Assembly (NCBI RefSeq): GCF_001411805.1 | Contig: NZ_CP007212.1 | Coordinates: forward strand, 2,170,001-2,234,000 | Direction of reading: 5' to 3' | Source of the DNA: Burkholderia plantarii | Lineage (GTDB): Bacteria > Pseudomonadota > Gammaproteobacteria > Burkholderiales > Burkholderiaceae | DNA length: 64,000 bases | Part shown: positions 1-64,000 of the stretch, piece after piece | Layout: every line of letters starts with the position of its first letter | Position numbering within the stretch: position 1 is the stretch's first letter | Program-made: the position numbers and the translations under genes | The notes under the pieces: generated by a model | Told to the model about the DNA's origin: nothing | The model's input: the letters and a program-made list of their open reading frames with translations, nothing else | The model's database searches: none

Positions 1-154
1 ACTGGACACACGAACGCGTGTTTGTTGCAATGTTTTGCCCTCCAGGGGAAACAGTCATCGCGTGCGATGTCTCCTTTGCACACTACGTGGCGCACCGTAT
101 ATTAGACGGGATTTGCTGTTTTTATACTGTATGCATATTTTTAAGAGCGAATTG

Positions 155-1639
155 ATGGGCAGCCCGTTGATTTCGATTGTGGTTCCGACCACTGGGAAAG
201 AAAGAAATCTCTTTCGTTGCTTGAACTCATTGGTAAACAACGCACCGAAACCGCTGCTCGAAAAGGCGGAACTCATTGTTTTTCTGAACGCGGATCCAAT
301 TGCACCGATCGACTACTCGCATGTCGAAAATCGTCTTGAACGCATCCAGGCGCTATTCCACTCAATGAAGGTAGTGCGCTCGGAACGCTTCGAGCTGACA
401 GCGGAAGAGTCGGCCCACTCGGCATCCGCGCACGCGCAAGGCAAGTACATCTGGCTTGCCGGTGATAAGCGGATTTTCCTGCCGGAAGGGCTGCGTATGC
501 TGGCAAAGTGGCTGGAAGCACCGACGACACCGGCCGCTTACTTCAACTCCAGCTGGATCGACCAGACCGGCAAGACCAACAATTACCCGTCGACGCACAT
601 GCTGGCGAATCACGCAGCGATGCCATACAAGCTATTCGTCATGAGCACCGGCATAAACTTCATCGCGACCGGCATGGGGGCATGGATCTTCGAGCGACGC
701 TGTCTCGATCGGGCGGTCTGGAAGGAAATCATCGTCACATGCGGGCCGCACTTCTCGCATGTGACCACGGCGCTGGCGATGCTTGACGGCGAGGATGTCC
801 AGTATTTTTCGATGTACCTCGTCCAGATCGAAAGTAAGGCCTACCACGCGGGCGACGACAGCGAATGGGCGCGCTACTCGAAGCTTGCCAAGACATACCG
901 CTACTACGCGTGGACATTCGGCCTGATTCGCCAGTTCAATTACCTGATCGCGAAAGGCGTCTACGATCACGGTGACGTGCGGCGGTCGATGTGTTCGGAA
1001 GGCACGCTGCTGCGCCGTCAGGTCGACGAGATCTATTCGCACATCGTCGCGCAGATCAGATTCGGATGGTTCAAGAAGTTGGAGCGGATAACGCAGACCG
1101 AATTCGACGAGGTCTACGATTTCCTGTGTCGTGTCTGCCCCGAGAAGGCCATTCTCAACGACATGATCAAGGAACTCTACGTTGGCTGCAATTCGCTGCG
1201 GGGGCGGGATTTCACCGACAAGATAGGACTGGTTCTTGATGCAATTGGCATCGACAGCCTGGCGCTTCGATTCGGCACCCTGATCGTCAGCCAGCTCGGC
1301 GACAGCTTCGTGCGCTTGCATCCGCGCGGCTTCATCGTTTCACGAGTGAGTGACAACGATAACTTTATGCTTGCCTACAAGCTCATCGATGCGCCGGCGA
1401 TCAGCGACCACTGGCAGATCCTCACCCAGAAGGAAATGGATGAATTCGTGCTTGTCGAGCCCGTCGACTCGTTATCGCACGTCTACCCGATCAGCATAAC
1501 TCCGGCGCAGCCGACCAGCGCGCTGCGAAAACTGACGCACCGCGTCGTCGTGTACCTTTACCGTAGCCGCCTGACGTATGCAGTGGTGAACATGGCGCCG
1601 GGCGCCATGAAGCGCAAGCTCAGGGCGATGCTGTACTGA
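155..1639 (+). CDS. Family 2-like glycosyltransferase
   Basis: Predicted cytoplasmic glycosyltransferase for surface polysaccharide assembly, about 494 aa. The N-terminus has the GT-A nucleotide-sugar fold signature (ISIVVPTTGKERNLFRCLNSL) followed by LIVFLNADP and a WLAGDK segment where GT2 enzymes carry the DxD-type metal site. Donor and acceptor cannot be read from sequence. The ATG at 155 puts the fold at the very N-terminus; an in-frame ATG at 131 and an upstream start at 35 add non-conserved residues. It is the only plus-strand gene of the locus and converges on the thiamine-diphosphate enzyme gene. Confidence 0.7.
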   Translation: MGSPLISIVVPTTGKERNLFRCLNSLVNNAPKPLLEKAELIVFLNADPIAPIDYSHVENRLERIQALFHSMKVVRSERFELTAEESAHSASAHAQGKYIWLAGDKRIFLPEGLRMLAKWLEAPTTPAAYFNSSWIDQTGKTNNYPSTHMLANHAAMPYKLFVMSTGINFIATGMGAWIFERRCLDRAVWKEIIVTCGPHFSHVTTALAMLDGEDVQYFSMYLVQIESKAYHAGDDSEWARYSKLAKTYRYYAWTFGLIRQFNYLIAKGVYDHGDVRRSMCSEGTLLRRQVDEIYSHIVAQIRFGWFKKLERITQTEFDEVYDFLCRVCPEKAILNDMIKELYVGCNSLRGRDFTDKIGLVLDAIGIDSLALRFGTLIVSQLGDSFVRLHPRGFIVSRVSDNDNFMLAYKLIDAPAISDHWQILTQKEMDEFVLVEPVDSLSHVYPISITPAQPTSALRKLTHRVVVYLYRSRLTYAVVNMAPGAMKRKLRAMLY

Positions 1640-1689
1640 CCGAGCCGGCTGCCGAACGTCAATGACGGCGCCCTTTCGCGTATCGGGTC

Positions 1690-1712
1690 CGGCGGAACCT
1701 TCAGTTCCACCG
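1690..1712. terminator. Hairpin between convergent genes
   Basis: An inverted repeat with a 9-bp stem (one mismatch) and 5-nt loop lies in the 90-bp gap between the convergent glycosyltransferase and thiamine-diphosphate enzyme genes. There is no T-tract on either side, so a bidirectional terminator is only a possibility. Confidence 0.3.
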
Positions 1713-1729
1713 TACGTCGGAGTGGCGAA

Positions 1730-3475
1730 TTATCGCTCCCAGGTCACGTCGCCGATGTCAGTCGAATACGGTTTGCCGTTCTCGTCGAACTTCGTCGTGA
1801 TGGCCGGACCGCGATAGCCGTCTTCCTGGACAGCCACGTCGATCAGACGACGCGGCACACCGCTATTCAGACTGGCCTCGAGTTGTTCCAGCGTCTCGCA
1901 CTTCTCGTAAGGCAGGCCGACGAGTTCCGCCAGCAGTTCAAACTCGGGTTCGAACAAGCCGGACTTTGCCGATGCGCCGAACTCCTTCCTGAACGCACGC
2001 GTCTGCGACTTGATGATCGACTGGTAACCACGGTTGTTCAGCACAACGACCGTCAGCGGTAGATCCGGGTTCGCCGCGAGCGTGAACAGTTCCTGCACGT
2101 TGAGCAGCAAGCCGCCATCGCCCTCAAGACAGACCACGGGTTGCTTCAACGCGGCAACAGCACCCACCGCGGTCGGTAGGCCGAGTCCCATGGAGCCGAG
2201 TACATGCCCCGCCCACGCGAAGGTCGCGCCTTCGGCCGGCTTGAAGAAACGGGCGATGCCTTCGATCGCGTAGCCCGACGCGGTCGGCACGACGTACTTG
2301 CCGAGGCGCGACTTCGACAGCACGTTCGATATCTGGTACGTCGTCAGACGGGGCGTACCGAATGCCGCCTGTTCGTCCGTCTGGTCCTTGATCAGCAGGC
2401 TCTTGCAATGGGCAAGCCATTCGGCGCTGTGAGTCTCGGGAGCACGCTCGAGCAGCGCGCGCACGACGCCGGCGACATTTTCGTTGAAGAAGGTCGTGTT
2501 CGGCAGGCCAGCGTTTTTCGCGATCTCCTTCTCGTCCAGTTCGATGACGATGCGCTGCGCGTTCTTGCCGTAGTTGGCCGGATTGAACGCGGTGGTCAGC
2601 AGGTCGAGGCGCGTGCCTAGGAAGACGATGAAATCGGCGGACTGGATGATCTGATTCGAATGCGTCGGCGCGAGACCACCGGCACTGCCGAAATTGAGCA
2701 CGTGATCATGCGTCAACAGATCGAAGCTGGCCCAGGTGAACAGTGTCGGGATGCCGGTCTTCTCCACGAACTGCTTGATCGATGCACGCGAGATTCCGGC
2801 AATGCGCAGCGCATTGCCAACGACCAGCACTGGCCGTCGGGCCGTCTTCAGTCCATCGATGATCGCCCCGACTGCTACTTCAGGCACTTCGCGATCCTTG
2901 TTGGCAGCGTCGGCGATTTGCTCGGCTATCTTTGCGAGACGCGCTTCGGCATCCGGAACGACTTCAGCCTGGACGTCGAGCGGAATCTCGATGAAAACCG
3001 GGCCTTTTCGGCCTGTCAAGGCTTGCGCGAGATGGGCCGCCAGCGTCTTATCATCGATTTCGGCCGGGATGTAGCGGAACGCCGACTTAGTGATCGGCTG
3101 CATCAGTTCCAGTTGAGGCGTTTCCTGCGCACCGTGGCTGCGCACACCGTGTGCATTGATGTCCGCGCGCTTGACTTGGCCGGCCAGGACAAACATCGGT
3201 ACGGAGTCGTAGTACGCCGACGCGACCGAAGTGATCGTGTTGGTGACACCCGGCCCCGACGTGACGATCGCGAGACCCGGCACGACGAAGTCCTTGGCTT
3301 TTGCATAACCGTCTGCGGAAGCCGCGACGGCCTGCTCGTGATTGCAGTAAATCACCCGCATGCTGGACTCGGCCGCTGCACGGTTAATGTGCATGGCCAT
3401 GCCTCCCGTCAAGCTAAACACGGTATCGGTGCCCAGTTGCTGGATATTTGAAAGAATGAATTCTGCGACGTTCAT
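1730..3475 (-). CDS. YerE-like thiamine-diphosphate enzyme, sugar branching
   Basis: A 581-aa enzyme of the acetohydroxyacid synthase fold with all three ThDP modules. The cofactor-activating Glu is E47 (CNHEQAV), and the Mg/ThDP motif runs from GDG at 452-454 to NN at 480-481. Next to CDP-dideoxyhexose genes the best parallel is YerE of Yersinia, which transfers a two-carbon acetyl unit from pyruvate to C4 of CDP-3,6-dideoxy-4-ketoglucose on the way to yersiniose. That role is inferred from context; a generic acetolactate-synthase-like enzyme with another ketosugar is possible. It starts 9 bp after the NeuB-like gene, with AGGAC as a plausible SD, and is last in the operon. Confidence 0.7.
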   Translation of the reverse strand: MNVAEFILSNIQQLGTDTVFSLTGGMAMHINRAAAESSMRVIYCNHEQAVAASADGYAKAKDFVVPGLAIVTSGPGVTNTITSVASAYYDSVPMFVLAGQVKRADINAHGVRSHGAQETPQLELMQPITKSAFRYIPAEIDDKTLAAHLAQALTGRKGPVFIEIPLDVQAEVVPDAEARLAKIAEQIADAANKDREVPEVAVGAIIDGLKTARRPVLVVGNALRIAGISRASIKQFVEKTGIPTLFTWASFDLLTHDHVLNFGSAGGLAPTHSNQIIQSADFIVFLGTRLDLLTTAFNPANYGKNAQRIVIELDEKEIAKNAGLPNTTFFNENVAGVVRALLERAPETHSAEWLAHCKSLLIKDQTDEQAAFGTPRLTTYQISNVLSKSRLGKYVVPTASGYAIEGIARFFKPAEGATFAWAGHVLGSMGLGLPTAVGAVAALKQPVVCLEGDGGLLLNVQELFTLAANPDLPLTVVVLNNRGYQSIIKSQTRAFRKEFGASAKSGLFEPEFELLAELVGLPYEKCETLEQLEASLNSGVPRRLIDVAVQEDGYRGPAITTKFDENGKPYSTDIGDVTWER

Positions 3476-3484
3476 TGTGGCGTC

Positions 3485-5386
3485 CTAGCCAAGCTGAGTG
3501 AGGAAATCCAGCGCGTGCCAGAAACCGGCACCGTGGTCCTTATGGCCTTGCCACACTTCGGGGATGAAGCTCGCGTCCGGGTATGCGGATACCTTCTCCC
3601 ACGTTGCTTGCCAGTCAATGTCGCCGGTCCCGATCAAGACGCCTTCGCCGTTGACGCCCAACGCATCGCCAACGTGGAGGTGCGCCGTGTACGGCAACAG
3701 CTTCGCGAGCGCTTCCTGGAAATCGATTCCGAAGTGGCTGCAGGTCATCGACAGATGAGACAGGTCCGTGCAGTAGCGCAGCTTCAGTTCCTGCGCCTTT
3801 TGCACCAGTTCGTCCGGCATCATAAAGATGTTCTGATAGCGTTGCCCGCCGAAGTGCCAGGGGAACGGCGCCATGTTCTGCGTCGTCAGTTCCGTCGAGC
3901 CGAAATCGATCTTCGAGCATGACTCGGCGAAGCGGTCGTATAGCTCGGCGCGGTGCGCGAGCGGGAATGGCTCGTCCATCGAAAAGCCGCCGACGTTCGC
4001 GACGATCAGCGCGGAGTCGGCATGCGGGAAGTAGCGACGCATGCGCTCAGTTGCGTCGACCACCCGCTTCAGATTGTCGATCGAGCGCTGGCGGTAGCCG
4101 AGATCGTCGGCCGTCAGGTCGAGCAGTTCACTATTCTCGAACAGTTCCGGTGCATGCACGACCAGACGCTTGCAGTCGACCATCTTCAGGTAGTTCTCTG
4201 GCGCGAGCGACAGGTCACGATACGACAGGTGGAACTCGTAGAGATCCGGGTCAATCATCTCTGCGTACTTCTGGAAATCGTGGTAGCGCACGGGAACGCC
4301 CCAGTATCCGGCAAAGCTGTACGCGCGCTTGACGGTCTTCTCGCCGGTCAGATCGCCTTCGTACAAGAAGTCGCCGACGCGGATGTCACGATGCGCGGTC
4401 TTGCCCAGCAGCTCCGGCAGGCGGTACGGCGCGAGGCCTTGACCCGGGCTCGCGACACGCAGGTTGCCCTCGGTGAAGGCTTCGCCCTGCTTGATCGCAC
4501 GTGCCGCGATCACACTCTTGCTGAGGTTTTCGCGGTTGAGCAGTTCCCCCTGGCTCGCCTGGCGGCCCGGGCCTGTCCACGGCAGTGCCTGGTCGACCTG
4601 GCGGATGCCGTCAACCAGCGCCTTGAATTCGCTCGGTTCGAGGCTCGCAGCATGGTCCGGGCCTTCCATGTTGCGGTCCAGCGTGATGTGCCGCTCGATG
4701 ATCTTCGCGCCCAGCGCGACCGCGGCAATCGTCACGGCGATGCCGCGCTCATGGCCCGAGTAGCCGACCACGTCGTGGATTTCCCGCAGGCGCTTGATAT
4801 AGCCGAGGTGGATGTCCTGTTCCGGAGCTGGATACGTGCTGTTGCAATGGAGCATCGCGAACGGCACACCGAGGCTGCGGACCAGCTTGGCCGCAGCCTC
4901 GATTTCCGGTTCGAATGACATCCCGGTCGACAGAATCAGTGGCTTGTCGAGGCTCGCCGCCTTGCGGATCAAGTACGGGTTCACGAGATCGGCAGAAGCG
5001 AGCTTGAGCGCCGGCACGTCGAAGTCGGCGAGCACGTCCACGCTGGGCTCGTCCCACGGCGTACATATGTACGTGACGTGCTTTTCGCGGCAGTACTCGC
5101 GCAATGCGCGGTGTTCGTCGTTGGTCAGCTCGACCTTGTTCAGCAGATCCTGGATGTACTCGACACCGAGGTCCTCCGAGCCTTCCTCTCCGGGTGCGGT
5201 GCGGTAGAGCGCTTCGCGATTACGAAGCTGGAACTTCACGCAGTCCGCGCCGGCATCGACCGACACGTCGACCAATTGCTTCGCCAGCTTGACGCTGCCA
5301 TTGTGATTGTTGCCGATCTCGGCAATCACAAATGTGCGTGGGCCTCCCACCGTAAAATCGTCAATCTTGAATGTCGATGCGGTCAT
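3485..5386 (-). CDS. NeuB-like synthase fused to isomerase-like TIM barrel
   Basis: A 633-aa two-part protein. Residues about 1-245 are a NeuB/sialic-acid-synthase TIM barrel (FVIAEIGNNHNGS, CVKFQ, HCNSTYPAP, GYSGHE), a family that condenses phosphoenolpyruvate with a sugar aldehyde. An SAF/antifreeze-like domain follows at about 265-335. Residues about 345-633 resemble xylose-isomerase/AP-endonuclease-2 barrels. Substrate is unknown; no NeuA-type CMP-transferase is nearby, so the product may not be a normal nonulosonate. The ATG at 5386 makes an ATGA overlap with the upstream kinase; a GTG at 5404 is the alternative start. Confidence 0.75.
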   Translation of the reverse strand: MTASTFKIDDFTVGGPRTFVIAEIGNNHNGSVKLAKQLVDVSVDAGADCVKFQLRNREALYRTAPGEEGSEDLGVEYIQDLLNKVELTNDEHRALREYCREKHVTYICTPWDEPSVDVLADFDVPALKLASADLVNPYLIRKAASLDKPLILSTGMSFEPEIEAAAKLVRSLGVPFAMLHCNSTYPAPEQDIHLGYIKRLREIHDVVGYSGHERGIAVTIAAVALGAKIIERHITLDRNMEGPDHAASLEPSEFKALVDGIRQVDQALPWTGPGRQASQGELLNRENLSKSVIAARAIKQGEAFTEGNLRVASPGQGLAPYRLPELLGKTAHRDIRVGDFLYEGDLTGEKTVKRAYSFAGYWGVPVRYHDFQKYAEMIDPDLYEFHLSYRDLSLAPENYLKMVDCKRLVVHAPELFENSELLDLTADDLGYRQRSIDNLKRVVDATERMRRYFPHADSALIVANVGGFSMDEPFPLAHRAELYDRFAESCSKIDFGSTELTTQNMAPFPWHFGGQRYQNIFMMPDELVQKAQELKLRYCTDLSHLSMTCSHFGIDFQEALAKLLPYTAHLHVGDALGVNGEGVLIGTGDIDWQATWEKVSAYPDASFIPEVWQGHKDHGAGFWHALDFLTQLG

Positions 5387-6747
5387 TCTACTTTCGTTCT
5401 CCACGATGTAACGCCTTCCGGCTCGAAACGGACTGTACTCAGCGTGCAGCCGAGCGATTTGAGTTGTGCGCAGACGACTGCTCGGTTGCGAGGCTGCACG
5501 TAGAACAGGAAGAATCCGCCGCCACCCGCACCGAGCAGCTTGCCGCCGAGCGCACCAGCGTCAAGTGCCGTTTTGTAGATCGAATCCAGCGTGTTACCGC
5601 TGATCGCGGCGGACAAGCCGTGCTTGATGACCCACGCTTCGTGCAGGCTGGCGCCGAAGTCGCTGAGATCGCCGCGAATCAGATGCCGGTGCATCTTGCG
5701 GCATAGCGCAACCATGTCGAGCAGTTGCTTGTTGCGATCGGTCTTGTGGAAGTCCTCGCGCTGCTGCTCGTGAATCTTTCCCGAATCGTGCTCAATGCCC
5801 GTGTCACACAGTACGAGGCACTCTTCGAGTTCGTTCCGGATCGCCTCCTCGAGGCGCAACGAATGCACCATGTTGCGCTTGCCGTCAAACTCGATCAGGT
5901 TGAAGCCGCCGAATGCCGACGCATACTGGTCCTGCCAGCCGCCGGAGATACTGAAGCTGAGCCGTTCCGCCTGGAAGGCAATCTCAGCGATCTCGTAAGT
6001 GCTCCACTTGTCGAGCCGCAGTTCGTTGAATGCGCCGACGACGCTGGTCGCGACCGCCGACGATCCGCCAAGGCCCGAGCCCACCGGGAAATCGGAGTGG
6101 ACGTATAGATCGAAGCCGAAATCCGGACGGATCACCGAGACGACCGACGACAGCAGGCTCTTGTCCGGACTATCGAGCAGGTTGCGCAGCATCGAGTAGT
6201 GCTCATGGCGGTCGATGTCGTGCGAGATGATGTTGATCTCGGGCGACGCCGATGGAATTAGCGTCGCGTGTGCATAGAGCGCAATCGACGCATTCAGCAC
6301 CACCCCGCCATTCTTCATGAAGTAGTAGGTGAGATCAGTGCCCCCGCCGGAAAAGCTGATGCGGACTGGCGCACGTGCGCGTGACAGCACGGCCGCTTCC
6401 TTGGTCGGCGGGAAGAAGTCCGGCGTCGCGAATTCGACGATGCGACCTTCCTCGTCGAGCAGCGGCACAGCGTTGTAGCCGAGGTCGAACAGCTTGAGCA
6501 GCTCTTCGCGGGTCGTGCCGTAGGGCAGTGCATGAAACTTCCGATTCATGCATGTATGAACTGGAGCGCTGGTCTGACCACCTTGCATCAGGAAACGACG
6601 GATGTCGCCGTTCGTTAGCACGCCCACGAGGACTCTCGCGTCGTCGACGACGAGCGAAATTTGCGTGGGGCCGCGCTCGATTGCCGCTATCGCATCGACG
6701 ACCGGCTGATCATGCTTGACGACGAGGTCGATGAAATGGTCTTTCAT
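5383..6747 (-). CDS. hddA: CBS-domain / GHMP heptose-phosphate kinase fusion
   Basis: A 454-aa protein. Residues about 1-118 form a CBS-domain pair (GVLTNGDIRRFL, a typical CBS element), and residues about 125-454 form a GHMP kinase with the ATP loop PVGSGLGGSS at 221-230 and the C-terminal GAGGGGF loop. The kinase part matches HddA, which phosphorylates D-glycero-D-manno-heptose 7-phosphate at C1 in the GDP-heptose pathway; gmhA, gmhB and hddC homologues lie in the same locus. HddA proteins are usually about 340-350 aa, so the CBS half is extra and could sense an adenine nucleotide. It is coupled to its neighbours by ATGA overlaps. Confidence 0.8.
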   Translation of the reverse strand: MKDHFIDLVVKHDQPVVDAIAAIERGPTQISLVVDDARVLVGVLTNGDIRRFLMQGGQTSAPVHTCMNRKFHALPYGTTREELLKLFDLGYNAVPLLDEEGRIVEFATPDFFPPTKEAAVLSRARAPVRISFSGGGTDLTYYFMKNGGVVLNASIALYAHATLIPSASPEINIISHDIDRHEHYSMLRNLLDSPDKSLLSSVVSVIRPDFGFDLYVHSDFPVGSGLGGSSAVATSVVGAFNELRLDKWSTYEIAEIAFQAERLSFSISGGWQDQYASAFGGFNLIEFDGKRNMVHSLRLEEAIRNELEECLVLCDTGIEHDSGKIHEQQREDFHKTDRNKQLLDMVALCRKMHRHLIRGDLSDFGASLHEAWVIKHGLSAAISGNTLDSIYKTALDAGALGGKLLGAGGGGFFLFYVQPRNRAVVCAQLKSLGCTLSTVRFEPEGVTSWRTKVE

Positions 6748-7436
6748 TGCAGTTTCTGCACCCCGTGTTCACGAATGAATTTCAGGCTGTCGGGCGTGCC
6801 GATGTCGAGGAACGGGCCGTTATAGCGCGTCGCGACAAGGGATTGCCCGGAGATCAGCGCCGGAATGATGTGTTCCTCCATCGACAACGGCGCATCGGGG
6901 AACGCGCGCAGATAGCGCGTATGAAGACCGTAAACGCCTGCGCTGATCAGGCCGGGGCCGATCTTGCCTTTCTCTTCGACCGCGATCACCCGTTGGGTGT
7001 CGTCGATCTGGACGGCGCCGTAACGCCCGCAGTCGTCGACCGGTGTGACGACGATCGACGGCGGTTGCGCGCAGGCGGCCGAGCGATACGCTTTGGCGTC
7101 AAGATAAGTGTCCGCATTTAGCGCGATGAATGCGCCTTCGTAGCGCAGCGTGCTGATAGCATGGATCAGCCCTCCCCCTGTTCCCATCGCTACGGGTTCG
7201 CGCACGATCGCGACCCGGCGCGCGGGGTCAGCCGGCAGGCTGGCCACGAACTGCTCCACTTGCTCGGCCTGATAGCACGTGCAGAAGACGAGGTCCTTCA
7301 GACCCGCTTGCGCGAGCTGCTCGATTACGTAGTAGAGAAAAGGATGTCCGTTGACGTCGGCGACCGCCTTTTGCAACACGCCGATTTCGCTTCGGAGGCG
7401 AGTGCCCAGCCCGCCGCAGAGAATCAGTGCTTTCAT
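6744..7436 (-). CDS. hddC: Heptose-1-phosphate guanylyltransferase-like
   Basis: A 230-aa nucleotidyltransferase. MKALILCGGLGTRL is the nucleotide-binding loop, followed by PVAMGTGGG, a LNADTYLD metal site and FLDIGTPDSL near the end. It resembles HddC, which makes GDP-D-glycero-alpha-D-manno-heptose from heptose 1-phosphate; the adjacent kinase supports that, but specificity for GTP cannot be seen. The ATG at 7436 overlaps the stop of the upstream reductase gene (ATGA) and places the loop at the N-terminus; longer upstream reading would be non-native. Confidence 0.75.
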   Translation of the reverse strand: MKALILCGGLGTRLRSEIGVLQKAVADVNGHPFLYYVIEQLAQAGLKDLVFCTCYQAEQVEQFVASLPADPARRVAIVREPVAMGTGGGLIHAISTLRYEGAFIALNADTYLDAKAYRSAACAQPPSIVVTPVDDCGRYGAVQIDDTQRVIAVEEKGKIGPGLISAGVYGLHTRYLRAFPDAPLSMEEHIIPALISGQSLVATRYNGPFLDIGTPDSLKFIREHGVQKLQ

Positions 7437-8509
7437 GTTAGTGCAGGTGCCAAGAGAGCGGTGTTTTGAATCGCGAGCGGCAGCGGGGTCCAGACATCGA
7501 GTCCGAGCTGTTCCCGAACGAGGTCTACCGATGGCACGTAGCGATTTCCAGCACCCGGGTCGGTAACCATGCCGTCGATGACGACCGTCTTCGACGGCGC
7601 CAGCGTGGCGATCACCGCGCGCGCCAACTCGTCGATCGTGATTTCGGCATCCGAGCCGACGTTGTAGATCTCCCGGTTCCCGCCCTTGAGCAGTAGCCGC
7701 ATTAACCATCCCACCAGATCGGCCGCATACAGGTACGAGCGCACGCTCTTGCCATCGCCATGGATGACGATCCGATCCTGCGTCAGCGCATCGCGAATGA
7801 AGTTGCCGATCGCGAAATGGCCGTCCAGCGGCAGGCCTGCCCCGACGAACGCAAAGCAGCGCGCCGACACGACCTCGCACGACGTCTCATATGCATGGAT
7901 CGTGCCGAGCAGCTCCATGACACGCTTGCCTTCACCATACGCGGCGCCGATGTCCATCGTCGACGGCGCGGTTCGCGACGTTTCGACGAGGCGCGGCACG
8001 TCGAGTGCCTGGCCGCCGTAGGCGCCGCCCGAACTGACGAGCAGCACGCGCGGCGCGCGGCATGCCTTCGCGCAGTCGAGGATGTGACGGGTGCCACCGA
8101 TGATCGACTCCAGCAGCACGCGCGGAGAGCGGCCGGCCTGTGCAGACGTGTCGGTCGCAGCATGGATCACATAATCGACTGGCTCGACAGGAAATTCGAA
8201 GTTACGAATGTCGCCAGTGATCCAATGTAGCCACTCGGCATTGGCAATCCATGCATGCTTCTGCTCGAACTGGGTCGGGTCGCGGGAAATTGCGAGCAAA
8301 CGAAAGCGCTGCTTGCCGGCATCGTGCAGCCAGGAGAAATACGCGAGCATCCACATGCCGAAGAACCCGGTCGCCCCCGACATCAGAATCGTCTTGCCCT
8401 CGAATTCGCGAGAATCGATGTGTGCAGCCAGCCGCTCGAAATCGCTGTGCGCGATTTCGATGAACGGCTGGCGGTGCCCGGCGCGCGCGCCAGCGAGCGA
8501 GGCCATCAT
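7433..8509 (-). CDS. NAD-dependent sugar epimerase/dehydratase-type reductase
   Basis: A 358-aa extended short-chain dehydrogenase. The Rossmann motif is GATGFFG at about residues 45-51, with SSGGAYG and a YGEGK catalytic Tyr/Lys pair. In yersiniose synthesis YerF reduces the two-carbon branch after YerE acts; position between rfbH and the YerE-like gene makes that the preferred role. A general nucleotide-sugar epimerase or reductase is equally compatible with the fold. It starts on the last base of the rfbH stop region (tandem ATGs at 8509 and 8506). Confidence 0.65.
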   Translation of the reverse strand: MMASLAGARAGHRQPFIEIAHSDFERLAAHIDSREFEGKTILMSGATGFFGMWMLAYFSWLHDAGKQRFRLLAISRDPTQFEQKHAWIANAEWLHWITGDIRNFEFPVEPVDYVIHAATDTSAQAGRSPRVLLESIIGGTRHILDCAKACRAPRVLLVSSGGAYGGQALDVPRLVETSRTAPSTMDIGAAYGEGKRVMELLGTIHAYETSCEVVSARCFAFVGAGLPLDGHFAIGNFIRDALTQDRIVIHGDGKSVRSYLYAADLVGWLMRLLLKGGNREIYNVGSDAEITIDELARAVIATLAPSKTVVIDGMVTDPGAGNRYVPSVDLVREQLGLDVWTPLPLAIQNTALLAPALT

Positions 8510-9852
8510 CAGAATCCAATGCCAAGATAGTTTTCGAGCTTGGTCGCGACGTAGTCCAAATGCTCAGTCGTCAAGCCCGGATAGATGCCCAGCCAGAACG
8601 TCTGGTTCATCACGATGTCGCTGTTGGTCAAATCACCGACGGCGCGATAGTTTCGCCCGATCATGTAAGGCTGGCGCGTCAGGTTGCCCGCGAACAGCAG
8701 GCGTGTGCCGATGCGGTTCTGGTCGAGGTATGTCAACAGATCGAGCCGGCTCACCGGCGCGCCATCCTTCAGCGTGATCGGAAAGCCGAACCACGACGGA
8801 CTGGAGTTTGGGGTCGCTTCCGGCAGCAGCAGGAACTCCTCACACGCGACGAGGCGTGACTTCAGAAAGTCGAAGTTCGCACGACGCTTCGCGACGAAGT
8901 CGTCGATGCGGTCGAGTTGTGCGAGCGCGCAAGCGGCCTGCATGTCGGTGATCTTCAGGTTGTAGCCGAGATGCGAATACGTGTACTTGTGATCGTAGCC
9001 TTCGGGCAGGTTGCCGAGCTTCCAGCAGAAGCGCTTGGTGCAGGTGTTGTCCTTGCCCGGCGCACAGTAGCAGTCACGGCCCCAATCGCGGAACGACTCG
9101 GCGATCAGCTTGAGCTCGGGATTATTCGTGAACACAGCGCCGCCTTCGCCCATCGTGATGTGGTGGGCCGGGTAGAAACTGAGCGTACCGATGTCACCGA
9201 ACGTGCCGACGTTCTTGCCGTCGTAGGTCGCACCGAGTGCGTCGCAGCAGTCTTCGATCAGCCACAGGTTGTGACGCTCGCACAGCTTCTTGATAGTGCG
9301 AAGGTTGTACGGATTGCCGAGCGTGTGCGCCAGCATGATCGCCTTGGTCTTGCTAGTGATCGCAGCTTCGATGCGCGACGCGTCGATGTTATACGTGCCA
9401 AGTTCGACGTCGACGAATACCGGAACCGCGCCGAACTGCAGGATCGGATTCACGGTGGTCGGGAAGCCGGCTGCCACGCCGATGACTTCGTCGCCTGGCT
9501 GGATTGCACGGTCACCGAGCTTCGACGACGTGAGCGTGGTGAATGCAACCAGATTTGCCGAGGAGCCCGAGTTCACCGTGATCAGGTACTCGACGCCGAT
9601 GTATTGGGCCAGGCGCTTCTCGAACTCGTCGTTGAAGCGGCCCGTCGTCAGCCAGCCGTCGAGCGATGCCTCGATCATGTTGCGCAGTTCGGGCGCGCCA
9701 ATGACCTTGCCCGAAGGCGGGATCATCGTCTGCCCCGGGACGAAGGGCTTGTCGGCGAATGCAAGCGCAGCATACTCGTCGACCAACGCGGCGATTTTCC
9801 CGCGAAGCGCGTCCTGCACCTGCTTTTTAGCGTCGATAATTTCAATAGCCAT
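8509..9852 (-). CDS. rfbH: CDP-4-keto-6-deoxyglucose-3-dehydrase (E1)
   Basis: A 447-aa aspartate-aminotransferase-fold enzyme that removes the C3 hydroxyl of CDP-6-deoxy-4-ketoglucose using PMP and a [2Fe-2S] cluster. Diagnostic features are PPSGKVIGA and [12 protein letters not shown] near the N-terminus, [15 protein letters not shown] (His replacing the PLP lysine of aminotransferases) and a Cys-rich segment ([21 protein letters not shown]) for the iron-sulfur cluster. The start is the ATG at 9852, matching the family N-terminus; upstream in-frame sequence is not conserved. A separate E3 reductase is not in the locus. Confidence 0.92.
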
Positions 9853-9881
9853 TTGTTGGGAGACCTTTAGCAATTCCTGGT

Positions 9882-10979
9882 TTACTTTTTCGCAGCGCGT
9901 TGCGCAGCCTCTACATAGTCGAGAATCTGCGCATGGCAGACCTGCTGCATATCCTTGCCTGCCGTCAGCGCGCGCTGCCAGTCGATCGTCGCGCCAAGCG
10001 CCGTCGACAGGTTCCAGCGTGGGCGCCAGCCGAGGTACTGCTTCGCCTTCGAGCAATCCAGCTTGAGGAAGTGGGCCTCGTGCGGCTGTTCGGCGCCATC
10101 CTGCTGCCAGCGGGCGTCATCTCCCCATTTCTCGATCGCGAGTTCGACGACCTCGCGCACGCTGCGGGCATCATCATCGCTGGGGCCGAAATTCCAGCCG
10201 CCGCTGAACATCGCACCTTGTTCCGCTAGCGCCTGTGCCAGTACGAGGTAGCCCGATACAGGCTCCAGCACGTGCTGCCAGGGGCGCACGGCGCCGGGGC
10301 TGCGAATCATCAACGGCACGCCTTTCTGGAACGCAGCGAGCGCGTCCGGCACGAGCCTGCCGGCCGACCAGTCGCCACCACCGATCACGTTGCCCGCACG
10401 TCCCGATGCGACGGCGACGCCGTGCTTGTCATAGCGTGCGGTGGGGAAAAACGACCGCTGGTAGGCCGACGTGACGAGTTCCGCGCAACCCTTGCTATTG
10501 CTGTACGGATCGTAGCCGCCCATCGGTTCGTCTTCGCGGTAACCCCATGGCCACTCGTTGTTCTGGTAGCACTTATCGGAGGTCACCATGACTGCGGCGC
10601 GCGCGCCCTTGCACCGACGGGTTGCATCGAGCACATGCACGGTGCCCATCACGTTGGTCGCGTAGGTCTCAACCGGTTCTGCATACGAGTAACGCACGAG
10701 TGCCTGAGCCGCCATGTGGATCACGATGTCCGGGCGGAACGCGACCATCGCGGCGGTGAGGGCTTCGTGGTCACGGATGTCGGTAAAGTGGTTTTCCTCG
10801 AGCACCGTGCTAATGTTCGCGACCTCGAAGAGGTTCGGCTGAGTGTTAGGAGGAAGCGCATAACCCGCCACCTTCGCACCCATCGAGGCCAGCCAGAGCG
10901 ACATCCAGCCACCCTTGAAACCGGTATGCCCGGTCAGGAAAACGCGTTTGCTTTGCCAGAAGGCCGGATTAACCTGCAT
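9882..10979 (-). CDS. rfbG: CDP-glucose 4,6-dehydratase
   Basis: A 365-aa extended SDR converting CDP-glucose to CDP-4-keto-6-deoxyglucose. The Rossmann motif GHTGFKGGW is at the N-terminus; [11 protein letters not shown] and the YDPYSNSKG catalytic Tyr/Lys motif are typical of RfbG. The ATG at 10979 has a GGGAG Shine-Dalgarno 5 nt upstream, inside the end of rfbF; a GTG at 10985 is the alternative. It lies between rfbF and rfbH in pathway order. Confidence 0.92.
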
Positions 10980-10981
10980 CG

Positions 10982-11749
10982 TCACTCCCAGGTTTTCCAG
11001 GGAGCCTGGCCTGTTTTCCAGAGTTCTTCGAGATGCGACTTGTCGCGCAGCGTGTCCATCGGCTGCCAGAAGCCATGGTGGAACCAGGACTGTAGTTGGC
11101 CGTTACGTGCGAGTCTCTCAAGCGGCTGGCGCTCCCACAGCGTGTCGTCACCTTCGATCAGGTCGATCACGGACGGGTTCAGCACAAAAAAGCCGCCGTT
11201 GATCCAGCCACCGTCGCCGGTCGGCTTTTCCATGAACGACTTCACCTGGGTGCCGTCCAGTTCCAGAGCACCGAAGCGGCCGGGCGGCTGGACGGCCGTC
11301 ATCGTTGCTTGCTTGCCGTGCTCGCGGTGGAACTTGAGCAGTTCGGTCACGTTGATTGAACCAACGCCATCGCCATAAGTCATGCAGAAATCGCCGTCGA
11401 TGTAATCCCGCAAGCGGCGCAGGCGGCCGCCGGTCTGCGTGGTCTCGCCGGTGTCGACCAGCGTCACGCGCCACGGTTCAGCCTTCTTTTGATGGACTTC
11501 GATCTGGTTTTGGCCCAGATCGATCGTGACATCCGACATGTGCAGAAAATAATTGGCAAAGTACTCTTTGATTAGATATCCTTTATATCCACAACAAACG
11601 ATAAAATCGGTCAAACCGTACGTGGCATAGATCTTCATGATGTGCCACAGAATGGGCTTGCCACCGATCTCCACCATCGGCTTCGGTCGAACGGAGGTTT
11701 CCTCCGAGATTCGGGTACCAAGACCACCTGCAAGCAATACAACTTTCAT
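10982..11749 (-). CDS. rfbF: Glucose-1-phosphate cytidylyltransferase
   Basis: A 255-aa enzyme making CDP-glucose from CTP and glucose 1-phosphate, first step of CDP-dideoxyhexose synthesis. It has the [10 protein letters not shown] loop, the [19 protein letters not shown] signature, MTYGDGVG metal site and [15 protein letters not shown], all diagnostic of RfbF. Its SD is AAGGAG about 10 nt upstream of the ATG. It is the first gene of the co-oriented block running to 1730, so that block's promoter should lie just upstream. Confidence 0.93.
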
Positions 11750-12142
11750 CTAGGCCTAGCTCCTTCGGAATTAATGATTGGGAAATCCCGTCGTTCAATA
11801 CATGCGCATCGCCTCGGGCCTGGGCTGGTTGCGGCGGTAAGTGATTTCGGATCTGGGAACTCCGTCGTTTTCGAACAGGTTATAGCTTGTGTCTTCCGTG
11901 CCGACATTGCGGGATTTGGGGGACATGCTTGCTGGTTGATTCGACAGGTGCAGCAGTCGGAACAGCGTGCTATCCGCACTCTTTCTGCATGGGCGGCGGA
12001 TGCTTGGCAACCATCTGAGCGTTCGGCATGCCCCGATGAAACGTTCAATCGAATCGGATCTCTGCATCTGTCTTTCAGCGTCGCCGTAATGCCGCACCGA
12101 CTGAATTGCTGCCAAGCGTCTCTGGTCTAAACGGCCCCGCGC
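11750..12142. other. Intergenic stretch upstream of rfbF
   Basis: A 393-bp AT-richer stretch between gmhA and rfbF, both on the minus strand. I see no convincing coding frame in it. It is the likely place for a promoter of the rfbF-to-1730 operon, but no clear -35/-10 pair or JUMPstart/ops element was recognised. Confidence 0.4.
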
Positions 12143-12757
12143 TCAGTCTTCCAACGGAAACAACGCCTGTTCAACCGACTCGCAAATACTGTGCGCGAGC
12201 ACAATGTGGATCTCCTGAATCGTGCTGGTGCGGCCGCCCGGTACGGTCAGCGCATAGTCTGCGAGTTCGGCTGCTGGGCCACCGCCGAACCCAGCGAAAA
12301 CGATCGACTTTACGCCGACCTGCTTGCAGACTTGCAGCGCAGCCAGCACGTTCTTTGATTTACCAGAGGTCGTGATGCCCAGGAATACGTCGTTCGGCCG
12401 AAGCTTCGCGATCAGTTGACGCGAGAAGATATGCTCATAGCCATAGTCGTTGCCTATGGCGGTGAGAATCGAAGTGTCCGTCGTGAGGGCTTCGGCCGGC
12501 AGCGGGTTGCGATCGCGCGCCAGTTTGCTGACAAATTCGGCTACGAGGTGCTGCGAATCGGCCGCAGATCCGCCGTTGCCGGCTACGTACATCCGTCCGC
12601 CAGACTTAAAGCAGTCGATTACGTGCGCTGCAGCAGCCGAGAATGCGTCGAGTAGCTTTACGTCGTTGAGCAGTGCTTCCTTTGCGCGCAGTGACTCACT
12701 GATATTGGTTTTCAGCGTTTCCGCTGGACTGTGAGTCCTGGTCATGAAATTAGCCAT
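12143..12757 (-). CDS. gmhA: Phosphoheptose isomerase (SIS domain)
   Basis: A 204-aa SIS-domain isomerase converting sedoheptulose 7-phosphate to D-glycero-D-manno-heptose 7-phosphate. The phosphosugar loop is GNGGSAADSQH; the catalytic pair seen in E. coli GmhA corresponds to Glu in AEFVSKL and His in EIHIVLAH. It supplies the kinase HddA downstream. A second ATG at 12745 is possible; neither start has a strong SD. Confidence 0.88.
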   Translation of the reverse strand: MANFMTRTHSPAETLKTNISESLRAKEALLNDVKLLDAFSAAAAHVIDCFKSGGRMYVAGNGGSAADSQHLVAEFVSKLARDRNPLPAEALTTDTSILTAIGNDYGYEHIFSRQLIAKLRPNDVFLGITTSGKSKNVLAALQVCKQVGVKSIVFAGFGGGPAAELADYALTVPGGRTSTIQEIHIVLAHSICESVEQALFPLED

Positions 12758-12808
12758 CTTCAGGTCGAAATAGATTATCTGGAAAACGCAGGACGCGGTC
12801 GAAATGGG

Positions 12809-13936
12809 TTATGGTTTTCGCCGATGATGCGTATCAGTTCGTCTTTTCTCAGCCGTTACGTTATGCAAAGCCGGCGAAATCCATGCGCGGGATCGAGTTC
12901 TTCTCATCATCAAGGAAAACTGATGTATCGCAAAGTGCAAGCCTCGCCCAAGCTCACCGTTCCATATGCGACCGACGAGCACCGCAACCCATCCCCAGGC
13001 GACACCGAGAGGCCTCGGTAGCGCAATGATAGGTGCGCAAAACACGAGAAAAGCATACTGTCTGCCGAACCGTGTCACGAAACGACTATAGGTGGCTCGG
13101 GCGTCGCCTTGTTTGGCCAGCCGCTGCCTTAGTAGATTGAACGGGTAGTAGCTGATTAGCATTTTGGTGCCCAAGCGCCGCATAGCTTCGCGCGGCAATC
13201 CGTACGTCTCGTAACTCGCTAGAATTTCGAAGAAATTTTCGACGAATATCTTAGAGAAGTCGTACCCGCCCGAATTCGCTCGTTTACAGGCGAGCGTGTA
13301 ATCGACATAGTAGCTGTTCAGGGGGGCGCGCAACATCGCCCGTACGACCAGATGCACTTGGACCAGGTTGCTTCCACAGAACGCGCGTGCATCGACATCG
13401 GAGAGCAAGCGGCGGTTGACAATACAGGCGGAGATAAACGTAACGAGCGGCCCCACTTTGTATAGAAAATCCGAGGCTTGCGCGAAATCCATCAGGGCGG
13501 TTCTGCCGCTCGGCCGCTCCTTCAGAAAATCCCGCTCGTAGCCATATGATTTGAGGCAGACAACACCGCGCTCTTTCTGCCGTAGAATCGCGACTATCTC
13601 ACGCAATTTTCCGGGAAGATAGAGATCGTCGTCGCCAAGGATTTGGACGTAATCACCGCGCGCCTCGTTGAAACACTGCGCGATGTTTGCATCGGAGCCG
13701 ACATTGGTTTCGTTGCGGACGTAGCGGACAGGCAGCCCCCGCTCGCGCAGCGCGTCGATACATTTTGTCGTGCCATCGGCCGAGCAATTGTCCGACACGA
13801 GGATCTCTACTGTGTTGTTCTCGACGAGATCGACATCGGCGAGAAACTGGGACAAGCACAATTCGAGAAAGCCGGCGCGATTGAACGTCGGGATCGCGAT
13901 CGTTAAGAGCGGGTGCGTCAGATTGTGACCATCCAT
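12809..13936 (-). CDS. Family 2 glycosyltransferase
   Basis: About 375 aa. The N-terminal GT-A domain is clear: LLTIAIPTFNRAGFLELCL, ILVSDNCSADGT and the QILGDDDLY metal-binding motif. The C-terminal third is less conserved and carries hydrophobic stretches that may associate with the inner membrane. The sugar transferred is unknown; heptose is a reasonable candidate because gmhA and gmhB flank it. The ATG at 13936 is preferred to an upstream TTG at 13951. Confidence 0.8.
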   Translation of the reverse strand: MDGHNLTHPLLTIAIPTFNRAGFLELCLSQFLADVDLVENNTVEILVSDNCSADGTTKCIDALRERGLPVRYVRNETNVGSDANIAQCFNEARGDYVQILGDDDLYLPGKLREIVAILRQKERGVVCLKSYGYERDFLKERPSGRTALMDFAQASDFLYKVGPLVTFISACIVNRRLLSDVDARAFCGSNLVQVHLVVRAMLRAPLNSYYVDYTLACKRANSGGYDFSKIFVENFFEILASYETYGLPREAMRRLGTKMLISYYPFNLLRQRLAKQGDARATYSRFVTRFGRQYAFLVFCAPIIALPRPLGVAWGWVAVLVGRIWNGELGRGLHFAIHQFSLMMRRTRSRAWISPALHNVTAEKRRTDTHHRRKP

Positions 13937-13966
13937 ATTCGTGTAAAGCAATCTCTCGGGTATTTT

Positions 13967-14548
13967 TCAGGGAGCGGTATCGGAGTAAAGGGGCAACGAT
14001 GAATGGGTTCCATTGCCTGCGTGCAGATACGCAATCGCCTCGACTGGTGACGTCAATTTGATGTCCGGTTGGAAGTCCAACTCGTCGCCGATATATAGCA
14101 GGGTGCCGACACCCGCCTGCTGCCCCGCTGCCATATCGGACTGCTTGTCGCCGACGAAGATTGATCGGGCAAGGTCGATATCGTAGTCGCGTGCGGCCTC
14201 TAGCAGCATGCCGGGAGCCGGCTTGCGGCATTCACACAACCGCCGGTATTTGCCAACCCCGTGCTTCGGATGATGCGGACAGAAGTATGTGCGCTCGATC
14301 GTGCCGCCTGTCTCGGCAAACCGCTCGCTGATCCAATCCATCAATATCTGAAACGCCTGCTCCGTGTAGTAGCCACGGCCGATCCCCGCCTGATTCGTAA
14401 TGGTGAATATCTTGTAGCCGTAGCGGGTGGCCGCGGCCGCGAGCTCGAAGATCCCGTCGACGAAGCGAATCTGCTCTGGGCGATGCGCGTAGCCGGTGTC
14501 GACGTTGACGACACCGTCCCGGTCAAGGAATAAGGCCTGTACTCTCAT
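13967..14548 (-). CDS. gmhB: D-glycero-D-manno-heptose 1,7-bisphosphate phosphatase
   Basis: A 193-aa HAD-superfamily phosphatase removing the C7 phosphate before nucleotide transfer. Motif I is FLDRDGVVN (nucleophile and acid/base Asp), motif II the Thr in TITNQAG, and the GmhB zinc loop is CPHHPKHG...CECRKP; VGDKQSDM is motif IV. It completes the four-enzyme GDP-heptose set. Its ATG overlaps the stop of the acyltransferase remnant (ATGA), showing both once belonged to one operon. Confidence 0.88.
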   Translation of the reverse strand: MRVQALFLDRDGVVNVDTGYAHRPEQIRFVDGIFELAAAATRYGYKIFTITNQAGIGRGYYTEQAFQILMDWISERFAETGGTIERTYFCPHHPKHGVGKYRRLCECRKPAPGMLLEAARDYDIDLARSIFVGDKQSDMAAGQQAGVGTLLYIGDELDFQPDIKLTSPVEAIAYLHAGNGTHSSLPLYSDTAP

Positions 14549-15380
14549 AGCGATTGTGAGGATCGACTGGTGGAATGAGCCTCCGTAACGGTGGCGTGCT
14601 GCGTGTCAGTTACGGGCTTCCGGCCTGCAGATCCGACACGCACATGTTTTGATCGGCTGAAGCGCGCATGGGAAGGAATGAGCTGGTACAGCGGTAACTC
14701 GACGAATTTGTAGAAGACGATCCCAAGTGGTACCGCTTGCCGTGAGGAAAGCGCACGTGAGAATGATTGCGTACGGTTGAAATTTTGCGTCTGTACGGCA
14801 CCGGCCATCAGGACAAAAGGCAACGCCCGCGTCATGTCCAGTGAGAACGTTCCCTCTCCGATGAGTTGCCACCGCCCGTGTGTGAACACGGAAGACCTCT
14901 CTTCCACGTCATTGGTACCGCCATCGATAATGAAAGGCAAAAATGCGGGCGCACACAGGCTGATCATTGCGACCGCATCACGATTTTCGTTACCGAACAC
15001 GCAGATTGCGATGGAAGCAATCGAAGCCAGCTTGAGTAGCGGGCCAGCGCTGATTTCCGTGCCGAGTTGCAACAGGCGGGCGACGACGCCGCAGATGTAT
15101 TCAGGCAGACGAGTGAGAGGATGGTGCCGCATAATGTCATAGATTCGCCCCGCATGGAGCAGAACGCTGCCAACGCAAACGAGCGTTGTCAGTAAATAGA
15201 AGTTCGCGGCGACATTCAGGAGCGTTGCGGCCTTCGTTTTCTTTACCCATTTAAGCAAGGCCAGCGCACAGATGTAAAGTAGACAGAAAGTCGCGGCGAC
15301 ATTCAGGAGCGTTGTTTTCTCTGGCCATTCAAGCAGGGCCTGCACGTCGATGTAAAAGCCGAACTCGGCGTTTAACGACT
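14545..15380 (-). pseudogene. Acyltransferase-3-like membrane protein, C-terminal remnant
   Basis: The reading frame ending at 14545 encodes several hydrophobic helices and ends with RLPEYICGVVARLL and FYKFVELPL, features like those near the C-terminus of the acyltransferase-3 (O-acetylase) family. These would decorate the O-antigen at the inner membrane. The 5' part is missing: the frame runs straight into the inverted repeat of an IS3 element at 15381. Joining across the IS through its target duplication gives a stop codon, so the gene was probably damaged before insertion. The family call is tentative. Confidence 0.5.
15204..15314. repeat. 87-bp in-frame internal duplication
   Basis: A 24-bp identical sequence occurs at 15204-15227 and 15291-15314, 87 bp apart, with diverged similarity across the whole unit. 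The distance equals 29 codons, so the duplication keeps the acyltransferase frame and yields two TLLNVAA-type segments. Confidence 0.6.
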
Positions 15381-15430
15381 TGAACCGCACTGGATTTTGT
15401 GGAGGCTCGTATTCTTGAGAGAATCGAGCT

Positions 15431-15757
15431 ATGAACAAGAAGCCAAGCAAGTTTTCCCCGGAAGTCCGAGAGCGCGCTGTGCGCCTCGTACGCGAGCAGC
15501 GTAGCGAGCACCCGTCGATGTGGGCGGCAGTCGAATCGATTGCGCCGATGATCGGCTGCACGCCGCAGACGTTGTTGGATTGGGTTAAGCGCGACGAGGT
15601 CGACCGTGGAGAGCGCGATGGCGTGAGTACGGCCGAGCGTGAACGCATCAAGGCCTTGGAGCGCGAGGTCAAGGAACTGCGCCGGACCAATGAGATTCTC
15701 AAACTGGCGAGCGCGTTTTTCGCCCAGGCGGAGCTCGACCGCCGTTTCAAGTCCTGA
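15431..15757 (+). CDS. IS3-family transposase OrfA
   Basis: A 108-aa DNA-binding subunit with an N-terminal helix-turn-helix ([26 protein letters not shown]) and a C-terminal leucine-zipper-like segment ([16 protein letters not shown]). Its end overlaps the orfB frame in the -1 frame, consistent with programmed frameshifting to make OrfAB in this family. Confidence 0.88.
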
Positions 15758-15813
15758 AGGCCTTCATTGATCAGCATCGCGACACCTTCGGGGTCGAGCC
15801 GATCTGCAAGGTT

Positions 15814-16671
15814 TTGCGGATTGCCCCGTCGGGCTACCGACGCCATGCAGCACAACTTCGCGATCCGTCGAAGCGCTGCGCCCGCGCGAAACGCGATGAG
15901 CTTTTGCAACCGGAGATCAAGCGTGTCTGGCAGGCCAACATGCAGGTCTACGGCGTGCCGAAGGTCTGGAAGCAGATGAACCGGGAGGGCATTGCAGTGG
16001 CACGCTGCACGGTCGGACGGTTGATGAAACTGCAGGGCTTGCGTGGCGCAGTTCGCGGTAAGCGTGTTCGCACGACGATTCTCGAGGTGACCGCGCCGCG
16101 CCCGCTGGACCGAGTCAACCGGCAGTTCAAGGCTGACCGACCGAATCAGCTCTGGGTGTCGGATTTTACGTATGTCTCGACATGGCAAGGCTGGCTGTAC
16201 GTGGCATTCGTGATCGACGTGTTTGCCCGCCGTATTGTTGGCTGGCGCGTCAACTCGTCGATGACCACGGACTTCGTTCTGGATGCACTTGAACAAGCGC
16301 TGTACGCCCGCCAACCGGGTGAGGACGGGACTTTGATTCATCATTCGGCGTCAGAGGGTCTCAATACGTCAGCATCCGCTACAGCGAACGGCTGGCTGAG
16401 GCCGGCATCGAGCCGTCGGTCGGCAGCCGGGGCGACAGCTACGACAATGCGCTGGCCGAGACGATCAACGGCCTGTACAAGACGGAACTGATTCATCGGC
16501 GCGCCCCTTGGAAAACGAGGGAATCCGTCGAACTGGCAACGCTGGAATGGGTCGCTTGGTACAACCGTCATCGGCTGATGGAACCGCTCGGCTATATCCC
16601 GCCTGCTGAAGCTGAGGCAAACTACTACAGGCAACTCAGAAATGCCGCTGACGTGTCCGCATTAACTTAAA
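15814..16671 (+). pseudogene. IS3-family transposase OrfB, frameshifted
   Basis: DDE-type integrase-core transposase. The first catalytic Asp is present in LWVSDFTYV. Near 16345-16365, where the second Asp should occur (HHSDRGSQY), the sequence instead reads HHSASEGLN because of a net frame change. The rest, including DNALAETINGLYKTELI with the catalytic Glu, continues in another frame to a stop at 16671. A TTG at 15814 is the first start codon; in the family orfB is normally translated by frameshift from orfA. Confidence 0.8.
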
Positions 16672-16704
16672 CCAACCAGCCTCCACGATTCCCGGTGCGG
16701 TTCA

Positions 16705-16844
16705 ACTACGATACGCCGTTCCATGCCTAGTCTTACTGTGTCAATAATTACTCTTGAACGCTGAGCAAAACGGACATCGCAGGAGCCGACGCGCGATGTA
16801 TGCAGCGATACGCCAGCGCAGCGTGGTGATGGAATCAGCGACGT
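16705..16844. other. Spacer between two IS elements
   Basis: 140 bp between the IS3 element and the IS407-like element. The last part (towards 16844) is continuous with the IS5-family remnant at 18030 once the IS407-like element and its ACGT duplication are removed. No intact gene is visible. Confidence 0.5.
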
Positions 16845-18029
16845 CCCCCCGTTGTCAGTAGCGTCCGGCTTTAGAATCCGGGGTTGATGTCTTTGCTTTT
16901 GCTGCCAGTTGGCGAGCGTAGGTCGCAGGTGTCAGCCCGCCCAGCGATCTCTTCGGCCGCTCTTCGTTGTACTCTCGTCGCCACGCCTCGATCAGCACCT
17001 TGGCATGAGACAGGCTCGTGAACCAGTACACGTTCAGGCATTCGTCGCGGAATCGACCGTTGAACGATTAGATGTAAGCATTCTGATTCGGCTTGCCGGG
17101 CTCAATCAGAAACAGCTTTACACCTCGCCGATGTGCCCACGTCAACATCGCCCGACCGCAGAACTCCTTGCCGCTGCCGGTCCGAATCGCCTTCGGCAAG
17201 CCGCGAAGCAATGCAACGCGATCGAGGATTCGCGTCAATGCATGCCCACCGATTGCCCGCTCCGGCACAATGGCCACGGCTTCGTGCGTGGCATCGTCAA
17301 CCACGGTCAGATTCTTGATCACGCGGCCTTCAGCCGTGCGGTCGAACACAAAATCCATTGACCACACCTGATTGGCTACCGACGGTCGGCCCAATGGCTG
17401 GCGTTGCGCAACCGGAACCTTCTTGCGCTTGCGCCGACGCACCTGCAGTTTCTCTTGCGCGTACAACCGCTCCACGCGCCTGTGGTTTACGATCATGCCG
17501 GACTGCCGCAGCTTCAGATAAATCATGCCCGAGCCATAGCGACGGTGCCGCTGCGTCAATGCGACGATCTGCGGCCGCAAGGGCGAGGATTGCGGGTCCG
17601 GGCGCGGGGCTGTAGCGATAAGCGCTGGGTGCTCATGCCGATCACCCGCAACGCATGTCGCTCGCTCAAGCCGCCGGCGCACCAAGTCTCGGCATGACGG
17701 TGCGCCCACCACTTTTTTCGTAGTGCCTCGCGAGTGACTTCGTTCTCCAGCATCGATTCCGCGAGCAACTTCTTCAGCCGGTTGTTTTCGGCCGCCAGTT
17801 CTTTCAGGCGCTTCGCGTCGGACACGCTCATGCCGCCGAACTTGCTGCGCCACAGGTAGTAGCTTGCCTCGGAAAAGCCATGCTGCCGACAAAGCTCCTT
17901 GATCGGCAAGCCGGCCTCCGCCTCGCGCAGGAAACCAATGATCCGCTCTTCGGTGAATCGTTTCTTCATGCCCAATCTCCTGACTACGTGATTGGACTCT
18001 AAAGCGTCGTGCTACTCAAGGGCGGGGGG
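16845..18029 (-). mobile_element. IS407-like (IS3 family) insertion sequence
   Basis: A 1185-bp element with related ends (CCCCCC at one side, GGGGGG at the other, and the inverted repeat extending about 35 bp through a CTTTAGA segment). A 4-bp duplication ACGT flanks it at 16841-16844 and 18030-18033, the size typical of the IS407 group. Its transposase genes are on the minus strand and carry several lesions. Confidence 0.82.
16855..17975 (-). pseudogene. IS407-like transposase, inactivated
   Basis: OrfA starts at 17975 (MKKRFTEERIIGFLREAEAG, KELCRQHGFSEASYYLWR). The frame then runs on into the orfB start region before a frame change near 17600. OrfB keeps the first catalytic Asp (VWSMDFVFD), but the second site reads RTGSGKEF instead of the usual TDNG. 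The codon for the catalytic Glu in NAYIESFNG is a TAA stop at 17068-17070. The remaining C-terminus (SFNGRFRDECLN onward) is intact to a TGA at 16855. Confidence 0.85.
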
Positions 18030-18312
18030 ACGTCGAAGCCGGCGATGCCCCGCAGGGCGAGCATTGCTCGAACGTCTGGGACCGCCGAATCGGCCGCTAC
18101 ATCTGCGATGGACAAAGCGTATGAAGGCAACGAAACCCGACAACTTGCGCTTGATCTCGGTCTTATTCCCGTCGTTCCTCCGTTGAGTACACGCGTCGAG
18201 CCTTGGGAGTACGACCGGGAAATGTACAAGCGTCGCAGCGAAGTCGAGCGACTGTTCCGCCGATTGAAGGGCTTTCGTCGCATCTTCTCTCGCTTCGACA
18301 AACTCGATTTGA
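18030..18312 (+). pseudogene. IS5-family transposase C-terminal remnant
   Basis: Decayed DDE transposase. One frame gives GRALLERLGPPNRPLHL; after a frameshift it continues as MDKAYEGNETRQLALDLG, VVPPLSTRVEPWEYDREMYKRR and EVERLFRRLKGFRRIF, ending at DKLDL. This is the C-terminal catalytic part of an IS5-type transposase. It is interrupted on the left by the IS407-like element and stops abruptly where the next gene's sequence begins. Confidence 0.8.
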
Positions 18313-18315
18313 TGG

Positions 18316-20208
18316 ATGGACATGGGCAGCGCGCGCTGGATCCACCCGCTCGCGACCAACACCGGCGACCAGTTCATACCCGGCAAGCTCGCGCTCGGCC
18401 TGTCGTGGATCCTGATCGACATGAAGGCGAAGCACGACCCGCAGTACGCCGCCTATCTCGCGACCTACCAGACGGTCACGACCGCGCTGATGACGAGCCT
18501 GAACGGCGGCAACTACCGGTATGCGAACACGTCGTGGGGCGAATACTACTTCCTCGTCGCGCTGAACAACCTCCAGGCCCACGGCATGCTGAACGAAGTG
18601 TTCAGCGACGCGATGCTGGCCACGCTGCGGCAGCGCCTGCAGTTCTGCGACATGTTCGGCGCCGACGCGAGCGGCGCGACCAGCACCTGCCCGGCCGCCG
18701 GCACGCCGATCGACATCGCCTCGCTGAACACGTCGTGGAATGGCTACGCGGTGGCCTACGGCATCGCCGGCCTGCGCCAGAAGCTCGGCTGGAGCAACCC
18801 GACGTTCTCGTCGGCCACGGACCCGACGGTGGCCACCATGAGCGCGCGCGACGCATTGCTCTACACGCTGACGAACCACCTCCGCAACGATGCCTCGGGC
18901 GGTTTCTCGGACGAAGCGTCCGACACCCACACCACCTACTACGACCAGGCGCGCTTCGACCGCTACAGCGCGCTGCTGATCGCCGAAGTGACCGAGAGCA
19001 CCCTCGAGATGGGCAACGAGGCGAACCTCACGCCCGAGCTGAAGGGCTATCTTCGCAAGTCGGTGGACCTGATCCTGCCGCAGCTGAATCTAGACGGCCA
19101 GGGCTTCAACTACGGCCGCTCGATCGGGCCATCCGGCGACACCGCGTTCATGGAAGTGCTGACCGCCGCCGCGAACGTGGGCGTGCTGACCGACGCGGAG
19201 AAGCAGGCCGCCTACGCCTTCATCTATCACGCCGCGCTGCGCTTCGAGAACTTCTGGTACGACCCGGCGCTGCCCACGCCGTCCGTCAACATGTGGGTCA
19301 AGGGCCGCGGCACCGACGTCGATCGTGACATCACCCACGTGATGGGCGAAAACTTCAGCCTGCTGCATCAGTACCTGTACGTGAACGCATGGTGGAACCA
19401 GCTCGGCTTCGGCGGCACGACGCCGCTCACCGACACGGCGTTCCAGGCCTGGCTCGACAGCACCCAGCCGCACGTCAAGCTGACCTGGTACAACCTGCCG
19501 ACCGACACCGCGCATCCGTATGTGGCCGCGCTCGTCACGGTGCGCGACGGCAAGCGCGTGTTCAACCTGAACCTGAGCCAGGCCCCCGACTACAACCCGT
19601 TCACGCCGTACTATCCGGTGCCGTTCTCGGACCGGCTGATCTACGGCACCGCCAACGCCACCTACGCGCTGCTGATTCCGCAGATCCTCTACAACAACAA
19701 GACCTATCAGCCCGTCACCTACTACCGGAACCTGAACGTGCAGGAGGCGAACGGGCAGGTGGTGGTGTCGTTCGACACGACGAAGTTCCGGCTCGCCACG
19801 AAGAACCCGCTCGCCTCGACCGACATCGATCTGCAAACCCACACGGTGCTCACGTTCAGCCACGGTCAGGTCTCGCGTACCGACACGCTCAGTTCGGCCA
19901 CGCTGACCGGCGACATCCTGGTCACGACCAGCTACGCCGGCTTCGCGCTCATCACGAACTCGACGGCCAATCCCGACGGCGCCTCGGCGTCATATATCGG
20001 CACCGCGGCCACCGGCTATGCGACGACGGGCTTCGACAGCTGCGGCGTGTCGAGCTTCGGCTCGCTGCCCGGCACGCCGTACCCGCCTTCGGCGACGCCG
20101 ATCGGCGCGCTCAATTCGAGCTACACCTGCACCACGGGGTTCTTCCCGCTCGGCTCGGGTGTCACGCGCACGCTGGGCTGGACGCTGAAGTACACCGATC
20201 CGGCGTAA
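18316..20208 (+). CDS. Unrecognised secreted-type enzyme, probably 5'-truncated
   Basis: A 630-aa reading frame. It is rich in Trp, Tyr, Asn and Ser/Thr. Its first two-thirds look helical with repeated aromatic motifs (TSWGEYYFLVALNNL, LRFENFWYDPALPTP, NAWWNQLGF), and its last third looks like beta-rich sandwich sequence. This general layout occurs in polysaccharide lyases and related alpha/alpha-toroid enzymes, but I do not recognise a family. It has no signal peptide or SD and begins within 4 bp of the IS5 remnant, so a secreted enzyme that lost its N-terminus is the likeliest reading. It may not be expressed. Confidence 0.6.
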   Translation: MDMGSARWIHPLATNTGDQFIPGKLALGLSWILIDMKAKHDPQYAAYLATYQTVTTALMTSLNGGNYRYANTSWGEYYFLVALNNLQAHGMLNEVFSDAMLATLRQRLQFCDMFGADASGATSTCPAAGTPIDIASLNTSWNGYAVAYGIAGLRQKLGWSNPTFSSATDPTVATMSARDALLYTLTNHLRNDASGGFSDEASDTHTTYYDQARFDRYSALLIAEVTESTLEMGNEANLTPELKGYLRKSVDLILPQLNLDGQGFNYGRSIGPSGDTAFMEVLTAAANVGVLTDAEKQAAYAFIYHAALRFENFWYDPALPTPSVNMWVKGRGTDVDRDITHVMGENFSLLHQYLYVNAWWNQLGFGGTTPLTDTAFQAWLDSTQPHVKLTWYNLPTDTAHPYVAALVTVRDGKRVFNLNLSQAPDYNPFTPYYPVPFSDRLIYGTANATYALLIPQILYNNKTYQPVTYYRNLNVQEANGQVVVSFDTTKFRLATKNPLASTDIDLQTHTVLTFSHGQVSRTDTLSSATLTGDILVTTSYAGFALITNSTANPDGASASYIGTAATGYATTGFDSCGVSSFGSLPGTPYPPSATPIGALNSSYTCTTGFFPLGSGVTRTLGWTLKYTDPA

Positions 20209-20395
20209 ACGCACGGCATGAAGTCGACCCGGCCGGCGACGTGGATCGACACGCGCCAGCCGGCCCCACGCGCGGTGGCGGTTTTCCGATGGATTTCCGT
20301 TCGGGTTCGCTTATGATGTCGCCGCGGCGCCGACGCCAGCGCGCGCGCGCCGATTATTTCAACAACATAAACCGCGCAGGACAACTGAAGGAATC

Positions 20396-20758
20396 ATGGA
20401 AGAAAAAACGAAACAAGACGGGCAGGTCGTGTTGCGCCAGACCGCGCGGCGCACGCTCGGCGCGCTCGCCATCGCGGCGTTCGCGGGCCTTGGCCTCGCC
20501 GCCTGCGTGGTCGAACCGGCGCAACCGGTCGAAACCGTCGTGGTACGCACCCCGCCCCCGCCGCCGCGCGTCGAGGTGGTGCCGGCCGAACGCAGCGGCT
20601 ATGCATGGGCCGCGGGCCACTGGCGCTGGGTACACGGCGCCTACGAATGGGAGCCGGGCCATTGGGAAGTGGTGCGCGTCGGCCATCACTGGGTGCCGGG
20701 CCACTGGGCGCAGCGCGGCCCGGGCTGGGTCTGGGTGGAAGGACGCTGGGCGCGCTGA
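20396..20758 (+). CDS. WxxGxW-repeat lipoprotein
   Basis: A 120-aa predicted lipoprotein. A signal helix ends in the lipobox GLAAC with the acylated Cys at residue 37. The mature part has a proline stretch and then repeats of the GHW type (AAGHWRW, EPGHWEV, VPGHWAQ, VEGRWAR), as in the YXWGxW-repeat family common in Burkholderia. Function is unknown; it is probably membrane-anchored in the periplasm. The proximal SD is weak (GGAATC). Confidence 0.8.
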   Translation: MEEKTKQDGQVVLRQTARRTLGALAIAAFAGLGLAACVVEPAQPVETVVVRTPPPPPRVEVVPAERSGYAWAAGHWRWVHGAYEWEPGHWEVVRVGHHWVPGHWAQRGPGWVWVEGRWAR

Positions 20759-20773
20759 GCCCGCCCATGAAAA

Positions 20774-20824
20774 ACGGCCGGCGCGATCGCAGGCATGATG
20801 GCATGCCACGATCGCACCGGCCGT
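20774..20824 (-). terminator. Rho-independent terminator of hutU
   Basis: A long hairpin with about 23 stem pairs, one mismatch and a one-base bulge. Read on the minus strand it is followed directly by a run of five T, so it should stop transcripts leaving hutU. It also lies just after the plus-strand lipoprotein gene but has no T-tract in that direction. Confidence 0.75.
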
Positions 20825-20834
20825 CGTCGAGATC

Positions 20835-20857
20835 GCCGGCCGTCCATGACGGCCGGC
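20835..20857. terminator. Second perfect hairpin
   Basis: A perfect 10-bp inverted repeat with a 3-nt loop, between hutU and the terminator at 20774. It may act together with that terminator; there is no T-tract. Confidence 0.4.
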
Positions 20858-20875
20858 CGCATCAGCAGCCCGGCA

Positions 20876-22564
20876 TCAACGCCCCAGCATCGGCAGCTTG
20901 AGCCCGACCTCGCGCGCGGTCTGCTGCGCGAGTTCATAACCGGCATCGGCGTGGCGCATCACGCCCGTGGCCGGATCGTTGAACAGCACGCGCCCCAGCC
21001 GCTCGTGCGCCGCCGCGCTGCCGTCCGCCACGATCACCACCCCCGCGTGCTGCGAGAAGCCCATCCCCACCCCGCCGCCATGGTGCAGCGACACCCAGGT
21101 CGCCCCGCCCGCCGTGTTCAGCAGCGCGTTCAGCAGCGGCCAGTCGCTGACCGCGTCCGAGCCGTCCTTCATCGCTTCGGTCTCGCGGTTCGGGCTCGCC
21201 ACCGAGCCCGTGTCCAGGTGGTCGCGGCCGATCACGACCGGCGCCTTCAGTTCGCCATTCTTCACCATCTCGTTGAACGCCTGGCCCAGCCGGTAGCGAT
21301 CCTTCACGCCCACCCAGCAGATCCGCGCCGGCAGCCCCTGGAACGCGATCCGCTCGCGCGCCATGTCGAGCCAGTTGTGCAGGTGCGCGTCGTCGGGGAT
21401 CAGCTCCTTGACCTTCGCGTCGGTCTTGTAGATGTCCTCCGGATCGCCCGACAGCGCCACCCAGCGGAACGGCCCCTTGCCCTCGCAGAACAGCGGCCGG
21501 ATGTAGGCCGGCACGAAGCCCGGGAAGTCGAACGCGTTCTGCACGCCCGTCTCCAGCGCCATCTGGCGGATGTTGTTGCCGTAGTCGAGCGTGGCCGCGC
21601 CGCGCTGCTGCAGCGTCAGCATCGCCTGCACCTGCCTGGCCATCGACTGCTTGGCCGGCGTGACGATGCTCTGCGGATCGACCTTGCGCGCCTGCTGCCA
21701 CTGCGCCACGCTCCAGCCCTGCGGCAGGTAGCCGTTCACCGGATCGTGCGCGCTGGTCTGGTCCGTCACGCAGTCCGGCGTGATGCCGCGCGCGACCACC
21801 TCGGCGAACACGTCGGCCGCGTTGCCGAGCAGGCCGATCGACACCGGCCGGCCGTCGCGCCTGGCCTCGTCGAGCAGCGCGAGCGCCTCGTCGAGGCTGG
21901 TCGCCTTCCTGTCGACGTAGCGCGTCTTCAGGCGGAAATCGATGCGCGACTCGTCGCATTCCACCGCGATCATCGAGAAGCCGGCCATGGTGGCCGCGAG
22001 CGGCTGCGCGCCGCCCATCCCGCCCAGGCCCCCGGTCAGGATCCAGCGGCCCGACGGATCGCCGTTGAAGTGCTGGTTCGCCACCGAGAAGAACGTCTCG
22101 TAGGTGCCCTGGACGATGCCTTGGCTGCCGATGTAGATCCAGCTGCCGGCCGTCATCTGGCCGTACATCATCAGGCCCTGGCGGTCGAGTTCATTGAAGT
22201 GGTCCCAGTTGGCCCAGTGCGGCACCAGGTTCGAGTTCGCCAGCAGCACGCGCGGCGCGTCGGCGTGGGTGCGGAACACGCCGACCGGCTTGCCCGACTG
22301 GATCAGCAGCGTTTCGTTGTCCTCGAGGTCCTTCAGCGAGGCGAGGATCTGGTCGAAGCACGCCCAGTCGCGCGCGGCGCGGCCGATGCCGCCGTACACC
22401 ACCAGCGCATGCGGATGCTCGGCCACCTCGGCGTCGAGGTTGTTCTGCAGCATCCGGTACGCCGCCTCGGCGAGCCAGGTCTTGCAGGTCTTCTCGGCGC
22501 CGCGCGGCGCGCGGATCACGCGCGTCGGATCGAGACGCGGATCGATGTGGTTCGGATGGTTCAT
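20876..22564 (-). CDS. hutU: Urocanate hydratase
   Basis: A 562-aa NAD-dependent enzyme converting urocanate to imidazolone propionate in histidine degradation. Length and sequence match HutU throughout ([50 protein letters not shown]). The ATG at 22564 has GAGGG 7 nt upstream. It is transcribed apart from hutC, with a perfect HutC-type palindrome about 85 bp upstream of its start. No hutI, hutG or hutF is present in the window, so the rest of the pathway must be elsewhere. Confidence 0.95.
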
Positions 22565-22645
22565 GACAGCCCTCGGGAGATAAAAGCCGGATCGGCACGA
22601 TCGGCTGCAGCGCAACCGGACAGCCACGAGTCTAGCCGGCCAATG

Positions 22646-22657
22646 TTGTCTAGACAA
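22646..22657. promoter_or_regulatory. HutC operator upstream of hutU
   Basis: Perfect palindrome TTGTCTAGACAA, extended to 14 bp by flanking G and C. It fits the core recognised by GntR/HutC repressors. Binding is inferred from position and from the adjacent hutC gene. Confidence 0.75.
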
Positions 22658-22785
22658 CGCGTTTTATCCTGGAAATGGAAATTTTTCGCGGCCTCGGGAT
22701 TAATACCGAGAGCAGCAATCCGAAGGTATTTTTTGTGGACGCGCGCGCGCCGACACCCGCATCGCCATGCCGGGACACGAGCAGC

Positions 22786-22797
22786 TTGTCTAGTCAA
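22786..22797. promoter_or_regulatory. Second HutC-like site
   Basis: TTGTCTAGTCAA matches the perfect site at 22646 in 11 of 12 positions. The 140-bp separation could permit looping. Confidence 0.55.
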
Positions 22798-22927
22798 ACA
22801 GGAAGAAAAAGCAGACGACGCAGGCGGCGCGGCGCGCGCCGCGAACGGGCGCGCGCAAACCGCGAAGACGCATCAACGCATCAAGGCGGCATGGCCCGCG
22901 AGCGATTCGCGCGCCCTGCCCCGGCGC

Positions 22928-23665
22928 TCACATGCTGCCGGCCAGATGGAAGCGCGAGGCCGGATGCCAGAGCTGCACGGCGGTGGCCACCGCCTCGCCC
23001 ACCCAGGTGCGCCGCCACATCATCAGGCACGGCTCGCCGATTTCCATGGCCAGATGGCGCCGGATCGGCGCCTCGGGCTTCTGCGCATAGATGCGGAAAT
23101 CGGCGCGCTGGATCGGCGCAAGCCGCACCATGTAGCGGTTCGGCGTCTCGGCCGTGAAGTCCTGCTCCAGGTACTGCGGAAACACTCGCGGGTTCACGTA
23201 GCGATCCTCGTACTGGATCGGCTCGCCTTCCTCGTAGTGGACGATCAGCGAATGGAACACCGGGCCGGCCGCCAGATCGAGCGCGGCGCAGGCCTGCGGA
23301 TCGAGGCTCGATTCCAGCAGCAGCACCTTCGCGCTGTGATGGTGCCCGCGCGCCACGATCTCGTCGGCGATGTTGCGGATGTCGAGCACCGTGGATTCGA
23401 CGTCGCGCGGCGCGACGAAGGTGCCCGAGCCCTGCACGCGCGTGAGCACGCGTTCGGCGGTCAGTTCGCGCAGCGCGCGCGAAACGGTCATGCGCGCCAC
23501 GCCGAACTCCTTCACGAGCTCGGTCTCGGACGGAATCATCTCGCCGGGCTTCCAGGTGCCGCTGGCGATGTGGCCGATCACGTAGCGCTTGATCTGCTCA
23601 TAGGCGGGAGCCGGCTTGCGCGCCCCCGCCGGCTGCGTCGCATCGTCCACTGTATTCGTAATCAT
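22928..23665 (-). CDS. hutC: HutC, GntR-family histidine-utilisation repressor
   Basis: A 245-aa repressor. An N-terminal winged helix (YEQIKRYVIGHI, GEMIPSETELVKEFGVARMTVSRALREL, VLTRVQGSGTFV) is followed by a UTRA effector domain (about 95-240) that in HutC binds urocanate. It likely represses hutU and the amino acid transporter through the palindromes noted near both. The ATG at 23665 was chosen; an upstream in-frame extension has no family similarity. Confidence 0.9.
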   Translation of the reverse strand: MITNTVDDATQPAGARKPAPAYEQIKRYVIGHIASGTWKPGEMIPSETELVKEFGVARMTVSRALRELTAERVLTRVQGSGTFVAPRDVESTVLDIRNIADEIVARGHHHSAKVLLLESSLDPQACAALDLAAGPVFHSLIVHYEEGEPIQYEDRYVNPRVFPQYLEQDFTAETPNRYMVRLAPIQRADFRIYAQKPEAPIRRHLAMEIGEPCLMMWRRTWVGEAVATAVQLWHPASRFHLAGSM

Positions 23666-23727
23666 CGTTATTCTCGACTTCGTCGGTGAGGGGCGATCGG
23701 CCGGCCGCGATCGCAAGGTGGCGCCGT

Positions 23728-25338
23728 TCAGCCGCCGATCGCCGCGGGCAGCACGTCGTTGGCCGACGCCATCGGGCCGCCCGCCGAGGGCGGCGCCGCG
23801 TCCGCCAGCAGCGTGCCGTCCACCGGCCGCACCTTCACCGGGTCCGGCAGCGGCGGCGGCGTGCCGTCGGCGATCAGCCGGAACGCGAACGCGATGTCGT
23901 CGGCGAGCGGCCGGTCGTCGCGATAGGTCGCGACCTCGCCGCGAATGCGCGCATGCAGCGCCTCCGTATAGGCCGCGCGCGACGCCTCGACCGGCTGCAG
24001 GTCGTAGGCCTGCGCGGCGGCGAGCAATTCTATCCCAAGTATCCGGCAGCTATTTTCGATCACCACCAGCGCCTTCAGCGCGGCCGGCGTGGCATGGCAC
24101 AGATGATCCTCCTGCAGCCCCGAGGTCACGCCGCCGTCGAGGCTCGCGGGCGCCGCCTCGCGGCGGTTCTGCGCGACCAGCGAGGCCGCCGTGTACTGCG
24201 CGATCATGAAGCCCGAGCGCGTGCCGCCCGCATGCGCGAGGAACGCGGGCAGCCCGCTCACGAGCGGATTGACGAGCCGGTCGATGCGCCGCTCGGCCAT
24301 CGCCGCGACCTGCGCCACCGCCACCGCGAGGCTGTCCATCGCCAGCGCGATCGAGGCGCCCACCGCGTGCGCCTGCGAATAGACGCGCGGCGTGTCGGGC
24401 GTGCCGGTCACGATCGGGTTGTCGGTGGTCGAGGCCAGTTCGCGATTGACCACCTCGGCGGTGGCCGCGAGTACGTCGCGCGCGGCGCCGTGGACGTGCG
24501 GGATGGTGCGCATGCTGAGCGGATCCTGCGTGTGACGGCCGAGCGCGGCCGCGAGCAGCCCGCTGCCGTCGAGCGCCGCGCGCATGCGCGCCCCCACCTC
24601 GGCGAGCCCCGGCGAGACGCGGAACGCGAGCGATTCCGCATCGAACGCGGCCATCTGCCCGCCAAGATTCTCGAAGCTCATCGCCGCTACCGCGTCGGCC
24701 CAGTCGAGCAGCCGCGCGGCGCGCCGCAGCGCGAGCGCGGCCAGGCCCGTCACGCACGGCGTGCCATTCACGAGGCTCAAGCCTTCCTTGGCACCGAGCG
24801 AGAGCGGCGCGAGCCCGAGCCGCGCGAGCGCGTCGGCACCCGCGAGCCGCTCGCCGCGCCATTGCACGTGGCCCGCGCCGACGCACACCAATGCGATGTG
24901 GGCCATGTGGCTCAGGTAGCCGACCGAGCCGAGCGCCGGCACTTCGGGCAGGCAGTCGGCCTCGAGCAGCACCGCGAGCCGTTCCACCACTTCCACGCGC
25001 ACGCCCGAATGGCCGTGCGCGAAGTTGTTGATCGCGGCGGCCATGATCGCGCGGGTCTCCTCGCGGCCGAGCGGCGCGCCCACGCCCACCGCGTGGCTCA
25101 TCAGGATGTTGTGCGAGAGATCGTGCTGGTCGGCCGGCGACACCACCACGTCGCAGAGCGCGCCCACGCCGGTATTCACGCCGTAGGCGCGGATCGCGCG
25201 CGAGACGATCTGCTCGACCAGCTCGCGCGCGGCCGCGATGTTCGCGCGCGCCGTGTCGGAAAGGTGCAGCGGCTCCCCGGCGGCGACGGCGGCGATGTCG
25301 CGCCAGTCGAGCGGGCGATCGGAACGGAGGATGGCCAT
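23728..25338 (-). CDS. Histidine ammonia-lyase homologue lacking the MIO triad
   Basis: A 536-aa member of the HAL/PAL/TAL fold. It keeps the catalytic-type Tyr region (YGVNTGVG, Y52), SHAVGVG, SGVR, NGTPCVTG and QEDHLCHATPAALKAL. However, where the family has GSVGASGDL, it reads GSVG (137-140) followed directly by YLSHMAHIAL. The Ala-Ser-Gly that cyclises to the electrophilic MIO cofactor is absent, so normal histidine deamination by the MIO mechanism is not expected. Between transporter and hutC it may act on a histidine derivative or be a non-classical or inactive paralogue. Confidence 0.85.
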   Translation of the reverse strand: MAILRSDRPLDWRDIAAVAAGEPLHLSDTARANIAAARELVEQIVSRAIRAYGVNTGVGALCDVVVSPADQHDLSHNILMSHAVGVGAPLGREETRAIMAAAINNFAHGHSGVRVEVVERLAVLLEADCLPEVPALGSVGYLSHMAHIALVCVGAGHVQWRGERLAGADALARLGLAPLSLGAKEGLSLVNGTPCVTGLAALALRRAARLLDWADAVAAMSFENLGGQMAAFDAESLAFRVSPGLAEVGARMRAALDGSGLLAAALGRHTQDPLSMRTIPHVHGAARDVLAATAEVVNRELASTTDNPIVTGTPDTPRVYSQAHAVGASIALAMDSLAVAVAQVAAMAERRIDRLVNPLVSGLPAFLAHAGGTRSGFMIAQYTAASLVAQNRREAAPASLDGGVTSGLQEDHLCHATPAALKALVVIENSCRILGIELLAAAQAYDLQPVEASRAAYTEALHARIRGEVATYRDDRPLADDIAFAFRLIADGTPPPLPDPVKVRPVDGTLLADAAPPSAGGPMASANDVLPAAIGG

Positions 25339-25414
25339 GGCGGTACCTGCGGATCAGACGATGGTGGCGTGGACGAACGGCCGTTGCACCCGCAACGTTC
25401 GTGCGAACGGTGAA

Positions 25415-26206
25415 TCAGCTGGCATTGCGGTCCTCGTGGCCCGACACGAAGCGGCGGAACCGCTCGGACTTCTGCTCGCCGAACACCTCGTCGGGCGTGC
25501 CGTCCGAATCCACCTGCCCCTGGTGCAGGAACATCACGCGGTTCGAGACGTGCCGCGCGAAGCCCATCTCGTGCGTGACCACCAGCATCGTGCGGCCCTC
25601 CTCGGCGAGCGAGCGCATCACGCGCAGCACCTCGCCCACCAGCTCCGGGTCGAGCGCCGAGGTCGGCTCGTCGAACAGCATCACCTTCGGATGCATGGCG
25701 AGCGCGCGCGCGATCGCCACGCGCTGCTGCTGGCCGCCCGACAGATGCGCCGGATAGTGGGCGCGCCGCTCGGCCAGGCCCACCCGCGCGAGCAGCGCCT
25801 CGGCCTCCTCCACCGCCTCGGCGCGGCTGCGCTTCAGCACGCGCATCGGCCCCTCGATCACGTTCTCGAGCACCGTCATGTGCGACCAGAGGTTGAAGTT
25901 CTGGAACACCATGCCGAGCCGCGAGCGCACGCGATCCACCTGGCGCCGGTCGGCCGGCTGCAGCGTGCCGTCGCGGCGGCGCGTCATCTTCAGTTCCTCG
26001 CCGGCCAGCGTCACGGCGCCGTCGTCGGGGATCTCGAGCAGGTTCAGGCAGCGCAGGAACGTGCTCTTGCCCGAGCCGCTCGCGCCGAGGATCGAGATCA
26101 CGTCGCCCTCGCGCGCGTCGAGCGAGATCCCCTTCAGCACGTGGTGATCGCCGAACGACTTGTGGATGTTCCGCGCGGACAGCGCGACGGGATTGGCGGA
26201 ATGCAT
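25415..26206 (-). CDS. Polar amino acid ABC transporter, ATPase
   Basis: A 263-aa HisP/GlnQ-type ATPase powering uptake at the inner membrane. Walker A is GASGSGKST, the Q-loop VFQNFNLW, the signature LSGGQQQR, Walker B VMLFDEP and the H-loop VVTHEMG. It follows two permease genes and a binding-protein gene. The hut context suggests histidine or urocanate as cargo. Confidence 0.93.
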
Positions 26207-26237
26207 GCGTTTCTCCAGCAGGGAATGGGGCGATCGT

Positions 26238-26984
26238 TCAGGGCGCGGCGCGCCGCGCCTCGAGCGTGGCGACGGCTTGCGGCGCCGCCGCCGGCGCGCC
26301 GCGCAGGTGCCGCGAGAGCCGCGCCTCGGCGAAGCCGAGCACGCGCACCACGAGGAAGTTCAGGAACAGGTAGATCAGCGCCGCGCAGACGAACACCTCG
26401 GTGGTGCGGTAGGTCTGCTGGATGATCTGCTGCGCGACGCCCGTGACTTCCCACACCGTCACGAGACTCGCGAGCGCGGTGGACTTGACCAGCAGCACCG
26501 CTTCGGTCGAATACGCCGGCAGGCACTGGCGCAGCGCGATCGGGCCGATCACGCGGCGCAGCAGCGCGAAACCCGACAGGCCGATCGCCTGGCCGGCCTC
26601 GATCTGCCCGACCGGCACCGCCATCAGGCCGCCGCGAATGATCTCGGCCGTGTAGCCGGCGGTGCAGAGCGCGAGCGAGAGCACCGCGCACACGTAGGGT
26701 TCGCGCAGCACCGGCCACAGGAAGCTCTCGCGGATCACGCCGAACTCGCCGAGCCCGTAGTAGACGAGGAACATCTGGATCAGGAGCGGCGAGCCGCGGA
26801 ACACCAGGATGTAGGCGCGCGCGAAGCGGTTCGGCAGCCAGTGCGGCGACACGCGCAGCGTGACGATCACGAGCGAGAGCAGCCCGCCCAGCACCAGCGA
26901 CAGGAAGAACAGCCCCAGCGTGGTCGGCACGGCGGCGATCAGCTGCCGCATGGTGTCGAGCAGGAACGGGAAATCGATATGCAT
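26238..26984 (-). CDS. Polar amino acid ABC permease (HisM type)
   Basis: A 248-aa inner-membrane permease with about five hydrophobic helices and the EAA loop ([26 protein letters not shown]) that contacts the ATPase. It pairs with the permease encoded just upstream. ATG at 26984. Confidence 0.9.
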
Positions 26985-27003
26985 GATGGTGGCCGCCCTG
27001 ACG

Positions 27004-27729
27004 TCAGTTGCGTGCGAAGTTGCGCTTGAACGAGCGGCCCACGCGCGCCTCGGCCCTGCCGAAGACGCGGTTCGAGAGGCCCGTCATCAGCAGGTACAGC
27101 GCGCCGCCGGCGACGAAGAACAGGAAATATTCGTGGGTGGACCCGGCCGCCACCTGGGTGGCGCGCAGCAGCTCGGCCAGGCCCGTCACCGAGATCAGCG
27201 CGGAATCCTTGAGGCTCAGCTGCCAGACGTTGCCGAGGCCCGGCAGCGCGAAGCGCAGCACCTGCGGGATCAGCACGCGGCGCGCGGCCGTCAGGCGCGG
27301 CATGCCGATCGCGCGCGCGGCCTCGAGCTCGCCGCGCGAGACGGCCAGCACCGCGGCACGGTAGACCTCGGCCTGGTAGGCGCCCGAGATCATGCCCACC
27401 GCCACCGCGCCGATCGCGAACGGCGGCACGCCGACGAAGCCGTCGGCGCCGAACCACTGGCCGACCGTGGTGACGAGCGAGGAGCCGCCGAAGTAGAACA
27501 GGTAGATCACGAGCAGCTCGGGCACGCCGCGGAACACGGTCGTGTAGCAATCGCCGAGCACGCGCAGCGCCCGGAAGCGCGACAGCTTCGCGGCGGCCAC
27601 CAGGCCGCCGAACACCGAACCGATCGCGAGCGCGGACAAGGTGAGCACGATCGTCATCAGCGCGCCAAGCAGCAGCACGCTGCCCCAGCCCTCCGATCCG
27701 AAACCGAGCATGGTGATGAGAGACGACAT
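27004..27729 (-). CDS. Polar amino acid ABC permease (HisQ type)
   Basis: A 241-aa inner-membrane permease with the EAA loop (EAARAIGMPRLTAARRVLIPQ) and an FRGVPELL segment typical of HisQ. The ATG at 27729 has a G-rich SD; a TTG at 27747 is the alternative. It forms a heterodimer with the 26238 permease by family analogy. Confidence 0.9.
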   Translation of the reverse strand: MSSLITMLGFGSEGWGSVLLLGALMTIVLTLSALAIGSVFGGLVAAAKLSRFRALRVLGDCYTTVFRGVPELLVIYLFYFGGSSLVTTVGQWFGADGFVGVPPFAIGAVAVGMISGAYQAEVYRAAVLAVSRGELEAARAIGMPRLTAARRVLIPQVLRFALPGLGNVWQLSLKDSALISVTGLAELLRATQVAAGSTHEYFLFFVAGGALYLLMTGLSNRVFGRAEARVGRSFKRNFARN

Positions 27730-27829
27730 GGCGACTACCCCAGGCAAGCCAGACGATGCAGCACTACCGGACTGACGCCGCGCGCCCCGCCGGGCGCGGC
27801 ACGCGGCGCCGCGAGAGCCCGCGCGACGC

Positions 27830-28678
27830 TTACGGCGTCACGTCGGTCTTGAACCACTTCATCGACAGCTTCTTGATCGTGCCGTCGGCCTTCGCCGCCG
27901 TGATCGCGGCGTCGAACTTCGCCTTCAGGTCGGTATCGGTCTTGCGGAACGCGAGGCCCTCGCCCGGCCCCCACACCGGCCCGGCGATCACCGGGCCGGC
28001 CGGCACGACGTGCGACTTGTCGGCGTTCGCGGTGTAGTAGGTGATGTCGTCGAACGACGCGTCGATGCGGCCGTTGGCGAGATCGAGGTCGCGCTCGGGC
28101 GCGCTCTTGTAGACGCGCACCGAGGCCACGTCCTTGAAGTTGTTGTTGACGAAGGCCGTGTAGATCGTGCCCGACTGCAGGCCGATGGTCTTGCCCTTGA
28201 GCGCCTTGCGCAGCATCTCGATGGCGGGCGAGGCGCTGCGCGCGTCGTTGTCGAGGCGCACCGCGCCCACCGCCGGCGACGACTTCGGCAGGATCTTGGT
28301 GTCGGCCACCGCGAAGGTGGCCGGCGTGGACGCGTAGGGCTGCGAGAGCGCGAGGATCTTCTCGCGGTCCGGCGTGATCGAGATCGCGTCCATCAGCACG
28401 TCGAACTTGCCGGCCTGCAGGCCCGGGATCATGCCGTCCCAGTCCTGCGTGACGAGATTGCACTGCAAATGCGCATGCGCGCAGAGGTTCGCGACCAGCT
28501 CCGGCTCGAAGCCGCCGAGCTTGCCGCCCGGCAAGGTCAGGTTCCACGGCGCGTAGCTGCCGTCGAGCGCGATCGTGACGGTCTTCCAGTCCTTCGCCTG
28601 CACGGACCCGGCCATCATCGCGGATCCGAGGACCGCTCCGATCACGAGCGTTGCGAGACGGCTGTGCTTACTCTTCAT
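27830..28678 (-). CDS. Periplasmic amino acid-binding protein (HisJ-like)
   Basis: A 282-aa family-3 solute-binding protein. It has a Sec signal peptide (MKSKHSRLATLVIGAVLGSAMMAGSV) ending at VQA-KD, then ALDGSYAPWNLTLPGGKLGGFEPEL and QDWDGMIPGL, QSGTIY, which form the ligand cleft in HisJ/ArgT proteins. The ATG at 28678 with GGGG upstream was chosen over 28693 and 28726. It is first in the transporter-lyase-hutC gene run, preceded by a HutC-like palindrome. Confidence 0.9.
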   Translation of the reverse strand: MKSKHSRLATLVIGAVLGSAMMAGSVQAKDWKTVTIALDGSYAPWNLTLPGGKLGGFEPELVANLCAHAHLQCNLVTQDWDGMIPGLQAGKFDVLMDAISITPDREKILALSQPYASTPATFAVADTKILPKSSPAVGAVRLDNDARSASPAIEMLRKALKGKTIGLQSGTIYTAFVNNNFKDVASVRVYKSAPERDLDLANGRIDASFDDITYYTANADKSHVVPAGPVIAGPVWGPGEGLAFRKTDTDLKAKFDAAITAAKADGTIKKLSMKWFKTDVTP

Positions 28679-28734
28679 GTCGACATTCCCCATAGGTTCG
28701 GAAATTACCTGCAACACCACGACCAACGTTGATC

Positions 28735-28746
28735 TTGTATAGACAA
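28735..28746. promoter_or_regulatory. HutC-like operator before the transporter operon
   Basis: TTGTATAGACAA matches the perfect hutU palindrome in 11 of 12 positions and lies 57 bp upstream of the binding-protein start, a natural repressor position. Confidence 0.6.
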
Positions 28747-28911
28747 GAATGAGTCAACAAAATCACCTTGGCAAGCGATTTCGAGAAAACGAACGGCGAC
28801 CTAGGGGATACCCTTGGAACGTTGCCCTGTATGGGTTTGACGCAGATTCGGCGGTGCTTTCGCGAAGCCTGCGAAGCGCCCGGCCCCGGGACTTCGCCCG
28901 CACACGCGAAG

Positions 28912-28923
28912 TCATCTAGTCAA
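28912..28923. promoter_or_regulatory. Weak HutC-like sequence
   Basis: TCATCTAGTCAA matches the hutU palindrome in 9 of 12 positions, about 175 bp upstream of the better site. It may be an auxiliary site or chance. Confidence 0.25.
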
Positions 28924-29008
28924 CTGAACAATCGGTTGCACCGTTGCCTCCGGCGCCCCTCGATCCCGCCCGGCGCGCGCCTCGCGCACGCGCGGCCGTC
29001 AGCGTACA

Positions 29009-29932
29009 TCAGGGTTTCGGCGGTTGCACCGCGCCTTGCAACCCGTGCGCGACCAGCGCCGCCGCGAACGCCTCGGCGATGCGCGGCAGCGTGCGGCCGC
29101 GCCGCTTCACGAGCGCGACGGGCCGCGCGAACGCCGCGTCGGCGATCGGCCGGGTCACCAGTTCGGGCTCGGCGAGCACTTCGCGTGCCGAGGCCGGCAG
29201 GATCGTCACGCCGAGCCCGCCGCGCACCATCGCCACCGCCGTCATCATGTAGGTGGGCTCGCAGGCCACCTCGGGCAGCCGGCCCGCCCCGGCCGGCGCC
29301 GCGAGCGCCGTGTCCACCACCGCGCGCACGCTGGTGCCGCGCGCGGTCAGCACCAGCGGGTGCGCGGCCAGGTCGGCGGCCGTCACGCGGCGGCGCCGCG
29401 CGAGCGGATGCCCGCGCGGACACACCACCACCAGCCGGTCCGAGCCCGCGTGCAGCACCTCGAGCGCGGGGTCGACGCGCTCGCCGCCGGTCAGCCCGAG
29501 ATCGACTTCCTCGCCGCGCACCAGCGCGTCCACCGCGCTCGCCACCCCGTCGCGAATCTCGAAGCGCGCCTGCGGCACCTGCCGCCGGAACTCGCGGATC
29601 AGGTCCGGCAGCACGCTGGCCGCGAAGGTCGGCAGGCAGGCCAGCCGCACCGTGCCGGCGGTGCCGTCGCCGAGCGCGCGCGCGTCGCGCAGCACGCGCT
29701 CCATGTCGTCGAGCGAGCGCTGCAGCAGCGGCAGCAGCTCGCGCCCGGTCTGCGTGAGCGCCACGCTGCGGCTGTTGCGGTCGAACAGGCGCGCGCCGAC
29801 GGTCTGCTCGAGGCGCCGGATCTGCACGGTCAGCGCCGGCTGCGAGAGATGCAGGCGCGCCGCCGCGCGCGTGAAGTTGCCGGCCTGCGCGACGGTGACG
29901 AACGCGCGAAGCTCGCGCAGGTTCAGGTCCAT
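29009..29932 (-). CDS. LysR-family regulator
   Basis: A 307-aa LysR regulator. The N-terminal helix-turn-helix is clear (LRELRAFVTVAQAGNFTRAAARLHLSQPALTVQIRRLE), followed by a periplasmic-binding-type effector domain. It is divergent from the CitMHS transporter gene with about 107 bp between them, so it probably controls the transporter and the AtuA-like genes. The ATG at 29932 starts at the conserved MDLNLRELRAF. Confidence 0.9.
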   Translation of the reverse strand: MDLNLRELRAFVTVAQAGNFTRAAARLHLSQPALTVQIRRLEQTVGARLFDRNSRSVALTQTGRELLPLLQRSLDDMERVLRDARALGDGTAGTVRLACLPTFAASVLPDLIREFRRQVPQARFEIRDGVASAVDALVRGEEVDLGLTGGERVDPALEVLHAGSDRLVVVCPRGHPLARRRRVTAADLAAHPLVLTARGTSVRAVVDTALAAPAGAGRLPEVACEPTYMMTAVAMVRGGLGVTILPASAREVLAEPELVTRPIADAAFARPVALVKRRGRTLPRIAEAFAAALVAHGLQGAVQPPKP

Positions 29933-30039
29933 GTCCGATCCATAACGAAGTGTGATTGCTGCGATCAAATCATTTCAATTGCGTTATCGCGGTGGCGAAA
30001 TTACGCTCGCCCTCATCAAAAGACAAGACCGGAGACACC

Positions 30040-31344
30040 ATGATGCTGCCGTTGCTGGGGCTCGCCACCATCGTCGCGCTGCTCGGCACGATCCTCACGC
30101 GGCGGCTCTCGCCGCTCGTGGCGCTGATCGTCGTGCCGGTGGCCGCCGCGCTCGCCGGCGGCTTCGGGCTGCAGGTCGGCGGCTTCGTGGTGGGCGGGTT
30201 GAAAAGCCTCGCGCCGGTGGTGGGCATGTTCGTGTTCGCGATCCTCTATTTCGGCACCATCACCGACGCCGGCACGCTCGACCCGATCATCGACCGGATC
30301 CTGCGCGCGGTGGGCACGCGCCCCACGCGCATCGTGATCGGCACCACGCTGCTCGCGCTGCTGATCCACCTGGACGGCTCGGGCGCCGTCTGCTTCCTCG
30401 TCACGATCCCGGCCATGCTGCCGCTCTACGACCGCCTGAAGATGGACCGGCGCGTGCTCGCGGCGGCCGTGTCGATGGCGGCCGGCATCAACTTCCTGCC
30501 CTGGACCGGGCCGATGATCCGCGCCTCGGCCTCGCTGCACCTGCCGATCTCCGCGCTGTTCAACCCGCTGATCCCGGTGCAGGCGGTGGGCCTCGCGTTC
30601 GTGTTCGGCGCCGCTTACTGGCTCGGCCGCCGCGAGGAAAAACGGCTCGGCGGCGCGGCGCACGGCGCGATCCCGATGCCCGAGCGCGTGCTGACGCCCG
30701 AGGAGCAGGCGCTGCGCCGCCCGCGCCTGTTCGGCTTCAACCTGGCGCTGACGGTGCTGGTGCTCGGCAGCATGGTGGTGCTGGGCGAGCGGGTGCCGCC
30801 CGCGCTGACCTTCATGGTGGGCTTGTGCATCGCGCTGGTGGTCAACTATCCCGACGTCGAGATGCAGCGCAAGCGCATCGACGCCCACGCGCGCGCCGCG
30901 CTGATGATGGCCGGCATCCTGCTCGCCGCCGGCGTGTTCACCGGCGTGATGCAGGGCAGCGGCATGCTCAAGGCGATGGCGGGCGCGGCGGTGGGCTTCG
31001 TGCCGCCGTCGATGGCCGGCCACATCCCGGTCGTGCTCGGCCTGCTGGCGATGCCGCTGAGCCTGCTGTTCGATCCCGATTCGTTCTATTTCGGCGTGCT
31101 GCCCGTGATCGCCGAGGTGTCGGGGCAGCTCGGCGTGCCGGCCGTGCATGTCGGCCAGGCCGCGCTGCTCGGCCAGATGACCACCGGCTTTCCCGTCAGC
31201 CCGCTCACGCCGGCCACGTTCCTGGTGGTCGGGCTGTGCGGCATCGAGCTGGCCGAGCACCAGAAATTCACGTTCCCGCTGCTGTTCGGCGCGTCCGTCG
31301 TGATGACGATCGCCTGCGTCGTGCTCGGCGTGTTCCCGCTCTGA
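30040..31344 (+). CDS. CitMHS-family citrate/carboxylate transporter
   Basis: A 434-aa inner-membrane transporter with 10 or more hydrophobic segments. HLDGSGAVCFLVTIPAMLPLYDRL, MAAGINFLPWTGPMIRA and FDPDSFYFGVLPVI are typical of CitMHS, which moves metal-citrate or related carboxylates with protons. GGAGAC precedes the ATG at 30040. It is followed by two AtuA-like genes, a common partnership, so the cargo may be a tricarboxylic or branched acid. Confidence 0.88.
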   Translation: MMLPLLGLATIVALLGTILTRRLSPLVALIVVPVAAALAGGFGLQVGGFVVGGLKSLAPVVGMFVFAILYFGTITDAGTLDPIIDRILRAVGTRPTRIVIGTTLLALLIHLDGSGAVCFLVTIPAMLPLYDRLKMDRRVLAAAVSMAAGINFLPWTGPMIRASASLHLPISALFNPLIPVQAVGLAFVFGAAYWLGRREEKRLGGAAHGAIPMPERVLTPEEQALRRPRLFGFNLALTVLVLGSMVVLGERVPPALTFMVGLCIALVVNYPDVEMQRKRIDAHARAALMMAGILLAAGVFTGVMQGSGMLKAMAGAAVGFVPPSMAGHIPVVLGLLAMPLSLLFDPDSFYFGVLPVIAEVSGQLGVPAVHVGQAALLGQMTTGFPVSPLTPATFLVVGLCGIELAEHQKFTFPLLFGASVVMTIACVVLGVFPL

Positions 31345-31395
31345 TGCGATGACGACATCCGCCATGTCGTTGCGCGCACAACCGGATCGTTCACC

Positions 31396-32769
31396 ATGAC
31401 CGCCCTTCCCCCCGATCGTCCGGTCCGGCTCGGCGCCGGCGCCGGCTACTCCGGCGACCGCATCGAGCCCGCCGTCGAACTGGCCGAACACGGCGCGCTC
31501 GATTACCTGATCTTCGAATGCCTGGCCGAGCGCACCATCGCGATCGCGCAACAGGCGCGCCGCGCCGATCCGGCGCTCGGCTACGATCCGCTGCTCGGCG
31601 CGCGGATGCGCGCGGTGCTGCCCGCCGCCGCCGCGAACGGCGTGCGGATCATCTCGAACATGGGCGCCGCGAACCCGCTCGCGGCCGCGCGCGAGACCGC
31701 GCGGATCGCGGCCGCGCTCGGCGTGGGCCGGCTGCGCGTGGCGGCCGTGAGCGGCGACGACGTGCTCGGGCCGATACTCGCCGGCGCGTTTCGCTTCCTC
31801 GAATCGGGCGACGCGGTCGCCGACTATCGCGAGCGCATCGTGTCGGCCAACGCCTACCTCGGCGCCGAGCCGATCGTCGCGGCGCTGGCCGCCGGCGCGG
31901 ACGTGGTGCTGACCGGCCGCGTGGCCGACCCGGCGCTGTTCGCCGCGCCGCTGATCCACGCGTTCGGCTGGCCGATGGACGACTGGACGCGCCTCGGGCA
32001 AGCCACCGTGGTCGGCCACCTGCTCGAATGCGCGGGCCAGGTCACGGGCGGCTATTTCGCCGATCCCGGCTGGCTCGACGTGCCGGACCTGGCGCGGCTC
32101 GGCTTTCCGATCGGCGAGGTGTCCGCCGACGGCGCCGTGACCGTCACCAAGCTCGCGCGCGCGGGCGGCCGGGTCAGCGTGGACACCTGCAAGCAGCAGT
32201 TGCTCTACGAGATCCACGATCCGGCCTGCTACCTGCAACCGGACGTGACCGCCGATTTCAGCGCCGTGAGCGTCGTGCCCGACGGCCCCGACCGCGTGCG
32301 CGTGACGGGCGGCGCCGGCCGCGCGCGACCCGACACGCTGAAGGTGTCGGTGGCCTACACCGACGGCCATATCGGCGAAGGGCAGATCTCGTATGGCGGC
32401 CCCGGCGCGACCGCGCGCGCGCGGCTGGCCGGCGAGATCGTGCGCGAGCGGCTGGCGCTGACGGGCGTGGCGGTGAGCGAGCTGCGCATCGATTTGATCG
32501 GCGTGGACGCGCTGTACGGCGACACGCTGGCCGGCACGCGCGGCGAGCCCGCCGAAGTGCGGCTGCGCGTGGCGGGCCGCACCGCCACGACGGTCGACGC
32601 GGCGCGGATCGGCAACGAGGTGGAAACGCTCTATACCAACGGGCCGGCCGGCGGCGGCGGCGTGACCAAGGCAGCGCGCGAGGTGCTGGCCGTGCAGTCG
32701 GTGCTGCTGCCGCGCGAGCAGGTGCGGCCCACGTTCACGATGGTGGAGGCTGACGATGCAACTGCGTGA
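31396..32769 (+). CDS. AtuA-like (DUF1446) protein
   Basis: A 457-aa protein of the acyclic-terpene-utilisation AtuA/DUF1446 family (RLGAGAGYSGDRIEPA, LDYLIFECLAERT, TGRVADPALF, YTNGPAGGGG). The family is linked to catabolism of branched carboxylic acids but the reaction is not well defined. Its end overlaps the next gene by 14 bp. Confidence 0.85.
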   Translation: MTALPPDRPVRLGAGAGYSGDRIEPAVELAEHGALDYLIFECLAERTIAIAQQARRADPALGYDPLLGARMRAVLPAAAANGVRIISNMGAANPLAAARETARIAAALGVGRLRVAAVSGDDVLGPILAGAFRFLESGDAVADYRERIVSANAYLGAEPIVAALAAGADVVLTGRVADPALFAAPLIHAFGWPMDDWTRLGQATVVGHLLECAGQVTGGYFADPGWLDVPDLARLGFPIGEVSADGAVTVTKLARAGGRVSVDTCKQQLLYEIHDPACYLQPDVTADFSAVSVVPDGPDRVRVTGGAGRARPDTLKVSVAYTDGHIGEGQISYGGPGATARARLAGEIVRERLALTGVAVSELRIDLIGVDALYGDTLAGTRGEPAEVRLRVAGRTATTVDAARIGNEVETLYTNGPAGGGGVTKAAREVLAVQSVLLPREQVRPTFTMVEADDATA

Positions 32770-33070
32770 ACTCGCGCATTCGCGCACCGGCGACAAGGGC
32801 AACACGCTGAACGTCTCGGTGATCTGCCGCGATCCGCAACACTACGCGCACCTGCGCGAGCAGCTGAGCGCCGCGCGCGTGAAGGCCTGGCTCGGCGCAT
32901 TCGTGCGGGGCGAGGTGGTGCGCCACGAACTGCCGGCGCTGGCCGCCTTCAATTTCGTGCTCGGCGAGGCGCTGGGCGGCGGCGTCACGCGTTCGCTCGC
33001 GCTCGACGCGCACGGCAAGTCGGTCAGCTCGGCGCTGCTCGCGATCGAGGTGTCGGCGCCGCCGGGTTGA
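32756..33070 (+). CDS. Small AtuA-associated protein
   Basis: A 104-aa partner (LRELAHSRTGDKGNTLNVSVI). In many bacteria it is the C-terminal domain of the AtuA-like protein or a separate subunit, as here. The overlap with the larger gene suggests translational coupling and a complex. Confidence 0.82.
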   Translation: MQLRELAHSRTGDKGNTLNVSVICRDPQHYAHLREQLSAARVKAWLGAFVRGEVVRHELPALAAFNFVLGEALGGGVTRSLALDAHGKSVSSALLAIEVSAPPG

Positions 33071-33134
33071 GGCGGCAATTCGAGGCGACGCGCGGATGCT
33101 GCCCGGCGGCGGCCGTGGGCTCGCCCGCCCGGCC

Positions 33135-34079
33135 TCAGCCGCCCCGCGCCTCGCGCCGCACCGCTTGCGGCGGCACGCCGAAGCCGCGCACGAACGCCTC
33201 GCGCAGGTGGCGGCGGTCGCGAAAGCCGGTCTCGCGCGCGATCACCTCGAGCGGATGCGTGCCGCGCTCGACCATCAGGCGCGCCGCTTCCAGGCGCAGC
33301 CCCTCGATCGCCCTGGCCGGCGACTGGCCCGTCTCCATCGTGAACACGCGGCTGAACTGGCGCGGGCTCAGATGCACCGCCTTGGCCAGTTCCTCCACCG
33401 ACAGCGGACGATGCAGGTTCTGCCGCGCGTAGTTCAGCGCGTTCTGGATGCGGTCCGACTTCGGCGCCAGTTCGAGCATCTCCGAGTGCTGGGACTGGCC
33501 GCCCGAGCGCCGCTGATGCATCACCAGCTTGTGCGCGACCGAGCGCGCCACGTCGGCGCCCAGATCCTGCTCGACCATCGCCAGCGCCAGATCGAGCCCG
33601 GCCGTCATGCCCGCCGAGGTCCAGACCGGTCCGTCCACGATGTAGATGCGGTCGTCCTCGACCTGGATCGCCGGACGCGCCTGCCGCAGCGCGCGCGCGA
33701 AGGCCCAGTGCGTGGTGGCGCGGCGCCCGTCCAGCAGCCCCGCCTCGGCCAGCATGAAGCCGCCGGTGCAGATGCCCGCCACGCGGCGCGCGCGGCCGCT
33801 GGAACGGCGCAGGAACGCGACCAGATCGTCCGGCGGCGGCACCACGAGCGGATCGATCACGCCCACCACCAGCCAGGTATCGACGCCGCCGCGCGGCGGC
33901 GCCGCCCGCGTCTCCACCCGCATGCCGAGCGACGAGCGCTGCGGGCCGCCCGAGATCGAATGGTTCTCGACCGTATAGAACGGCGTGCCGGCCACCAGGT
34001 TCGCCACCTCGAAGATGGTCTGGGACGCCAGCGCCATGATCTGAAACCCGTCGCTGAGCAGATATCCGATTCGATGCAT
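33135..34079 (-). CDS. GlxA-type AraC regulator
   Basis: A 314-aa regulator. An N-terminal DJ-1/PfpI-like domain (about 1-190) carries the cysteine elbow AGICTGGFMLAEAGLL, and the C-terminal AraC double helix-turn-helix contains VEELAKAVHLSPRQFSRVFTMETGQSP. The effector is unknown. It is divergent from the flavin monooxygenase gene. Confidence 0.9.
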   Translation of the reverse strand: MHRIGYLLSDGFQIMALASQTIFEVANLVAGTPFYTVENHSISGGPQRSSLGMRVETRAAPPRGGVDTWLVVGVIDPLVVPPPDDLVAFLRRSSGRARRVAGICTGGFMLAEAGLLDGRRATTHWAFARALRQARPAIQVEDDRIYIVDGPVWTSAGMTAGLDLALAMVEQDLGADVARSVAHKLVMHQRRSGGQSQHSEMLELAPKSDRIQNALNYARQNLHRPLSVEELAKAVHLSPRQFSRVFTMETGQSPARAIEGLRLEAARLMVERGTHPLEVIARETGFRDRRHLREAFVRGFGVPPQAVRREARGG

Positions 34080-34267
34080 GGGCGGCTCCGTCGTGTCGAT
34101 ATGTCGATGTCCTGAAGCGGTACGTTATACCTCATGCGGGACGCCGCCGTGACAGCGGCGCAAAGCGTGGCCGGCGCGCAAGAATATCGATAGCTCGAAA
34201 ACTTGGTTGGTGGCGGCCGGCGATCTCGCGACCATAGCGGGCTGCTCAGCCTCACCAAGGAACTCCG

Positions 34268-35329
34268 ATGGCCGCCTCCCTTCCCCGCTTCGGCGTGTGG
34301 GCGCTCGTTCACGGCAGCCGTGCCGCATTGCAGGATCCCGACGAACCCTACGACGCCTCGTGGGCGCGCAACAAGGCGCTGGTGCTGGCCGCCGAACGGC
34401 TCGGCTACGATTCCGTGCTGGTCGCGCAGCACACCATCAATCCGCACGATCCCGCGCTCGACCAGCTCGAGGCCTGGACCGCCTCGGCCGCGCTCGCCGC
34501 GCTGACCGAACGCATCGAGATCATCGCGGCCATCAAGCCCTACCTCTACCACCCCGTGGTGCTCGCCAAGATGGCGCAGCAGATCGAGCACATCAGCGGC
34601 GGGCGCTTCGCGATCAACCTCGTCAACGCCTGGAACCGGCCCGAACTCGAACGCGCCGGCATCGGCTTCGCCGAGCACGACGCGCGCTACGCCTACGGGC
34701 GCGAATGGATCACCGTGGTCGAGGCGCTGCTGGCCGGCGAGACGGTGCGCTTTGCCGGCGAGCATTTCCGCATCGACGACTACGCGCTGCGGCCCACCGA
34801 CCCGTTCCGGGCACGGCCGCGCATCTACGTGGGCGGCGAATCGGAGCCGGCGCGCCAGCTGGTGGCCGACCATGGCGACGTCTGGTTCATCAACGGCCAG
34901 CCGCACGAGGACGTGGCGCGCCTGATCGCCGACGTCGGCACGCGGCCGCGCGCGGCCGGCGCCGCGCCGCTGCGTTTCGGGCTGTCGGCGTTCGTGATCG
35001 CGCGCGAGACGGCCGGCGAGGCCGAGGCGCATCTCCAGCACCTGTTCGCGCTGGCCGAACTCGACAAGCCGTTGCGCGAGCAACAAAAGCGGAATATCGA
35101 CCCGAACGTGGTGATGATCCAGACCTTCGCGCGCTCGGCGCGGGTCGGCTCGAACGGCGGCACCGCGGCCGGGCTGGTCGGCAGCTACGACGAGGTGGCC
35201 GAGCGCGTCGCCGCGTTCCATCGCGCCGGCATCGAGCTGTTCATGCTGCAGTTCCAGCCGTTCGAGGCCGACATGCAGGGCTTCGCCGAACACGTGATTC
35301 CGCGCGTGAAGCGGCTGCTGGGCGCCTGA
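34268..35329 (+). CDS. LLM-class flavin-dependent monooxygenase
   Basis: A 353-aa luciferase-like TIM barrel closest in layout to SsuD-type alkanesulfonate monooxygenases (FGVWALVHGSR, LTERIEIIAAIKPYLYHPVVLAKM, SGGRFAINLVNAWN, PRIYVGGESE). It would use reduced FMN to oxidise a sulfonate, sulfone or similar compound. No flavin reductase lies next to it. An SD-like AAGGAA precedes the ATG. Confidence 0.82.
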   Translation: MAASLPRFGVWALVHGSRAALQDPDEPYDASWARNKALVLAAERLGYDSVLVAQHTINPHDPALDQLEAWTASAALAALTERIEIIAAIKPYLYHPVVLAKMAQQIEHISGGRFAINLVNAWNRPELERAGIGFAEHDARYAYGREWITVVEALLAGETVRFAGEHFRIDDYALRPTDPFRARPRIYVGGESEPARQLVADHGDVWFINGQPHEDVARLIADVGTRPRAAGAAPLRFGLSAFVIARETAGEAEAHLQHLFALAELDKPLREQQKRNIDPNVVMIQTFARSARVGSNGGTAAGLVGSYDEVAERVAAFHRAGIELFMLQFQPFEADMQGFAEHVIPRVKRLLGA

Positions 35330-35346
35330 GCGCGGCGGGCCGGGCA

Positions 35347-35372
35347 GCGTCGATGCGTCGATGCGTCGATGC
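35347..35372. repeat. 8-bp tandem repeat, 3.25 copies
   Basis: Unit GCGTCGAT occurs three times in a row plus GC, in the gap after the monooxygenase gene. No function is apparent. Confidence 0.7.
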
Positions 35373-35496
35373 CCCATGCGAATTGCCGGACGGCGGCACG
35401 CAGGCGGCCCCGGGCAGGTATGGAGCGCCGCGCCGACACGCGTTATGATCGTGCGCCCTATTCCATTCCCACCTTGACGCGGAGCCGACCGACACG

Positions 35497-36420
35497 ATGG
35501 ACACGTCCGACCGACTGATCTCGCACGAGGCGCAATCCGGCGCCACGCTCGATGCCACGATCGAAGCGACCAAGGCCCGCCTGCGCGCCGCGGAGCCGTT
35601 CCCGGGCGCCACGCTCGACCAGCAGCTGGCGCTGGTCGACCAGCTCGCGCAATTCGAACTCGGCCGCTTCCTGCTCGTGAACCGCGGGCTCGACGCGATC
35701 TGGACGCACCGCCTCGTCACGCACGAGCCGGGCAGCCTGCAACTGGGCCAGGTGCCCGAACTCGAATACCTGAGCTTCGAGCGCCTGCCCGCCACCTGCG
35801 CCACGCGCGAGCGCTTCGGCATCTTCCGCCGCGAACTGCAGGCCCTGCTGAAGCCGGGCGCCGTGTTCGCCTCGGTGCCCGGCGGCGTGATGGGCGACCT
35901 GCTGCTGCTCGACTACACGCGGGCGCCGGACGTGCGGCTGATCGGCGTCGATCTCGACCAGAACGCGCTCGACGCGGCGCGCGCGCTGGCCGAGCAACGC
36001 GGCCTGACCGAACGCCTGTCGCTGCGCCGGGCCGATGCCTGGGAAATGGACCTGCACGCCGAAGCCGACGTGCTGACCAGCAACGGCATCAACCTCTACG
36101 AACCCGACGACGAACGCGTCGTGCAGCTGTATCGCAAGTTCTTCGACGCGCTGAAGCCGGGCGGGCGCCTCGTGACCAGCTTCCTCACGCCGCCGCCCTC
36201 GCTCTCGCCCGATTCGCCGTGGGACATGAGCACCACCACGCCGGCGCTGCTCGGCTTGCAGTTCCTGCTGTTCGCGCGCGTGATCGAGGCGAAGTGGAGC
36301 AGCTTCCGCACCCATGCGCAGACGCGCGAGCAGCTTGAACGCGCCGGCTTCGCCGACGTCACGTTCATCGACGACGGCGCGCGGATGTTCCCGACCGTGG
36401 TGGCGCGCAAGCCCGCATAA
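35497..36420 (+). CDS. SAM-dependent methyltransferase
   Basis: A 307-aa class I methyltransferase. The SAM-binding motif I equivalent is FASVPGGVMGDLL, motif II is VRLIGVDLDQNALDAA, and the later motif is LKPGGRLVTSF. An N-terminal helical region of about 120 aa precedes it. Substrate is unknown. Confidence 0.82.
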   Translation: MDTSDRLISHEAQSGATLDATIEATKARLRAAEPFPGATLDQQLALVDQLAQFELGRFLLVNRGLDAIWTHRLVTHEPGSLQLGQVPELEYLSFERLPATCATRERFGIFRRELQALLKPGAVFASVPGGVMGDLLLLDYTRAPDVRLIGVDLDQNALDAARALAEQRGLTERLSLRRADAWEMDLHAEADVLTSNGINLYEPDDERVVQLYRKFFDALKPGGRLVTSFLTPPPSLSPDSPWDMSTTTPALLGLQFLLFARVIEAKWSSFRTHAQTREQLERAGFADVTFIDDGARMFPTVVARKPA

Positions 36421-36440
36421 GCGCGCCGCGCGCGTTCGGT

Positions 36441-36710
36441 TCAGAACGGGTTCGCGATCGTGCCGGTGGGCGCCGGCGGCTCGTCGGCGAGCTTCGCCGG
36501 CAGGTCGGGCGCCGCCTTCAGCGCCTCGACGATGCTGGTGAGCGCGGCCAGCAGCGCCTGCGCCCGTTTCAGCCCTTCCTGGTCGCGGGCGATCTCGAGC
36601 TCACCGCTCAGGCGGATGCGCGACGGGTCGTTGCTGATCGTCAACGCGTCGCCGGCGAGGTTGACGACGGTGCTGTCGTCGGCAAACGCGGGGAAATTCG
36701 TCCTAGACAC
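36441..36710 (-). CDS. Small protein of unknown function
   Basis: An 89-aa acidic protein with no recognised domain or signal peptide. Its ATG overlaps the end of the upstream nuclease gene by 8 bp, so it is probably translated from the same transcript and could act with the nuclease, perhaps as an inhibitor. That role is inference from position only. Confidence 0.6.
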   Translation of the reverse strand: MSRTNFPAFADDSTVVNLAGDALTISNDPSRIRLSGELEIARDQEGLKRAQALLAALTSIVEALKAAPDLPAKLADEPPAPTGTIANPF

Positions 36711-37455
36711 CTGACAACCCTCCTGCCTTCATATCCTTCAGTCGTTCCGGCACGCCGGGGAAACGCAGCCCGCTGGCGGCCTCCAGTTGATGCACGGTTT
36801 CGATATCGTAGCGCTTCGCGTTGCTGTTCTTCACGACGATCGCGAACGCCACGCCCCGCGACGGCAGATAGACCAGCTTGAAGATTTCCGTGGGCACGAT
36901 CACGCGGTTCGCGCCGATCGTCTGCAGCTCGCTGCCATGGAACATCGGGCCGGTCACCACGTAGGCCTCGCCGTCGCGCATCGCCATCGCCCGCACCGCC
37001 TCCTCCACATGCGCCCAGAGGCGCCGGTTGTTCTGCGGATTCTGCGGAATCATGTTCGCCAGCGAGAACGATTCCGCCATCGCCGCGTCGTTCCAGCGGT
37101 CGCCCGCCGGGCTCATGTGGCCGCGATCGAAGCCGCTGCGCCGGTAGTCGGCCAGCGTCGCGCCCTCGCCCGCCGGCAGGCGCGCTTCCGCGAAGAAGCG
37201 ATTGGTGCGCACCTCGCCCTTCGCGTCGGCCAGATGCGCGGCGGTCAGATGCTCGGCCGACCAGAGCGGCGTATGCGTGATGCCCGAGTGCAGCACTTCG
37301 AAGTCGGAATAACAGAGCAGGCGCGCCTGCCTGACCATCTTCGGATTCGTCAGCTCGGGCTCGAGGCCGGACGGAGAAAACTGCGAACACGACGCGGCGT
37401 GGACGCTCGCCGCGATCGACAGCAGGCTCAGCGCGGCTAGCCATTTCATAGTCAT
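36703..37455 (-). CDS. Secreted DNA/RNA non-specific endonuclease
   Basis: A 250-aa NUC1/Serratia-nuclease-type enzyme with a Sec signal peptide (WLAALSLLSIAASVHAA). The catalytic motif DRGHMSPAGD is intact (His general base), and the metal-ligand Asn is in SFSLANMIPQNPQNN. It should cut DNA and RNA in the periplasm or outside the cell. The adjacent small gene overlaps its end. Confidence 0.9.
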   Translation of the reverse strand: MTMKWLAALSLLSIAASVHAASCSQFSPSGLEPELTNPKMVRQARLLCYSDFEVLHSGITHTPLWSAEHLTAAHLADAKGEVRTNRFFAEARLPAGEGATLADYRRSGFDRGHMSPAGDRWNDAAMAESFSLANMIPQNPQNNRRLWAHVEEAVRAMAMRDGEAYVVTGPMFHGSELQTIGANRVIVPTEIFKLVYLPSRGVAFAIVVKNSNAKRYDIETVHQLEAASGLRFPGVPERLKDMKAGGLSGV

Positions 37456-37652
37456 GCGTCTTTTTCGAGAAAAAAGCGCGCATTGTAGCGGGGCGAATCG
37501 CAGGCGTGGGCGCTGGTGAGCGTGTCTCGTTGATCTTTTTCGGGACCGGTGGCAGGAAATGTCGCGATGGCTTCGCCGGCCCGGGCGGCTTCACGACGAG
37601 CGCGCTTTCATGGCCGGATCGCGTATCTCCGAGATCGAGCGAACCGCGGCGA

Positions 37653-38642
37653 TCACGTCTCGCGCCGCGCTCGTTTCGCACGCGGCGCGACGGGCCGCCC
37701 GCTTCGCGCGGGCTCCGCCTCGTGCTGCGCCGCCGCCACGATCCACTGCCGGAAGGCCGTGACGGCGGCGTCGCCGGTGCGATCGGTGTTCACGACCAGC
37801 GTGTAGTCGGGGCCGCGCCATGCCGGCTCGGAGATCGGGCAGACGAGGCGCCCGGCCGCGATCTCGCGCTCGATCAGCGGCAGCGAGGCCAGCGCCACGC
37901 CGAGCCCTTCGGCGGCCGCGCCCAGTTGCAGGAACACGTGATCGAAGGCCAGATGCCGGGCGCCCTGCAGGCCCGGCGAGCCGGCCTGCCGCAACCAGTC
38001 GGACCAGGCCGTGCGCGTGCTCGTGGAGTGCAGCAGCGTATGGTGACGCAGGTCGTCAACGGTGCGGATCGGATGGCTCAGCAGCACTGCCGGATTGCAG
38101 GCCGGCAGACGCAGATCGGGCATCAGCGTGGTCGACACGAGGCCCGCCGCGTGCTCGGGACCCGAGCGCACGCCCACGTCGAATGCATCGCCGACATAGC
38201 GCAGCTTGCGCGAGGTGGTGGAGACCCGCACGTCGATATCGGGGTAGCGCGTCTGGAAATCCGCGAGCCGCGGTATCAGCCAGCACAAGGCGAAGCTCGC
38301 CAGCGCGTTCACTCGCACCACGCCCGTGATGCGCCGCGTGGCCGACTCGTGGCGCAGCCGCGTGACCGAGCTGCCCAGGCGCGCGAACGCGCCGTTCACG
38401 TCGTTGAGCAGCGCCACGCCTTCGTCGGTCGGCACCACGCCGCGCGCGCGGCGCTCGAACAGCGGCACGCCGAACCAGTCCTCCAGCAAGCGGATCTGCT
38501 TGCCGACCGCCCAGTGCGTGACGTGCAGGTCGCTGGCCGCGGCCGCGAAGCTGCCGAGCCGCGCCACCGCCTCGAAGTGCCGCAACGCATTCAATGGCGG
38601 CAGCCGGTCCGCTTCCTTGATGACGCGTTTGGTCGTGTTCAT
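37653..38642 (-). CDS. LysR-family regulator (GcvA-like)
   Basis: A 329-aa LysR regulator. The start of the DNA-binding domain (LPPLNALRHFEAVARLGSFAAAASDLHVTHWAVGKQIRLLE) is typical of the GcvA/AmpR subgroup. It is divergent from an MFS gene 143 bp away, its most likely target. The ATG at 38642 is chosen; 38681 would add 13 residues. Confidence 0.88.
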   Translation of the reverse strand: MNTTKRVIKEADRLPPLNALRHFEAVARLGSFAAAASDLHVTHWAVGKQIRLLEDWFGVPLFERRARGVVPTDEGVALLNDVNGAFARLGSSVTRLRHESATRRITGVVRVNALASFALCWLIPRLADFQTRYPDIDVRVSTTSRKLRYVGDAFDVGVRSGPEHAAGLVSTTLMPDLRLPACNPAVLLSHPIRTVDDLRHHTLLHSTSTRTAWSDWLRQAGSPGLQGARHLAFDHVFLQLGAAAEGLGVALASLPLIEREIAAGRLVCPISEPAWRGPDYTLVVNTDRTGDAAVTAFRQWIVAAAQHEAEPARSGRPVAPRAKRARRET

Positions 38643-38785
38643 CGGTGACTCATCCGTGACTTTTTCTCCCGTCTGACTCAATTTTACGTCAGTTGTGGCG
38701 AATACCCGGCATCCCTAGACTAGCCCTGTCCCTTCACCCGATACACGTGCGGGCGCCCATGGCGGCGCCGCGCTTCGACTGTCCG

Positions 38786-39979
38786 ATGACACGTTCCTCC
38801 TCCCCTGCCCTGGCCACGCAACCAGCCGCCGCCTCGCGTTCGCGCGTGTTGTGGCTCTCCTGCACGGCGCATGCGCTGCACGACGGCTATACCGACATGA
38901 TCTATGCGCTGCTGCCGGTCTGGCAGGCCGACTTCGGTCTCAGCTACGGCGCGCTGGCCGCCCTGCGCGCGATCTACGCGGGCACCATGGCCACGCTGCA
39001 ACTGCCCGCCGGCTGGCTCGCGCGGCGCCTCGGCACGCGCGCCACGCTCGCGCTCGGCACCCTGCTGGCCGCGTTCGGCTACGCCGTGGCCGGCATGTCG
39101 GGCACGCTGTTCGGCCTGTGCGTGGCGCTCGCGCTCTCCGGAAGCGGTTCGAGCACGCAGCATCCGCTTGCCTCGGGCGCCGTTTCGCGCGTGTATGGGC
39201 GCGACGCCCGCGGGCCGCTCAGCCTCTACAACTTCTCCGGCGACCTCGGCAAATCCGCGTTGCCGGCCGCCATCTCGCTGATGGTCACCGTCATGCCGTG
39301 GCGTCACGCGCTGTGGAGCGTGTCGGTGATCGGCGTGGCGGTGGCGGCTTTGATTGCACTTTTTCTCCCCGCGATACCGAGGGGCCACGTGGCCGTCGAA
39401 GGCGCCGCGAGCCGTCGCGACGGTGGCGCGCGCAGCGGCTTCTCGCTGCTGTTCACGATCGGCGTGCTCGACACGGCCGTGCGCATGGGGTTGCTCACGT
39501 TCCTGCCGTTCCTGATGAAGGACAAAGGCATCTCGCCATCGATGATGGGCACCGCGCTCGCGCTCGTGTTCATCGGCGGGGCCGCCGGCAAGTTCGCCTG
39601 CGGCTGGCTCGGCGCGCGGATGGGCGTGATCGGCACCGTGCTCGCGACCGAAGGCGGCACGGCCGCGCTGATCCTCGCCGTGATCTGGCTGCCGCTGGCG
39701 CCGGCCATGGTGCTGCTGCCGCTGCTGGGCATGATGCTCAACGGTACGTCGTCCGTGCTCTACGGCACCGTGCCCGAGCTGACGCCGGTCGAACACACCG
39801 AGCGCGCGTTCGCGCTGTTCTACACCGGCACGATCGCGTCGGGTGCGCTCTCCCCGATTGCCTACGCGTTCCTCGGCGACCGGGTCGGCGTCCACGGCGC
39901 CACGTTCGCGACGGCGGCCACCGCGCTGGCCGTGCTGCCGCTGGCGCTGATGCTTCGCCGGCATTTGCGCGCGGCATGA
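38786..39979 (+). CDS. MFS transporter (fosmidomycin-resistance type)
   Basis: About 397 aa with 12 predicted membrane segments. LSCTAHALHDGYTDMIYALLPV at the start and the AGWLARRLGTR loop resemble the Fsr fosmidomycin-resistance branch of the MFS. Substrate is unknown. The start is uncertain (ATGs at 38786, 38759 or 38693); none has a clear SD. Confidence 0.8.
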   Translation: MTRSSSPALATQPAAASRSRVLWLSCTAHALHDGYTDMIYALLPVWQADFGLSYGALAALRAIYAGTMATLQLPAGWLARRLGTRATLALGTLLAAFGYAVAGMSGTLFGLCVALALSGSGSSTQHPLASGAVSRVYGRDARGPLSLYNFSGDLGKSALPAAISLMVTVMPWRHALWSVSVIGVAVAALIALFLPAIPRGHVAVEGAASRRDGGARSGFSLLFTIGVLDTAVRMGLLTFLPFLMKDKGISPSMMGTALALVFIGGAAGKFACGWLGARMGVIGTVLATEGGTAALILAVIWLPLAPAMVLLPLLGMMLNGTSSVLYGTVPELTPVEHTERAFALFYTGTIASGALSPIAYAFLGDRVGVHGATFATAATALAVLPLALMLRRHLRAA

Positions 39980-40150
39980 GCGGGCCGGTTGCCGTGTCTG
40001 GTGGCGGGTCGCGTGCATGGGCCGTCGGGCGCGGCGAGCGTGGCGTGAAACCGCCGGGTGGCGCGGTCCCGGTTCGGCGTTGATTCAACGAGGGCCGTGC
40101 GTCATGGCCGGCCCGGATCGTCATCGCATCATCAAGAGGAGGTTCATCCA

Positions 40151-40912
40151 ATGAGTTCCGTTTCGCAGGCCCCGCTGATCCTGATCACGGGAGGCAGCCG
40201 CGGCGTGGGCGCGGCCACCGCAAGGCTGGCCGCCGCGCGCGGTTACGACGTGGCGATCAGCTTCGTCGCCGACGAAGCCGCGGCCCTCGGCGTGGCGGCC
40301 GACGTGAAGGCGCTCGGGCGACGGGCCTTGCCCGTGCGGGCCGACAGCGCGGACCCGGAGCAAGTTGCCGCGCTGTTTGCCGCGATCGACCGTGAATTCG
40401 GCCGGATCGACGTGCTCGTGAACAACGCCGCGATCATCGCGCGGCAGTCACGCCTCGAGGATCTCGGCTTCGAGCGCATGCAGCGCGTGTTCGCCGTGAA
40501 CGCGATCGGCCCGATGCTCTGCGCGCAGCAGGCGGTGAAACGGATGGCCTATCGCCACCACGGGCGCGGCGGTGCCGTGATCAACGTCTCGTCGGCATCG
40601 GCCCGGCTCGGTAGTCCCAACGAATATGTCGACTACGCGGCGTCGAAGGGAGCCATCGAAACGTTCACGACCGGCCTCGCCAAGGAAGTGGCGCGCGAAG
40701 GGATCCGCGTGAACTGCGTGCGGCCGGGGCATATCTATACCGACATGCACGCCAGCGGCGGCGAGCCGGGGCGCGTGGATCGAGTGAAGGATTCGATCCC
40801 GATGGGACGCGGCGGGCAACCGGAGGAAGTGGCGCGCGCGATTCTGTGGCTGGCGAGCGCGGAGGCGTCGTTCGTGACGGGGACGTTTCTCGATGCGACG
40901 GGGGGGAAGTGA
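40151..40912 (+). CDS. SDR-family oxidoreductase
   Basis: A 253-aa classical short-chain dehydrogenase. The cofactor motif GGSRGVGAA, NNAA, the serine in INVSSASA and YAASK (Tyr/Lys) are all present. It is probably NAD(P)-dependent; substrate unknown. AGGAGG 10 nt upstream fixes the ATG at 40151. Confidence 0.88.
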   Translation: MSSVSQAPLILITGGSRGVGAATARLAAARGYDVAISFVADEAAALGVAADVKALGRRALPVRADSADPEQVAALFAAIDREFGRIDVLVNNAAIIARQSRLEDLGFERMQRVFAVNAIGPMLCAQQAVKRMAYRHHGRGGAVINVSSASARLGSPNEYVDYAASKGAIETFTTGLAKEVAREGIRVNCVRPGHIYTDMHASGGEPGRVDRVKDSIPMGRGGQPEEVARAILWLASAEASFVTGTFLDATGGK

Positions 40913-40913
40913 G

Positions 40914-41220
40914 GTGTTCGTCGTCGTGCCCGGATGCGATGCCGTGTCCGGTGTTTCCGGGGCAGCGCCGCTGAACGGCATCCTGCATGTCCTGCAAATC
41001 GGTATGCCGTGGGAAGACTTGCCGCAGGCGTTCGGCTTCGGCAGCGGCATGACATTCTGGCGACGCCTGCGAAAAAGGTACGAGCGTCACGAAAACGAAC
41101 CACGGTCCAAGCGATTGTTTCGCCGCCAGAGGGCTTTCGACGCATCTTCCCGCGTCTCGACAAGCTCGATGTAAGGTTCATTGCCTTTTGCAGCCGCGCC
41201 TTGATCGTTGAACGCCCGCG
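40914..41220 (+). pseudogene. IS5-family transposase remnant with internal deletion
   Basis: The first half encodes LNGILHVLQIGMPWEDLPQAFG and MTFWRRLRK, the N-terminal part of an IS5-type transposase (DUF4096 region). Sequence then jumps, with a frame change, to EGFRRIFPRLDKLD and FCSRALIVE, which is the extreme C-terminus. The catalytic centre has been deleted. The C-terminal part resembles the remnant at 18030-18312. Confidence 0.75.
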
Positions 41221-41455
41221 ATCGCGCGAGCACTCCCCTGGCCCCCAAGCAGGCCACGCGCCGGCGCCCCCGTCCCGGCCCGCTTTCATGCATACGGCGA
41301 ATGCGAAGCGTGCCGCGATCTCACTTGATGCAGCGCCATGCACTACGCTTAAATGAACGTGCGTTCGCCTGCCCGCCTCCGGCGCGGGCCGCGCCACGCG
41401 CCCCGCCCACGAGGCACACGGCGCGACCTCATCGGGAAGACATCAGGGAGACGTA
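41221..41455. promoter_or_regulatory. Upstream region of an MFS gene
   Basis: 235 bp between the IS5 remnant and the MFS gene with no convincing gene. A good SD (GGGAG) lies just before 41456. No promoter elements were clear. Confidence 0.35.
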
Positions 41456-42691
41456 ATGCAGATTCGTTCGGAGGACGCCTGGCGCTACCGCTGGCTGCTG
41501 GTGATCGCGGGCGGCGTGGTGATGGGCGGCGCGCTCGGCGTGCGCAGCGTGCAGGGCCTGTTCCTGGTGCCGGTCACGCTCGATCACGGCTGGTCCCGCG
41601 AGGCATTCGGCCTCGCCTTCGCGCTGCAGAACCTGATCTGGGGCATCTCGCAACCGTTCACGGGGATGATCGCCGACCGCTACGGCTCGGCGCGCGTGAT
41701 CTTCGCGGGCAGCGTGCTCTACGCGCTGGGCCTCGTGGTGATGGCACTCGCCGCCTCCACCGGCGTCTACACGCTCGGCACCGGCGTGATGGTCGGCATC
41801 GCGCTGTCGGGCACCGCGTTCGGCGCCGTGTACGGCGCGCTCTCGCGGCTGTTCCCGCCCGAGCACCGCAGCTGGGCGCTCGGCATCTCGGGCACGATCG
41901 GCGGGCTCGGCCAGTTCGTGATGGTGCCGCTCGCGCAGGGCGTGATCGATTCGTTCGGCTGGGTGCGCGCGATCTTCGTGCTGGCCGCGGTGATGCTGGC
42001 CACCGCGCCGCTCGCGGCCTGGCTGCGCGACCGGCCGCTCGAACGCGGCGCCGAGGGCGGCCAGCACCAGACGATCCGCGCGGCGGTCCACGAGGCGCTC
42101 ACCCACCGCGGCTTCTGGCTGCTCAACATCGGCTTCTTCGCCTGCGGCTTCCAGCTCGCGTTCGTGGCCGCGCACATGCCGGCCTACCTGCTCGACCACG
42201 GAATGAGCGCGCGCCAGGCCAGCATCTCGCTGGCCATCATCGCGCTGGCCAACACCGTCGGCACCTTCCTGTGCGGCTACGCGGGCGGCTTCTGGCGCCG
42301 CAAGTACCTGCTGGCCGGCATCTACTTCACGCGCGTGATCGCGATGGCGCTGTTCGTGCTGCTGCCGCTCACGCCGGCGAGCCTCTACGTGTTCTCGTTC
42401 GTCACCGGCCTGATCTGGCTCGGCACGGTGCCGCTCACGAGCGGCGTGGTCTCGCAGGTGTTCGGGGTGCGCTACATCGCGACGCTGTTCGGCTTCGTGT
42501 TCTTCGGCCACCAGCTCGGCAGCTTCTTCGGCGTCTGGATCGGCAGCCTCGTCTACGACGCCGTGCATTCGTACCTGCCGCTCTGGTACGGCTCGATGGC
42601 GCTCGGCGTGGTGGCGGGCCTCGTGCATCTGCCGATCAACGACAGCAGCGTGCCGCGCCTCTCGGCGGCACCGGCCGCGCAGCCGGCATGA
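41456..42691 (+). CDS. MFS transporter (oxalate/formate antiporter-like)
   Basis: A 411-aa transporter with 12 hydrophobic segments. The loop 2-3 motif is GMIADRYGSARV, and the overall pattern resembles the OFA/monocarboxylate branch of the MFS. Its substrate is unknown. Its stop overlaps the next ATG (ATGA), so the three plus-strand genes here appear translationally linked. Confidence 0.85.
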   Translation: MQIRSEDAWRYRWLLVIAGGVVMGGALGVRSVQGLFLVPVTLDHGWSREAFGLAFALQNLIWGISQPFTGMIADRYGSARVIFAGSVLYALGLVVMALAASTGVYTLGTGVMVGIALSGTAFGAVYGALSRLFPPEHRSWALGISGTIGGLGQFVMVPLAQGVIDSFGWVRAIFVLAAVMLATAPLAAWLRDRPLERGAEGGQHQTIRAAVHEALTHRGFWLLNIGFFACGFQLAFVAAHMPAYLLDHGMSARQASISLAIIALANTVGTFLCGYAGGFWRRKYLLAGIYFTRVIAMALFVLLPLTPASLYVFSFVTGLIWLGTVPLTSGVVSQVFGVRYIATLFGFVFFGHQLGSFFGVWIGSLVYDAVHSYLPLWYGSMALGVVAGLVHLPINDSSVPRLSAAPAAQPA

Positions 42692-42912
42692 ACCCGCGCC
42701 ACGGCACCCACGGGCCGGCCGACACGCGCCGGCAGCACGCCGCCTGGCCCGCGCCGCCGGCCGCGCGCCGCGCCGGCCGCCTCGCGTGGCCGGGCTGGTG
42801 CCGCGTGCTGCTGGGGCTGGCCGGACTCGCGCTGCTGGCCGTCACGTTCGCCGCGTGGCTGACGCCGTCCACCATGCTCGCGCTGCTGTCCGGATTCTCG
42901 ATGTGCGGATGA
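42688..42912 (+). CDS. Small one-helix membrane protein
   Basis: A 74-aa protein with an Arg/Pro-rich head and one strong hydrophobic helix (VLLGLAGLALLAVTFAAWL). It overlaps the MFS gene by ATGA and the following GNAT frame in the same way. No family was recognised. It may be an accessory to the transporter. Confidence 0.5.
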   Translation: MNPRHGTHGPADTRRQHAAWPAPPAARRAGRLAWPGWCRVLLGLAGLALLAVTFAAWLTPSTMLALLSGFSMCG

Positions 42913-42923
42913 GGGATTCCAAC

Positions 42924-43634
42924 ATGGCCACCTTGCCCCTTGCCGGCGAACGCCTGGCCGGCTTCTCGGCCGGCGCCGACGCGTCGCTCTCGTCGCTCTC
43001 GTCGCTCGCGCGCGCCCCGCGGCAGGCGGCGCGCCCGCTGCACGCGCCGACTCTCTGCGTCGCGCGCGCGGCCCGCTTTCCCGACGACGAGGAATGCGTG
43101 CAGGACCTGCTGCTCGACTACGAGAAGGTGCTGCTGCGCCTGGGCGTGAAGATGCTGCGGCTCGGCACCGAGCTGACCTCGCTGCCGGGGCCCTACGCGA
43201 CGCCGCACGGGGCGGTCTTCCTGGCCGAGCTGGACGGCCGGCCGGTGGGCTGCGCGGCGCTGGTCGCGCACGACACGCCGGCGTGCGCCGCCGAGATCCG
43301 GCGCCTGCACGTGAGCGCCGCGCATGCCGCCCCGGCGCTCGACGCGCTGCTCGCGCGCAGCGTCGCGTTCGCGGCCTCGCTCGGCTGCCAGACGATCCGG
43401 CACACGCCGCTGCCCGACGCGATCGAGCATCGCGAGACGTTCGCGCGCCATCGCTTCATGCCGGCCGGCTCGGCCGCTCTGGCCAGTTCGGCCGGCTCCG
43501 CCACGGCACCGGGCGCCGGCGACGTGCCGCCCGGCGTGCTGATGCCGGCCGGCCTGCGCGTCGTGCCGCTTGCCCGCACGATCGCGCCGGCCCTGCACCG
43601 TTACTTCTCGACGAACGCGCGCTCGATCACGTAG
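42924..43634 (+). CDS. GNAT-family acetyltransferase
   Basis: About 236 aa. The core is GNAT-like (AVFLAELDGRPVGCAALV, then EIRRLHVSAAHAAPALDALL as the acetyl-CoA loop region, though the usual QxxGxG/A loop is degenerate). The start may be this ATG with a GAGGG SD or an ATG at 42909 overlapping the previous stop. Its end overlaps the convergent ferredoxin reductase gene by 34 bp. Confidence 0.6.
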   Translation: MATLPLAGERLAGFSAGADASLSSLSSLARAPRQAARPLHAPTLCVARAARFPDDEECVQDLLLDYEKVLLRLGVKMLRLGTELTSLPGPYATPHGAVFLAELDGRPVGCAALVAHDTPACAAEIRRLHVSAAHAAPALDALLARSVAFAASLGCQTIRHTPLPDAIEHRETFARHRFMPAGSAALASSAGSATAPGAGDVPPGVLMPAGLRVVPLARTIAPALHRYFSTNARSIT

Positions 43635-44377
43635 TCGCCCGGCTCGCCCTGATGCGGCGAGACGCGCAGGCCGCGCGCATCGAGCAGCGCGCACAGATCG
43701 TTCAACAGCGAGGGGCTGCCGCACAGCATCGCGCGATCATGCTCGCGCGACAGCGGCGGCACGCCGAGATCCTCGAACAGCTTGCCGCTCTCGATCAGGT
43801 CGGTGATGCGGCCGCGATTGTGGAACGGCTCGCGCGTGACGGTCGGGTAATAGACCAGCTTGTCGCGCAGCATCTCGCCGAGGAACTCGCTGCCGGGCAG
43901 CTCCTCGCGGATGAAGTCGGCATAGGCCAGCTCGCTCACGTAGCGCACGCCATGCACCAGCACCACCTGCTCGAAGCGCTCGTACACCTCGGGATCCTGG
44001 ATCACGCTCATGAACGGCGCGAGCCCGGTGCCGGAGCCGAACAGGTAGAGCCGCCGGCCCGGCAGCAGGTCGTCGAGCACCAGCGTGCCGACCGGCTTGC
44101 GCGACACCAGCAGCTTGTCGCCGGGCTTCAGGTACTGCAGGCGCGAGGTGAGCGGGCCGTTGGGCACCTTGATGCTGAAGAACTCGAGATGGTCGGCATG
44201 CGCGGCGCTGGCGATGCTGTAGGCGCGCGTGAGCGGCTTGCCGTCGATCTCGCAGCCGATCATGACGAAGTGGCCGCTGGAGAAGCGCAGCCCGGCGGGC
44301 CGCTCGGCGCGGAAGCTGAACAAGGTGTCGTTCCAGTGATGGACGCTGAGGACGGTCTGTTCGGTATAGGCGGACAT
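43601..44377 (-). CDS. fpr: Ferredoxin-NADP+ reductase
   Basis: A 258-aa FAD enzyme passing electrons between NADPH and ferredoxin. The FAD motif is LTRAYSIAS, the NADP motif GSGTGLAPFMS, and the C-terminal YVIERAFVEK is typical of bacterial Fpr. It is the last gene of the biosynthetic run and, with the ferredoxin at 56551, could reduce the two di-iron enzymes. It is probably a cluster paralogue rather than the housekeeping copy (inference). Confidence 0.9.
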   Translation of the reverse strand: MSAYTEQTVLSVHHWNDTLFSFRAERPAGLRFSSGHFVMIGCEIDGKPLTRAYSIASAAHADHLEFFSIKVPNGPLTSRLQYLKPGDKLLVSRKPVGTLVLDDLLPGRRLYLFGSGTGLAPFMSVIQDPEVYERFEQVVLVHGVRYVSELAYADFIREELPGSEFLGEMLRDKLVYYPTVTREPFHNRGRITDLIESGKLFEDLGVPPLSREHDRAMLCGSPSLLNDLCALLDARGLRVSPHQGEPGDYVIERAFVEK

Positions 44378-44450
44378 GGTGGGTTCGAAGGCGGGTTGCG
44401 GGAGATCCGGGAAGGAGGCGGCGCTCGGCGGCGCATTTCAGCGGCGGACG

Positions 44451-45476
44451 TCAACGGAACACGACGGTGCGCGCGCCGTTCATCAGCACGCGGTGCTCGC
44501 AGTGCCACTTGAGCGCGCGCGCGAGCACCACGCATTCGATGTCGCGGCCGATCGCGGCCAGCTCGCGCGGGCCGGCCGCGTGGTCGACGCGCTCGACGTC
44601 CTGCTCGATGATCGGCCCTTCGTCGAGATCGGAGGTCACGTAGTGAGCCGTCGCGCCGATCAGCTTGACGCCGCGCGCGTGCGCCTGGCGGTAAGGCTGG
44701 GCGCCCTTGAAGCTCGGCAGGAAGCTGTGGTGGATGTTGATCGCGCGCCCGCGCAGGCTCGCGCACAGCTCGGGCGAGAGGATCTGCATGTAGCGCGCGA
44801 GCACCACCAGCTCCACGCGCTCGCGCTCCAGCAGAGCGAGCACGCGCGCTTCCTGCGCCGGCTTGCCGCCCGCGGCCGCGTCGAGCGGCAGATGATGGAA
44901 CGCCAGGCCCGAACGCTCGGCCATCTCGCGCAGGTCCTCGTGGTTCGACACCACGGCGGCGATCTCCACCGGCAGCTGCCCCACGCTCTGGCGGAAGATC
45001 AGGTCGTTCAGGCAATGGCCCTCGCGGCTCACCAGGATCGCGGCGCGCGGCCGCCAGCCGGCGTCGTGGACTTCGATCTGCATGTCGTAGTCGCGGCGCA
45101 GCGGGTCGAGCAGCCGCGCGATCGCGTCGGGGCCGGTCGCGGCGCCGGGCGCGTCGAGGTGAACGCGCATGAAGAAGCGGCCCCGCGCGGCGGCGCCGTC
45201 GGCCGCTGCCGGGGCGGCCGGAGCCGATGGGGAGGACGCGGCGCGTGCATCGAAGTCGCTGAACTGCTGCGTGTCGACGATGTTGCAGCCGGCCTCGTAG
45301 AGCGCGCGCGAGACGGCGTACACCACGCCGCGGCTGTCGGGACACGACAGCCGCAGCACGAATTCGCGGCCGGCGGCCGGATGGGTCTGGCCGCCGCGCA
45401 GGCGGGCCAGCACCTGCGCGGCGTCGTCATGGCGGCGCGCGCGCGAGGAATCGATCAGGGTTTCGTTGAGGGTCAC
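44451..45476 (-). CDS. purU: Formyltetrahydrofolate deformylase
   Basis: A 341-aa PurU-type enzyme releasing formate from 10-formyl-THF. An ACT domain (about 35-130) is interrupted by an Ala/Pro-rich insert; the catalytic domain has INIHHSFLPSFKGA (His) and ATAHYVTSDLDEGPII (Asp). It is longer than usual PurU (about 285 aa). The GTG start at 45476 overlaps the stop of the upstream SDR-like gene (GTGA), which argues for a role in the cluster: formate supply, folate balance, or a formyl transfer to the product. Confidence 0.85.
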   Translation of the reverse strand: MTLNETLIDSSRARRHDDAAQVLARLRGGQTHPAAGREFVLRLSCPDSRGVVYAVSRALYEAGCNIVDTQQFSDFDARAASSPSAPAAPAAADGAAARGRFFMRVHLDAPGAATGPDAIARLLDPLRRDYDMQIEVHDAGWRPRAAILVSREGHCLNDLIFRQSVGQLPVEIAAVVSNHEDLREMAERSGLAFHHLPLDAAAGGKPAQEARVLALLERERVELVVLARYMQILSPELCASLRGRAINIHHSFLPSFKGAQPYRQAHARGVKLIGATAHYVTSDLDEGPIIEQDVERVDHAAGPRELAAIGRDIECVVLARALKWHCEHRVLMNGARTVVFR

Positions 45477-46255
45477 AGGTTGTTCTCCGGAAAGCCGATG
45501 CCGATCGGCACCACCATGCCCGCGACCGGCAGGTCGTCGCGGACGATCCAGGCCACGAGCGCGTTCGCCACCGCGCCCGCGCCGTTGGGTTTGAAGCGCA
45601 GCGCGAACGCCTTCAGGCCGTCGCGCGCGTCGCTCCACGCGGAGGCGTCGGCGGCCTCCTCGGCGGCCGGCTGCAGATGCGCGGCGTTGACCTTCACGCC
45701 GAGCCGCAGCATCTCCTTGCCGAGGCTCTTGACGGCCGCGTGGCGCGCACGCACGTCCACCGGCAGCGCGGCGGGCGTGGTGGCGAGGTAATAGCCCATG
45801 CTGTCTTCCTGCGTGAGCGCCCAGATCTGCGCGTTGCCGCCGCGGCGCAGCAGCGTCGCGGCGGCCTGCAGCGTGGCGAGGAAATCGCCGAGGCGCGTTT
45901 CGAGCCGCTCGGCGAACGCATCGAAGGTGTCAAGGCTGTCGAACTCGGCGGCGGCATCGTCGCCCCCACCGAGGCCGGCCGACGCGTCGCGCGGCCGGCC
46001 GAACACGATCGTGTCGAACGGCCCGTGGCTCGCGTCCCAGGCGGCCAGATGCGCGGCGGGATGCGCGGCGCAGACGTTCGTCACGCCGGGGCCGCCGTCC
46101 TGGAACCTCACCGCGCCGTCGGCGCCGGCCGCCGCGACAGCGTCCACCGCCTCGCGCCGATGCGCGAGCACCCGCGTGCCGGCCGCCGCGAGCCGCGAGC
46201 ACAGCGCCTGCTCGATGGCGCCGTGCGCGTCGATCACGAGCGCGCGCGCACTCAT
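45473..46255 (-). CDS. Degenerate SDR-fold protein
   Basis: A 260-aa protein recognisable as a short-chain dehydrogenase from its C-terminal half (AAVKSLGKEMLRLGVKVNAAHLQP), but the key sites are gone. The glycine-rich cofactor loop is degenerate (VIDAHGAIEQA), and the YxxxK position reads VRARH. The usual active-site serine is not seen. It may be a non-catalytic ketoreductase partner or bind a different ligand. ATGA overlaps the carrier-protein gene upstream; GTGA couples it to purU. Confidence 0.75.
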   Translation of the reverse strand: MSARALVIDAHGAIEQALCSRLAAAGTRVLAHRREAVDAVAAAGADGAVRFQDGGPGVTNVCAAHPAAHLAAWDASHGPFDTIVFGRPRDASAGLGGGDDAAAEFDSLDTFDAFAERLETRLGDFLATLQAAATLLRRGGNAQIWALTQEDSMGYYLATTPAALPVDVRARHAAVKSLGKEMLRLGVKVNAAHLQPAAEEAADASAWSDARDGLKAFALRFKPNGAGAVANALVAWIVRDDLPVAGMVVPIGIGFPENNL

Positions 46256-46545
46256 GCGGTGGCCTGCGACCGATGCTCGATCACCAGCGCGGCGAGCCCG
46301 CCCACGCTGTTGCCCGAGGCCTCGATCAGCGCGCGGTTCAGCACCGGCAGGCTGACCCGGAAGCGGCCTTCGAGCGCCACCTGCAGGTCCAGCACGTCGA
46401 GCGAATCGAGCGCCAGCCCCTCGCCGAGCAGGCGCGTGTCGGCGCCGATGTCGGCCGGGTCCACGCCGGCCACCGATTCGAGCGCGGGCAGCAGTTCGGT
46501 CCTGATCACGTCGATGATCTCGTGCTTCGTCGTTACGTCGCTCAT
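46252..46545 (-). CDS. Acyl carrier protein
   Basis: A 97-aa carrier protein with the phosphopantetheine site at Ser in LALDSLDVLDL. One of three in the cluster. It overlaps the SDR-like gene (ATGA) and follows the dehydratase gene, so it may carry the growing chain during reduction. Confidence 0.87.
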   Translation of the reverse strand: MSDVTTKHEIIDVIRTELLPALESVAGVDPADIGADTRLLGEGLALDSLDVLDLQVALEGRFRVSLPVLNRALIEASGNSVGGLAALVIEHRSQATA

Positions 46546-46589
46546 GCTTGTCTCCGTCTGGGTTGAGGATCCGGCGGCGCGCCGCGCGG

Positions 46590-47111
46590 CTACTGCGTCA
46601 GGTACAGCGTGACGGTCGCGCTCATGCAGCGCTCGGTGCCGCGCAACACCACCGCCTCGAAATTGGCCACCGCGCCGGCGCGCGGCGCGGCGCTGCCGGC
46701 CGGCAGCGTCACGCAGGCCTCGAGCGCCTGCCCGGGCAGCACCGGCTGGAGGAAACGCGCGTTGCGCACGCCCACCAGGTGGCAGCGCGCCTCGCCGTCG
46801 CGACGGTGGCCGACCAGCAGGTTCGCGGTCTGCGCGACGAACTCCACCAGCAGCACGCCGGGCACGATCGGCGCGTCGGGGAAATGGCCGGCGAACCACG
46901 GCTCGTCGGGCGCGAAATGCTGGAAGCCGCGGATCGCGAGGCCGTCGGCGGCCACCTGCGCATGGCGCACGAACAGGAACGGCGCGCGGTGCGCGAGCAG
47001 CCGCGTCACGGCATCGGGGCCGAGCGCGGTGCCGGCGTCGAGCGTGGCGCCGGCGTCGAGCGCGGCGAATGCATCGGCGGCGGCCGCCGCCAGGGAGCGG
47101 GCGGGCGTCAT
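46590..47111 (-). CDS. FabZ-like 3-hydroxyacyl-ACP dehydratase
   Basis: A 173-aa hot-dog-fold dehydratase. The catalytic His is in WFAGHFP and the Glu in PGVLLVEFVAQ, as in FabZ. In a type II synthase it would make the trans double bond after ketoreduction. Its ATG overlaps the thioesterase stop. Confidence 0.85.
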   Translation of the reverse strand: MTPARSLAAAAADAFAALDAGATLDAGTALGPDAVTRLLAHRAPFLFVRHAQVAADGLAIRGFQHFAPDEPWFAGHFPDAPIVPGVLLVEFVAQTANLLVGHRRDGEARCHLVGVRNARFLQPVLPGQALEACVTLPAGSAAPRAGAVANFEAVVLRGTERCMSATVTLYLTQ

Positions 47112-47554
47112 GCGAACACCCCCGCCGTTTCGCCGGCCGGCAGATGCGGCGCGAGCGCGTCGAGCAGCGCCTGCGGATGCCGCACCGCGCGACGCGTGGC
47201 GCGCTCCACGGCCACCATCTCGATGCTGATGCGCGCGATCGCGTCGGTGCCGCGCGTGACCTCGGTCACCCACACCGAGCGCGAGGCCGTCATGCCGCCG
47301 ATCCGCGAGCGCAGCGCGAGGCGGTCCTCGAGCCAGGCCGGCGCGTGATAGACGGCCTCGACGCGGCGCACGATGAACAGCAGGCCGTCGGCGGCGAGCC
47401 GCGCGAACGAATAGCCGGCGGCGACCATCAGCCGGTTGCGCGCGCGCTCGGCCATCTCGATGTAGCGCGCGTGATAGACGATGCCGCCCGCGTCGGTGTC
47501 GGCATAGCCGATGTCGTAGAGCAGCGTGATCTCGTCGTCGGGATCGGATTGCAT
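47108..47554 (-). CDS. 4HBT/YbgC-type thioesterase
   Basis: A 148-aa hot-dog thioesterase. YADTDAGGIVYHARYIEMAERAR contains the Asp of the catalytic YbgC motif. It could release the finished acyl chain from its carrier. ATGA overlap with the dehydratase gene. Confidence 0.87.
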   Translation of the reverse strand: MQSDPDDEITLLYDIGYADTDAGGIVYHARYIEMAERARNRLMVAAGYSFARLAADGLLFIVRRVEAVYHAPAWLEDRLALRSRIGGMTASRSVWVTEVTRGTDAIARISIEMVAVERATRRAVRHPQALLDALAPHLPAGETAGVFA

Positions 47555-47666
47555 CCTGGGGCTCCGTGAAGAAATTGCGTATCGGTTGCGTGTCGGCGGC
47601 CCGCCGCGCGGCGTGGCGGGCGCCCCGGCGTCGGCGGGGTCGGCAAGGTCCGCGGTGCCTGCGCCC

Positions 47667-48407
47667 TCAGCGGTTGAAGCCGCCGTCGAGCCGCAGCGTG
47701 GTGCCGTGCAGGTAGCCCGGCTCGAGCAGGAACGCCACCGCGCGCGCCACCTCGTCGGCCTGCCCGACACGGCGCGCCGCGCTGCCGCCGACGATGTGCG
47801 CCGTCATCGCCGGCGTGAGGCCGGCGATCATCTCGGTGTCGATGAAGCCGGGCGCCACCGCGTTGGCGGTGAGCCCCTCGGCCGCGTAGCGCCGCGCGAG
47901 CCAGTGCGTGAAGCCGATCAGCCCGCCCTTGCTGGCCGCGTAGGCCACCTGCCCTTCCTTGCCCGCCACGCCGCCGAGCGAGGCGAGATTGACCACCGCC
48001 GGCGCGCGGCCGCGCAACAGGTGCGGCAGCGCCGCGCCGGTCACGCGGATCGCGCCGAGCAGGTTGGTGCGCAGCACGTTCAGGTAGCGCTCGGCCTCGA
48101 GCGTGACGAACGCGCCGTCGTCGACGATGCCGGCGTTGTTGACGAGCGCGTCGAGCCCGCCCAGCCGCCGCGCGGCCTCGTCGGCCAGCGCGCGCGCCGC
48201 GTGCGGATCGGTCACGTCGGCGCGCAGCACGGCGGCCGTCACGCCGGCCTCGCCCAGCTCGCGCTCGAGCGCATCGGCCGCCTTCGCGTCGTGGCGGTAC
48301 GAGGCCGCCACGCGCCAGCCGGCCGCCGCGAGGCGCCGCACGATCGCCGCGCCGATGCCGCGCGTGCCGCCCGTCACCAGCACCGCGCGCCCCGCCGGCG
48401 CGCTCAT
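47667..48407 (-). CDS. FabG-like 3-ketoacyl reductase
   Basis: A 246-aa classical SDR with an intact cofactor loop (GGTRGIGAA), NNAG, active-site Ser in NLASLGG and YAASK. The FabG-like PGFIDTEM segment follows. It is the competent ketoreductase of the cluster, in contrast to the degenerate SDR at 45473. ATGA overlap with the acyl-CoA dehydrogenase gene. Confidence 0.88.
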   Translation of the reverse strand: MSAPAGRAVLVTGGTRGIGAAIVRRLAAAGWRVAASYRHDAKAADALERELGEAGVTAAVLRADVTDPHAARALADEAARRLGGLDALVNNAGIVDDGAFVTLEAERYLNVLRTNLLGAIRVTGAALPHLLRGRAPAVVNLASLGGVAGKEGQVAYAASKGGLIGFTHWLARRYAAEGLTANAVAPGFIDTEMIAGLTPAMTAHIVGGSAARRVGQADEVARAVAFLLEPGYLHGTTLRLDGGFNR

Positions 48408-49576
48408 GCGCGACGGCGCGAGACGCTGCCCGCGATCACGATCTTCTGGATCTCCGAGGTGCCCTCGTAGATGCGCAGCGCGCGCGCCTGCCGGAACAGC
48501 CCCTCGGGCAGCGAGCCGGCCACCAGCCCGGCCGCGCCGAACAGCTGCACCGCGTCGTCGGCCACGCGCGCGAGGCCGTCGGTGGCGAGCAGCTTGGTGA
48601 TGCTGGCGTGCGCGGCCACCTCGGCCACCACGCCGGTGTCGAACTCCCAGGCGGTGCGCGCGACCAGCAGCGCGGTGCTGTCGGCGAACGCCACCATGTT
48701 GGCGATCTTGTCGATCGTGAACTGCTGCTGAAGCAGCTTGCCGCCCGCCACCGGGCGCTCGCGCGACCAGGCCAGCGACGCGGCCAGCGCACGCCGCGCG
48801 AAGCCGAGCGCGGCGGCGCCGACGCTGGCGCGATAGATGTTGAGGATCTCCATCGCGTAGCGGAAGCCCATGCCGGCCGCGCCGATCAGCGCGTCGGCCG
48901 GCAGCTCGGCCTGCTCGAACGCGAGCGAGGCGAACGCGCGCGGCGCGAGCAGCTCGATGCCGGCGGGCGCCACGCCGGCGGTGGCGGCCGGCACCGACAG
49001 GAAGCTCAGGCCGAGCCCGCCCGGGCCTTCGCCGGTGCGCAGCAGCACCGAGTGGTGATCGGCGATGTTGCCGTTCGACACCCAGGTCTTCAGGCCGTCC
49101 ACCGCATAGCCGCGCTCGGTGCGCCCGGCCTCCACCGCCACCGCCGCGAGGTTCGAGCCGGCCTCGGGCTCGGACAGCGCGAGCGAGCCGATCGTGGTGC
49201 CGTCGCGCAGCCCCGGCAGCCAGGCCGCGCGCTGCGCCTCGGAGCCGTACCAGGCGATCGGCGCGGCCGCGAGCCCCTGGATCGAGAACGCGAAATCGAC
49301 CAGATCGTCGAGATAGGCGAACGCCTCGCGCACCAGGCAAAGCGCGCGCACGTCGGGCCGCTCGCGGCCCGGCGCCGGATCGACGGCATGGCGCAGCCAG
49401 CCGTCCTGGCCGAGCAGTCGCGTGTAGAGCCGGCCGCGCTCGGCGGCCTCGAGCCGCTCGTATTCGCGCGGCAGCCACTCGTGGGCCTCGACCCAGGCCT
49501 CGAGGTCGGCGGCCAGCCGGCGGTGGGCGTCGTCATAGAACGGCAGGTTCAGGATCGCCGGATCGAAAATCTTCAT
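48404..49576 (-). CDS. Acyl-CoA (acyl-ACP) dehydrogenase
   Basis: A 390-aa flavoenzyme. It has the FAD-binding ALSEPEAGSN motif and the catalytic-base region YEGTSEIQK. It would introduce alpha,beta-unsaturation into a thioester, perhaps on a carrier protein, or act on the N-oxidised intermediate as nitro-alkane oxidase relatives do (speculative). Confidence 0.87.
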   Translation of the reverse strand: MKIFDPAILNLPFYDDAHRRLAADLEAWVEAHEWLPREYERLEAAERGRLYTRLLGQDGWLRHAVDPAPGRERPDVRALCLVREAFAYLDDLVDFAFSIQGLAAAPIAWYGSEAQRAAWLPGLRDGTTIGSLALSEPEAGSNLAAVAVEAGRTERGYAVDGLKTWVSNGNIADHHSVLLRTGEGPGGLGLSFLSVPAATAGVAPAGIELLAPRAFASLAFEQAELPADALIGAAGMGFRYAMEILNIYRASVGAAALGFARRALAASLAWSRERPVAGGKLLQQQFTIDKIANMVAFADSTALLVARTAWEFDTGVVAEVAAHASITKLLATDGLARVADDAVQLFGAAGLVAGSLPEGLFRQARALRIYEGTSEIQKIVIAGSVSRRRA

Positions 49577-49607
49577 GCTGCTCCCGTACAGGAATGGTGG
49601 GTGGCGT

Positions 49608-50525
49608 TCAGGCGAGGCCCGCGATGCCGAGTTCGTCGAACAGGCTGCGCAGCGTCGCGTAATCGCGCGACAGCCGCACGCCCTCGTTGCGCGCGTCGAG
49701 GCGCGCCAGGATCCGCTCGCGATGCGGCACCGCCAGGTGCGCGAGGATCGCGTGCCAGGCGGTGGTGTCGGGCGTCGTGAACACGTCGAGCGCGGCGGCG
49801 ATCTCGGCGGCGAACGCGGCCTGCCCCGGCGCGTCGAGCGCGCGGTAGACCGAGCCGACGATCTCGTGGAAGCCGGTGCCGTGCGCGGCCTCGTCGCGCC
49901 GGTGCAGGTCGGTGTTGATGCGGTTCAGCGGCTGGATCGACAGGTCGGTGGAGACCTGCGTCAGGTAGGCGTTGATCGACATCTCCGCGACCGAGGCGTA
50001 GGCGAGCCGCACGATCGCGGCCTCGCGCTCGTCGCGCGCGGCCGCGAGGCGCGCGCGCTGCGCGGCGCCCACCAGCGGCTCGGGCACCTCCAGGTCGCCG
50101 AGCCGGTGCCGCTCGCGCGCGCAATGGCAAACCTCGAGGCACATCAGGATGTGGAACTGCTCGTCCACCTGGATCTGCGCGAGCGCCTGCTTGAGCCGCG
50201 CGTCGCCGGTGCCGGGCAGGCGGCGCTTGAGCAGCAGGCTGCAAAGCGGCTGCACGATCTCGTCCTCCAGGTACATCGCCTTCTCGTTGTAGGCGACCCA
50301 GGCCGCGCCGAGAAAGCGCAGCTTGTCGGCGTGCGGCAGCGGCGCGAAATCCTCGTCGTCCCAGAACGGCACCATCGAGATCGGGAACTCGGGGATCGAG
50401 TCGTCGCAGTATTGCGTCAGGTCCAGCCGCGGCTGCCGTACCGCCACGCGGTGGTCCCAGCTCGCGGCGAGCCGTTCCACCACCTTGGCGGTGAAGCTCG
50501 CGTCGTGATCGAGTGTCGTGTACAT
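49608..50525 (-). CDS. AurF-like di-iron N-oxygenase
   Basis: A 305-aa non-haem di-iron oxygenase. All seven ligand positions of AurF can be placed with matching spacing: E81 (YNEKAMYL), E122 and H125 (VDEQFH), E181 (EMSINAYL), H208, E212 and H215 (HRRDEAAH). AurF oxidises p-aminobenzoate to p-nitrobenzoate; relatives oxidise other amines to hydroxylamine or nitro groups. The substrate here is unknown. ATG at 50525. Confidence 0.88.
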   Translation of the reverse strand: MYTTLDHDASFTAKVVERLAASWDHRVAVRQPRLDLTQYCDDSIPEFPISMVPFWDDEDFAPLPHADKLRFLGAAWVAYNEKAMYLEDEIVQPLCSLLLKRRLPGTGDARLKQALAQIQVDEQFHILMCLEVCHCARERHRLGDLEVPEPLVGAAQRARLAAARDEREAAIVRLAYASVAEMSINAYLTQVSTDLSIQPLNRINTDLHRRDEAAHGTGFHEIVGSVYRALDAPGQAAFAAEIAAALDVFTTPDTTAWHAILAHLAVPHRERILARLDARNEGVRLSRDYATLRSLFDELGIAGLA

Positions 50526-50627
50526 GTTGCTGTCAGTCTCCCGGCGGCTGCGATGCGGCCGGCCGTTGCTCGGTGGGGGGCCGGCCGCGGCGCGAACCGG
50601 AGGCGCGCCGCGGCCGGATCGCACGCA

Positions 50628-51344
50628 TCACTGCACCGTTTCGAGCGCTCGCGCGTGCGCGCCGCGCTCGCGCCCGGCGCCGGCCTCGATCGCGTCGAAG
50701 AACGCGAGGCGCGCGTCAACCAGCGCCTCGCCCGCGCTCAGCATGGTCTGGATCCGCTCGTCGTCGCGCTGCGCGATCTCCACCAGGATGTCGCGCATGG
50801 TCTCGGCGTGGCCGTCGTCGCATTCCACGTGGATGTGGAAGAACGCCAGCGCGCCGGCCGCCACGCCGTGCGCCTCGAAGCCCTTGATGATGTCGGCGTA
50901 GACCACCGGCACCAGCGCCTCGGCGCCGAGGCACAGCGCGGCCAGGCCGCGCGCCGGGTCGGGATGGCGGCAGTGGTCGAACATCGTGTCGATCAGCCGG
51001 CGCGTGCCGATCAGCGGCCGCGCGCCGTTCAGCGACAGGCCGAAGTGTTCGAGCATGGCGCGGTAGACGAGGCTGTGCGGCGTCTCGCTGTCATCGGTCA
51101 GGCCCAGTTCCTCGCAGAGGTTGGCGGCCAGCTTCTGCACGTCGGCGTTGTCCGGCAGGTTCGCCATCAGCGCGCAGAGGTAGCGCGTGAAATAGCTGCT
51201 GTAGAGCCCCTGCTGCACCAGGAACAGCTTCAGCTCGTCGAGCGGCACGTCGCCCGAGCGGCAGCGCGCGAGAAACGAATGGTCGCGAATGCGGGCCACC
51301 AGCCCGGCCTTCGCCTCCTCCAGTACGTCCAGATGCATCTCCAT
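50628..51344 (-). CDS. Haem-oxygenase-like di-iron oxidase (HDO)
   Basis: A 238-aa all-helical protein of the TenA/PqqC/CADD fold. The HDO metal set is visible: E79, H90, E142 and the HxxxDxxH motif H172/D176/H179. HDOs perform N-oxygenation, carbon-carbon cleavage or desaturation in several natural-product routes (for example UndA, SznF and BelK types). AAGGAG lies 9 nt before the ATG. It is adjacent to the AurF-like gene, so both probably modify one nitrogen or carbon centre in turn. Confidence 0.85.
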   Translation of the reverse strand: MEMHLDVLEEAKAGLVARIRDHSFLARCRSGDVPLDELKLFLVQQGLYSSYFTRYLCALMANLPDNADVQKLAANLCEELGLTDDSETPHSLVYRAMLEHFGLSLNGARPLIGTRRLIDTMFDHCRHPDPARGLAALCLGAEALVPVVYADIIKGFEAHGVAAGALAFFHIHVECDDGHAETMRDILVEIAQRDDERIQTMLSAGEALVDARLAFFDAIEAGAGRERGAHARALETVQ

Positions 51345-51350
51345 CGCCCA

Positions 51351-52460
51351 TCACTCCTTGCCCAAGAGGCGTTTTCCGCCGGCCTCGCCAGCGTCCTTCA
51401 GAAACGCCGCGATCCGCTCCTGCAGATCACGGCTCGTATGCACACCGAAATGCCCCGTCGCCTCGACGGTCTGCAGCGCCGCGCCGAGCGCCTGCGCCAC
51501 CGCGCGCGAGGTGGCCGCGTGGATCACCTCGTCGCTCTCGCCGTGCAGCACCAGCGCGGGCAGCCCGAAGCCGGCCAGCCGCGCGGCCCAGTCGTCGCGC
51601 CGGCAGCCGTGCTGCAGGCGCGCGTAGCGCACGATCGAGGCGTCGTCCACGAACGGCAGCGCGTTGAGGATCGCGAGCTGGGCGTCGGGCGTGCCGTCGT
51701 CGTCGCGGCGCGCCTGCCCGAGCAGCACGCGCACCAGCGCGGCCTGCCCGTGCGCGCCGCCCGCGATGCGGTCCCAGAGCGGCAGCACGCTGGCCTGGTA
51801 CGGCGTCCGCCCGGCCACGCCGGGCAGCTCGATCGACGGGCTCATCAGCACCAGCCGGCCGGCCGTGACGAGGCCCTCGGCGAGCGCCTGCGCGGCGACG
51901 TTCGAGCCGGCGCAGTAGGCCACCAGCGCGAAGGCGTGCGGCACGGCGGCTTTGTCTCCTTCATGTCCGTCTGCGTTGTCTCCTCGCGTGCCGTCGCCGC
52001 CGAGCGCGGCCAGCACCTCGGCCGCGTCGCGCGCGTGGCGGGCGAGCGAGAGATCCGCGGCCGCGGCCTCGTCGCCGTGCGCCGCCGGCAGCCCGCGCGC
52101 CTCCCAGCCGACCACGTGGTAATCCACGGCGAGCCGCGCGACGAGCGGCGCGACGAACGCCACCGACACGCCGAGCGCGTTGAAGACGAGCACGGTGGGC
52201 CGGCCGCGCTCGCCGGCCTCGTAGGCGGCGAGCGGCGTGCCGTCGCTGGCCGTGACCTCGTGCGGGCGCAGCGCGTCGAGCGCGGCCAGCACCGCGAAGC
52301 CGCGCACGGCGGCCGGCAGCCGGGCCGCGAACGGGTTCGGCGCCGCCTGTCGGTGGGTCGCCTCGATGATGTCGATCACCTCGTCTCCGATTTCGCTGCC
52401 GTTCATGTGCTGGTTCATGCGCTCGTTGTCCAGGTTCTTGTAGCGGGTCACGTTCGTCAC
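51351..52460 (-). CDS. Alpha/beta hydrolase, atypical nucleophile elbow
   Basis: A 369-aa alpha/beta hydrolase-fold protein. The elbow reads VAYCAGSNVA rather than GxSxG, the acid is in HGESDEVIHA, and the His in TGHFGVHTS. It may be a hydrolase or acyltransferase. The GTG at 52460 overlaps the CLF stop (GTGA), an unusual but clear coupling. Confidence 0.78.
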   Translation of the reverse strand: MTNVTRYKNLDNERMNQHMNGSEIGDEVIDIIEATHRQAAPNPFAARLPAAVRGFAVLAALDALRPHEVTASDGTPLAAYEAGERGRPTVLVFNALGVSVAFVAPLVARLAVDYHVVGWEARGLPAAHGDEAAAADLSLARHARDAAEVLAALGGDGTRGDNADGHEGDKAAVPHAFALVAYCAGSNVAAQALAEGLVTAGRLVLMSPSIELPGVAGRTPYQASVLPLWDRIAGGAHGQAALVRVLLGQARRDDDGTPDAQLAILNALPFVDDASIVRYARLQHGCRRDDWAARLAGFGLPALVLHGESDEVIHAATSRAVAQALGAALQTVEATGHFGVHTSRDLQERIAAFLKDAGEAGGKRLLGKE

Positions 52461-53419
52461 GCGGCCTCCTGATGGCGGGATGGATGGCCGGCGCCGCCCG
52501 GCTTGCCGACCAGCACGCAGGTCGCCACCGGGCCCAGCCCCTTGACGACGAGCGCGTGCAGCCCGGGCCGCCAGCTGCCGGCGAGCCCGTCGCCGAGCCC
52601 CTCGGCCAGCGCCAGCGGCGCGCCGGCCGCAAGCCGGTCGATCGCGCCGGGCAGCCCCGGGGCGATCAGGTGCAGTTCGGGTTCGAGTCCGGCGGCGGCG
52701 TGCCCGGCCATCGCGCGCGCGGCGGCCACCAGCGGCCGGAAGCCGTCGTCGCGCGCGGCCTCGAAGGCGGTGTCGTCGAACAGCCGCTGTGACCAGCCGA
52801 GCAGCTGCCCCGCGTCGCCCGCGCGCGGCGCGCCGGCCGCGAGCCAGACGAGGCCCGCGCCGGCATGGATCGCGGCGGCTCGCGCGAACGGCGCCTGCGC
52901 CCGGGCACGCGCCACGTAGCGCTCGCTCGGCAGGTCGAAGCCGCCCGCGCACATCGCGTCGGCATGGCCGGCCACGATCTGGCGGCCCGCGCCGACGATC
53001 GCGTCGAGCCCGGCCTGGTAGCCGAGGAAACTGAGGTTCGGGCCTTGCAGCTCGCCGAGCGAGGCGACGATCGCGGCCGTGGCGTTCGGCAGGCCGGTGG
53101 CGTACCACGACGGCGTGACGCGCTCGAAGCCGTGCTCGTGAACGGCGGTCAGGCACTGCTCGGCCACCTCGATCGAGCCGAACAGCGTGCCGAGGCTCAC
53201 GCCCGCGCGCGGCGCGGCGAACCGGCGATCGTCGTCGCCGAGCGCGGCGCGCAGCCGTTCGAACGCGGCCAGCGCGAGGCGCGCCTTCACCGGCAGCGGG
53301 CCGACCTTGCGCGAGCGGCGCTCGGCATGCAGCCAGGGGTCGGCCGGCGTGCCCGGCGCGTCGGGCGCGGCGCCGGCGGTGGCGACGATGCGCAGCGCGG
53401 TAATCGAAGGGCTCGTCAT
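52457..53419 (-). CDS. Chain-length factor (KS-beta)
   Basis: A 320-aa ketosynthase-like protein without the catalytic cysteine: the active-site position reads LGYQAGLDA with Gln at residue 135. Cys-to-Gln is the classic mark of type II PKS chain-length factors. It is somewhat shorter than a full KS and overlaps the KS gene by ATGA, so the two should form a KS/CLF heterodimer that sets the chain length. Confidence 0.85.
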   Translation of the reverse strand: MTSPSITALRIVATAGAAPDAPGTPADPWLHAERRSRKVGPLPVKARLALAAFERLRAALGDDDRRFAAPRAGVSLGTLFGSIEVAEQCLTAVHEHGFERVTPSWYATGLPNATAAIVASLGELQGPNLSFLGYQAGLDAIVGAGRQIVAGHADAMCAGGFDLPSERYVARARAQAPFARAAAIHAGAGLVWLAAGAPRAGDAGQLLGWSQRLFDDTAFEAARDDGFRPLVAAARAMAGHAAAGLEPELHLIAPGLPGAIDRLAAGAPLALAEGLGDGLAGSWRPGLHALVVKGLGPVATCVLVGKPGGAGHPSRHQEAA

Positions 53420-54645
53420 GCCGGCACCCCCGCGGTGTCGCGCAGCGCGGCCGGATCGGCCAGCACCATCACGCAGTTGTTGCCGCCGAAGCCGAACGCG
53501 TCCACCAGCACGCTCGCGCCGTCGAGCGGCCAGCCCGCGCCGTCGACGATCGGCGTGTCGCCGAGCGCGGCGTCGCGCGTCTGGAGGTTCGCGGTGGGCG
53601 GCAGCCGCCGGTGCCGCAGCGCGAGGCACGCGGCCACCAGCGAGAACGCGCCGGCCGCCGCCTGCGGATGGCCGAGCGTGGACTTGATCGAGGTGACGGG
53701 CGGCAGCGCGTCGCTGCCGAACGCGGCCGCGAAGGCGGCGCGCAGCGCGGTGATCTCGGCGATGTCGTTGGTCGGCGTGCCGGTGCCGTGCGCGAACACG
53801 CCGGCCGGCCGCGCGGGGCGCGCGCCGGGCGCGGCCAGCGCCGCGATCAGCGTGCGCGCCACGCCCTCGATGTCGGGCGCGGTGGCATGGGCCGCGTCGC
53901 AGCCGGCCGCGCGCGCCGTCACCACCGCGTGGATCGTGGCGCGCCGCGCCAGCGCCGCGTCGAGCCGCTCCAGGCAGACGCAGGCCACGCCTTCGGAAAG
54001 CACCACGCCCTGCCGGCTCGCGTCGAACGGCCGGCACGGTTCCTTGGTGGCCACGCGCAGGCCGTTGAAGCCGCAGACCGTGTATTCGAGCAGCACGTCC
54101 ACGCCGCCCGCCACCATCGCGTCGGCCTCGCCGGCCAACAGCGCGTCGATCGCGAGCGACGGCGCGAGCAGCCCCGACGAGCAGGCCGTGGACAGCACCG
54201 CGAGCGGCCCCTGCCAGCGCGCGGCGTCGCCGGGCAGCAGCCGGCTGGCGTCGAACTCGGCCACGCCGGCCGCCTCGCCGCCGTGGCGGCCCAGCAGCGC
54301 GTTCTCGGCCACCTCGACGCCGGCCGTGGTGGTGCCGAGCACGCAGCCGATCCGCATGCCGGCCGGCCCGCCATGGGCCAGCCCCGCATCCTCGAGGCAG
54401 CGTTCGACGGCGAAGCGCGCCAGCGCCACCGCGCGGTTCTCGACGCCGCCGCTCGACGCATCGAGCGCGCGCCACTGGGCTTCGGGGATCGCCACGCAGT
54501 TGTCGGCCGGATAGGCCGCGAGCGAGCGCTTCGGCCAGGGGCCGCGCAGCTCGGCACGCCCGACCAGCGCGTCCCACAGCGCGGCGGGCGTCGAGCCGGC
54601 CGGCGACATCAGGCCGACGCCGGTGATCGCGATCGGCTGGCTCAT
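53416..54645 (-). CDS. Beta-ketoacyl synthase (KS-alpha)
   Basis: A 409-aa FabF/KAS II-like condensing enzyme. The catalytic triad is intact: C155 (TACSS), H286 (HGTGTPTND) and H326 (KSTLGH, with K321). With the CLF next to it this is a type II PKS or specialised fatty acid synthase. ATGA overlaps both the carrier protein and CLF genes. Confidence 0.92.
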   Translation of the reverse strand: MSQPIAITGVGLMSPAGSTPAALWDALVGRAELRGPWPKRSLAAYPADNCVAIPEAQWRALDASSGGVENRAVALARFAVERCLEDAGLAHGGPAGMRIGCVLGTTTAGVEVAENALLGRHGGEAAGVAEFDASRLLPGDAARWQGPLAVLSTACSSGLLAPSLAIDALLAGEADAMVAGGVDVLLEYTVCGFNGLRVATKEPCRPFDASRQGVVLSEGVACVCLERLDAALARRATIHAVVTARAAGCDAAHATAPDIEGVARTLIAALAAPGARPARPAGVFAHGTGTPTNDIAEITALRAAFAAAFGSDALPPVTSIKSTLGHPQAAAGAFSLVAACLALRHRRLPPTANLQTRDAALGDTPIVDGAGWPLDGASVLVDAFGFGGNNCVMVLADPAALRDTAGVPA

Positions 54646-55022
54646 GCGGCGGCCTCCCGCCGCGCGGCGGCGACCACGGCATCGGCCAGCGAGGCCAGCG
54701 TCAGCCGCGCCAGCGAGCCGGCCGGCAGGTCGATCGCGTAGCGCGCCTGGCAGCGCACGATCAGGTCGATCAGCTCGACCGAGGTCAGGCCGGTCTCGAC
54801 GATCGGCTGTTCCAGCCCGAGCGCGTCGGGCTCGACCTGCAGCATCGCGGCAAGCATCGCGCGCAGCGTGGCGAGAGCCTCGGCGCGCGCCTCGGCGAGC
54901 CGCTCGGGCGAGGCCGGGTGCGTGGTGGACGAATAGGCGTTCAAGTCGGAATCCTCGTGATGATCGGGATGGTCGGGATGGTGGTGGTGACCATCGGTAT
55001 GTCGGATTGCATCGGGAAGCAC
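54642..55022 (-). CDS. Acyl carrier protein, His-rich N-terminus
   Basis: Up to 126 aa. The carrier domain is at the C-terminus (TGLTSVELIDLIV, phosphopantetheine Ser). The longest reading starts with a natural HTDGHHHHPDHPDHHEDSD segment of unknown role, possibly metal-binding. A TTG at 54944 with an AGGA SD would omit the His-rich part and give about 100 aa, so the true N-terminus needs protein evidence. Confidence 0.8.
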   Translation of the reverse strand: MLPDAIRHTDGHHHHPDHPDHHEDSDLNAYSSTTHPASPERLAEARAEALATLRAMLAAMLQVEPDALGLEQPIVETGLTSVELIDLIVRCQARYAIDLPAGSLARLTLASLADAVVAAARREAAA

Positions 55023-55043
55023 ATCACGCGACGGGCCTCGCGC

Positions 55044-56534
55044 TCAGTTCGGGCGCGGCGCGTCGCCGCCCGGCCGCGCGGCGGGCGCGGCAGCGGGCGC
55101 CACCGCGCGCATCGTCGCGAGCCGCAGCGAGCAGGCGATCGCCACCAGCGCCAGCACCGCGATCGTGAACGTGACGCTCGAGATCGCCTGCGCCGAGCGC
55201 GGCACGTCGCCGGGCCGCGCGAGCGCCAGATAGACCGAGCCGAGCGCGGCCACGCCGATCACGATCGACAGCTGCACCGAGGTGGAGACGAGGCCGCTCA
55301 GCGCGGGCGCATGGCGCGCCGCGGTGCGCTGCGTCATCTGGCTGACGGTGGTGCCGAACGTGAGGCCGTGGCTCGCGCCGGCCAGGAACAGCAGCGGCAC
55401 CATCAGCGCGGCGAGCCAGCCGAACTCGCGCGCGCCGCTGCCGAACGCGGCGTTGGCCAGCACCATCACCGCCAGCGCCGCGGCGGGCGTGAAGCGCAGC
55501 AGCCGCGCCGGCAGCTTCGACCAGCTCACGTTCGAGATGCCGAAGCCGAACGCGTAGGCGGCGAACACGAAGCCGGAGATCATCGGCGAGTAGCCGAGCC
55601 CGGTCTGCAGGTAGAGCGCGCAGGCGAACAGCCAGCCGCCGTAGCCGATGAAGCCGATCGACACCACCGCGAGCCCCGGGCGGATGCCGGGCGCGAGCAG
55701 CGCGTCGAGATCCAGCAGCGGGGCCGCGCCGCGCCGCGCGAGGCCGTGCTCGAAGCGCAGGAACGCGGCCAGCCCGGCCACTCCCGCCGCCAGCGCGACC
55801 CACACCCAGGCGGCCCAGCCGGCGTCGTGGCCGAACGTGAGCGGCACCACCACCAGCAGCATCGCCACCGTCAGCAGCGCCACGCCGGGCAGGTCGAGCC
55901 GGCGCCGCTGCGCGCCGGCCAGGTGCGGCAGCACCGAAGGCGCGTACACCAGCAGCGCGATGCCGATCGGCACGTTGATCAGGAACGCCGGGCGCCACGA
56001 CAGGCCGCCCAGGTTCGCGGTGATGATCAGGCCGCCGAGCGCCTGGCCCGCCGTGGAGCCGAGCCCGAGGATCATCGAGTAGTAGCCGATCGCGCGCGCC
56101 CGCTCGCGGCCCTCGTAGCTGCGCTGGATCAGCGACATCACCTGCGGCACCAGCATCGCCGCGCCCACCCCCTGCGCGAGCCGCCCGGCGATCAGCAGCC
56201 AGGTGTCGGGCGCAAGGCCGCAGGCCAGCGACGAGATCGTGAAGATCGCCAGGCCGTGCATAAACAGGCGCCGGTAGCCGTGATCGTCGCCCAGGCGCGC
56301 GCCGGTGATCAGGAACACCGCGTAGGCGAGGATGTAGCCGGCCACCACGAGCTGCAGCAGCGCGCCCGAGATGCCGAGATCGCTGCGCAGCGCGGGCGCC
56401 GCGACGTTGACGATCGAGGTATCCATCGCCGCCATGCCCTGCCCGATCAACAGCAGCGGCAGCATGCGGCGATGCGGCCGGACCGGGGCGGCGCTGGCGG
56501 CGGCGCCCGGCGCGAGGGTGGAGGAATTCGACAT
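55044..56534 (-). CDS. DHA2-family MFS exporter
   Basis: A 496-aa, about 14-helix MFS protein (GQGMAAMDTSIVNVAAPALR, LITGARLGDDHGYRRLF, GRLAQGVGAAMLVPQ). The DHA2 drug:H+ antiporters commonly export or give resistance to the product of their own cluster. It lies in the middle of the run. Confidence 0.9.
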   Translation of the reverse strand: MSNSSTLAPGAAASAAPVRPHRRMLPLLLIGQGMAAMDTSIVNVAAPALRSDLGISGALLQLVVAGYILAYAVFLITGARLGDDHGYRRLFMHGLAIFTISSLACGLAPDTWLLIAGRLAQGVGAAMLVPQVMSLIQRSYEGRERARAIGYYSMILGLGSTAGQALGGLIITANLGGLSWRPAFLINVPIGIALLVYAPSVLPHLAGAQRRRLDLPGVALLTVAMLLVVVPLTFGHDAGWAAWVWVALAAGVAGLAAFLRFEHGLARRGAAPLLDLDALLAPGIRPGLAVVSIGFIGYGGWLFACALYLQTGLGYSPMISGFVFAAYAFGFGISNVSWSKLPARLLRFTPAAALAVMVLANAAFGSGAREFGWLAALMVPLLFLAGASHGLTFGTTVSQMTQRTAARHAPALSGLVSTSVQLSIVIGVAALGSVYLALARPGDVPRSAQAISSVTFTIAVLALVAIACSLRLATMRAVAPAAAPAARPGGDAPRPN

Positions 56535-56550
56535 GACCGGCTCCCTCGCC

Positions 56551-56886
56551 TTACGCGATCACGTCGCGCTTCAGGTGCTCGAGCTTGCCCTCGACGTCCT
56601 TCCAGCGCGCGGCGTCGGGCAGCGCGGCGCGCGTGCTGGTGATGCTGGGCCAGCTCTGGGCCAGCTCGCGGTTCAGGTCGAGGAAGATGCGCTGCTCGGG
56701 CGCGAGCGCGCTGTCCTGGCGAATCGCGTCCACCGGGCATTCGGGCTCGCAGACGCCGCAGTCGATGCATTCGTCGGGATCGATCGCGAGGAAGTTCTCG
56801 CCTTCGTGAAAGCAGTCGACGGGGCAGACGTCGACGCAATCGGTGTGCTTGCACTGGATACAGTTCTCGGTCACGACATAGGTCAT
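56551..56886 (-). CDS. fdxA: FdxA-type ferredoxin (7Fe-8S)
   Basis: A 111-aa ferredoxin with cysteines C9, C12, C17, C21 and C40, C43, C46, C50 in a 3Fe-4S plus 4Fe-4S arrangement ([32 protein letters not shown]). Bacterial FdxA proteins are about 107 aa. As a second copy inside a biosynthetic run, with Fpr at the end, it is likely the electron carrier for the di-iron enzymes. Confidence 0.9.
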
Positions 56887-56982
56887 CGAATTTCTCCTGG
56901 GGACGATTGGGTTTCGTTGGGTACGGCGTTCGGTGCGTTGCTGGATCCGTCGTTGCGTGCGGGGTTGTGCGCGCTGCCGGCC

Positions 56983-58095
56983 TCAGGCCCGCACCGCGGC
57001 CGCCGTGGCGGGCCGCCCGCGCACGTGCAGCGCGCGGCGGCCCGGGAACATCGCCACCGAGGCCACCGTGCATTCGCGGCGCACGTCGCCGGTGGGCAGC
57101 ACCTCGATCGGCGCGCGTCCGAGGCCGTCCAGGCAGGCGCGCGCGTCGGCCCCGGCCGGCAGGCTCGCCAGCAGTTCGCGGCAGGCTTCGAGCCGGCGCA
57201 GCGACGAGGTGCGCGCGAACGGATTGAGCGCGTCGTCGGCGGCCAGCTCGGGGTGCTGGAAGTGGTTCGTGTGCGCGTGCTGTGCGCCTTCCATCACCAC
57301 CAGCGCGTCGGGCGTGTACTCCACCGTCACCACGCGCGCCGCGTCGGCGATCGTCAGCGCGCGCGAACTCGCGAGCGGCAGCGCGCGCAGCGTGTCGAGG
57401 CATTCGTCCACGCTCGCGCAGCGGTCGAGCAGATGGCGGATCGCCAGGTAGCCCGGGATGCCGGGCCGCCAGTGGCCACCGAGCACGAGGCTCAGGCCGA
57501 TCGCGAGACCGCGGTCGTTGATGCCGAGGTAGCCGGTCAGGCCCGTGAAGCTGAGCAGCGCCACGCTGGCCGGCCCGTCGCCGGCCGGCCCGCCGTCGAT
57601 CTCGAGCACGCTCAGCTCGCCGGCCATGTCGCCGTTCAGGTCGATGGTCTGCGCGACGATCGATTCGCCGCCGGCATGCCGGCCGAACGTGGTGCAGTCG
57701 CCGCGCGCCGGGATCCGCTGGAAGCCGGACAGCTCGCGGCGCAGCTGCAGCAGGAACGCGTCCTCGGTGGCGATGTCGGCGCCGTCGGCGAGGCCGTGGA
57801 TCTCCTCGGCCAGCTCGGGCAGCACGCGCTCGATCTCGCGCGTGTGGCCCGCGATCAGCGGCGCGAACTCGTGCAGGCGGCGCGCCGAGACGAGCGGTTC
57901 GAGCCGCGTGACGCGATCGCCGAGAAAGCGCGCGATCGGCTCGCGCAGCGCCGCGCCGTGCTGGCGGCCGACCTCGTGGCGCGAGCCGGCGAGGCGCAGG
58001 CGGCGCGAGGCGTCGACGTCCGCGTCGATCAGGAACGGCGAGGCGGGCAACGACGACGTCGCCGCCGGATCAGCGAAAGCGGGTTGCGCGGACAT
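56983..58095 (-). CDS. C45-family Ntn-hydrolase (penicillin acyltransferase type)
   Basis: A 370-aa protein of the C45 peptidase/acyl-CoA:6-APA acyltransferase family. Predicted N-terminal nucleophile is C134 in RGDCTTFGRH, released by self-cleavage in the family; the TNHF and later motifs agree. It would form or break an amide bond. The usual residue before Cys is Gly; here it is Asp, so self-processing may be altered. Overlaps the GNAT gene by 26 bp. Confidence 0.8.
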   Translation of the reverse strand: MSAQPAFADPAATSSLPASPFLIDADVDASRRLRLAGSRHEVGRQHGAALREPIARFLGDRVTRLEPLVSARRLHEFAPLIAGHTREIERVLPELAEEIHGLADGADIATEDAFLLQLRRELSGFQRIPARGDCTTFGRHAGGESIVAQTIDLNGDMAGELSVLEIDGGPAGDGPASVALLSFTGLTGYLGINDRGLAIGLSLVLGGHWRPGIPGYLAIRHLLDRCASVDECLDTLRALPLASSRALTIADAARVVTVEYTPDALVVMEGAQHAHTNHFQHPELAADDALNPFARTSSLRRLEACRELLASLPAGADARACLDGLGRAPIEVLPTGDVRRECTVASVAMFPGRRALHVRGRPATAAAVRA

Positions 58096-58657
58096 CGGGC
58101 CACTCCGATTTGAGGATCGAGTAATAGATCGCGTCGCGGCGCCGGCCGCTCGGCATGAAGTTGAAGCTGCGCAGCACGCCTTCCTCGGTCGCGCCGATGC
58201 CGCGCAGGCCGGCCCGTGCGCGCTCGTTGAGCACGTCGGTCTTGAACTCGACGCGCTCGCAGCCAAGCTCGCCGAACGCGTAGTCGAGCAGCAGGCCCTT
58301 GGCCGCGCGGTTCACGGCGGTGCCGCGATACGGCTTGCCGAGCCACGACCAGCCGATCTCGAGGCGGCGGTCGGCGGCGGCCAGGTTGCCGAACGCGCTG
58401 GTGCCGGCGAACTGGCCGCTCTTGCGGTCGATGATCGCGAACACCACGCGCGTGCCGGCCAGCGAATCGGCGATCGCGCGTTCGAGGAACGCCACCAGGC
58501 TCGGCTCGTCTTGGACCACCGACACCATGTAGGTCCAGCTTTCCGGGTCGTAGGCGATGCGCGCGAAGCCGTCCTTGTCGTCGAGCCCGATGCGGCGCAG
58601 CGTGACCACCTCGTTCTCGAGCGTCGTGTTCAATATCGCGGGGATGTTCCAGGTCAT
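58070..58657 (-). CDS. RimJ/RimL-type GNAT acetyltransferase
   Basis: A 195-aa N-acetyltransferase (VTLRRIGLDDKDGF at the start; RGTAVNRAAKGLLLDYAFGELGCERVEF). It may acetylate an amine of the product or intermediate or provide self-protection; substrate unknown. Confidence 0.85.
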   Translation of the reverse strand: MTWNIPAILNTTLENEVVTLRRIGLDDKDGFARIAYDPESWTYMVSVVQDEPSLVAFLERAIADSLAGTRVVFAIIDRKSGQFAGTSAFGNLAAADRRLEIGWSWLGKPYRGTAVNRAAKGLLLDYAFGELGCERVEFKTDVLNERARAGLRGIGATEEGVLRSFNFMPSGRRRDAIYYSILKSEWPDVRATRFR

Positions 58658-58673
58658 AGCTTCTCCGTCGGGC

Positions 58674-58931
58674 TCAGGTCACGGCTTTCGAGGACAGCAG
58701 GCCGACGATGTCGCGCGCGGTGCGCAGCGCGGCCAGATCGTCCTCGGTGAATTCGGTCAGCGGCACGCCGGCGCTTTCGCAGACCGTGCTCATCAGCACG
58801 ATCAGGTCCAGCGAGGTCAGGCCGAGGTCGTAGACGAGGTCCGCGTCGAGCGGCAGCGCCGCGGCGGCGGCGGCATCCTTGCCCGCCGTTTCGGCGAGGT
58901 GGCGCCGGACGATCGTTTCAATTTCACTCAC
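58674..58931 (-). CDS. Acyl carrier protein
   Basis: An 85-aa carrier protein, phosphopantetheine Ser in LGLTSLDLI. It overlaps the AMP-ligase gene by ATGA, suggesting that the ligase loads this carrier. Confidence 0.88.
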   Translation of the reverse strand: MSEIETIVRRHLAETAGKDAAAAAALPLDADLVYDLGLTSLDLIVLMSTVCESAGVPLTEFTEDDLAALRTARDIVGLLSSKAVT

Positions 58932-60487
58932 GCTGAAGCTCCATAGAGTTGGTCGATTTCCTGCCGGAACGCGTTGAAGATCTCGTTGCGCTTCGGCTTG
59001 AACTGCGAGGTGACGAAGCGCGTCTCGCCGCGAAACGGCTCGGGCGTGATGAACGCGCGCACGATCCGCTCGTCGGGCGCGAGGCTCGCGTTCAGCTCGC
59101 TCAGGTGCGCGCGGATCGCGGCGTGGTCAGCGCGCGCGTCCTGCGGCGATACCACCGCCACCAGGAACGGCTTGCCCGAGCCGAACAGCACGCACTCCTC
59201 CACGCCCTGGTGCGCCTTCACGCGCTCCTCCAGGCTGCGCACGTGGACGTTCTTGCCGTTGGCCAGCACGATCAGGTCGTCGGCGCGGCCGAGGATGTAG
59301 AGGAAGCCGTCCTCGTCGATGCGCGCGAGGTCGCCGGTCCTCACCTCGCCCGTCGGCAGGAAGATCTTTTCGCTCGCGCCCGGCGCGCTGTAGAGATAGC
59401 GCGTGTTCACCGGCTGCTCGGCGCCCACCACCAGCACGCCGTGCTCGTCGATGCGCGCGCGCTTGCCGGGCAGGAGGCGCCCGACGCTGCCGGTGCGCGC
59501 ATGGCCCGGATGGTTCTTGCTGACGATGCAGGTCTCGTTCATGCCGTAGCCCTCGAAGATCGGCACGCCGGCTTCCTCGAAGAAGCGCAGCGTCTCCGGG
59601 TTCGCGGGCGCCGAGCCGGTCCACAGGTAGCGGATCCGGCCGCCGAGCAGCGCGTCGATGCGCAGGCGCCGCGCGGCCAGGTCCGTGTCGCCGGCCGGCG
59701 TGAGCCGCTCGATGCGCTTTTTCACGCCGTCGTAGAAGCCGGGCACGCCCATCACCACGGTGGGCGGCTGCTGGCGCGCGATCTCGAGCGCGTACTCGAA
59801 GCGCGTGACGGTGGTGTCGTGCCCGAACACGAGCGCCGAGTAGATCCAGTAGCGCTGCTGCAGCAGCGACAGCGGCAGGAACACCAGCACGTCGTCGTCG
59901 GGGCCGTGCGCGTAGATCTGCTGGACCGCCGCGAGCGAGGCGTCGATGCTGCCGGCGCGCGCGGCCAGCCCCTTCGGCTCGCCCGAGCTGCCCGAGGTGA
60001 ACTTGATGGTGGTGACGTCGTCGTCGGCATAGACGGCCGTGTCGAACGCCGGCGCGACCGGATCGACCTCGCGGCCGTCGCCGGCCTCCGCCACGGCGGC
60101 CTCGACCAGCTCGCGCAGGTCGTGGACGCCGCGCACGGCGAACGGCGCGACGCCGTCGGCCAGGATCGCGTCGAGCGCATAGCGTTCGACCAGCTCGCGG
60201 TTGGCCTCGAACTTGCCGAACTCGAAGCCGGCCGTCACGTAGCCGGCCTTCAGCGCGGCCAGGTCGAGCAGCACCCAGGCCAGCCCGTTGCGCGCGACGA
60301 TGCCGATCCGCGCGCCGCGCTTCAGGCCCGCCTCGCGCAGGCGCAGCGCGAGCCGCGCGGCCAGCGCGTCGAGCTGCGCGTGCGTGAGCTCGATGCGGCC
60401 GCCCTGCTGGAAGAACGTCACGCGCCGCGTGTCGTGCTTGCCGCCGTTCGCGGCCACCGCGTTGATCACCGATGGCGGGCGAGTCAT
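58928..60487 (-). CDS. Acyl-AMP ligase (ANL superfamily)
   Basis: A 519-aa adenylating enzyme. Core motifs are TSGSSGEPKG (P-loop), YGMNETCI, RTGDLARIDEDGFLYILGR and a C-terminal Lys in FKPKRNEI. It likely activates a carboxylic acid starter or acyl chain and transfers it to the ACP encoded directly after it. It overlaps the 622-aa gene by one base. Confidence 0.88.
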   Translation of the reverse strand: MTRPPSVINAVAANGGKHDTRRVTFFQQGGRIELTHAQLDALAARLALRLREAGLKRGARIGIVARNGLAWVLLDLAALKAGYVTAGFEFGKFEANRELVERYALDAILADGVAPFAVRGVHDLRELVEAAVAEAGDGREVDPVAPAFDTAVYADDDVTTIKFTSGSSGEPKGLAARAGSIDASLAAVQQIYAHGPDDDVLVFLPLSLLQQRYWIYSALVFGHDTTVTRFEYALEIARQQPPTVVMGVPGFYDGVKKRIERLTPAGDTDLAARRLRIDALLGGRIRYLWTGSAPANPETLRFFEEAGVPIFEGYGMNETCIVSKNHPGHARTGSVGRLLPGKRARIDEHGVLVVGAEQPVNTRYLYSAPGASEKIFLPTGEVRTGDLARIDEDGFLYILGRADDLIVLANGKNVHVRSLEERVKAHQGVEECVLFGSGKPFLVAVVSPQDARADHAAIRAHLSELNASLAPDERIVRAFITPEPFRGETRFVTSQFKPKRNEIFNAFRQEIDQLYGASA

Positions 60488-62355
60488 CAGACCGAGCCCT
60501 CCGTGAGCGTGGCCGCGCGCGCCACCGCCGGCTCGGGCAGGCGGTCGGCGGCGAGGTTGCGGTAGGTGCCGGCCACGAAGCCCTGGATCGTCAGCCGCTT
60601 CGCGTCGGGCGTCATCAGGTAGTTGGCGAGCGCCGTGTAGAGCGCCTCGAGCCAGAGCGTGCGGCGCCGGATGCGCAGCATGTCCTCGGTGCCGTACTCG
60701 GCGCCGTCGGCACGCACCACGCGCACGTCGTAGAAGCCGCGATAGCGGCGCCCCGCGATGTTCAGCGGCGGGCGCGACATGTCAGGCCCCGGCACGCGGA
60801 TCGAGAACTTCACGCGCGCGCGGTTGTGCGCGGCGCGGTGCATGTCCGAATGCGCCGAGATGTCGGGCACGAGCGGCGGGTAGTACCAGTGGCGCGACTG
60901 GCGCACCAGCGGCCGGTCGAGATTGCCGGGGATGAAGTGCCAGCGGTTGAACTGCATGCGCTTTTGCACCGAGCTCGCGATCGCCGTGCTCTCGGCGTCG
61001 CCGTAGCGCTCGATCGTGCGGTGCGAGACGTAGGCCGTGAAGAAGCTGGCCGGCGTGAGCGCGTGGATCGTGTCGATCAGCGTGGGCTCGTCGTAGGTGA
61101 CGAGCTGGCCGATGTCGCGCAGCGAGCTCGACATGCCGTAGTCCGAGCGCGTGGCCAGCACCGCCGAGGCCACCGTCTTCTCGATCAGGTATTCGGTCCA
61201 GCTGGTGACGGCCGCGCTGCCCGCGTCGCAGCCGATGCCGGCCACGTCGCGCGCGATCGCCGCGTTGGCGAGCAGCGCCATCGCCACGTACTCGGGCGGC
61301 TGGAATTCGCCGTGCGGCGAGACCAGGCCGCGGAAGTCGTCGCCGAACTCGCGATACCACTGGTCGGCGGCCTCGGTCGAGGCGGTCGAATCGAGAATTC
61401 GCTCGGTCTTCTGGAAGTTCAGGCCGTAGATCCAGCGATAGCGCAGCCACGGCTTGCCGATCGCGCACAGCGTCTGCTCGCGGATCAGCGCGGCGCGCTC
61501 GAACAGGTCGAGCTCGGCCGGCACCGTCACTTCGCAGCCCGCCTTGGTATAGCTGTCCGACAGCTGGTTCAGGCGCCCCACCACGTCGCGCGCGCTCAGC
61601 ATCGCGCCGTTGAATTCCTCGAAGCGCACCGAGCGGCCCGACAGGAACAGCGCGTGGAGCGCCGCCACCACCAGCCGTTCGTCGTCGCTCCAGTCGGCGT
61701 AGTCGCGCTTTCGCAGCGCGCTCAGGAAGCCGCCGCCGCTCTTGCTGTCGATCAGGTTCACGTAGCGGTCGATCAGCGCGAAGAAGCGGTCGCCGACGTA
61801 GAAGCAGACCGATTCGACGTGCTCGACGTGGTCGATCACCTCGTCGAGCACGCGCGGCAGCTGCCCCTCGGCGTGGACGCGATCGAGCGCGGCGCGCACT
61901 TCCTTCATGCTCTCGCGCTCGACGGCACGCCATGCCTCGGCCTCGGCCTCGATCGCGGCCAGCACGGCCGCGCCGGCGTCGACGAAGCCGAGCTCGACCC
62001 AGCTGTCCGCCTCGTCGTAGGCGATCTTCGGCTCGGCCGCCGGACGGATGTGCAGGCGGCCCAGCGAGTTGGCGTAGAGCAGCAGCGTGGTGTCGGCCGG
62101 CGTCGGCGCGCTCGCCTGGACGCGCAGCTCGGGGTGCCGTTCGAGCACCGCCAGCGCCGCGCGCTCCTGGACACCGAGCGCGAGGCGCGCCTGGTCGAGC
62201 GGATAGATGCCGCCGTGCGTCGCGGCGGACACCGCGACGTCGTAGGCGGTGCGGCCCGCATACGATTCGCCACGCAGGTACTCGGTCATGTCGAAACCGT
62301 ACAGGCTGTGCGATGCGTGGTCTTGCGTCGGCGTGTGTGCTCTGGGGTCCATCAT
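60487..62355 (-). CDS. Unrecognised 622-aa protein, first gene of the run
   Basis: A large soluble-looking protein without signal peptide. No known catalytic motif was recognised; it is helix-rich in the middle (HVEHVESVCFYVGDRFFALIDRYVN) with a more beta-like, basic C-terminal third. AGAGG precedes tandem ATGs at 62355 and 62352. As the first gene after the regulator-proximal promoter it is probably an enzyme defining the product, but no function can be assigned. Confidence 0.75.
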   Translation of the reverse strand: MMDPRAHTPTQDHASHSLYGFDMTEYLRGESYAGRTAYDVAVSAATHGGIYPLDQARLALGVQERAALAVLERHPELRVQASAPTPADTTLLLYANSLGRLHIRPAAEPKIAYDEADSWVELGFVDAGAAVLAAIEAEAEAWRAVERESMKEVRAALDRVHAEGQLPRVLDEVIDHVEHVESVCFYVGDRFFALIDRYVNLIDSKSGGGFLSALRKRDYADWSDDERLVVAALHALFLSGRSVRFEEFNGAMLSARDVVGRLNQLSDSYTKAGCEVTVPAELDLFERAALIREQTLCAIGKPWLRYRWIYGLNFQKTERILDSTASTEAADQWYREFGDDFRGLVSPHGEFQPPEYVAMALLANAAIARDVAGIGCDAGSAAVTSWTEYLIEKTVASAVLATRSDYGMSSSLRDIGQLVTYDEPTLIDTIHALTPASFFTAYVSHRTIERYGDAESTAIASSVQKRMQFNRWHFIPGNLDRPLVRQSRHWYYPPLVPDISAHSDMHRAAHNRARVKFSIRVPGPDMSRPPLNIAGRRYRGFYDVRVVRADGAEYGTEDMLRIRRRTLWLEALYTALANYLMTPDAKRLTIQGFVAGTYRNLAADRLPEPAVARAATLTEGSV

Positions 62356-62645
62356 CCCTACCTCTCTTCGGCCAAAGAAACGTGATCGGATGGCGGGCGC
62401 GTCGCGGCTCGCGACGGGCACCCGCCAGGTGCTGGGTTCGTATCGACTGGATGAAACGCGGCGCCCGACGCGCGGAAGTGACGGGCTTGCCGCCGGTGGC
62501 CGTCGCGCGATCGCCGATAGCTGATTTCAGCGTTTGCTACGTGGCGTGACAACTACCAAACTTCGGAGTCCGATTCATTGTTATGGCGGCGCGCCGCGCG
62601 AAAACGTGATGTCCCGGCCCGGCGGCGGCGCCAGGGCACGCGGGT
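62356..62645. promoter_or_regulatory. Putative promoter region of the biosynthetic run
   Basis: 290 bp between the LuxR gene and the 622-aa gene, both on the minus strand. An imperfect 18-bp inverted repeat at 62552-62569 (ACTACC...GGAGT) has 6 of 9 pairs and could be a lux-box-like site, but this match is weak. No gene is visible. Confidence 0.35.
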
Positions 62646-63359
62646 TCAGCTCAGCAGGCCGAGCATCGCGGCACGCACCACCGCGGAGGTCTTGTTGACC
62701 GTCTTGAGCTTCGCGACGGCGTTCTTCACGTGGAAATTGACGGTATCGACCGAGATGCGCAGGATCGTCGAGATCTCGCCCGAGGTCTTGCCGTCGGCCG
62801 CCCACTTCAGCACCTCGACCTCGCGATCGGTCAGGCCGCGCTCGGTGTCGGGCATCAGCTTGGGCATCAGCACGCGCGTCATCGCCAGATGCGTGGTGCT
62901 GACCAGCCAGCGCATCCGGAATTCGTTGTGCTCGAGTTCGACCGGCGTGACCGGGCCTTCCGAACGCGCCAGCGTCAGCATGCCCGACACCCCGCAACTG
63001 TCGAACGTGGACTGCGACCAGCCATGACGCAGGCCGTGTGCCTGCGCGTCGCGCCACAGCTCGGGCGTGCGGGAAAAGAACGCGTCGGTCCAGACCACCG
63101 GCGTCTGGAAGCGGCGCATGTGCTTCATGGTCGGATCGATGTCGATGTAGCCCGCCTCCATGTAGCGCTGCTTCCAGGCCTCGGGATAGTTGCTGAGCAA
63201 GTAGATTTTCGGCCGCGATACCGGCCATGGGATCCGCAAGCCGTATGCGCAGAATTCGTAACCGAGGTGATTCGCCGCGTCCTCGATCAATATCGAAATC
63301 TCTCGTTCCGAACTCGCGCCCTCGAGTCCGGACAAGAGTTCCCCAGCCCAATCGTACAT
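62646..63359 (-). CDS. AHL-responsive LuxR-family regulator
   Basis: A 237-aa LuxR-type regulator. The N-terminal autoinducer domain keeps the family's Trp, Tyr, Asp-Pro and Trp contacts (EAWKQRYMEAGYIDIDPTMKH, VVWTDAFF); the C-terminal helix-turn-helix is LTDREVEVLKWAADGKTSGEISTILRIS. GAGGAGG precedes the ATG at 63359. No luxI is in the window, so it may be a solo receptor or respond to a distant synthase. It probably activates the downstream cluster. Confidence 0.9.
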   Translation of the reverse strand: MYDWAGELLSGLEGASSEREISILIEDAANHLGYEFCAYGLRIPWPVSRPKIYLLSNYPEAWKQRYMEAGYIDIDPTMKHMRRFQTPVVWTDAFFSRTPELWRDAQAHGLRHGWSQSTFDSCGVSGMLTLARSEGPVTPVELEHNEFRMRWLVSTTHLAMTRVLMPKLMPDTERGLTDREVEVLKWAADGKTSGEISTILRISVDTVNFHVKNAVAKLKTVNKTSAVVRAAMLGLLS

Positions 63360-64000
63360 TTCGCCTCCTCGTGGAATGTCCGTGCCGGCCGCCACGTACC
63401 GCGGACAATGCCCGAGGCGTCGGTCAACCAGGTTGGGCGATTCCGCGTGCCGCGTCAGTCCGGCTATTTTGATACGGAAGAGTGCACCGCCGATCGATGC
63501 CGATCGTCGGCGCGCAAGCGCAATTGCGTGATATTGACGACGCCCTCTCTCATGAGCGTCATGGTGACTCCTGCCCTCTTCGAATATCGGAAGGTATATT
63601 GTGGGTTGTACAGCGGAGGAATTTCCAAGCGATTGAATTGCTGATTTAGCGGAATTCGCGTCAGCGCCGTCACATTGAACGCGAGCGCACTGATTGCTTC
63701 AAATTACTTTTTCGCAGCGTTCACATGAATGGCCAGCATACAGATGTTTTACAGTCATCACATAACAGTTTTCCGAAAATAACAACGCAATTTTCCTCAG
63801 CATTTCTTTGCCCTTTCCCGGGGGGCCGGCACGCCCCGATCGCCGCCCCGGCGAATCGGCGCCGCCGGCCGGGGCCGGCAATGTCGGCGGGCATCCGCGG
63901 CGCCCGCGGGCAGGCCACGCAATTAAACAGCCGCTCACCAATGCAGGAAACTCCCGTGGTATCGGTTTCAGGGTAAATACTCATACGTTTGCATGCTCAG
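63360..64000. other. Non-coding or undetermined end region
   Basis: 641 bp upstream of the LuxR gene, notably AT-rich around 63,560-63,800. It should include the luxR promoter (minus strand). Short frames exist at 63464-63673 and 63699-63803 (34 aa ending in HSCERCEKVI), but none has convincing coding support. Confidence 0.4.

Follow-up and report, generated by a model that had tools for sequence, protein, structure and literature searches.

What does an operon make that joins a type II polyketide synthase (PKS) to two di-iron enzymes? The question is raised by 22 genes of Burkholderia plantarii, which lie in one direction on the minus strand (63395-43601) of the window, the 64,000-nucleotide stretch of DNA that we analysed; the first gene encodes a LuxR-type regulator and the last a ferredoxin-NADP reductase (Table 1). 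A sequence-only reading of the locus had explained its nitrogen chemistry as N-oxidation to a nitro, hydroxylamine or azoxy group. This logic is wrong or incomplete, given that the operon also has a predicted relative of the heme enzyme KinJ, with a ferredoxin, and a predicted hydrazonoacetyl cassette, which make hydrazine, hydrazone or diazo chemistry a better reading than the oxidation of an amine. We consider it likely that this is a LuxR-regulated operon for the biosynthesis of a polyketide with a hydrazone or diazo group, made by the pathway proposed below.

Extent and conservation of the operon

The operon is real, and its synteny in seven of 65 Burkholderia genomes argues against a chance arrangement. 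About 21 co-oriented genes with many overlaps of 1-4 bp had been described; the orientation stands and 8 of the 21 junctions have such overlaps (one more has an overlap of 26 bp), but the count is 22. The boundary placed at 63359 fits a downstream ATG of the LuxR frame, which in full extends to 63395. All of the families named earlier were recovered: KS, CLF, ketoreductase (KR), FabA/Z-like dehydratase (DH), three ACPs, 4HBT thioesterase, AMP ligase, acyl-CoA dehydrogenase (ACAD), AurF, Haem_oxygenas_2 (HDO), ferredoxin, reductase, PurU, MFS and LuxR. Three genes left unnamed at that time, those for the 60487-62352 protein, the GNAT and the C45 hydrolase, are in our judgement the decisive ones. 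A GC3 filter was passed by 17 of the 22 frames; the CLF, hydrolase, KR, DH and ACP3 frames, which were scored from far-upstream starts, rest on family matches.

Table 1. Features of the operon and its flanks
Feature	Position	Strand	Evidence
LuxR-type regulator (autoinducer-binding + HTH)	62646..63395	-	Pfam Autoind_bind 6.7e-38, GerE 7e-17; ATG option at 63359
lux-box-like site upstream of operon	62551..62568	-	motif search: 1 match in window against 0.00 expected
Predicted KinJ/FzmP-family heme hydrazine synthase	60487..62352	-	profile homology; 8 of 9 KinJ residues
AMP ligase, AzsP/Tri29-like	58928..60487	-	identity 50-54% with counterparts in L035, L037, L039 (hydrazinoacetate loci)
ACP1, AzsQ/Tri30-like	58674..58931	-	PP-binding; 42-48% to equally placed ACP in L035, L037, L039
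GNAT, AzsS/Tri31-like	58070..58657	-	identity 61% (S. meliloti) and 55-59% (Streptomyces) with GNATs of same cassette
C45 autoproteolytic hydrolase, AzsT-like	56983..58095	-	NF040521 210.5 bits, cut-off 85
Ferredoxin FdxA	56551..56886	-	NF045490 167.5 bits, cut-off 135
MFS exporter (predicted)	55044..56534	-	MFS_1 2.6e-40
ACP2	54642..55022	-	PP-binding 1.5e-8
KS with Cys-His-His	53416..54645	-	Pfam; motifs ACSSG, HGTGT, GHP
CLF, short (320 aa), Cys replaced (GYQAG)	52457..53419	-	PF00109 4.3e-8
Alpha/beta hydrolase	51351..52418	-	Pfam matches below their cut-offs; Variovorax counterpart 44%
HDO, heme-oxygenase-like di-iron enzyme	50628..51344	-	PF14518 2e-23
FDO, AurF/CmlI/Dob3-like di-iron enzyme	49608..50525	-	PF11583 5.2e-30; nearest PDB 5hyg/5hyh, 1.9e-43
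Acyl-CoA dehydrogenase-like, AzsF/Tri22-like	48404..49576	-	49% over full length to S. meliloti locus (L035) ACAD
Ketoreductase, FabG-like	47667..48407	-	family matches
4HBT thioesterase	47108..47554	-	TIGR00051 70.0 bits, cut-off 68.7
FabZ-like dehydratase	46590..47111	-	FabA-like domain 1e-14; FabZ models below cut-off
ACP3	46252..46545	-	PP-binding 4.6e-6
SDR-like protein without clear family	45473..46255	-	no Pfam; NCBIfam SDR/FabG only at 0.004-0.007
PurU	44451..45476	-	TIGR00655 309.6 bits, cut-off 285.95
Ferredoxin-NADP reductase	43601..44377	-	family match; in 4 of 7 clusters
Convergent GNAT-like gene	42786..43634	+	edge of all 7 clusters; 43-74% in six relatives
Convergent MFS gene	41456..42691	+	MFS_1 2.1e-37; edge of all 7 clusters

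On one side the clusters end at the two convergent genes, the nearer of which has no Pfam match and is called GNAT-like from the annotation of relatives (an annotated GNAT in B. stagnalis YJ-2). On the other side, no ORF upstream of LuxR is common to all six relatives, sharing occurring only by pairs or trios, and LuxR was therefore taken as the cluster edge. The genes for PurU, which has two other copies in the genome (64% and 57% identity), and for the reductase are found in four of the seven clusters and are absent from three. In the comparison of the seven clusters, matches were counted at E of 1e-5 or less, coverage of at least 0.3 and identity of at least 30%. Among the matches listed in plasmid searches with FDO, KS and HDO, there was no second such cluster besides that of B. 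stagnalis. The lux-box-like site is exact in seven of eight upstream regions, into Variovorax, the inexact one being that of genome G062. The SDR-like protein is possibly a second, degenerate KR. A tRNA-Ser call at 54179-54271 was rejected as a false positive, since it falls within the KS coding sequence and the scan of this region in seven relatives gave no tRNA; a tRNA-Arg call inside the AMP ligase gene of one of seven relatives was treated likewise.

The predicted hydrazine synthase and the hydrazonoacetyl cassette

The 60487-62352 protein has no match in Pfam, NCBIfam or PDB. Its ORF is open to 62421, and conservation among eight relatives begins at 62352. By tblastn it aligned at 27-29% over 53-58% of the query with seven Streptomyces plasmid records. 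Four of these loci were opened, and in each the gene adjoins ferredoxin, glutamine synthetase-like, PurB-like and GNAT genes. Pairwise hhalign against a profile (A3) of three proteins from those four hydrazine-cassette loci gave 99.8%, with an E value of 8e-30 over 568 columns. Of nine KinJ residues named in PMC12154649, all nine are found in Streptomyces NBC_00704 and eight in the window protein, with numbering carried over through the Streptomyces homologues, rather than from the KinJ sequence itself, at a constant offset of +8. These eight (axial His541, K356, R497, M498, N501, H504, R551 and R570) are kept in all eight aligned rows, and are likewise invariant in all eight Burkholderia/Variovorax rows of alignment A2. 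The position of Cys468 is Thr in all five Burkholderia/Variovorax rows (T462, invariant in A2). This residue lies near the heme and is reported to affect heme content in KinJ, and was not taken as defining for the family because it is not the axial ligand. We predict from these comparisons that the protein is a distant enzyme of the KinJ/FzmP type.

Enzymes of the KinJ family, with a ferredoxin, join the nitrogen of nitrite to an amino acid to give a hydrazine, aspartate being the substrate of KinJ. Burkholderia clusters with KinJ homologues are described as encoding 7Fe ferredoxins (PMC12154649). The seven of 65 Burkholderia genomes with a full-length KinJ-like gene are also the seven with the FDO (at least 81%); across the order, the KinJ-like enzyme was found in one of 399 genomes, that of B. 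plantarii itself. In line with that published statement and with FdxA ferredoxins in general, we take the window ferredoxin to be of the 7Fe type, and we predict that it is the electron partner of the heme enzyme. No CreE/CreD-like nitrite pair was seen among the Pfam matches of the cluster; the genome has NarG, which is a possible source of nitrite. Glycine would be the substrate by analogy with NegJ, as PMC12154649 describes it, and in view of the hydrazinoacetate-type cassette.

That cassette consists of the AMP ligase, ACP1, GNAT, C45 hydrolase and ACAD, and by comparison with its relatives it is predicted to turn hydrazinoacetate into a carrier-bound hydrazonoacetyl group. The predicted roles are N-succinyl protection for the GNAT, loading of N-acyl-hydrazinoacetate for the AMP ligase, conversion of hydrazine to hydrazone for the ACAD and removal of the protecting acyl group for the C45 hydrolase, which is 49-51% identical to its counterparts in L035, L037 and L039. 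Within the B. plantarii genome the best other matches reach 29% for the AMP ligase, 37% for the GNAT and 35%, partial, for the ACAD; among the matches listed, Burkholderia GNATs outside the cluster reach at most 42%. The ACAD had no match at 1e-4 with the ACADs within L037 and L039. We opened nine loci among 19 listed GNAT matches of at least 48% identity (218 records). The AMP ligase-ACP-GNAT-C45 order of the window recurs in four of the six opened loci that have the hydrazinoacetate trio and is not seen in the other two; the azs gene table has the same order apart from a gap in the lettering. The AzaE-type trio that usually makes hydrazinoacetate, from lysine and glycine, is not among the 22 genes, and the best own-genome match to its cupin/tRNA-ligase enzyme is 25%.

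A Variovorax locus keeps the regulator, KinJ-like enzyme, ferredoxin, AMP ligase, ACP, GNAT, C45 hydrolase, HDO, hydrolase and ACAD. Within the 21.8 kb read it has neither the FDO nor the cluster KS, so that the N-N core appears separable from the PKS/FDO module. As a natural variant with the HDO only, it offers a way to separate the roles of FDO and HDO.

Chain extension, oxidation and the product

As the sequence-only reading had recognised, the gene set is that of a highly reducing type II PKS, with a Cys-His-His KS, a CLF without the Cys, KR, DH and discrete ACPs. The KS has its best plasmid match outside Burkholderia at about 36% identity, and it scores 161 bits on the AmcF model, which has a cut-off of 325. 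Its starter may be the hydrazonoacetyl group. Both proposed di-iron enzymes were borne out by family matches, to AurF-like proteins (PF11583) and HDO (PF14518). The FDO has seven candidate ligands (E87, E122, H125, E181, H208, E212 and H215), including the extra His of N-oxygenases, at spacings of 35, 3, 56, 27, 4 and 3 against 36, 3, 58, 27, 4 and 3 in Dob3; one of its nearest structures, 5HYH, is CmlI (PMC13108848). Dob3 is itself nearest to CmlI and is reported to oxidize hydrazones to diazo groups. In the HDO, the candidate ligands E78/E79, H90, E142, H172, D176 and H179, chosen by eye in alignments with CADD and BesC, give three His and three carboxylates. It had no tblastn match to the HDO-domain protein of S. 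meliloti.

In the proposed pathway, electrons would pass from NADPH through the ferredoxin-NADP reductase and ferredoxin to the heme enzyme, which would couple the nitrogen of nitrite with an amino acid, probably glycine, to give hydrazinoacetate. The GNAT would cap the hydrazine with an acyl group, probably succinyl, and the AMP ligase would load the capped product on ACP1, where oxidation by the ACAD and removal of the cap by the C45 hydrolase would leave hydrazonoacetyl-ACP. From this starter, KS/CLF, KR and DH would build a conjugated chain by adding malonyl units. Oxidation of the hydrazone by the FDO, the HDO or both would follow and most likely give a diazo group, before release by the hydrolase or thioesterase and export by the MFS pump. 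The sequence comparisons give good support to the N-N chemistry; the individual reactions in B. plantarii, the order of steps, the product and its final oxidation state are what we infer from them. Somewhat short of an even chance, in our estimate, is the more specific reading that the product is a Burkholderia polyene: a heme/ferredoxin hydrazine synthase would build its hydrazonoacetyl starter out of glycine and nitrite, and one of the two di-iron oxidases would cap it with a diazo group, to give a vinylogous diazo (or diazo-derived pyrazole) polyketide from a type of cluster that genome searches baited with AzaE would miss.

Vinyl diazo compounds and unsaturated hydrazones cyclize readily. 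This established chemistry favors a different outcome for the same N-N core, in which the hydrazone is kept, cyclized to a pyrazole- or pyridazine-like ring, or carried to an azo or azoxy group through N-oxygenation by the FDO. AurF and CmlI are N-oxygenases (PMC13108848), the di-iron enzyme VlmB makes an azoxy group from a hydrazine in the literature, and the presence of two di-iron enzymes suggests more than one oxidation. Nevertheless, the Pfam matches of the cluster include neither a tRNA ligase nor a seryl-tRNA transferase family, and Dob3 is a direct precedent for diazo formation by an FDO; we give a non-diazo product an appreciable chance, though one well below even. It is unlikely that the operon holds two pathways, one to the hydrazonoacetyl group and an unrelated one to a polyene or fatty-acid-like chain, whether or not their products are later joined. 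The three ACPs and the Variovorax core would fit such an arrangement, but the two modules are interleaved in an order kept in seven Burkholderia genomes, and triacsin biosynthesis, as described, links a starter pathway of the same kind with a type II PKS that makes a polyene (PMC10445470).

We regard as very improbable the original model of an amine-bearing polyketide N-oxidized to a nitro, hydroxylamine or azoxy group, together with an HDO that either supplies p-aminobenzoate or cuts the chain. The closest structures in the PDB agree with it, being the p-aminobenzoate synthase CADD for the HDO and CmlI for the FDO. However, Tyr27 of CADD, which that enzyme sacrifices and excises from itself, aligns with Leu25 of the window HDO, and the model leaves the KinJ-like protein, the GNAT and the C45 hydrolase without a role. 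A p-aminobenzoate or azoxymycin-like logic, in which a CADD-like HDO works with AurF, was rejected on the same grounds.

Under the preferred hydrazone or diazo reading, the locus suggests that a hydrazonoacetyl pathway can begin with a nitrite-dependent KinJ enzyme in place of the trio that makes hydrazinoacetate from lysine, a swap raised as a possibility in the KinJ preprint (PMC12154649). One operon would hold two candidate hydrazone oxidases, FDO and HDO. The published search for hydrazone oxidation reportedly used AzaE as bait, and with no AzaE-like gene found here, such clusters are likely to be a blind spot of that search. B. plantarii is a rice pathogen. In such a carrier, and under a LuxR-type regulator, the product may play a part in contests with plants or microbes.

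Comparison with known systems

No product of this cluster was found in the literature searched, which agrees with its having been left unassigned. The mix of genes had not been recognised, but its closest relatives can be named. A 2025 preprint already places KinJ homologues in Burkholderia and KinJ beside azaserine and triacsin genes (PMC12154649). With the hydrazine cassette of kinamycin, lomaiviticin and fosfazinomycin (KinJ, KinI), the window cluster shares the heme hydrazine synthase and the ferredoxin, with FdxA in place of the 8Fe KinI type, and lacks the glutamine synthetase-like, PurB-like, amidase and CreE/CreD-like genes. Two Streptomyces cassettes of the kind, L031 and L054, have GNAT and C45 genes as well.

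The cispentacin (Amc) type and highly reducing type II systems share with the window a KS with a partner protein and a discrete ACP. The cispentacin AMP ligase loads a non-acetate starter, as we propose here. Unlike in our proposal that starter is 2-oxoglutarate, so the idea of a glycine starter modelled on cispentacin was dropped, and the KS partner in the window differs from the Amc type in keeping KS-like homology. A fragin or diazeniumdiolate logic was also rejected, as no NRPS family is among the Pfam matches of the operon.

The azaserine (azs) and related hydrazinoacetate loci (L035, L037, L039 and L055) share with the window the AMP ligase-carrier-GNAT-C45 order and the ACAD, as well as an HDO-domain enzyme, a LuxR-family regulator and an MFS protein. 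However, azs has the trio of lysine N-monooxygenase, FAD oxidoreductase and cupin-tRNA ligase with an NRPS, where the window has the KinJ-type enzyme with a type II PKS. The triacsin cluster (tri), as described, joins the same cassette to a polyene-making type II PKS (PMC10445470); there Tri26-28 make the hydrazine and Tri17 the triazene, where the window has the KinJ-type and di-iron enzymes. The Dob cluster of Nocardia ninae, as described, shares a hydrazonoacetyl carrier, PKS extension, an AurF/CmlI-like FDO and an MFS protein, and differs in its type I PKS and AzaE-type trio. As the window cluster lacks that trio we do not file it among the azaserine, triacsin and dob clusters, although by its gene content it appears to work as they do.

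Gene content of the operon

The host genome comprises 8.08 Mb on three contigs, with the window at positions 2170001-2234000 of contig 1. Its minus strand carries 22 co-directional genes (see table), which overlap by 1-4 bp at 8 of the 21 junctions and by 26 bp at one. Family scans recovered every gene family named in the sequence-only reading, whose list was nonetheless incomplete, three genes having been left out: those for a 621-644 aa protein, a GNAT, and a C45 autoproteolytic hydrolase. The window has a single lux-box-like site, whose sequence recurs unchanged in 7 of 8 upstream regions, among them that of Variovorax. A tRNA-Ser call inside the KS gene is probably spurious, since no call was made at the same region in seven relatives. 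The window also holds an ALIL pseudoknot, an element typical of frameshifting insertion sequences.

A literature search found no recognised description of a product of this cluster. The available text of an antiSMASH survey of B. plantarii, perhaps of another strain, counts 20 clusters, none of them classed as type II PKS (PMC11153758), so routine tools may pass over this one.

Coordinates of features in the window and in compared loci
Feature	Sequence	Coordinates	Strand	Remark
22-gene operon	window	63395 to 43601	minus	
KinJ-like gene	window	60487-62352	minus	reading frame open to 62421
AMP ligase, ACP, GNAT, C45 genes	window	60487-56983	minus	in this order
Lux-box-like site	window	62551-62568		1 match, 0.00 expected
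tRNA-Ser call (ARAGORN)	window	54179-54271		
ALIL pseudoknot (Rfam RF01497)	window	15712-15828		
Second FDO gene	B. plantarii genome	G000:C1:1848386-1849249		31% identical
Half-length KinJ-like gene	L018 (genome G025)	11715-12656		
Half-length KinJ-like gene	L020 (genome G052)	54-1028		
Class II aldolase, phosphopantetheinyl transferase	L028 (Variovorax)	17472-19009		missing from window cluster
Azaserine-like hydrazinoacetate cluster	L035 (S. meliloti pSmeSM11b)	4163-20129		
AurF-like FDO gene group	L040 (B. glumae psl2395s2p)	5521-16885		

The KinJ-like protein

Family scans and a PDB search gave no match for the 621-644 aa protein. Against plasmids, tblastn returned B. stagnalis and seven Streptomyces records (27-29% identity, 53-58% query coverage). 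In the four Streptomyces loci that we opened, a ferredoxin gene is followed by the KinJ-like gene and then by glutamine synthetase-like, adenylosuccinate lyase-like, and GNAT genes. An amidase gene occurs in two of these loci and a C45 peptidase gene in the remaining two; each of the four has FAD monooxygenase genes nearby, and one has aromatic type II PKS genes as well. By the description in the accessible part of PMC12154649, a 2025 preprint, these loci are the kinamycin/fosfazinomycin hydrazine cassette. There, the hypothetical protein KinJ/FzmP is reported to be a heme enzyme and, paired with a ferredoxin, to convert aspartate and nitrite to hydrazinosuccinate, and NegJ is cited as converting glycine to hydrazinoacetate. 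The KinJ residues that the preprint names are K356, C468, R497, M498, N501, H504, H541 (axial), R551, and R570 (PMC12154649).

Pairwise profile comparison of the window protein with its Streptomyces homologues gave 99.8% probability (E 8e-30). The Streptomyces NBC_00704 protein has all nine residues at a constant +8 offset, which supports the numbering, carried here through a homologue rather than the KinJ sequence. The window protein keeps eight of the nine, with Thr in place of C468, and these eight are invariant in all eight Burkholderia and Variovorax rows of our alignment. Judged by sequence, the protein is a KinJ-family enzyme. The preprint text already mentions Burkholderia KinJ homologues, whose clusters encode 7Fe ferredoxins, and its figures or supplement may depict this very locus (PMC12154649). 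The cluster ferredoxin passes the FdxA model with 167.5 bits (cut-off 135).

Hydrazonoacetyl-type genes and a putative pathway

In azaserine biosynthesis, as described in the accessible text of PMC10445470, the GNAT AzsS succinylates hydrazinoacetate, AzsP then loads the carrier AzsQ, the C45 peptidase AzsT strips off the succinyl cap, and AzsF, an acyl-CoA dehydrogenase (ACAD), forms the hydrazone. The same enzyme set is reported for the Dob pathway (PMC13061610). The AMP ligase-ACP-GNAT-C45 order of the window recurs in four of the six opened loci bearing the trio that usually makes hydrazinoacetate (lysine N-monooxygenase, FAD oxidoreductase, and cupin/tRNA-ligase enzyme), namely those of S. 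meliloti pSmeSM11b, S. lavendulae pSA3239, and Streptomyces NBC_00158 and NBC_01276. In contrast, the S. hirsutus locus has the trio with AMP ligase and GNAT but without ACP and C45, and the R. rhizogenes locus has the trio with GNAT only. Identities to the first three loci are 50-54% for the ligase, 42-48% for the ACP, 55-61% for the GNAT, and 49-51% for C45. The window ACAD is 49% identical to that of the S. meliloti locus and had no match at 1e-4 to the ACADs inside the S. lavendulae and NBC_00158 stretches. Three of the proteins were also compared with the rest of the host genome, where the best match reached 29% for the ligase, 35% (partial) for the ACAD, and 37% for the GNAT. None of the trio genes is among the 22 operon genes, and the best genome match to the cupin/tRNA-ligase enzyme is 25%. 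The S. meliloti cluster also includes NRPS genes and an HDO-domain protein; its plasmid is typed as conjugative, and its host is a plant symbiont.

In a model inferred throughout from homology, glycine and nitrite would give hydrazinoacetate, which the GNAT, AMP ligase, ACAD, and C45 hydrolase would convert to hydrazonoacetyl-ACP. KS/CLF, KR, and DH would extend this starter, and the AurF/CmlI/Dob3-like di-iron enzyme (FDO), the heme-oxygenase-like one (HDO), or both would then oxidise the chain, probably to a diazo group. The least secure parts of this model are the use of glycine, the transfer of the starter to KS/CLF, and the final oxidation. PurU, of which the genome has two further copies, could favour glycine formation by releasing tetrahydrofolate; NarG, present in the genome, is a possible nitrite source.

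The nearest PDB match of the FDO is CmlI (5HYH; PMC13108848). Seven ligands of the FDO are kept at nearly the spacing of Dob3, an FDO described in the available text of PMC13061610 as converting hydrazones to diazo compounds. Six HDO ligand residues, read by eye from alignments, are likewise kept. We rejected the HDO as a CADD-type p-aminobenzoate synthase, as Leu25 aligns with CADD Tyr27. B. plantarii has a second FDO, as does genome G015. A B. glumae plasmid groups an AurF-like FDO with pabB, aminodeoxychorismate/anthranilate synthase component II, and NRPS/type I PKS genes, which looks like a p-nitrobenzoate-starter pathway.

Distribution and comparison with known systems

The KinJ-like protein occurs in 9 of 65 Burkholderia genomes and is full length in seven (78-100% identity, own genome counted; 97% in G015). 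In G025 and G052 the gene is reduced to about its first half, and the stretches read around it yielded no further gene of the cluster; these are apparent remnants. The block is syntenic in all seven, including the convergent GNAT-like and MFS genes at its end, with the exception of PurU and the ferredoxin-NADP reductase, found in four. G048 and B. stagnalis YJ-2 have a class II aldolase gene between HDO and FDO; in the latter strain the cluster sits on an 873 kb replicon. The FDO at at least 81% identity occurs in exactly the same seven genomes, as does the GNAT at at least 85%, the genus's other GNATs reaching at most 42% among the matches listed. One scan of genome contigs named B. stagnalis, B. 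ubonensis, Burkholderia sp. SRS-46, and Variovorax sp. ZS18.2.2 as carriers.

The Variovorax locus is a compact operon of regulator, KinJ-like enzyme, AMP ligase, ACP, GNAT, C45, ferredoxin, hydrolase, HDO, aldolase, phosphopantetheinyl transferase, and ACAD. The FDO query, positive in 7 of 65 Burkholderia genomes, had no match in the Variovorax genome, and no KS match there exceeded 37%. This pattern suggests that the HDO is part of the N-N core and that the FDO goes together with the PKS. The window HDO had no tblastn match to the S. meliloti HDO-domain protein. HDO-domain enzymes are likewise present in the S. meliloti locus and, from the azs description available, in azs, and the text of PMC12154649 already notes KinJ genes next to those for azaserine, triacsin, and N-nitroglycine.
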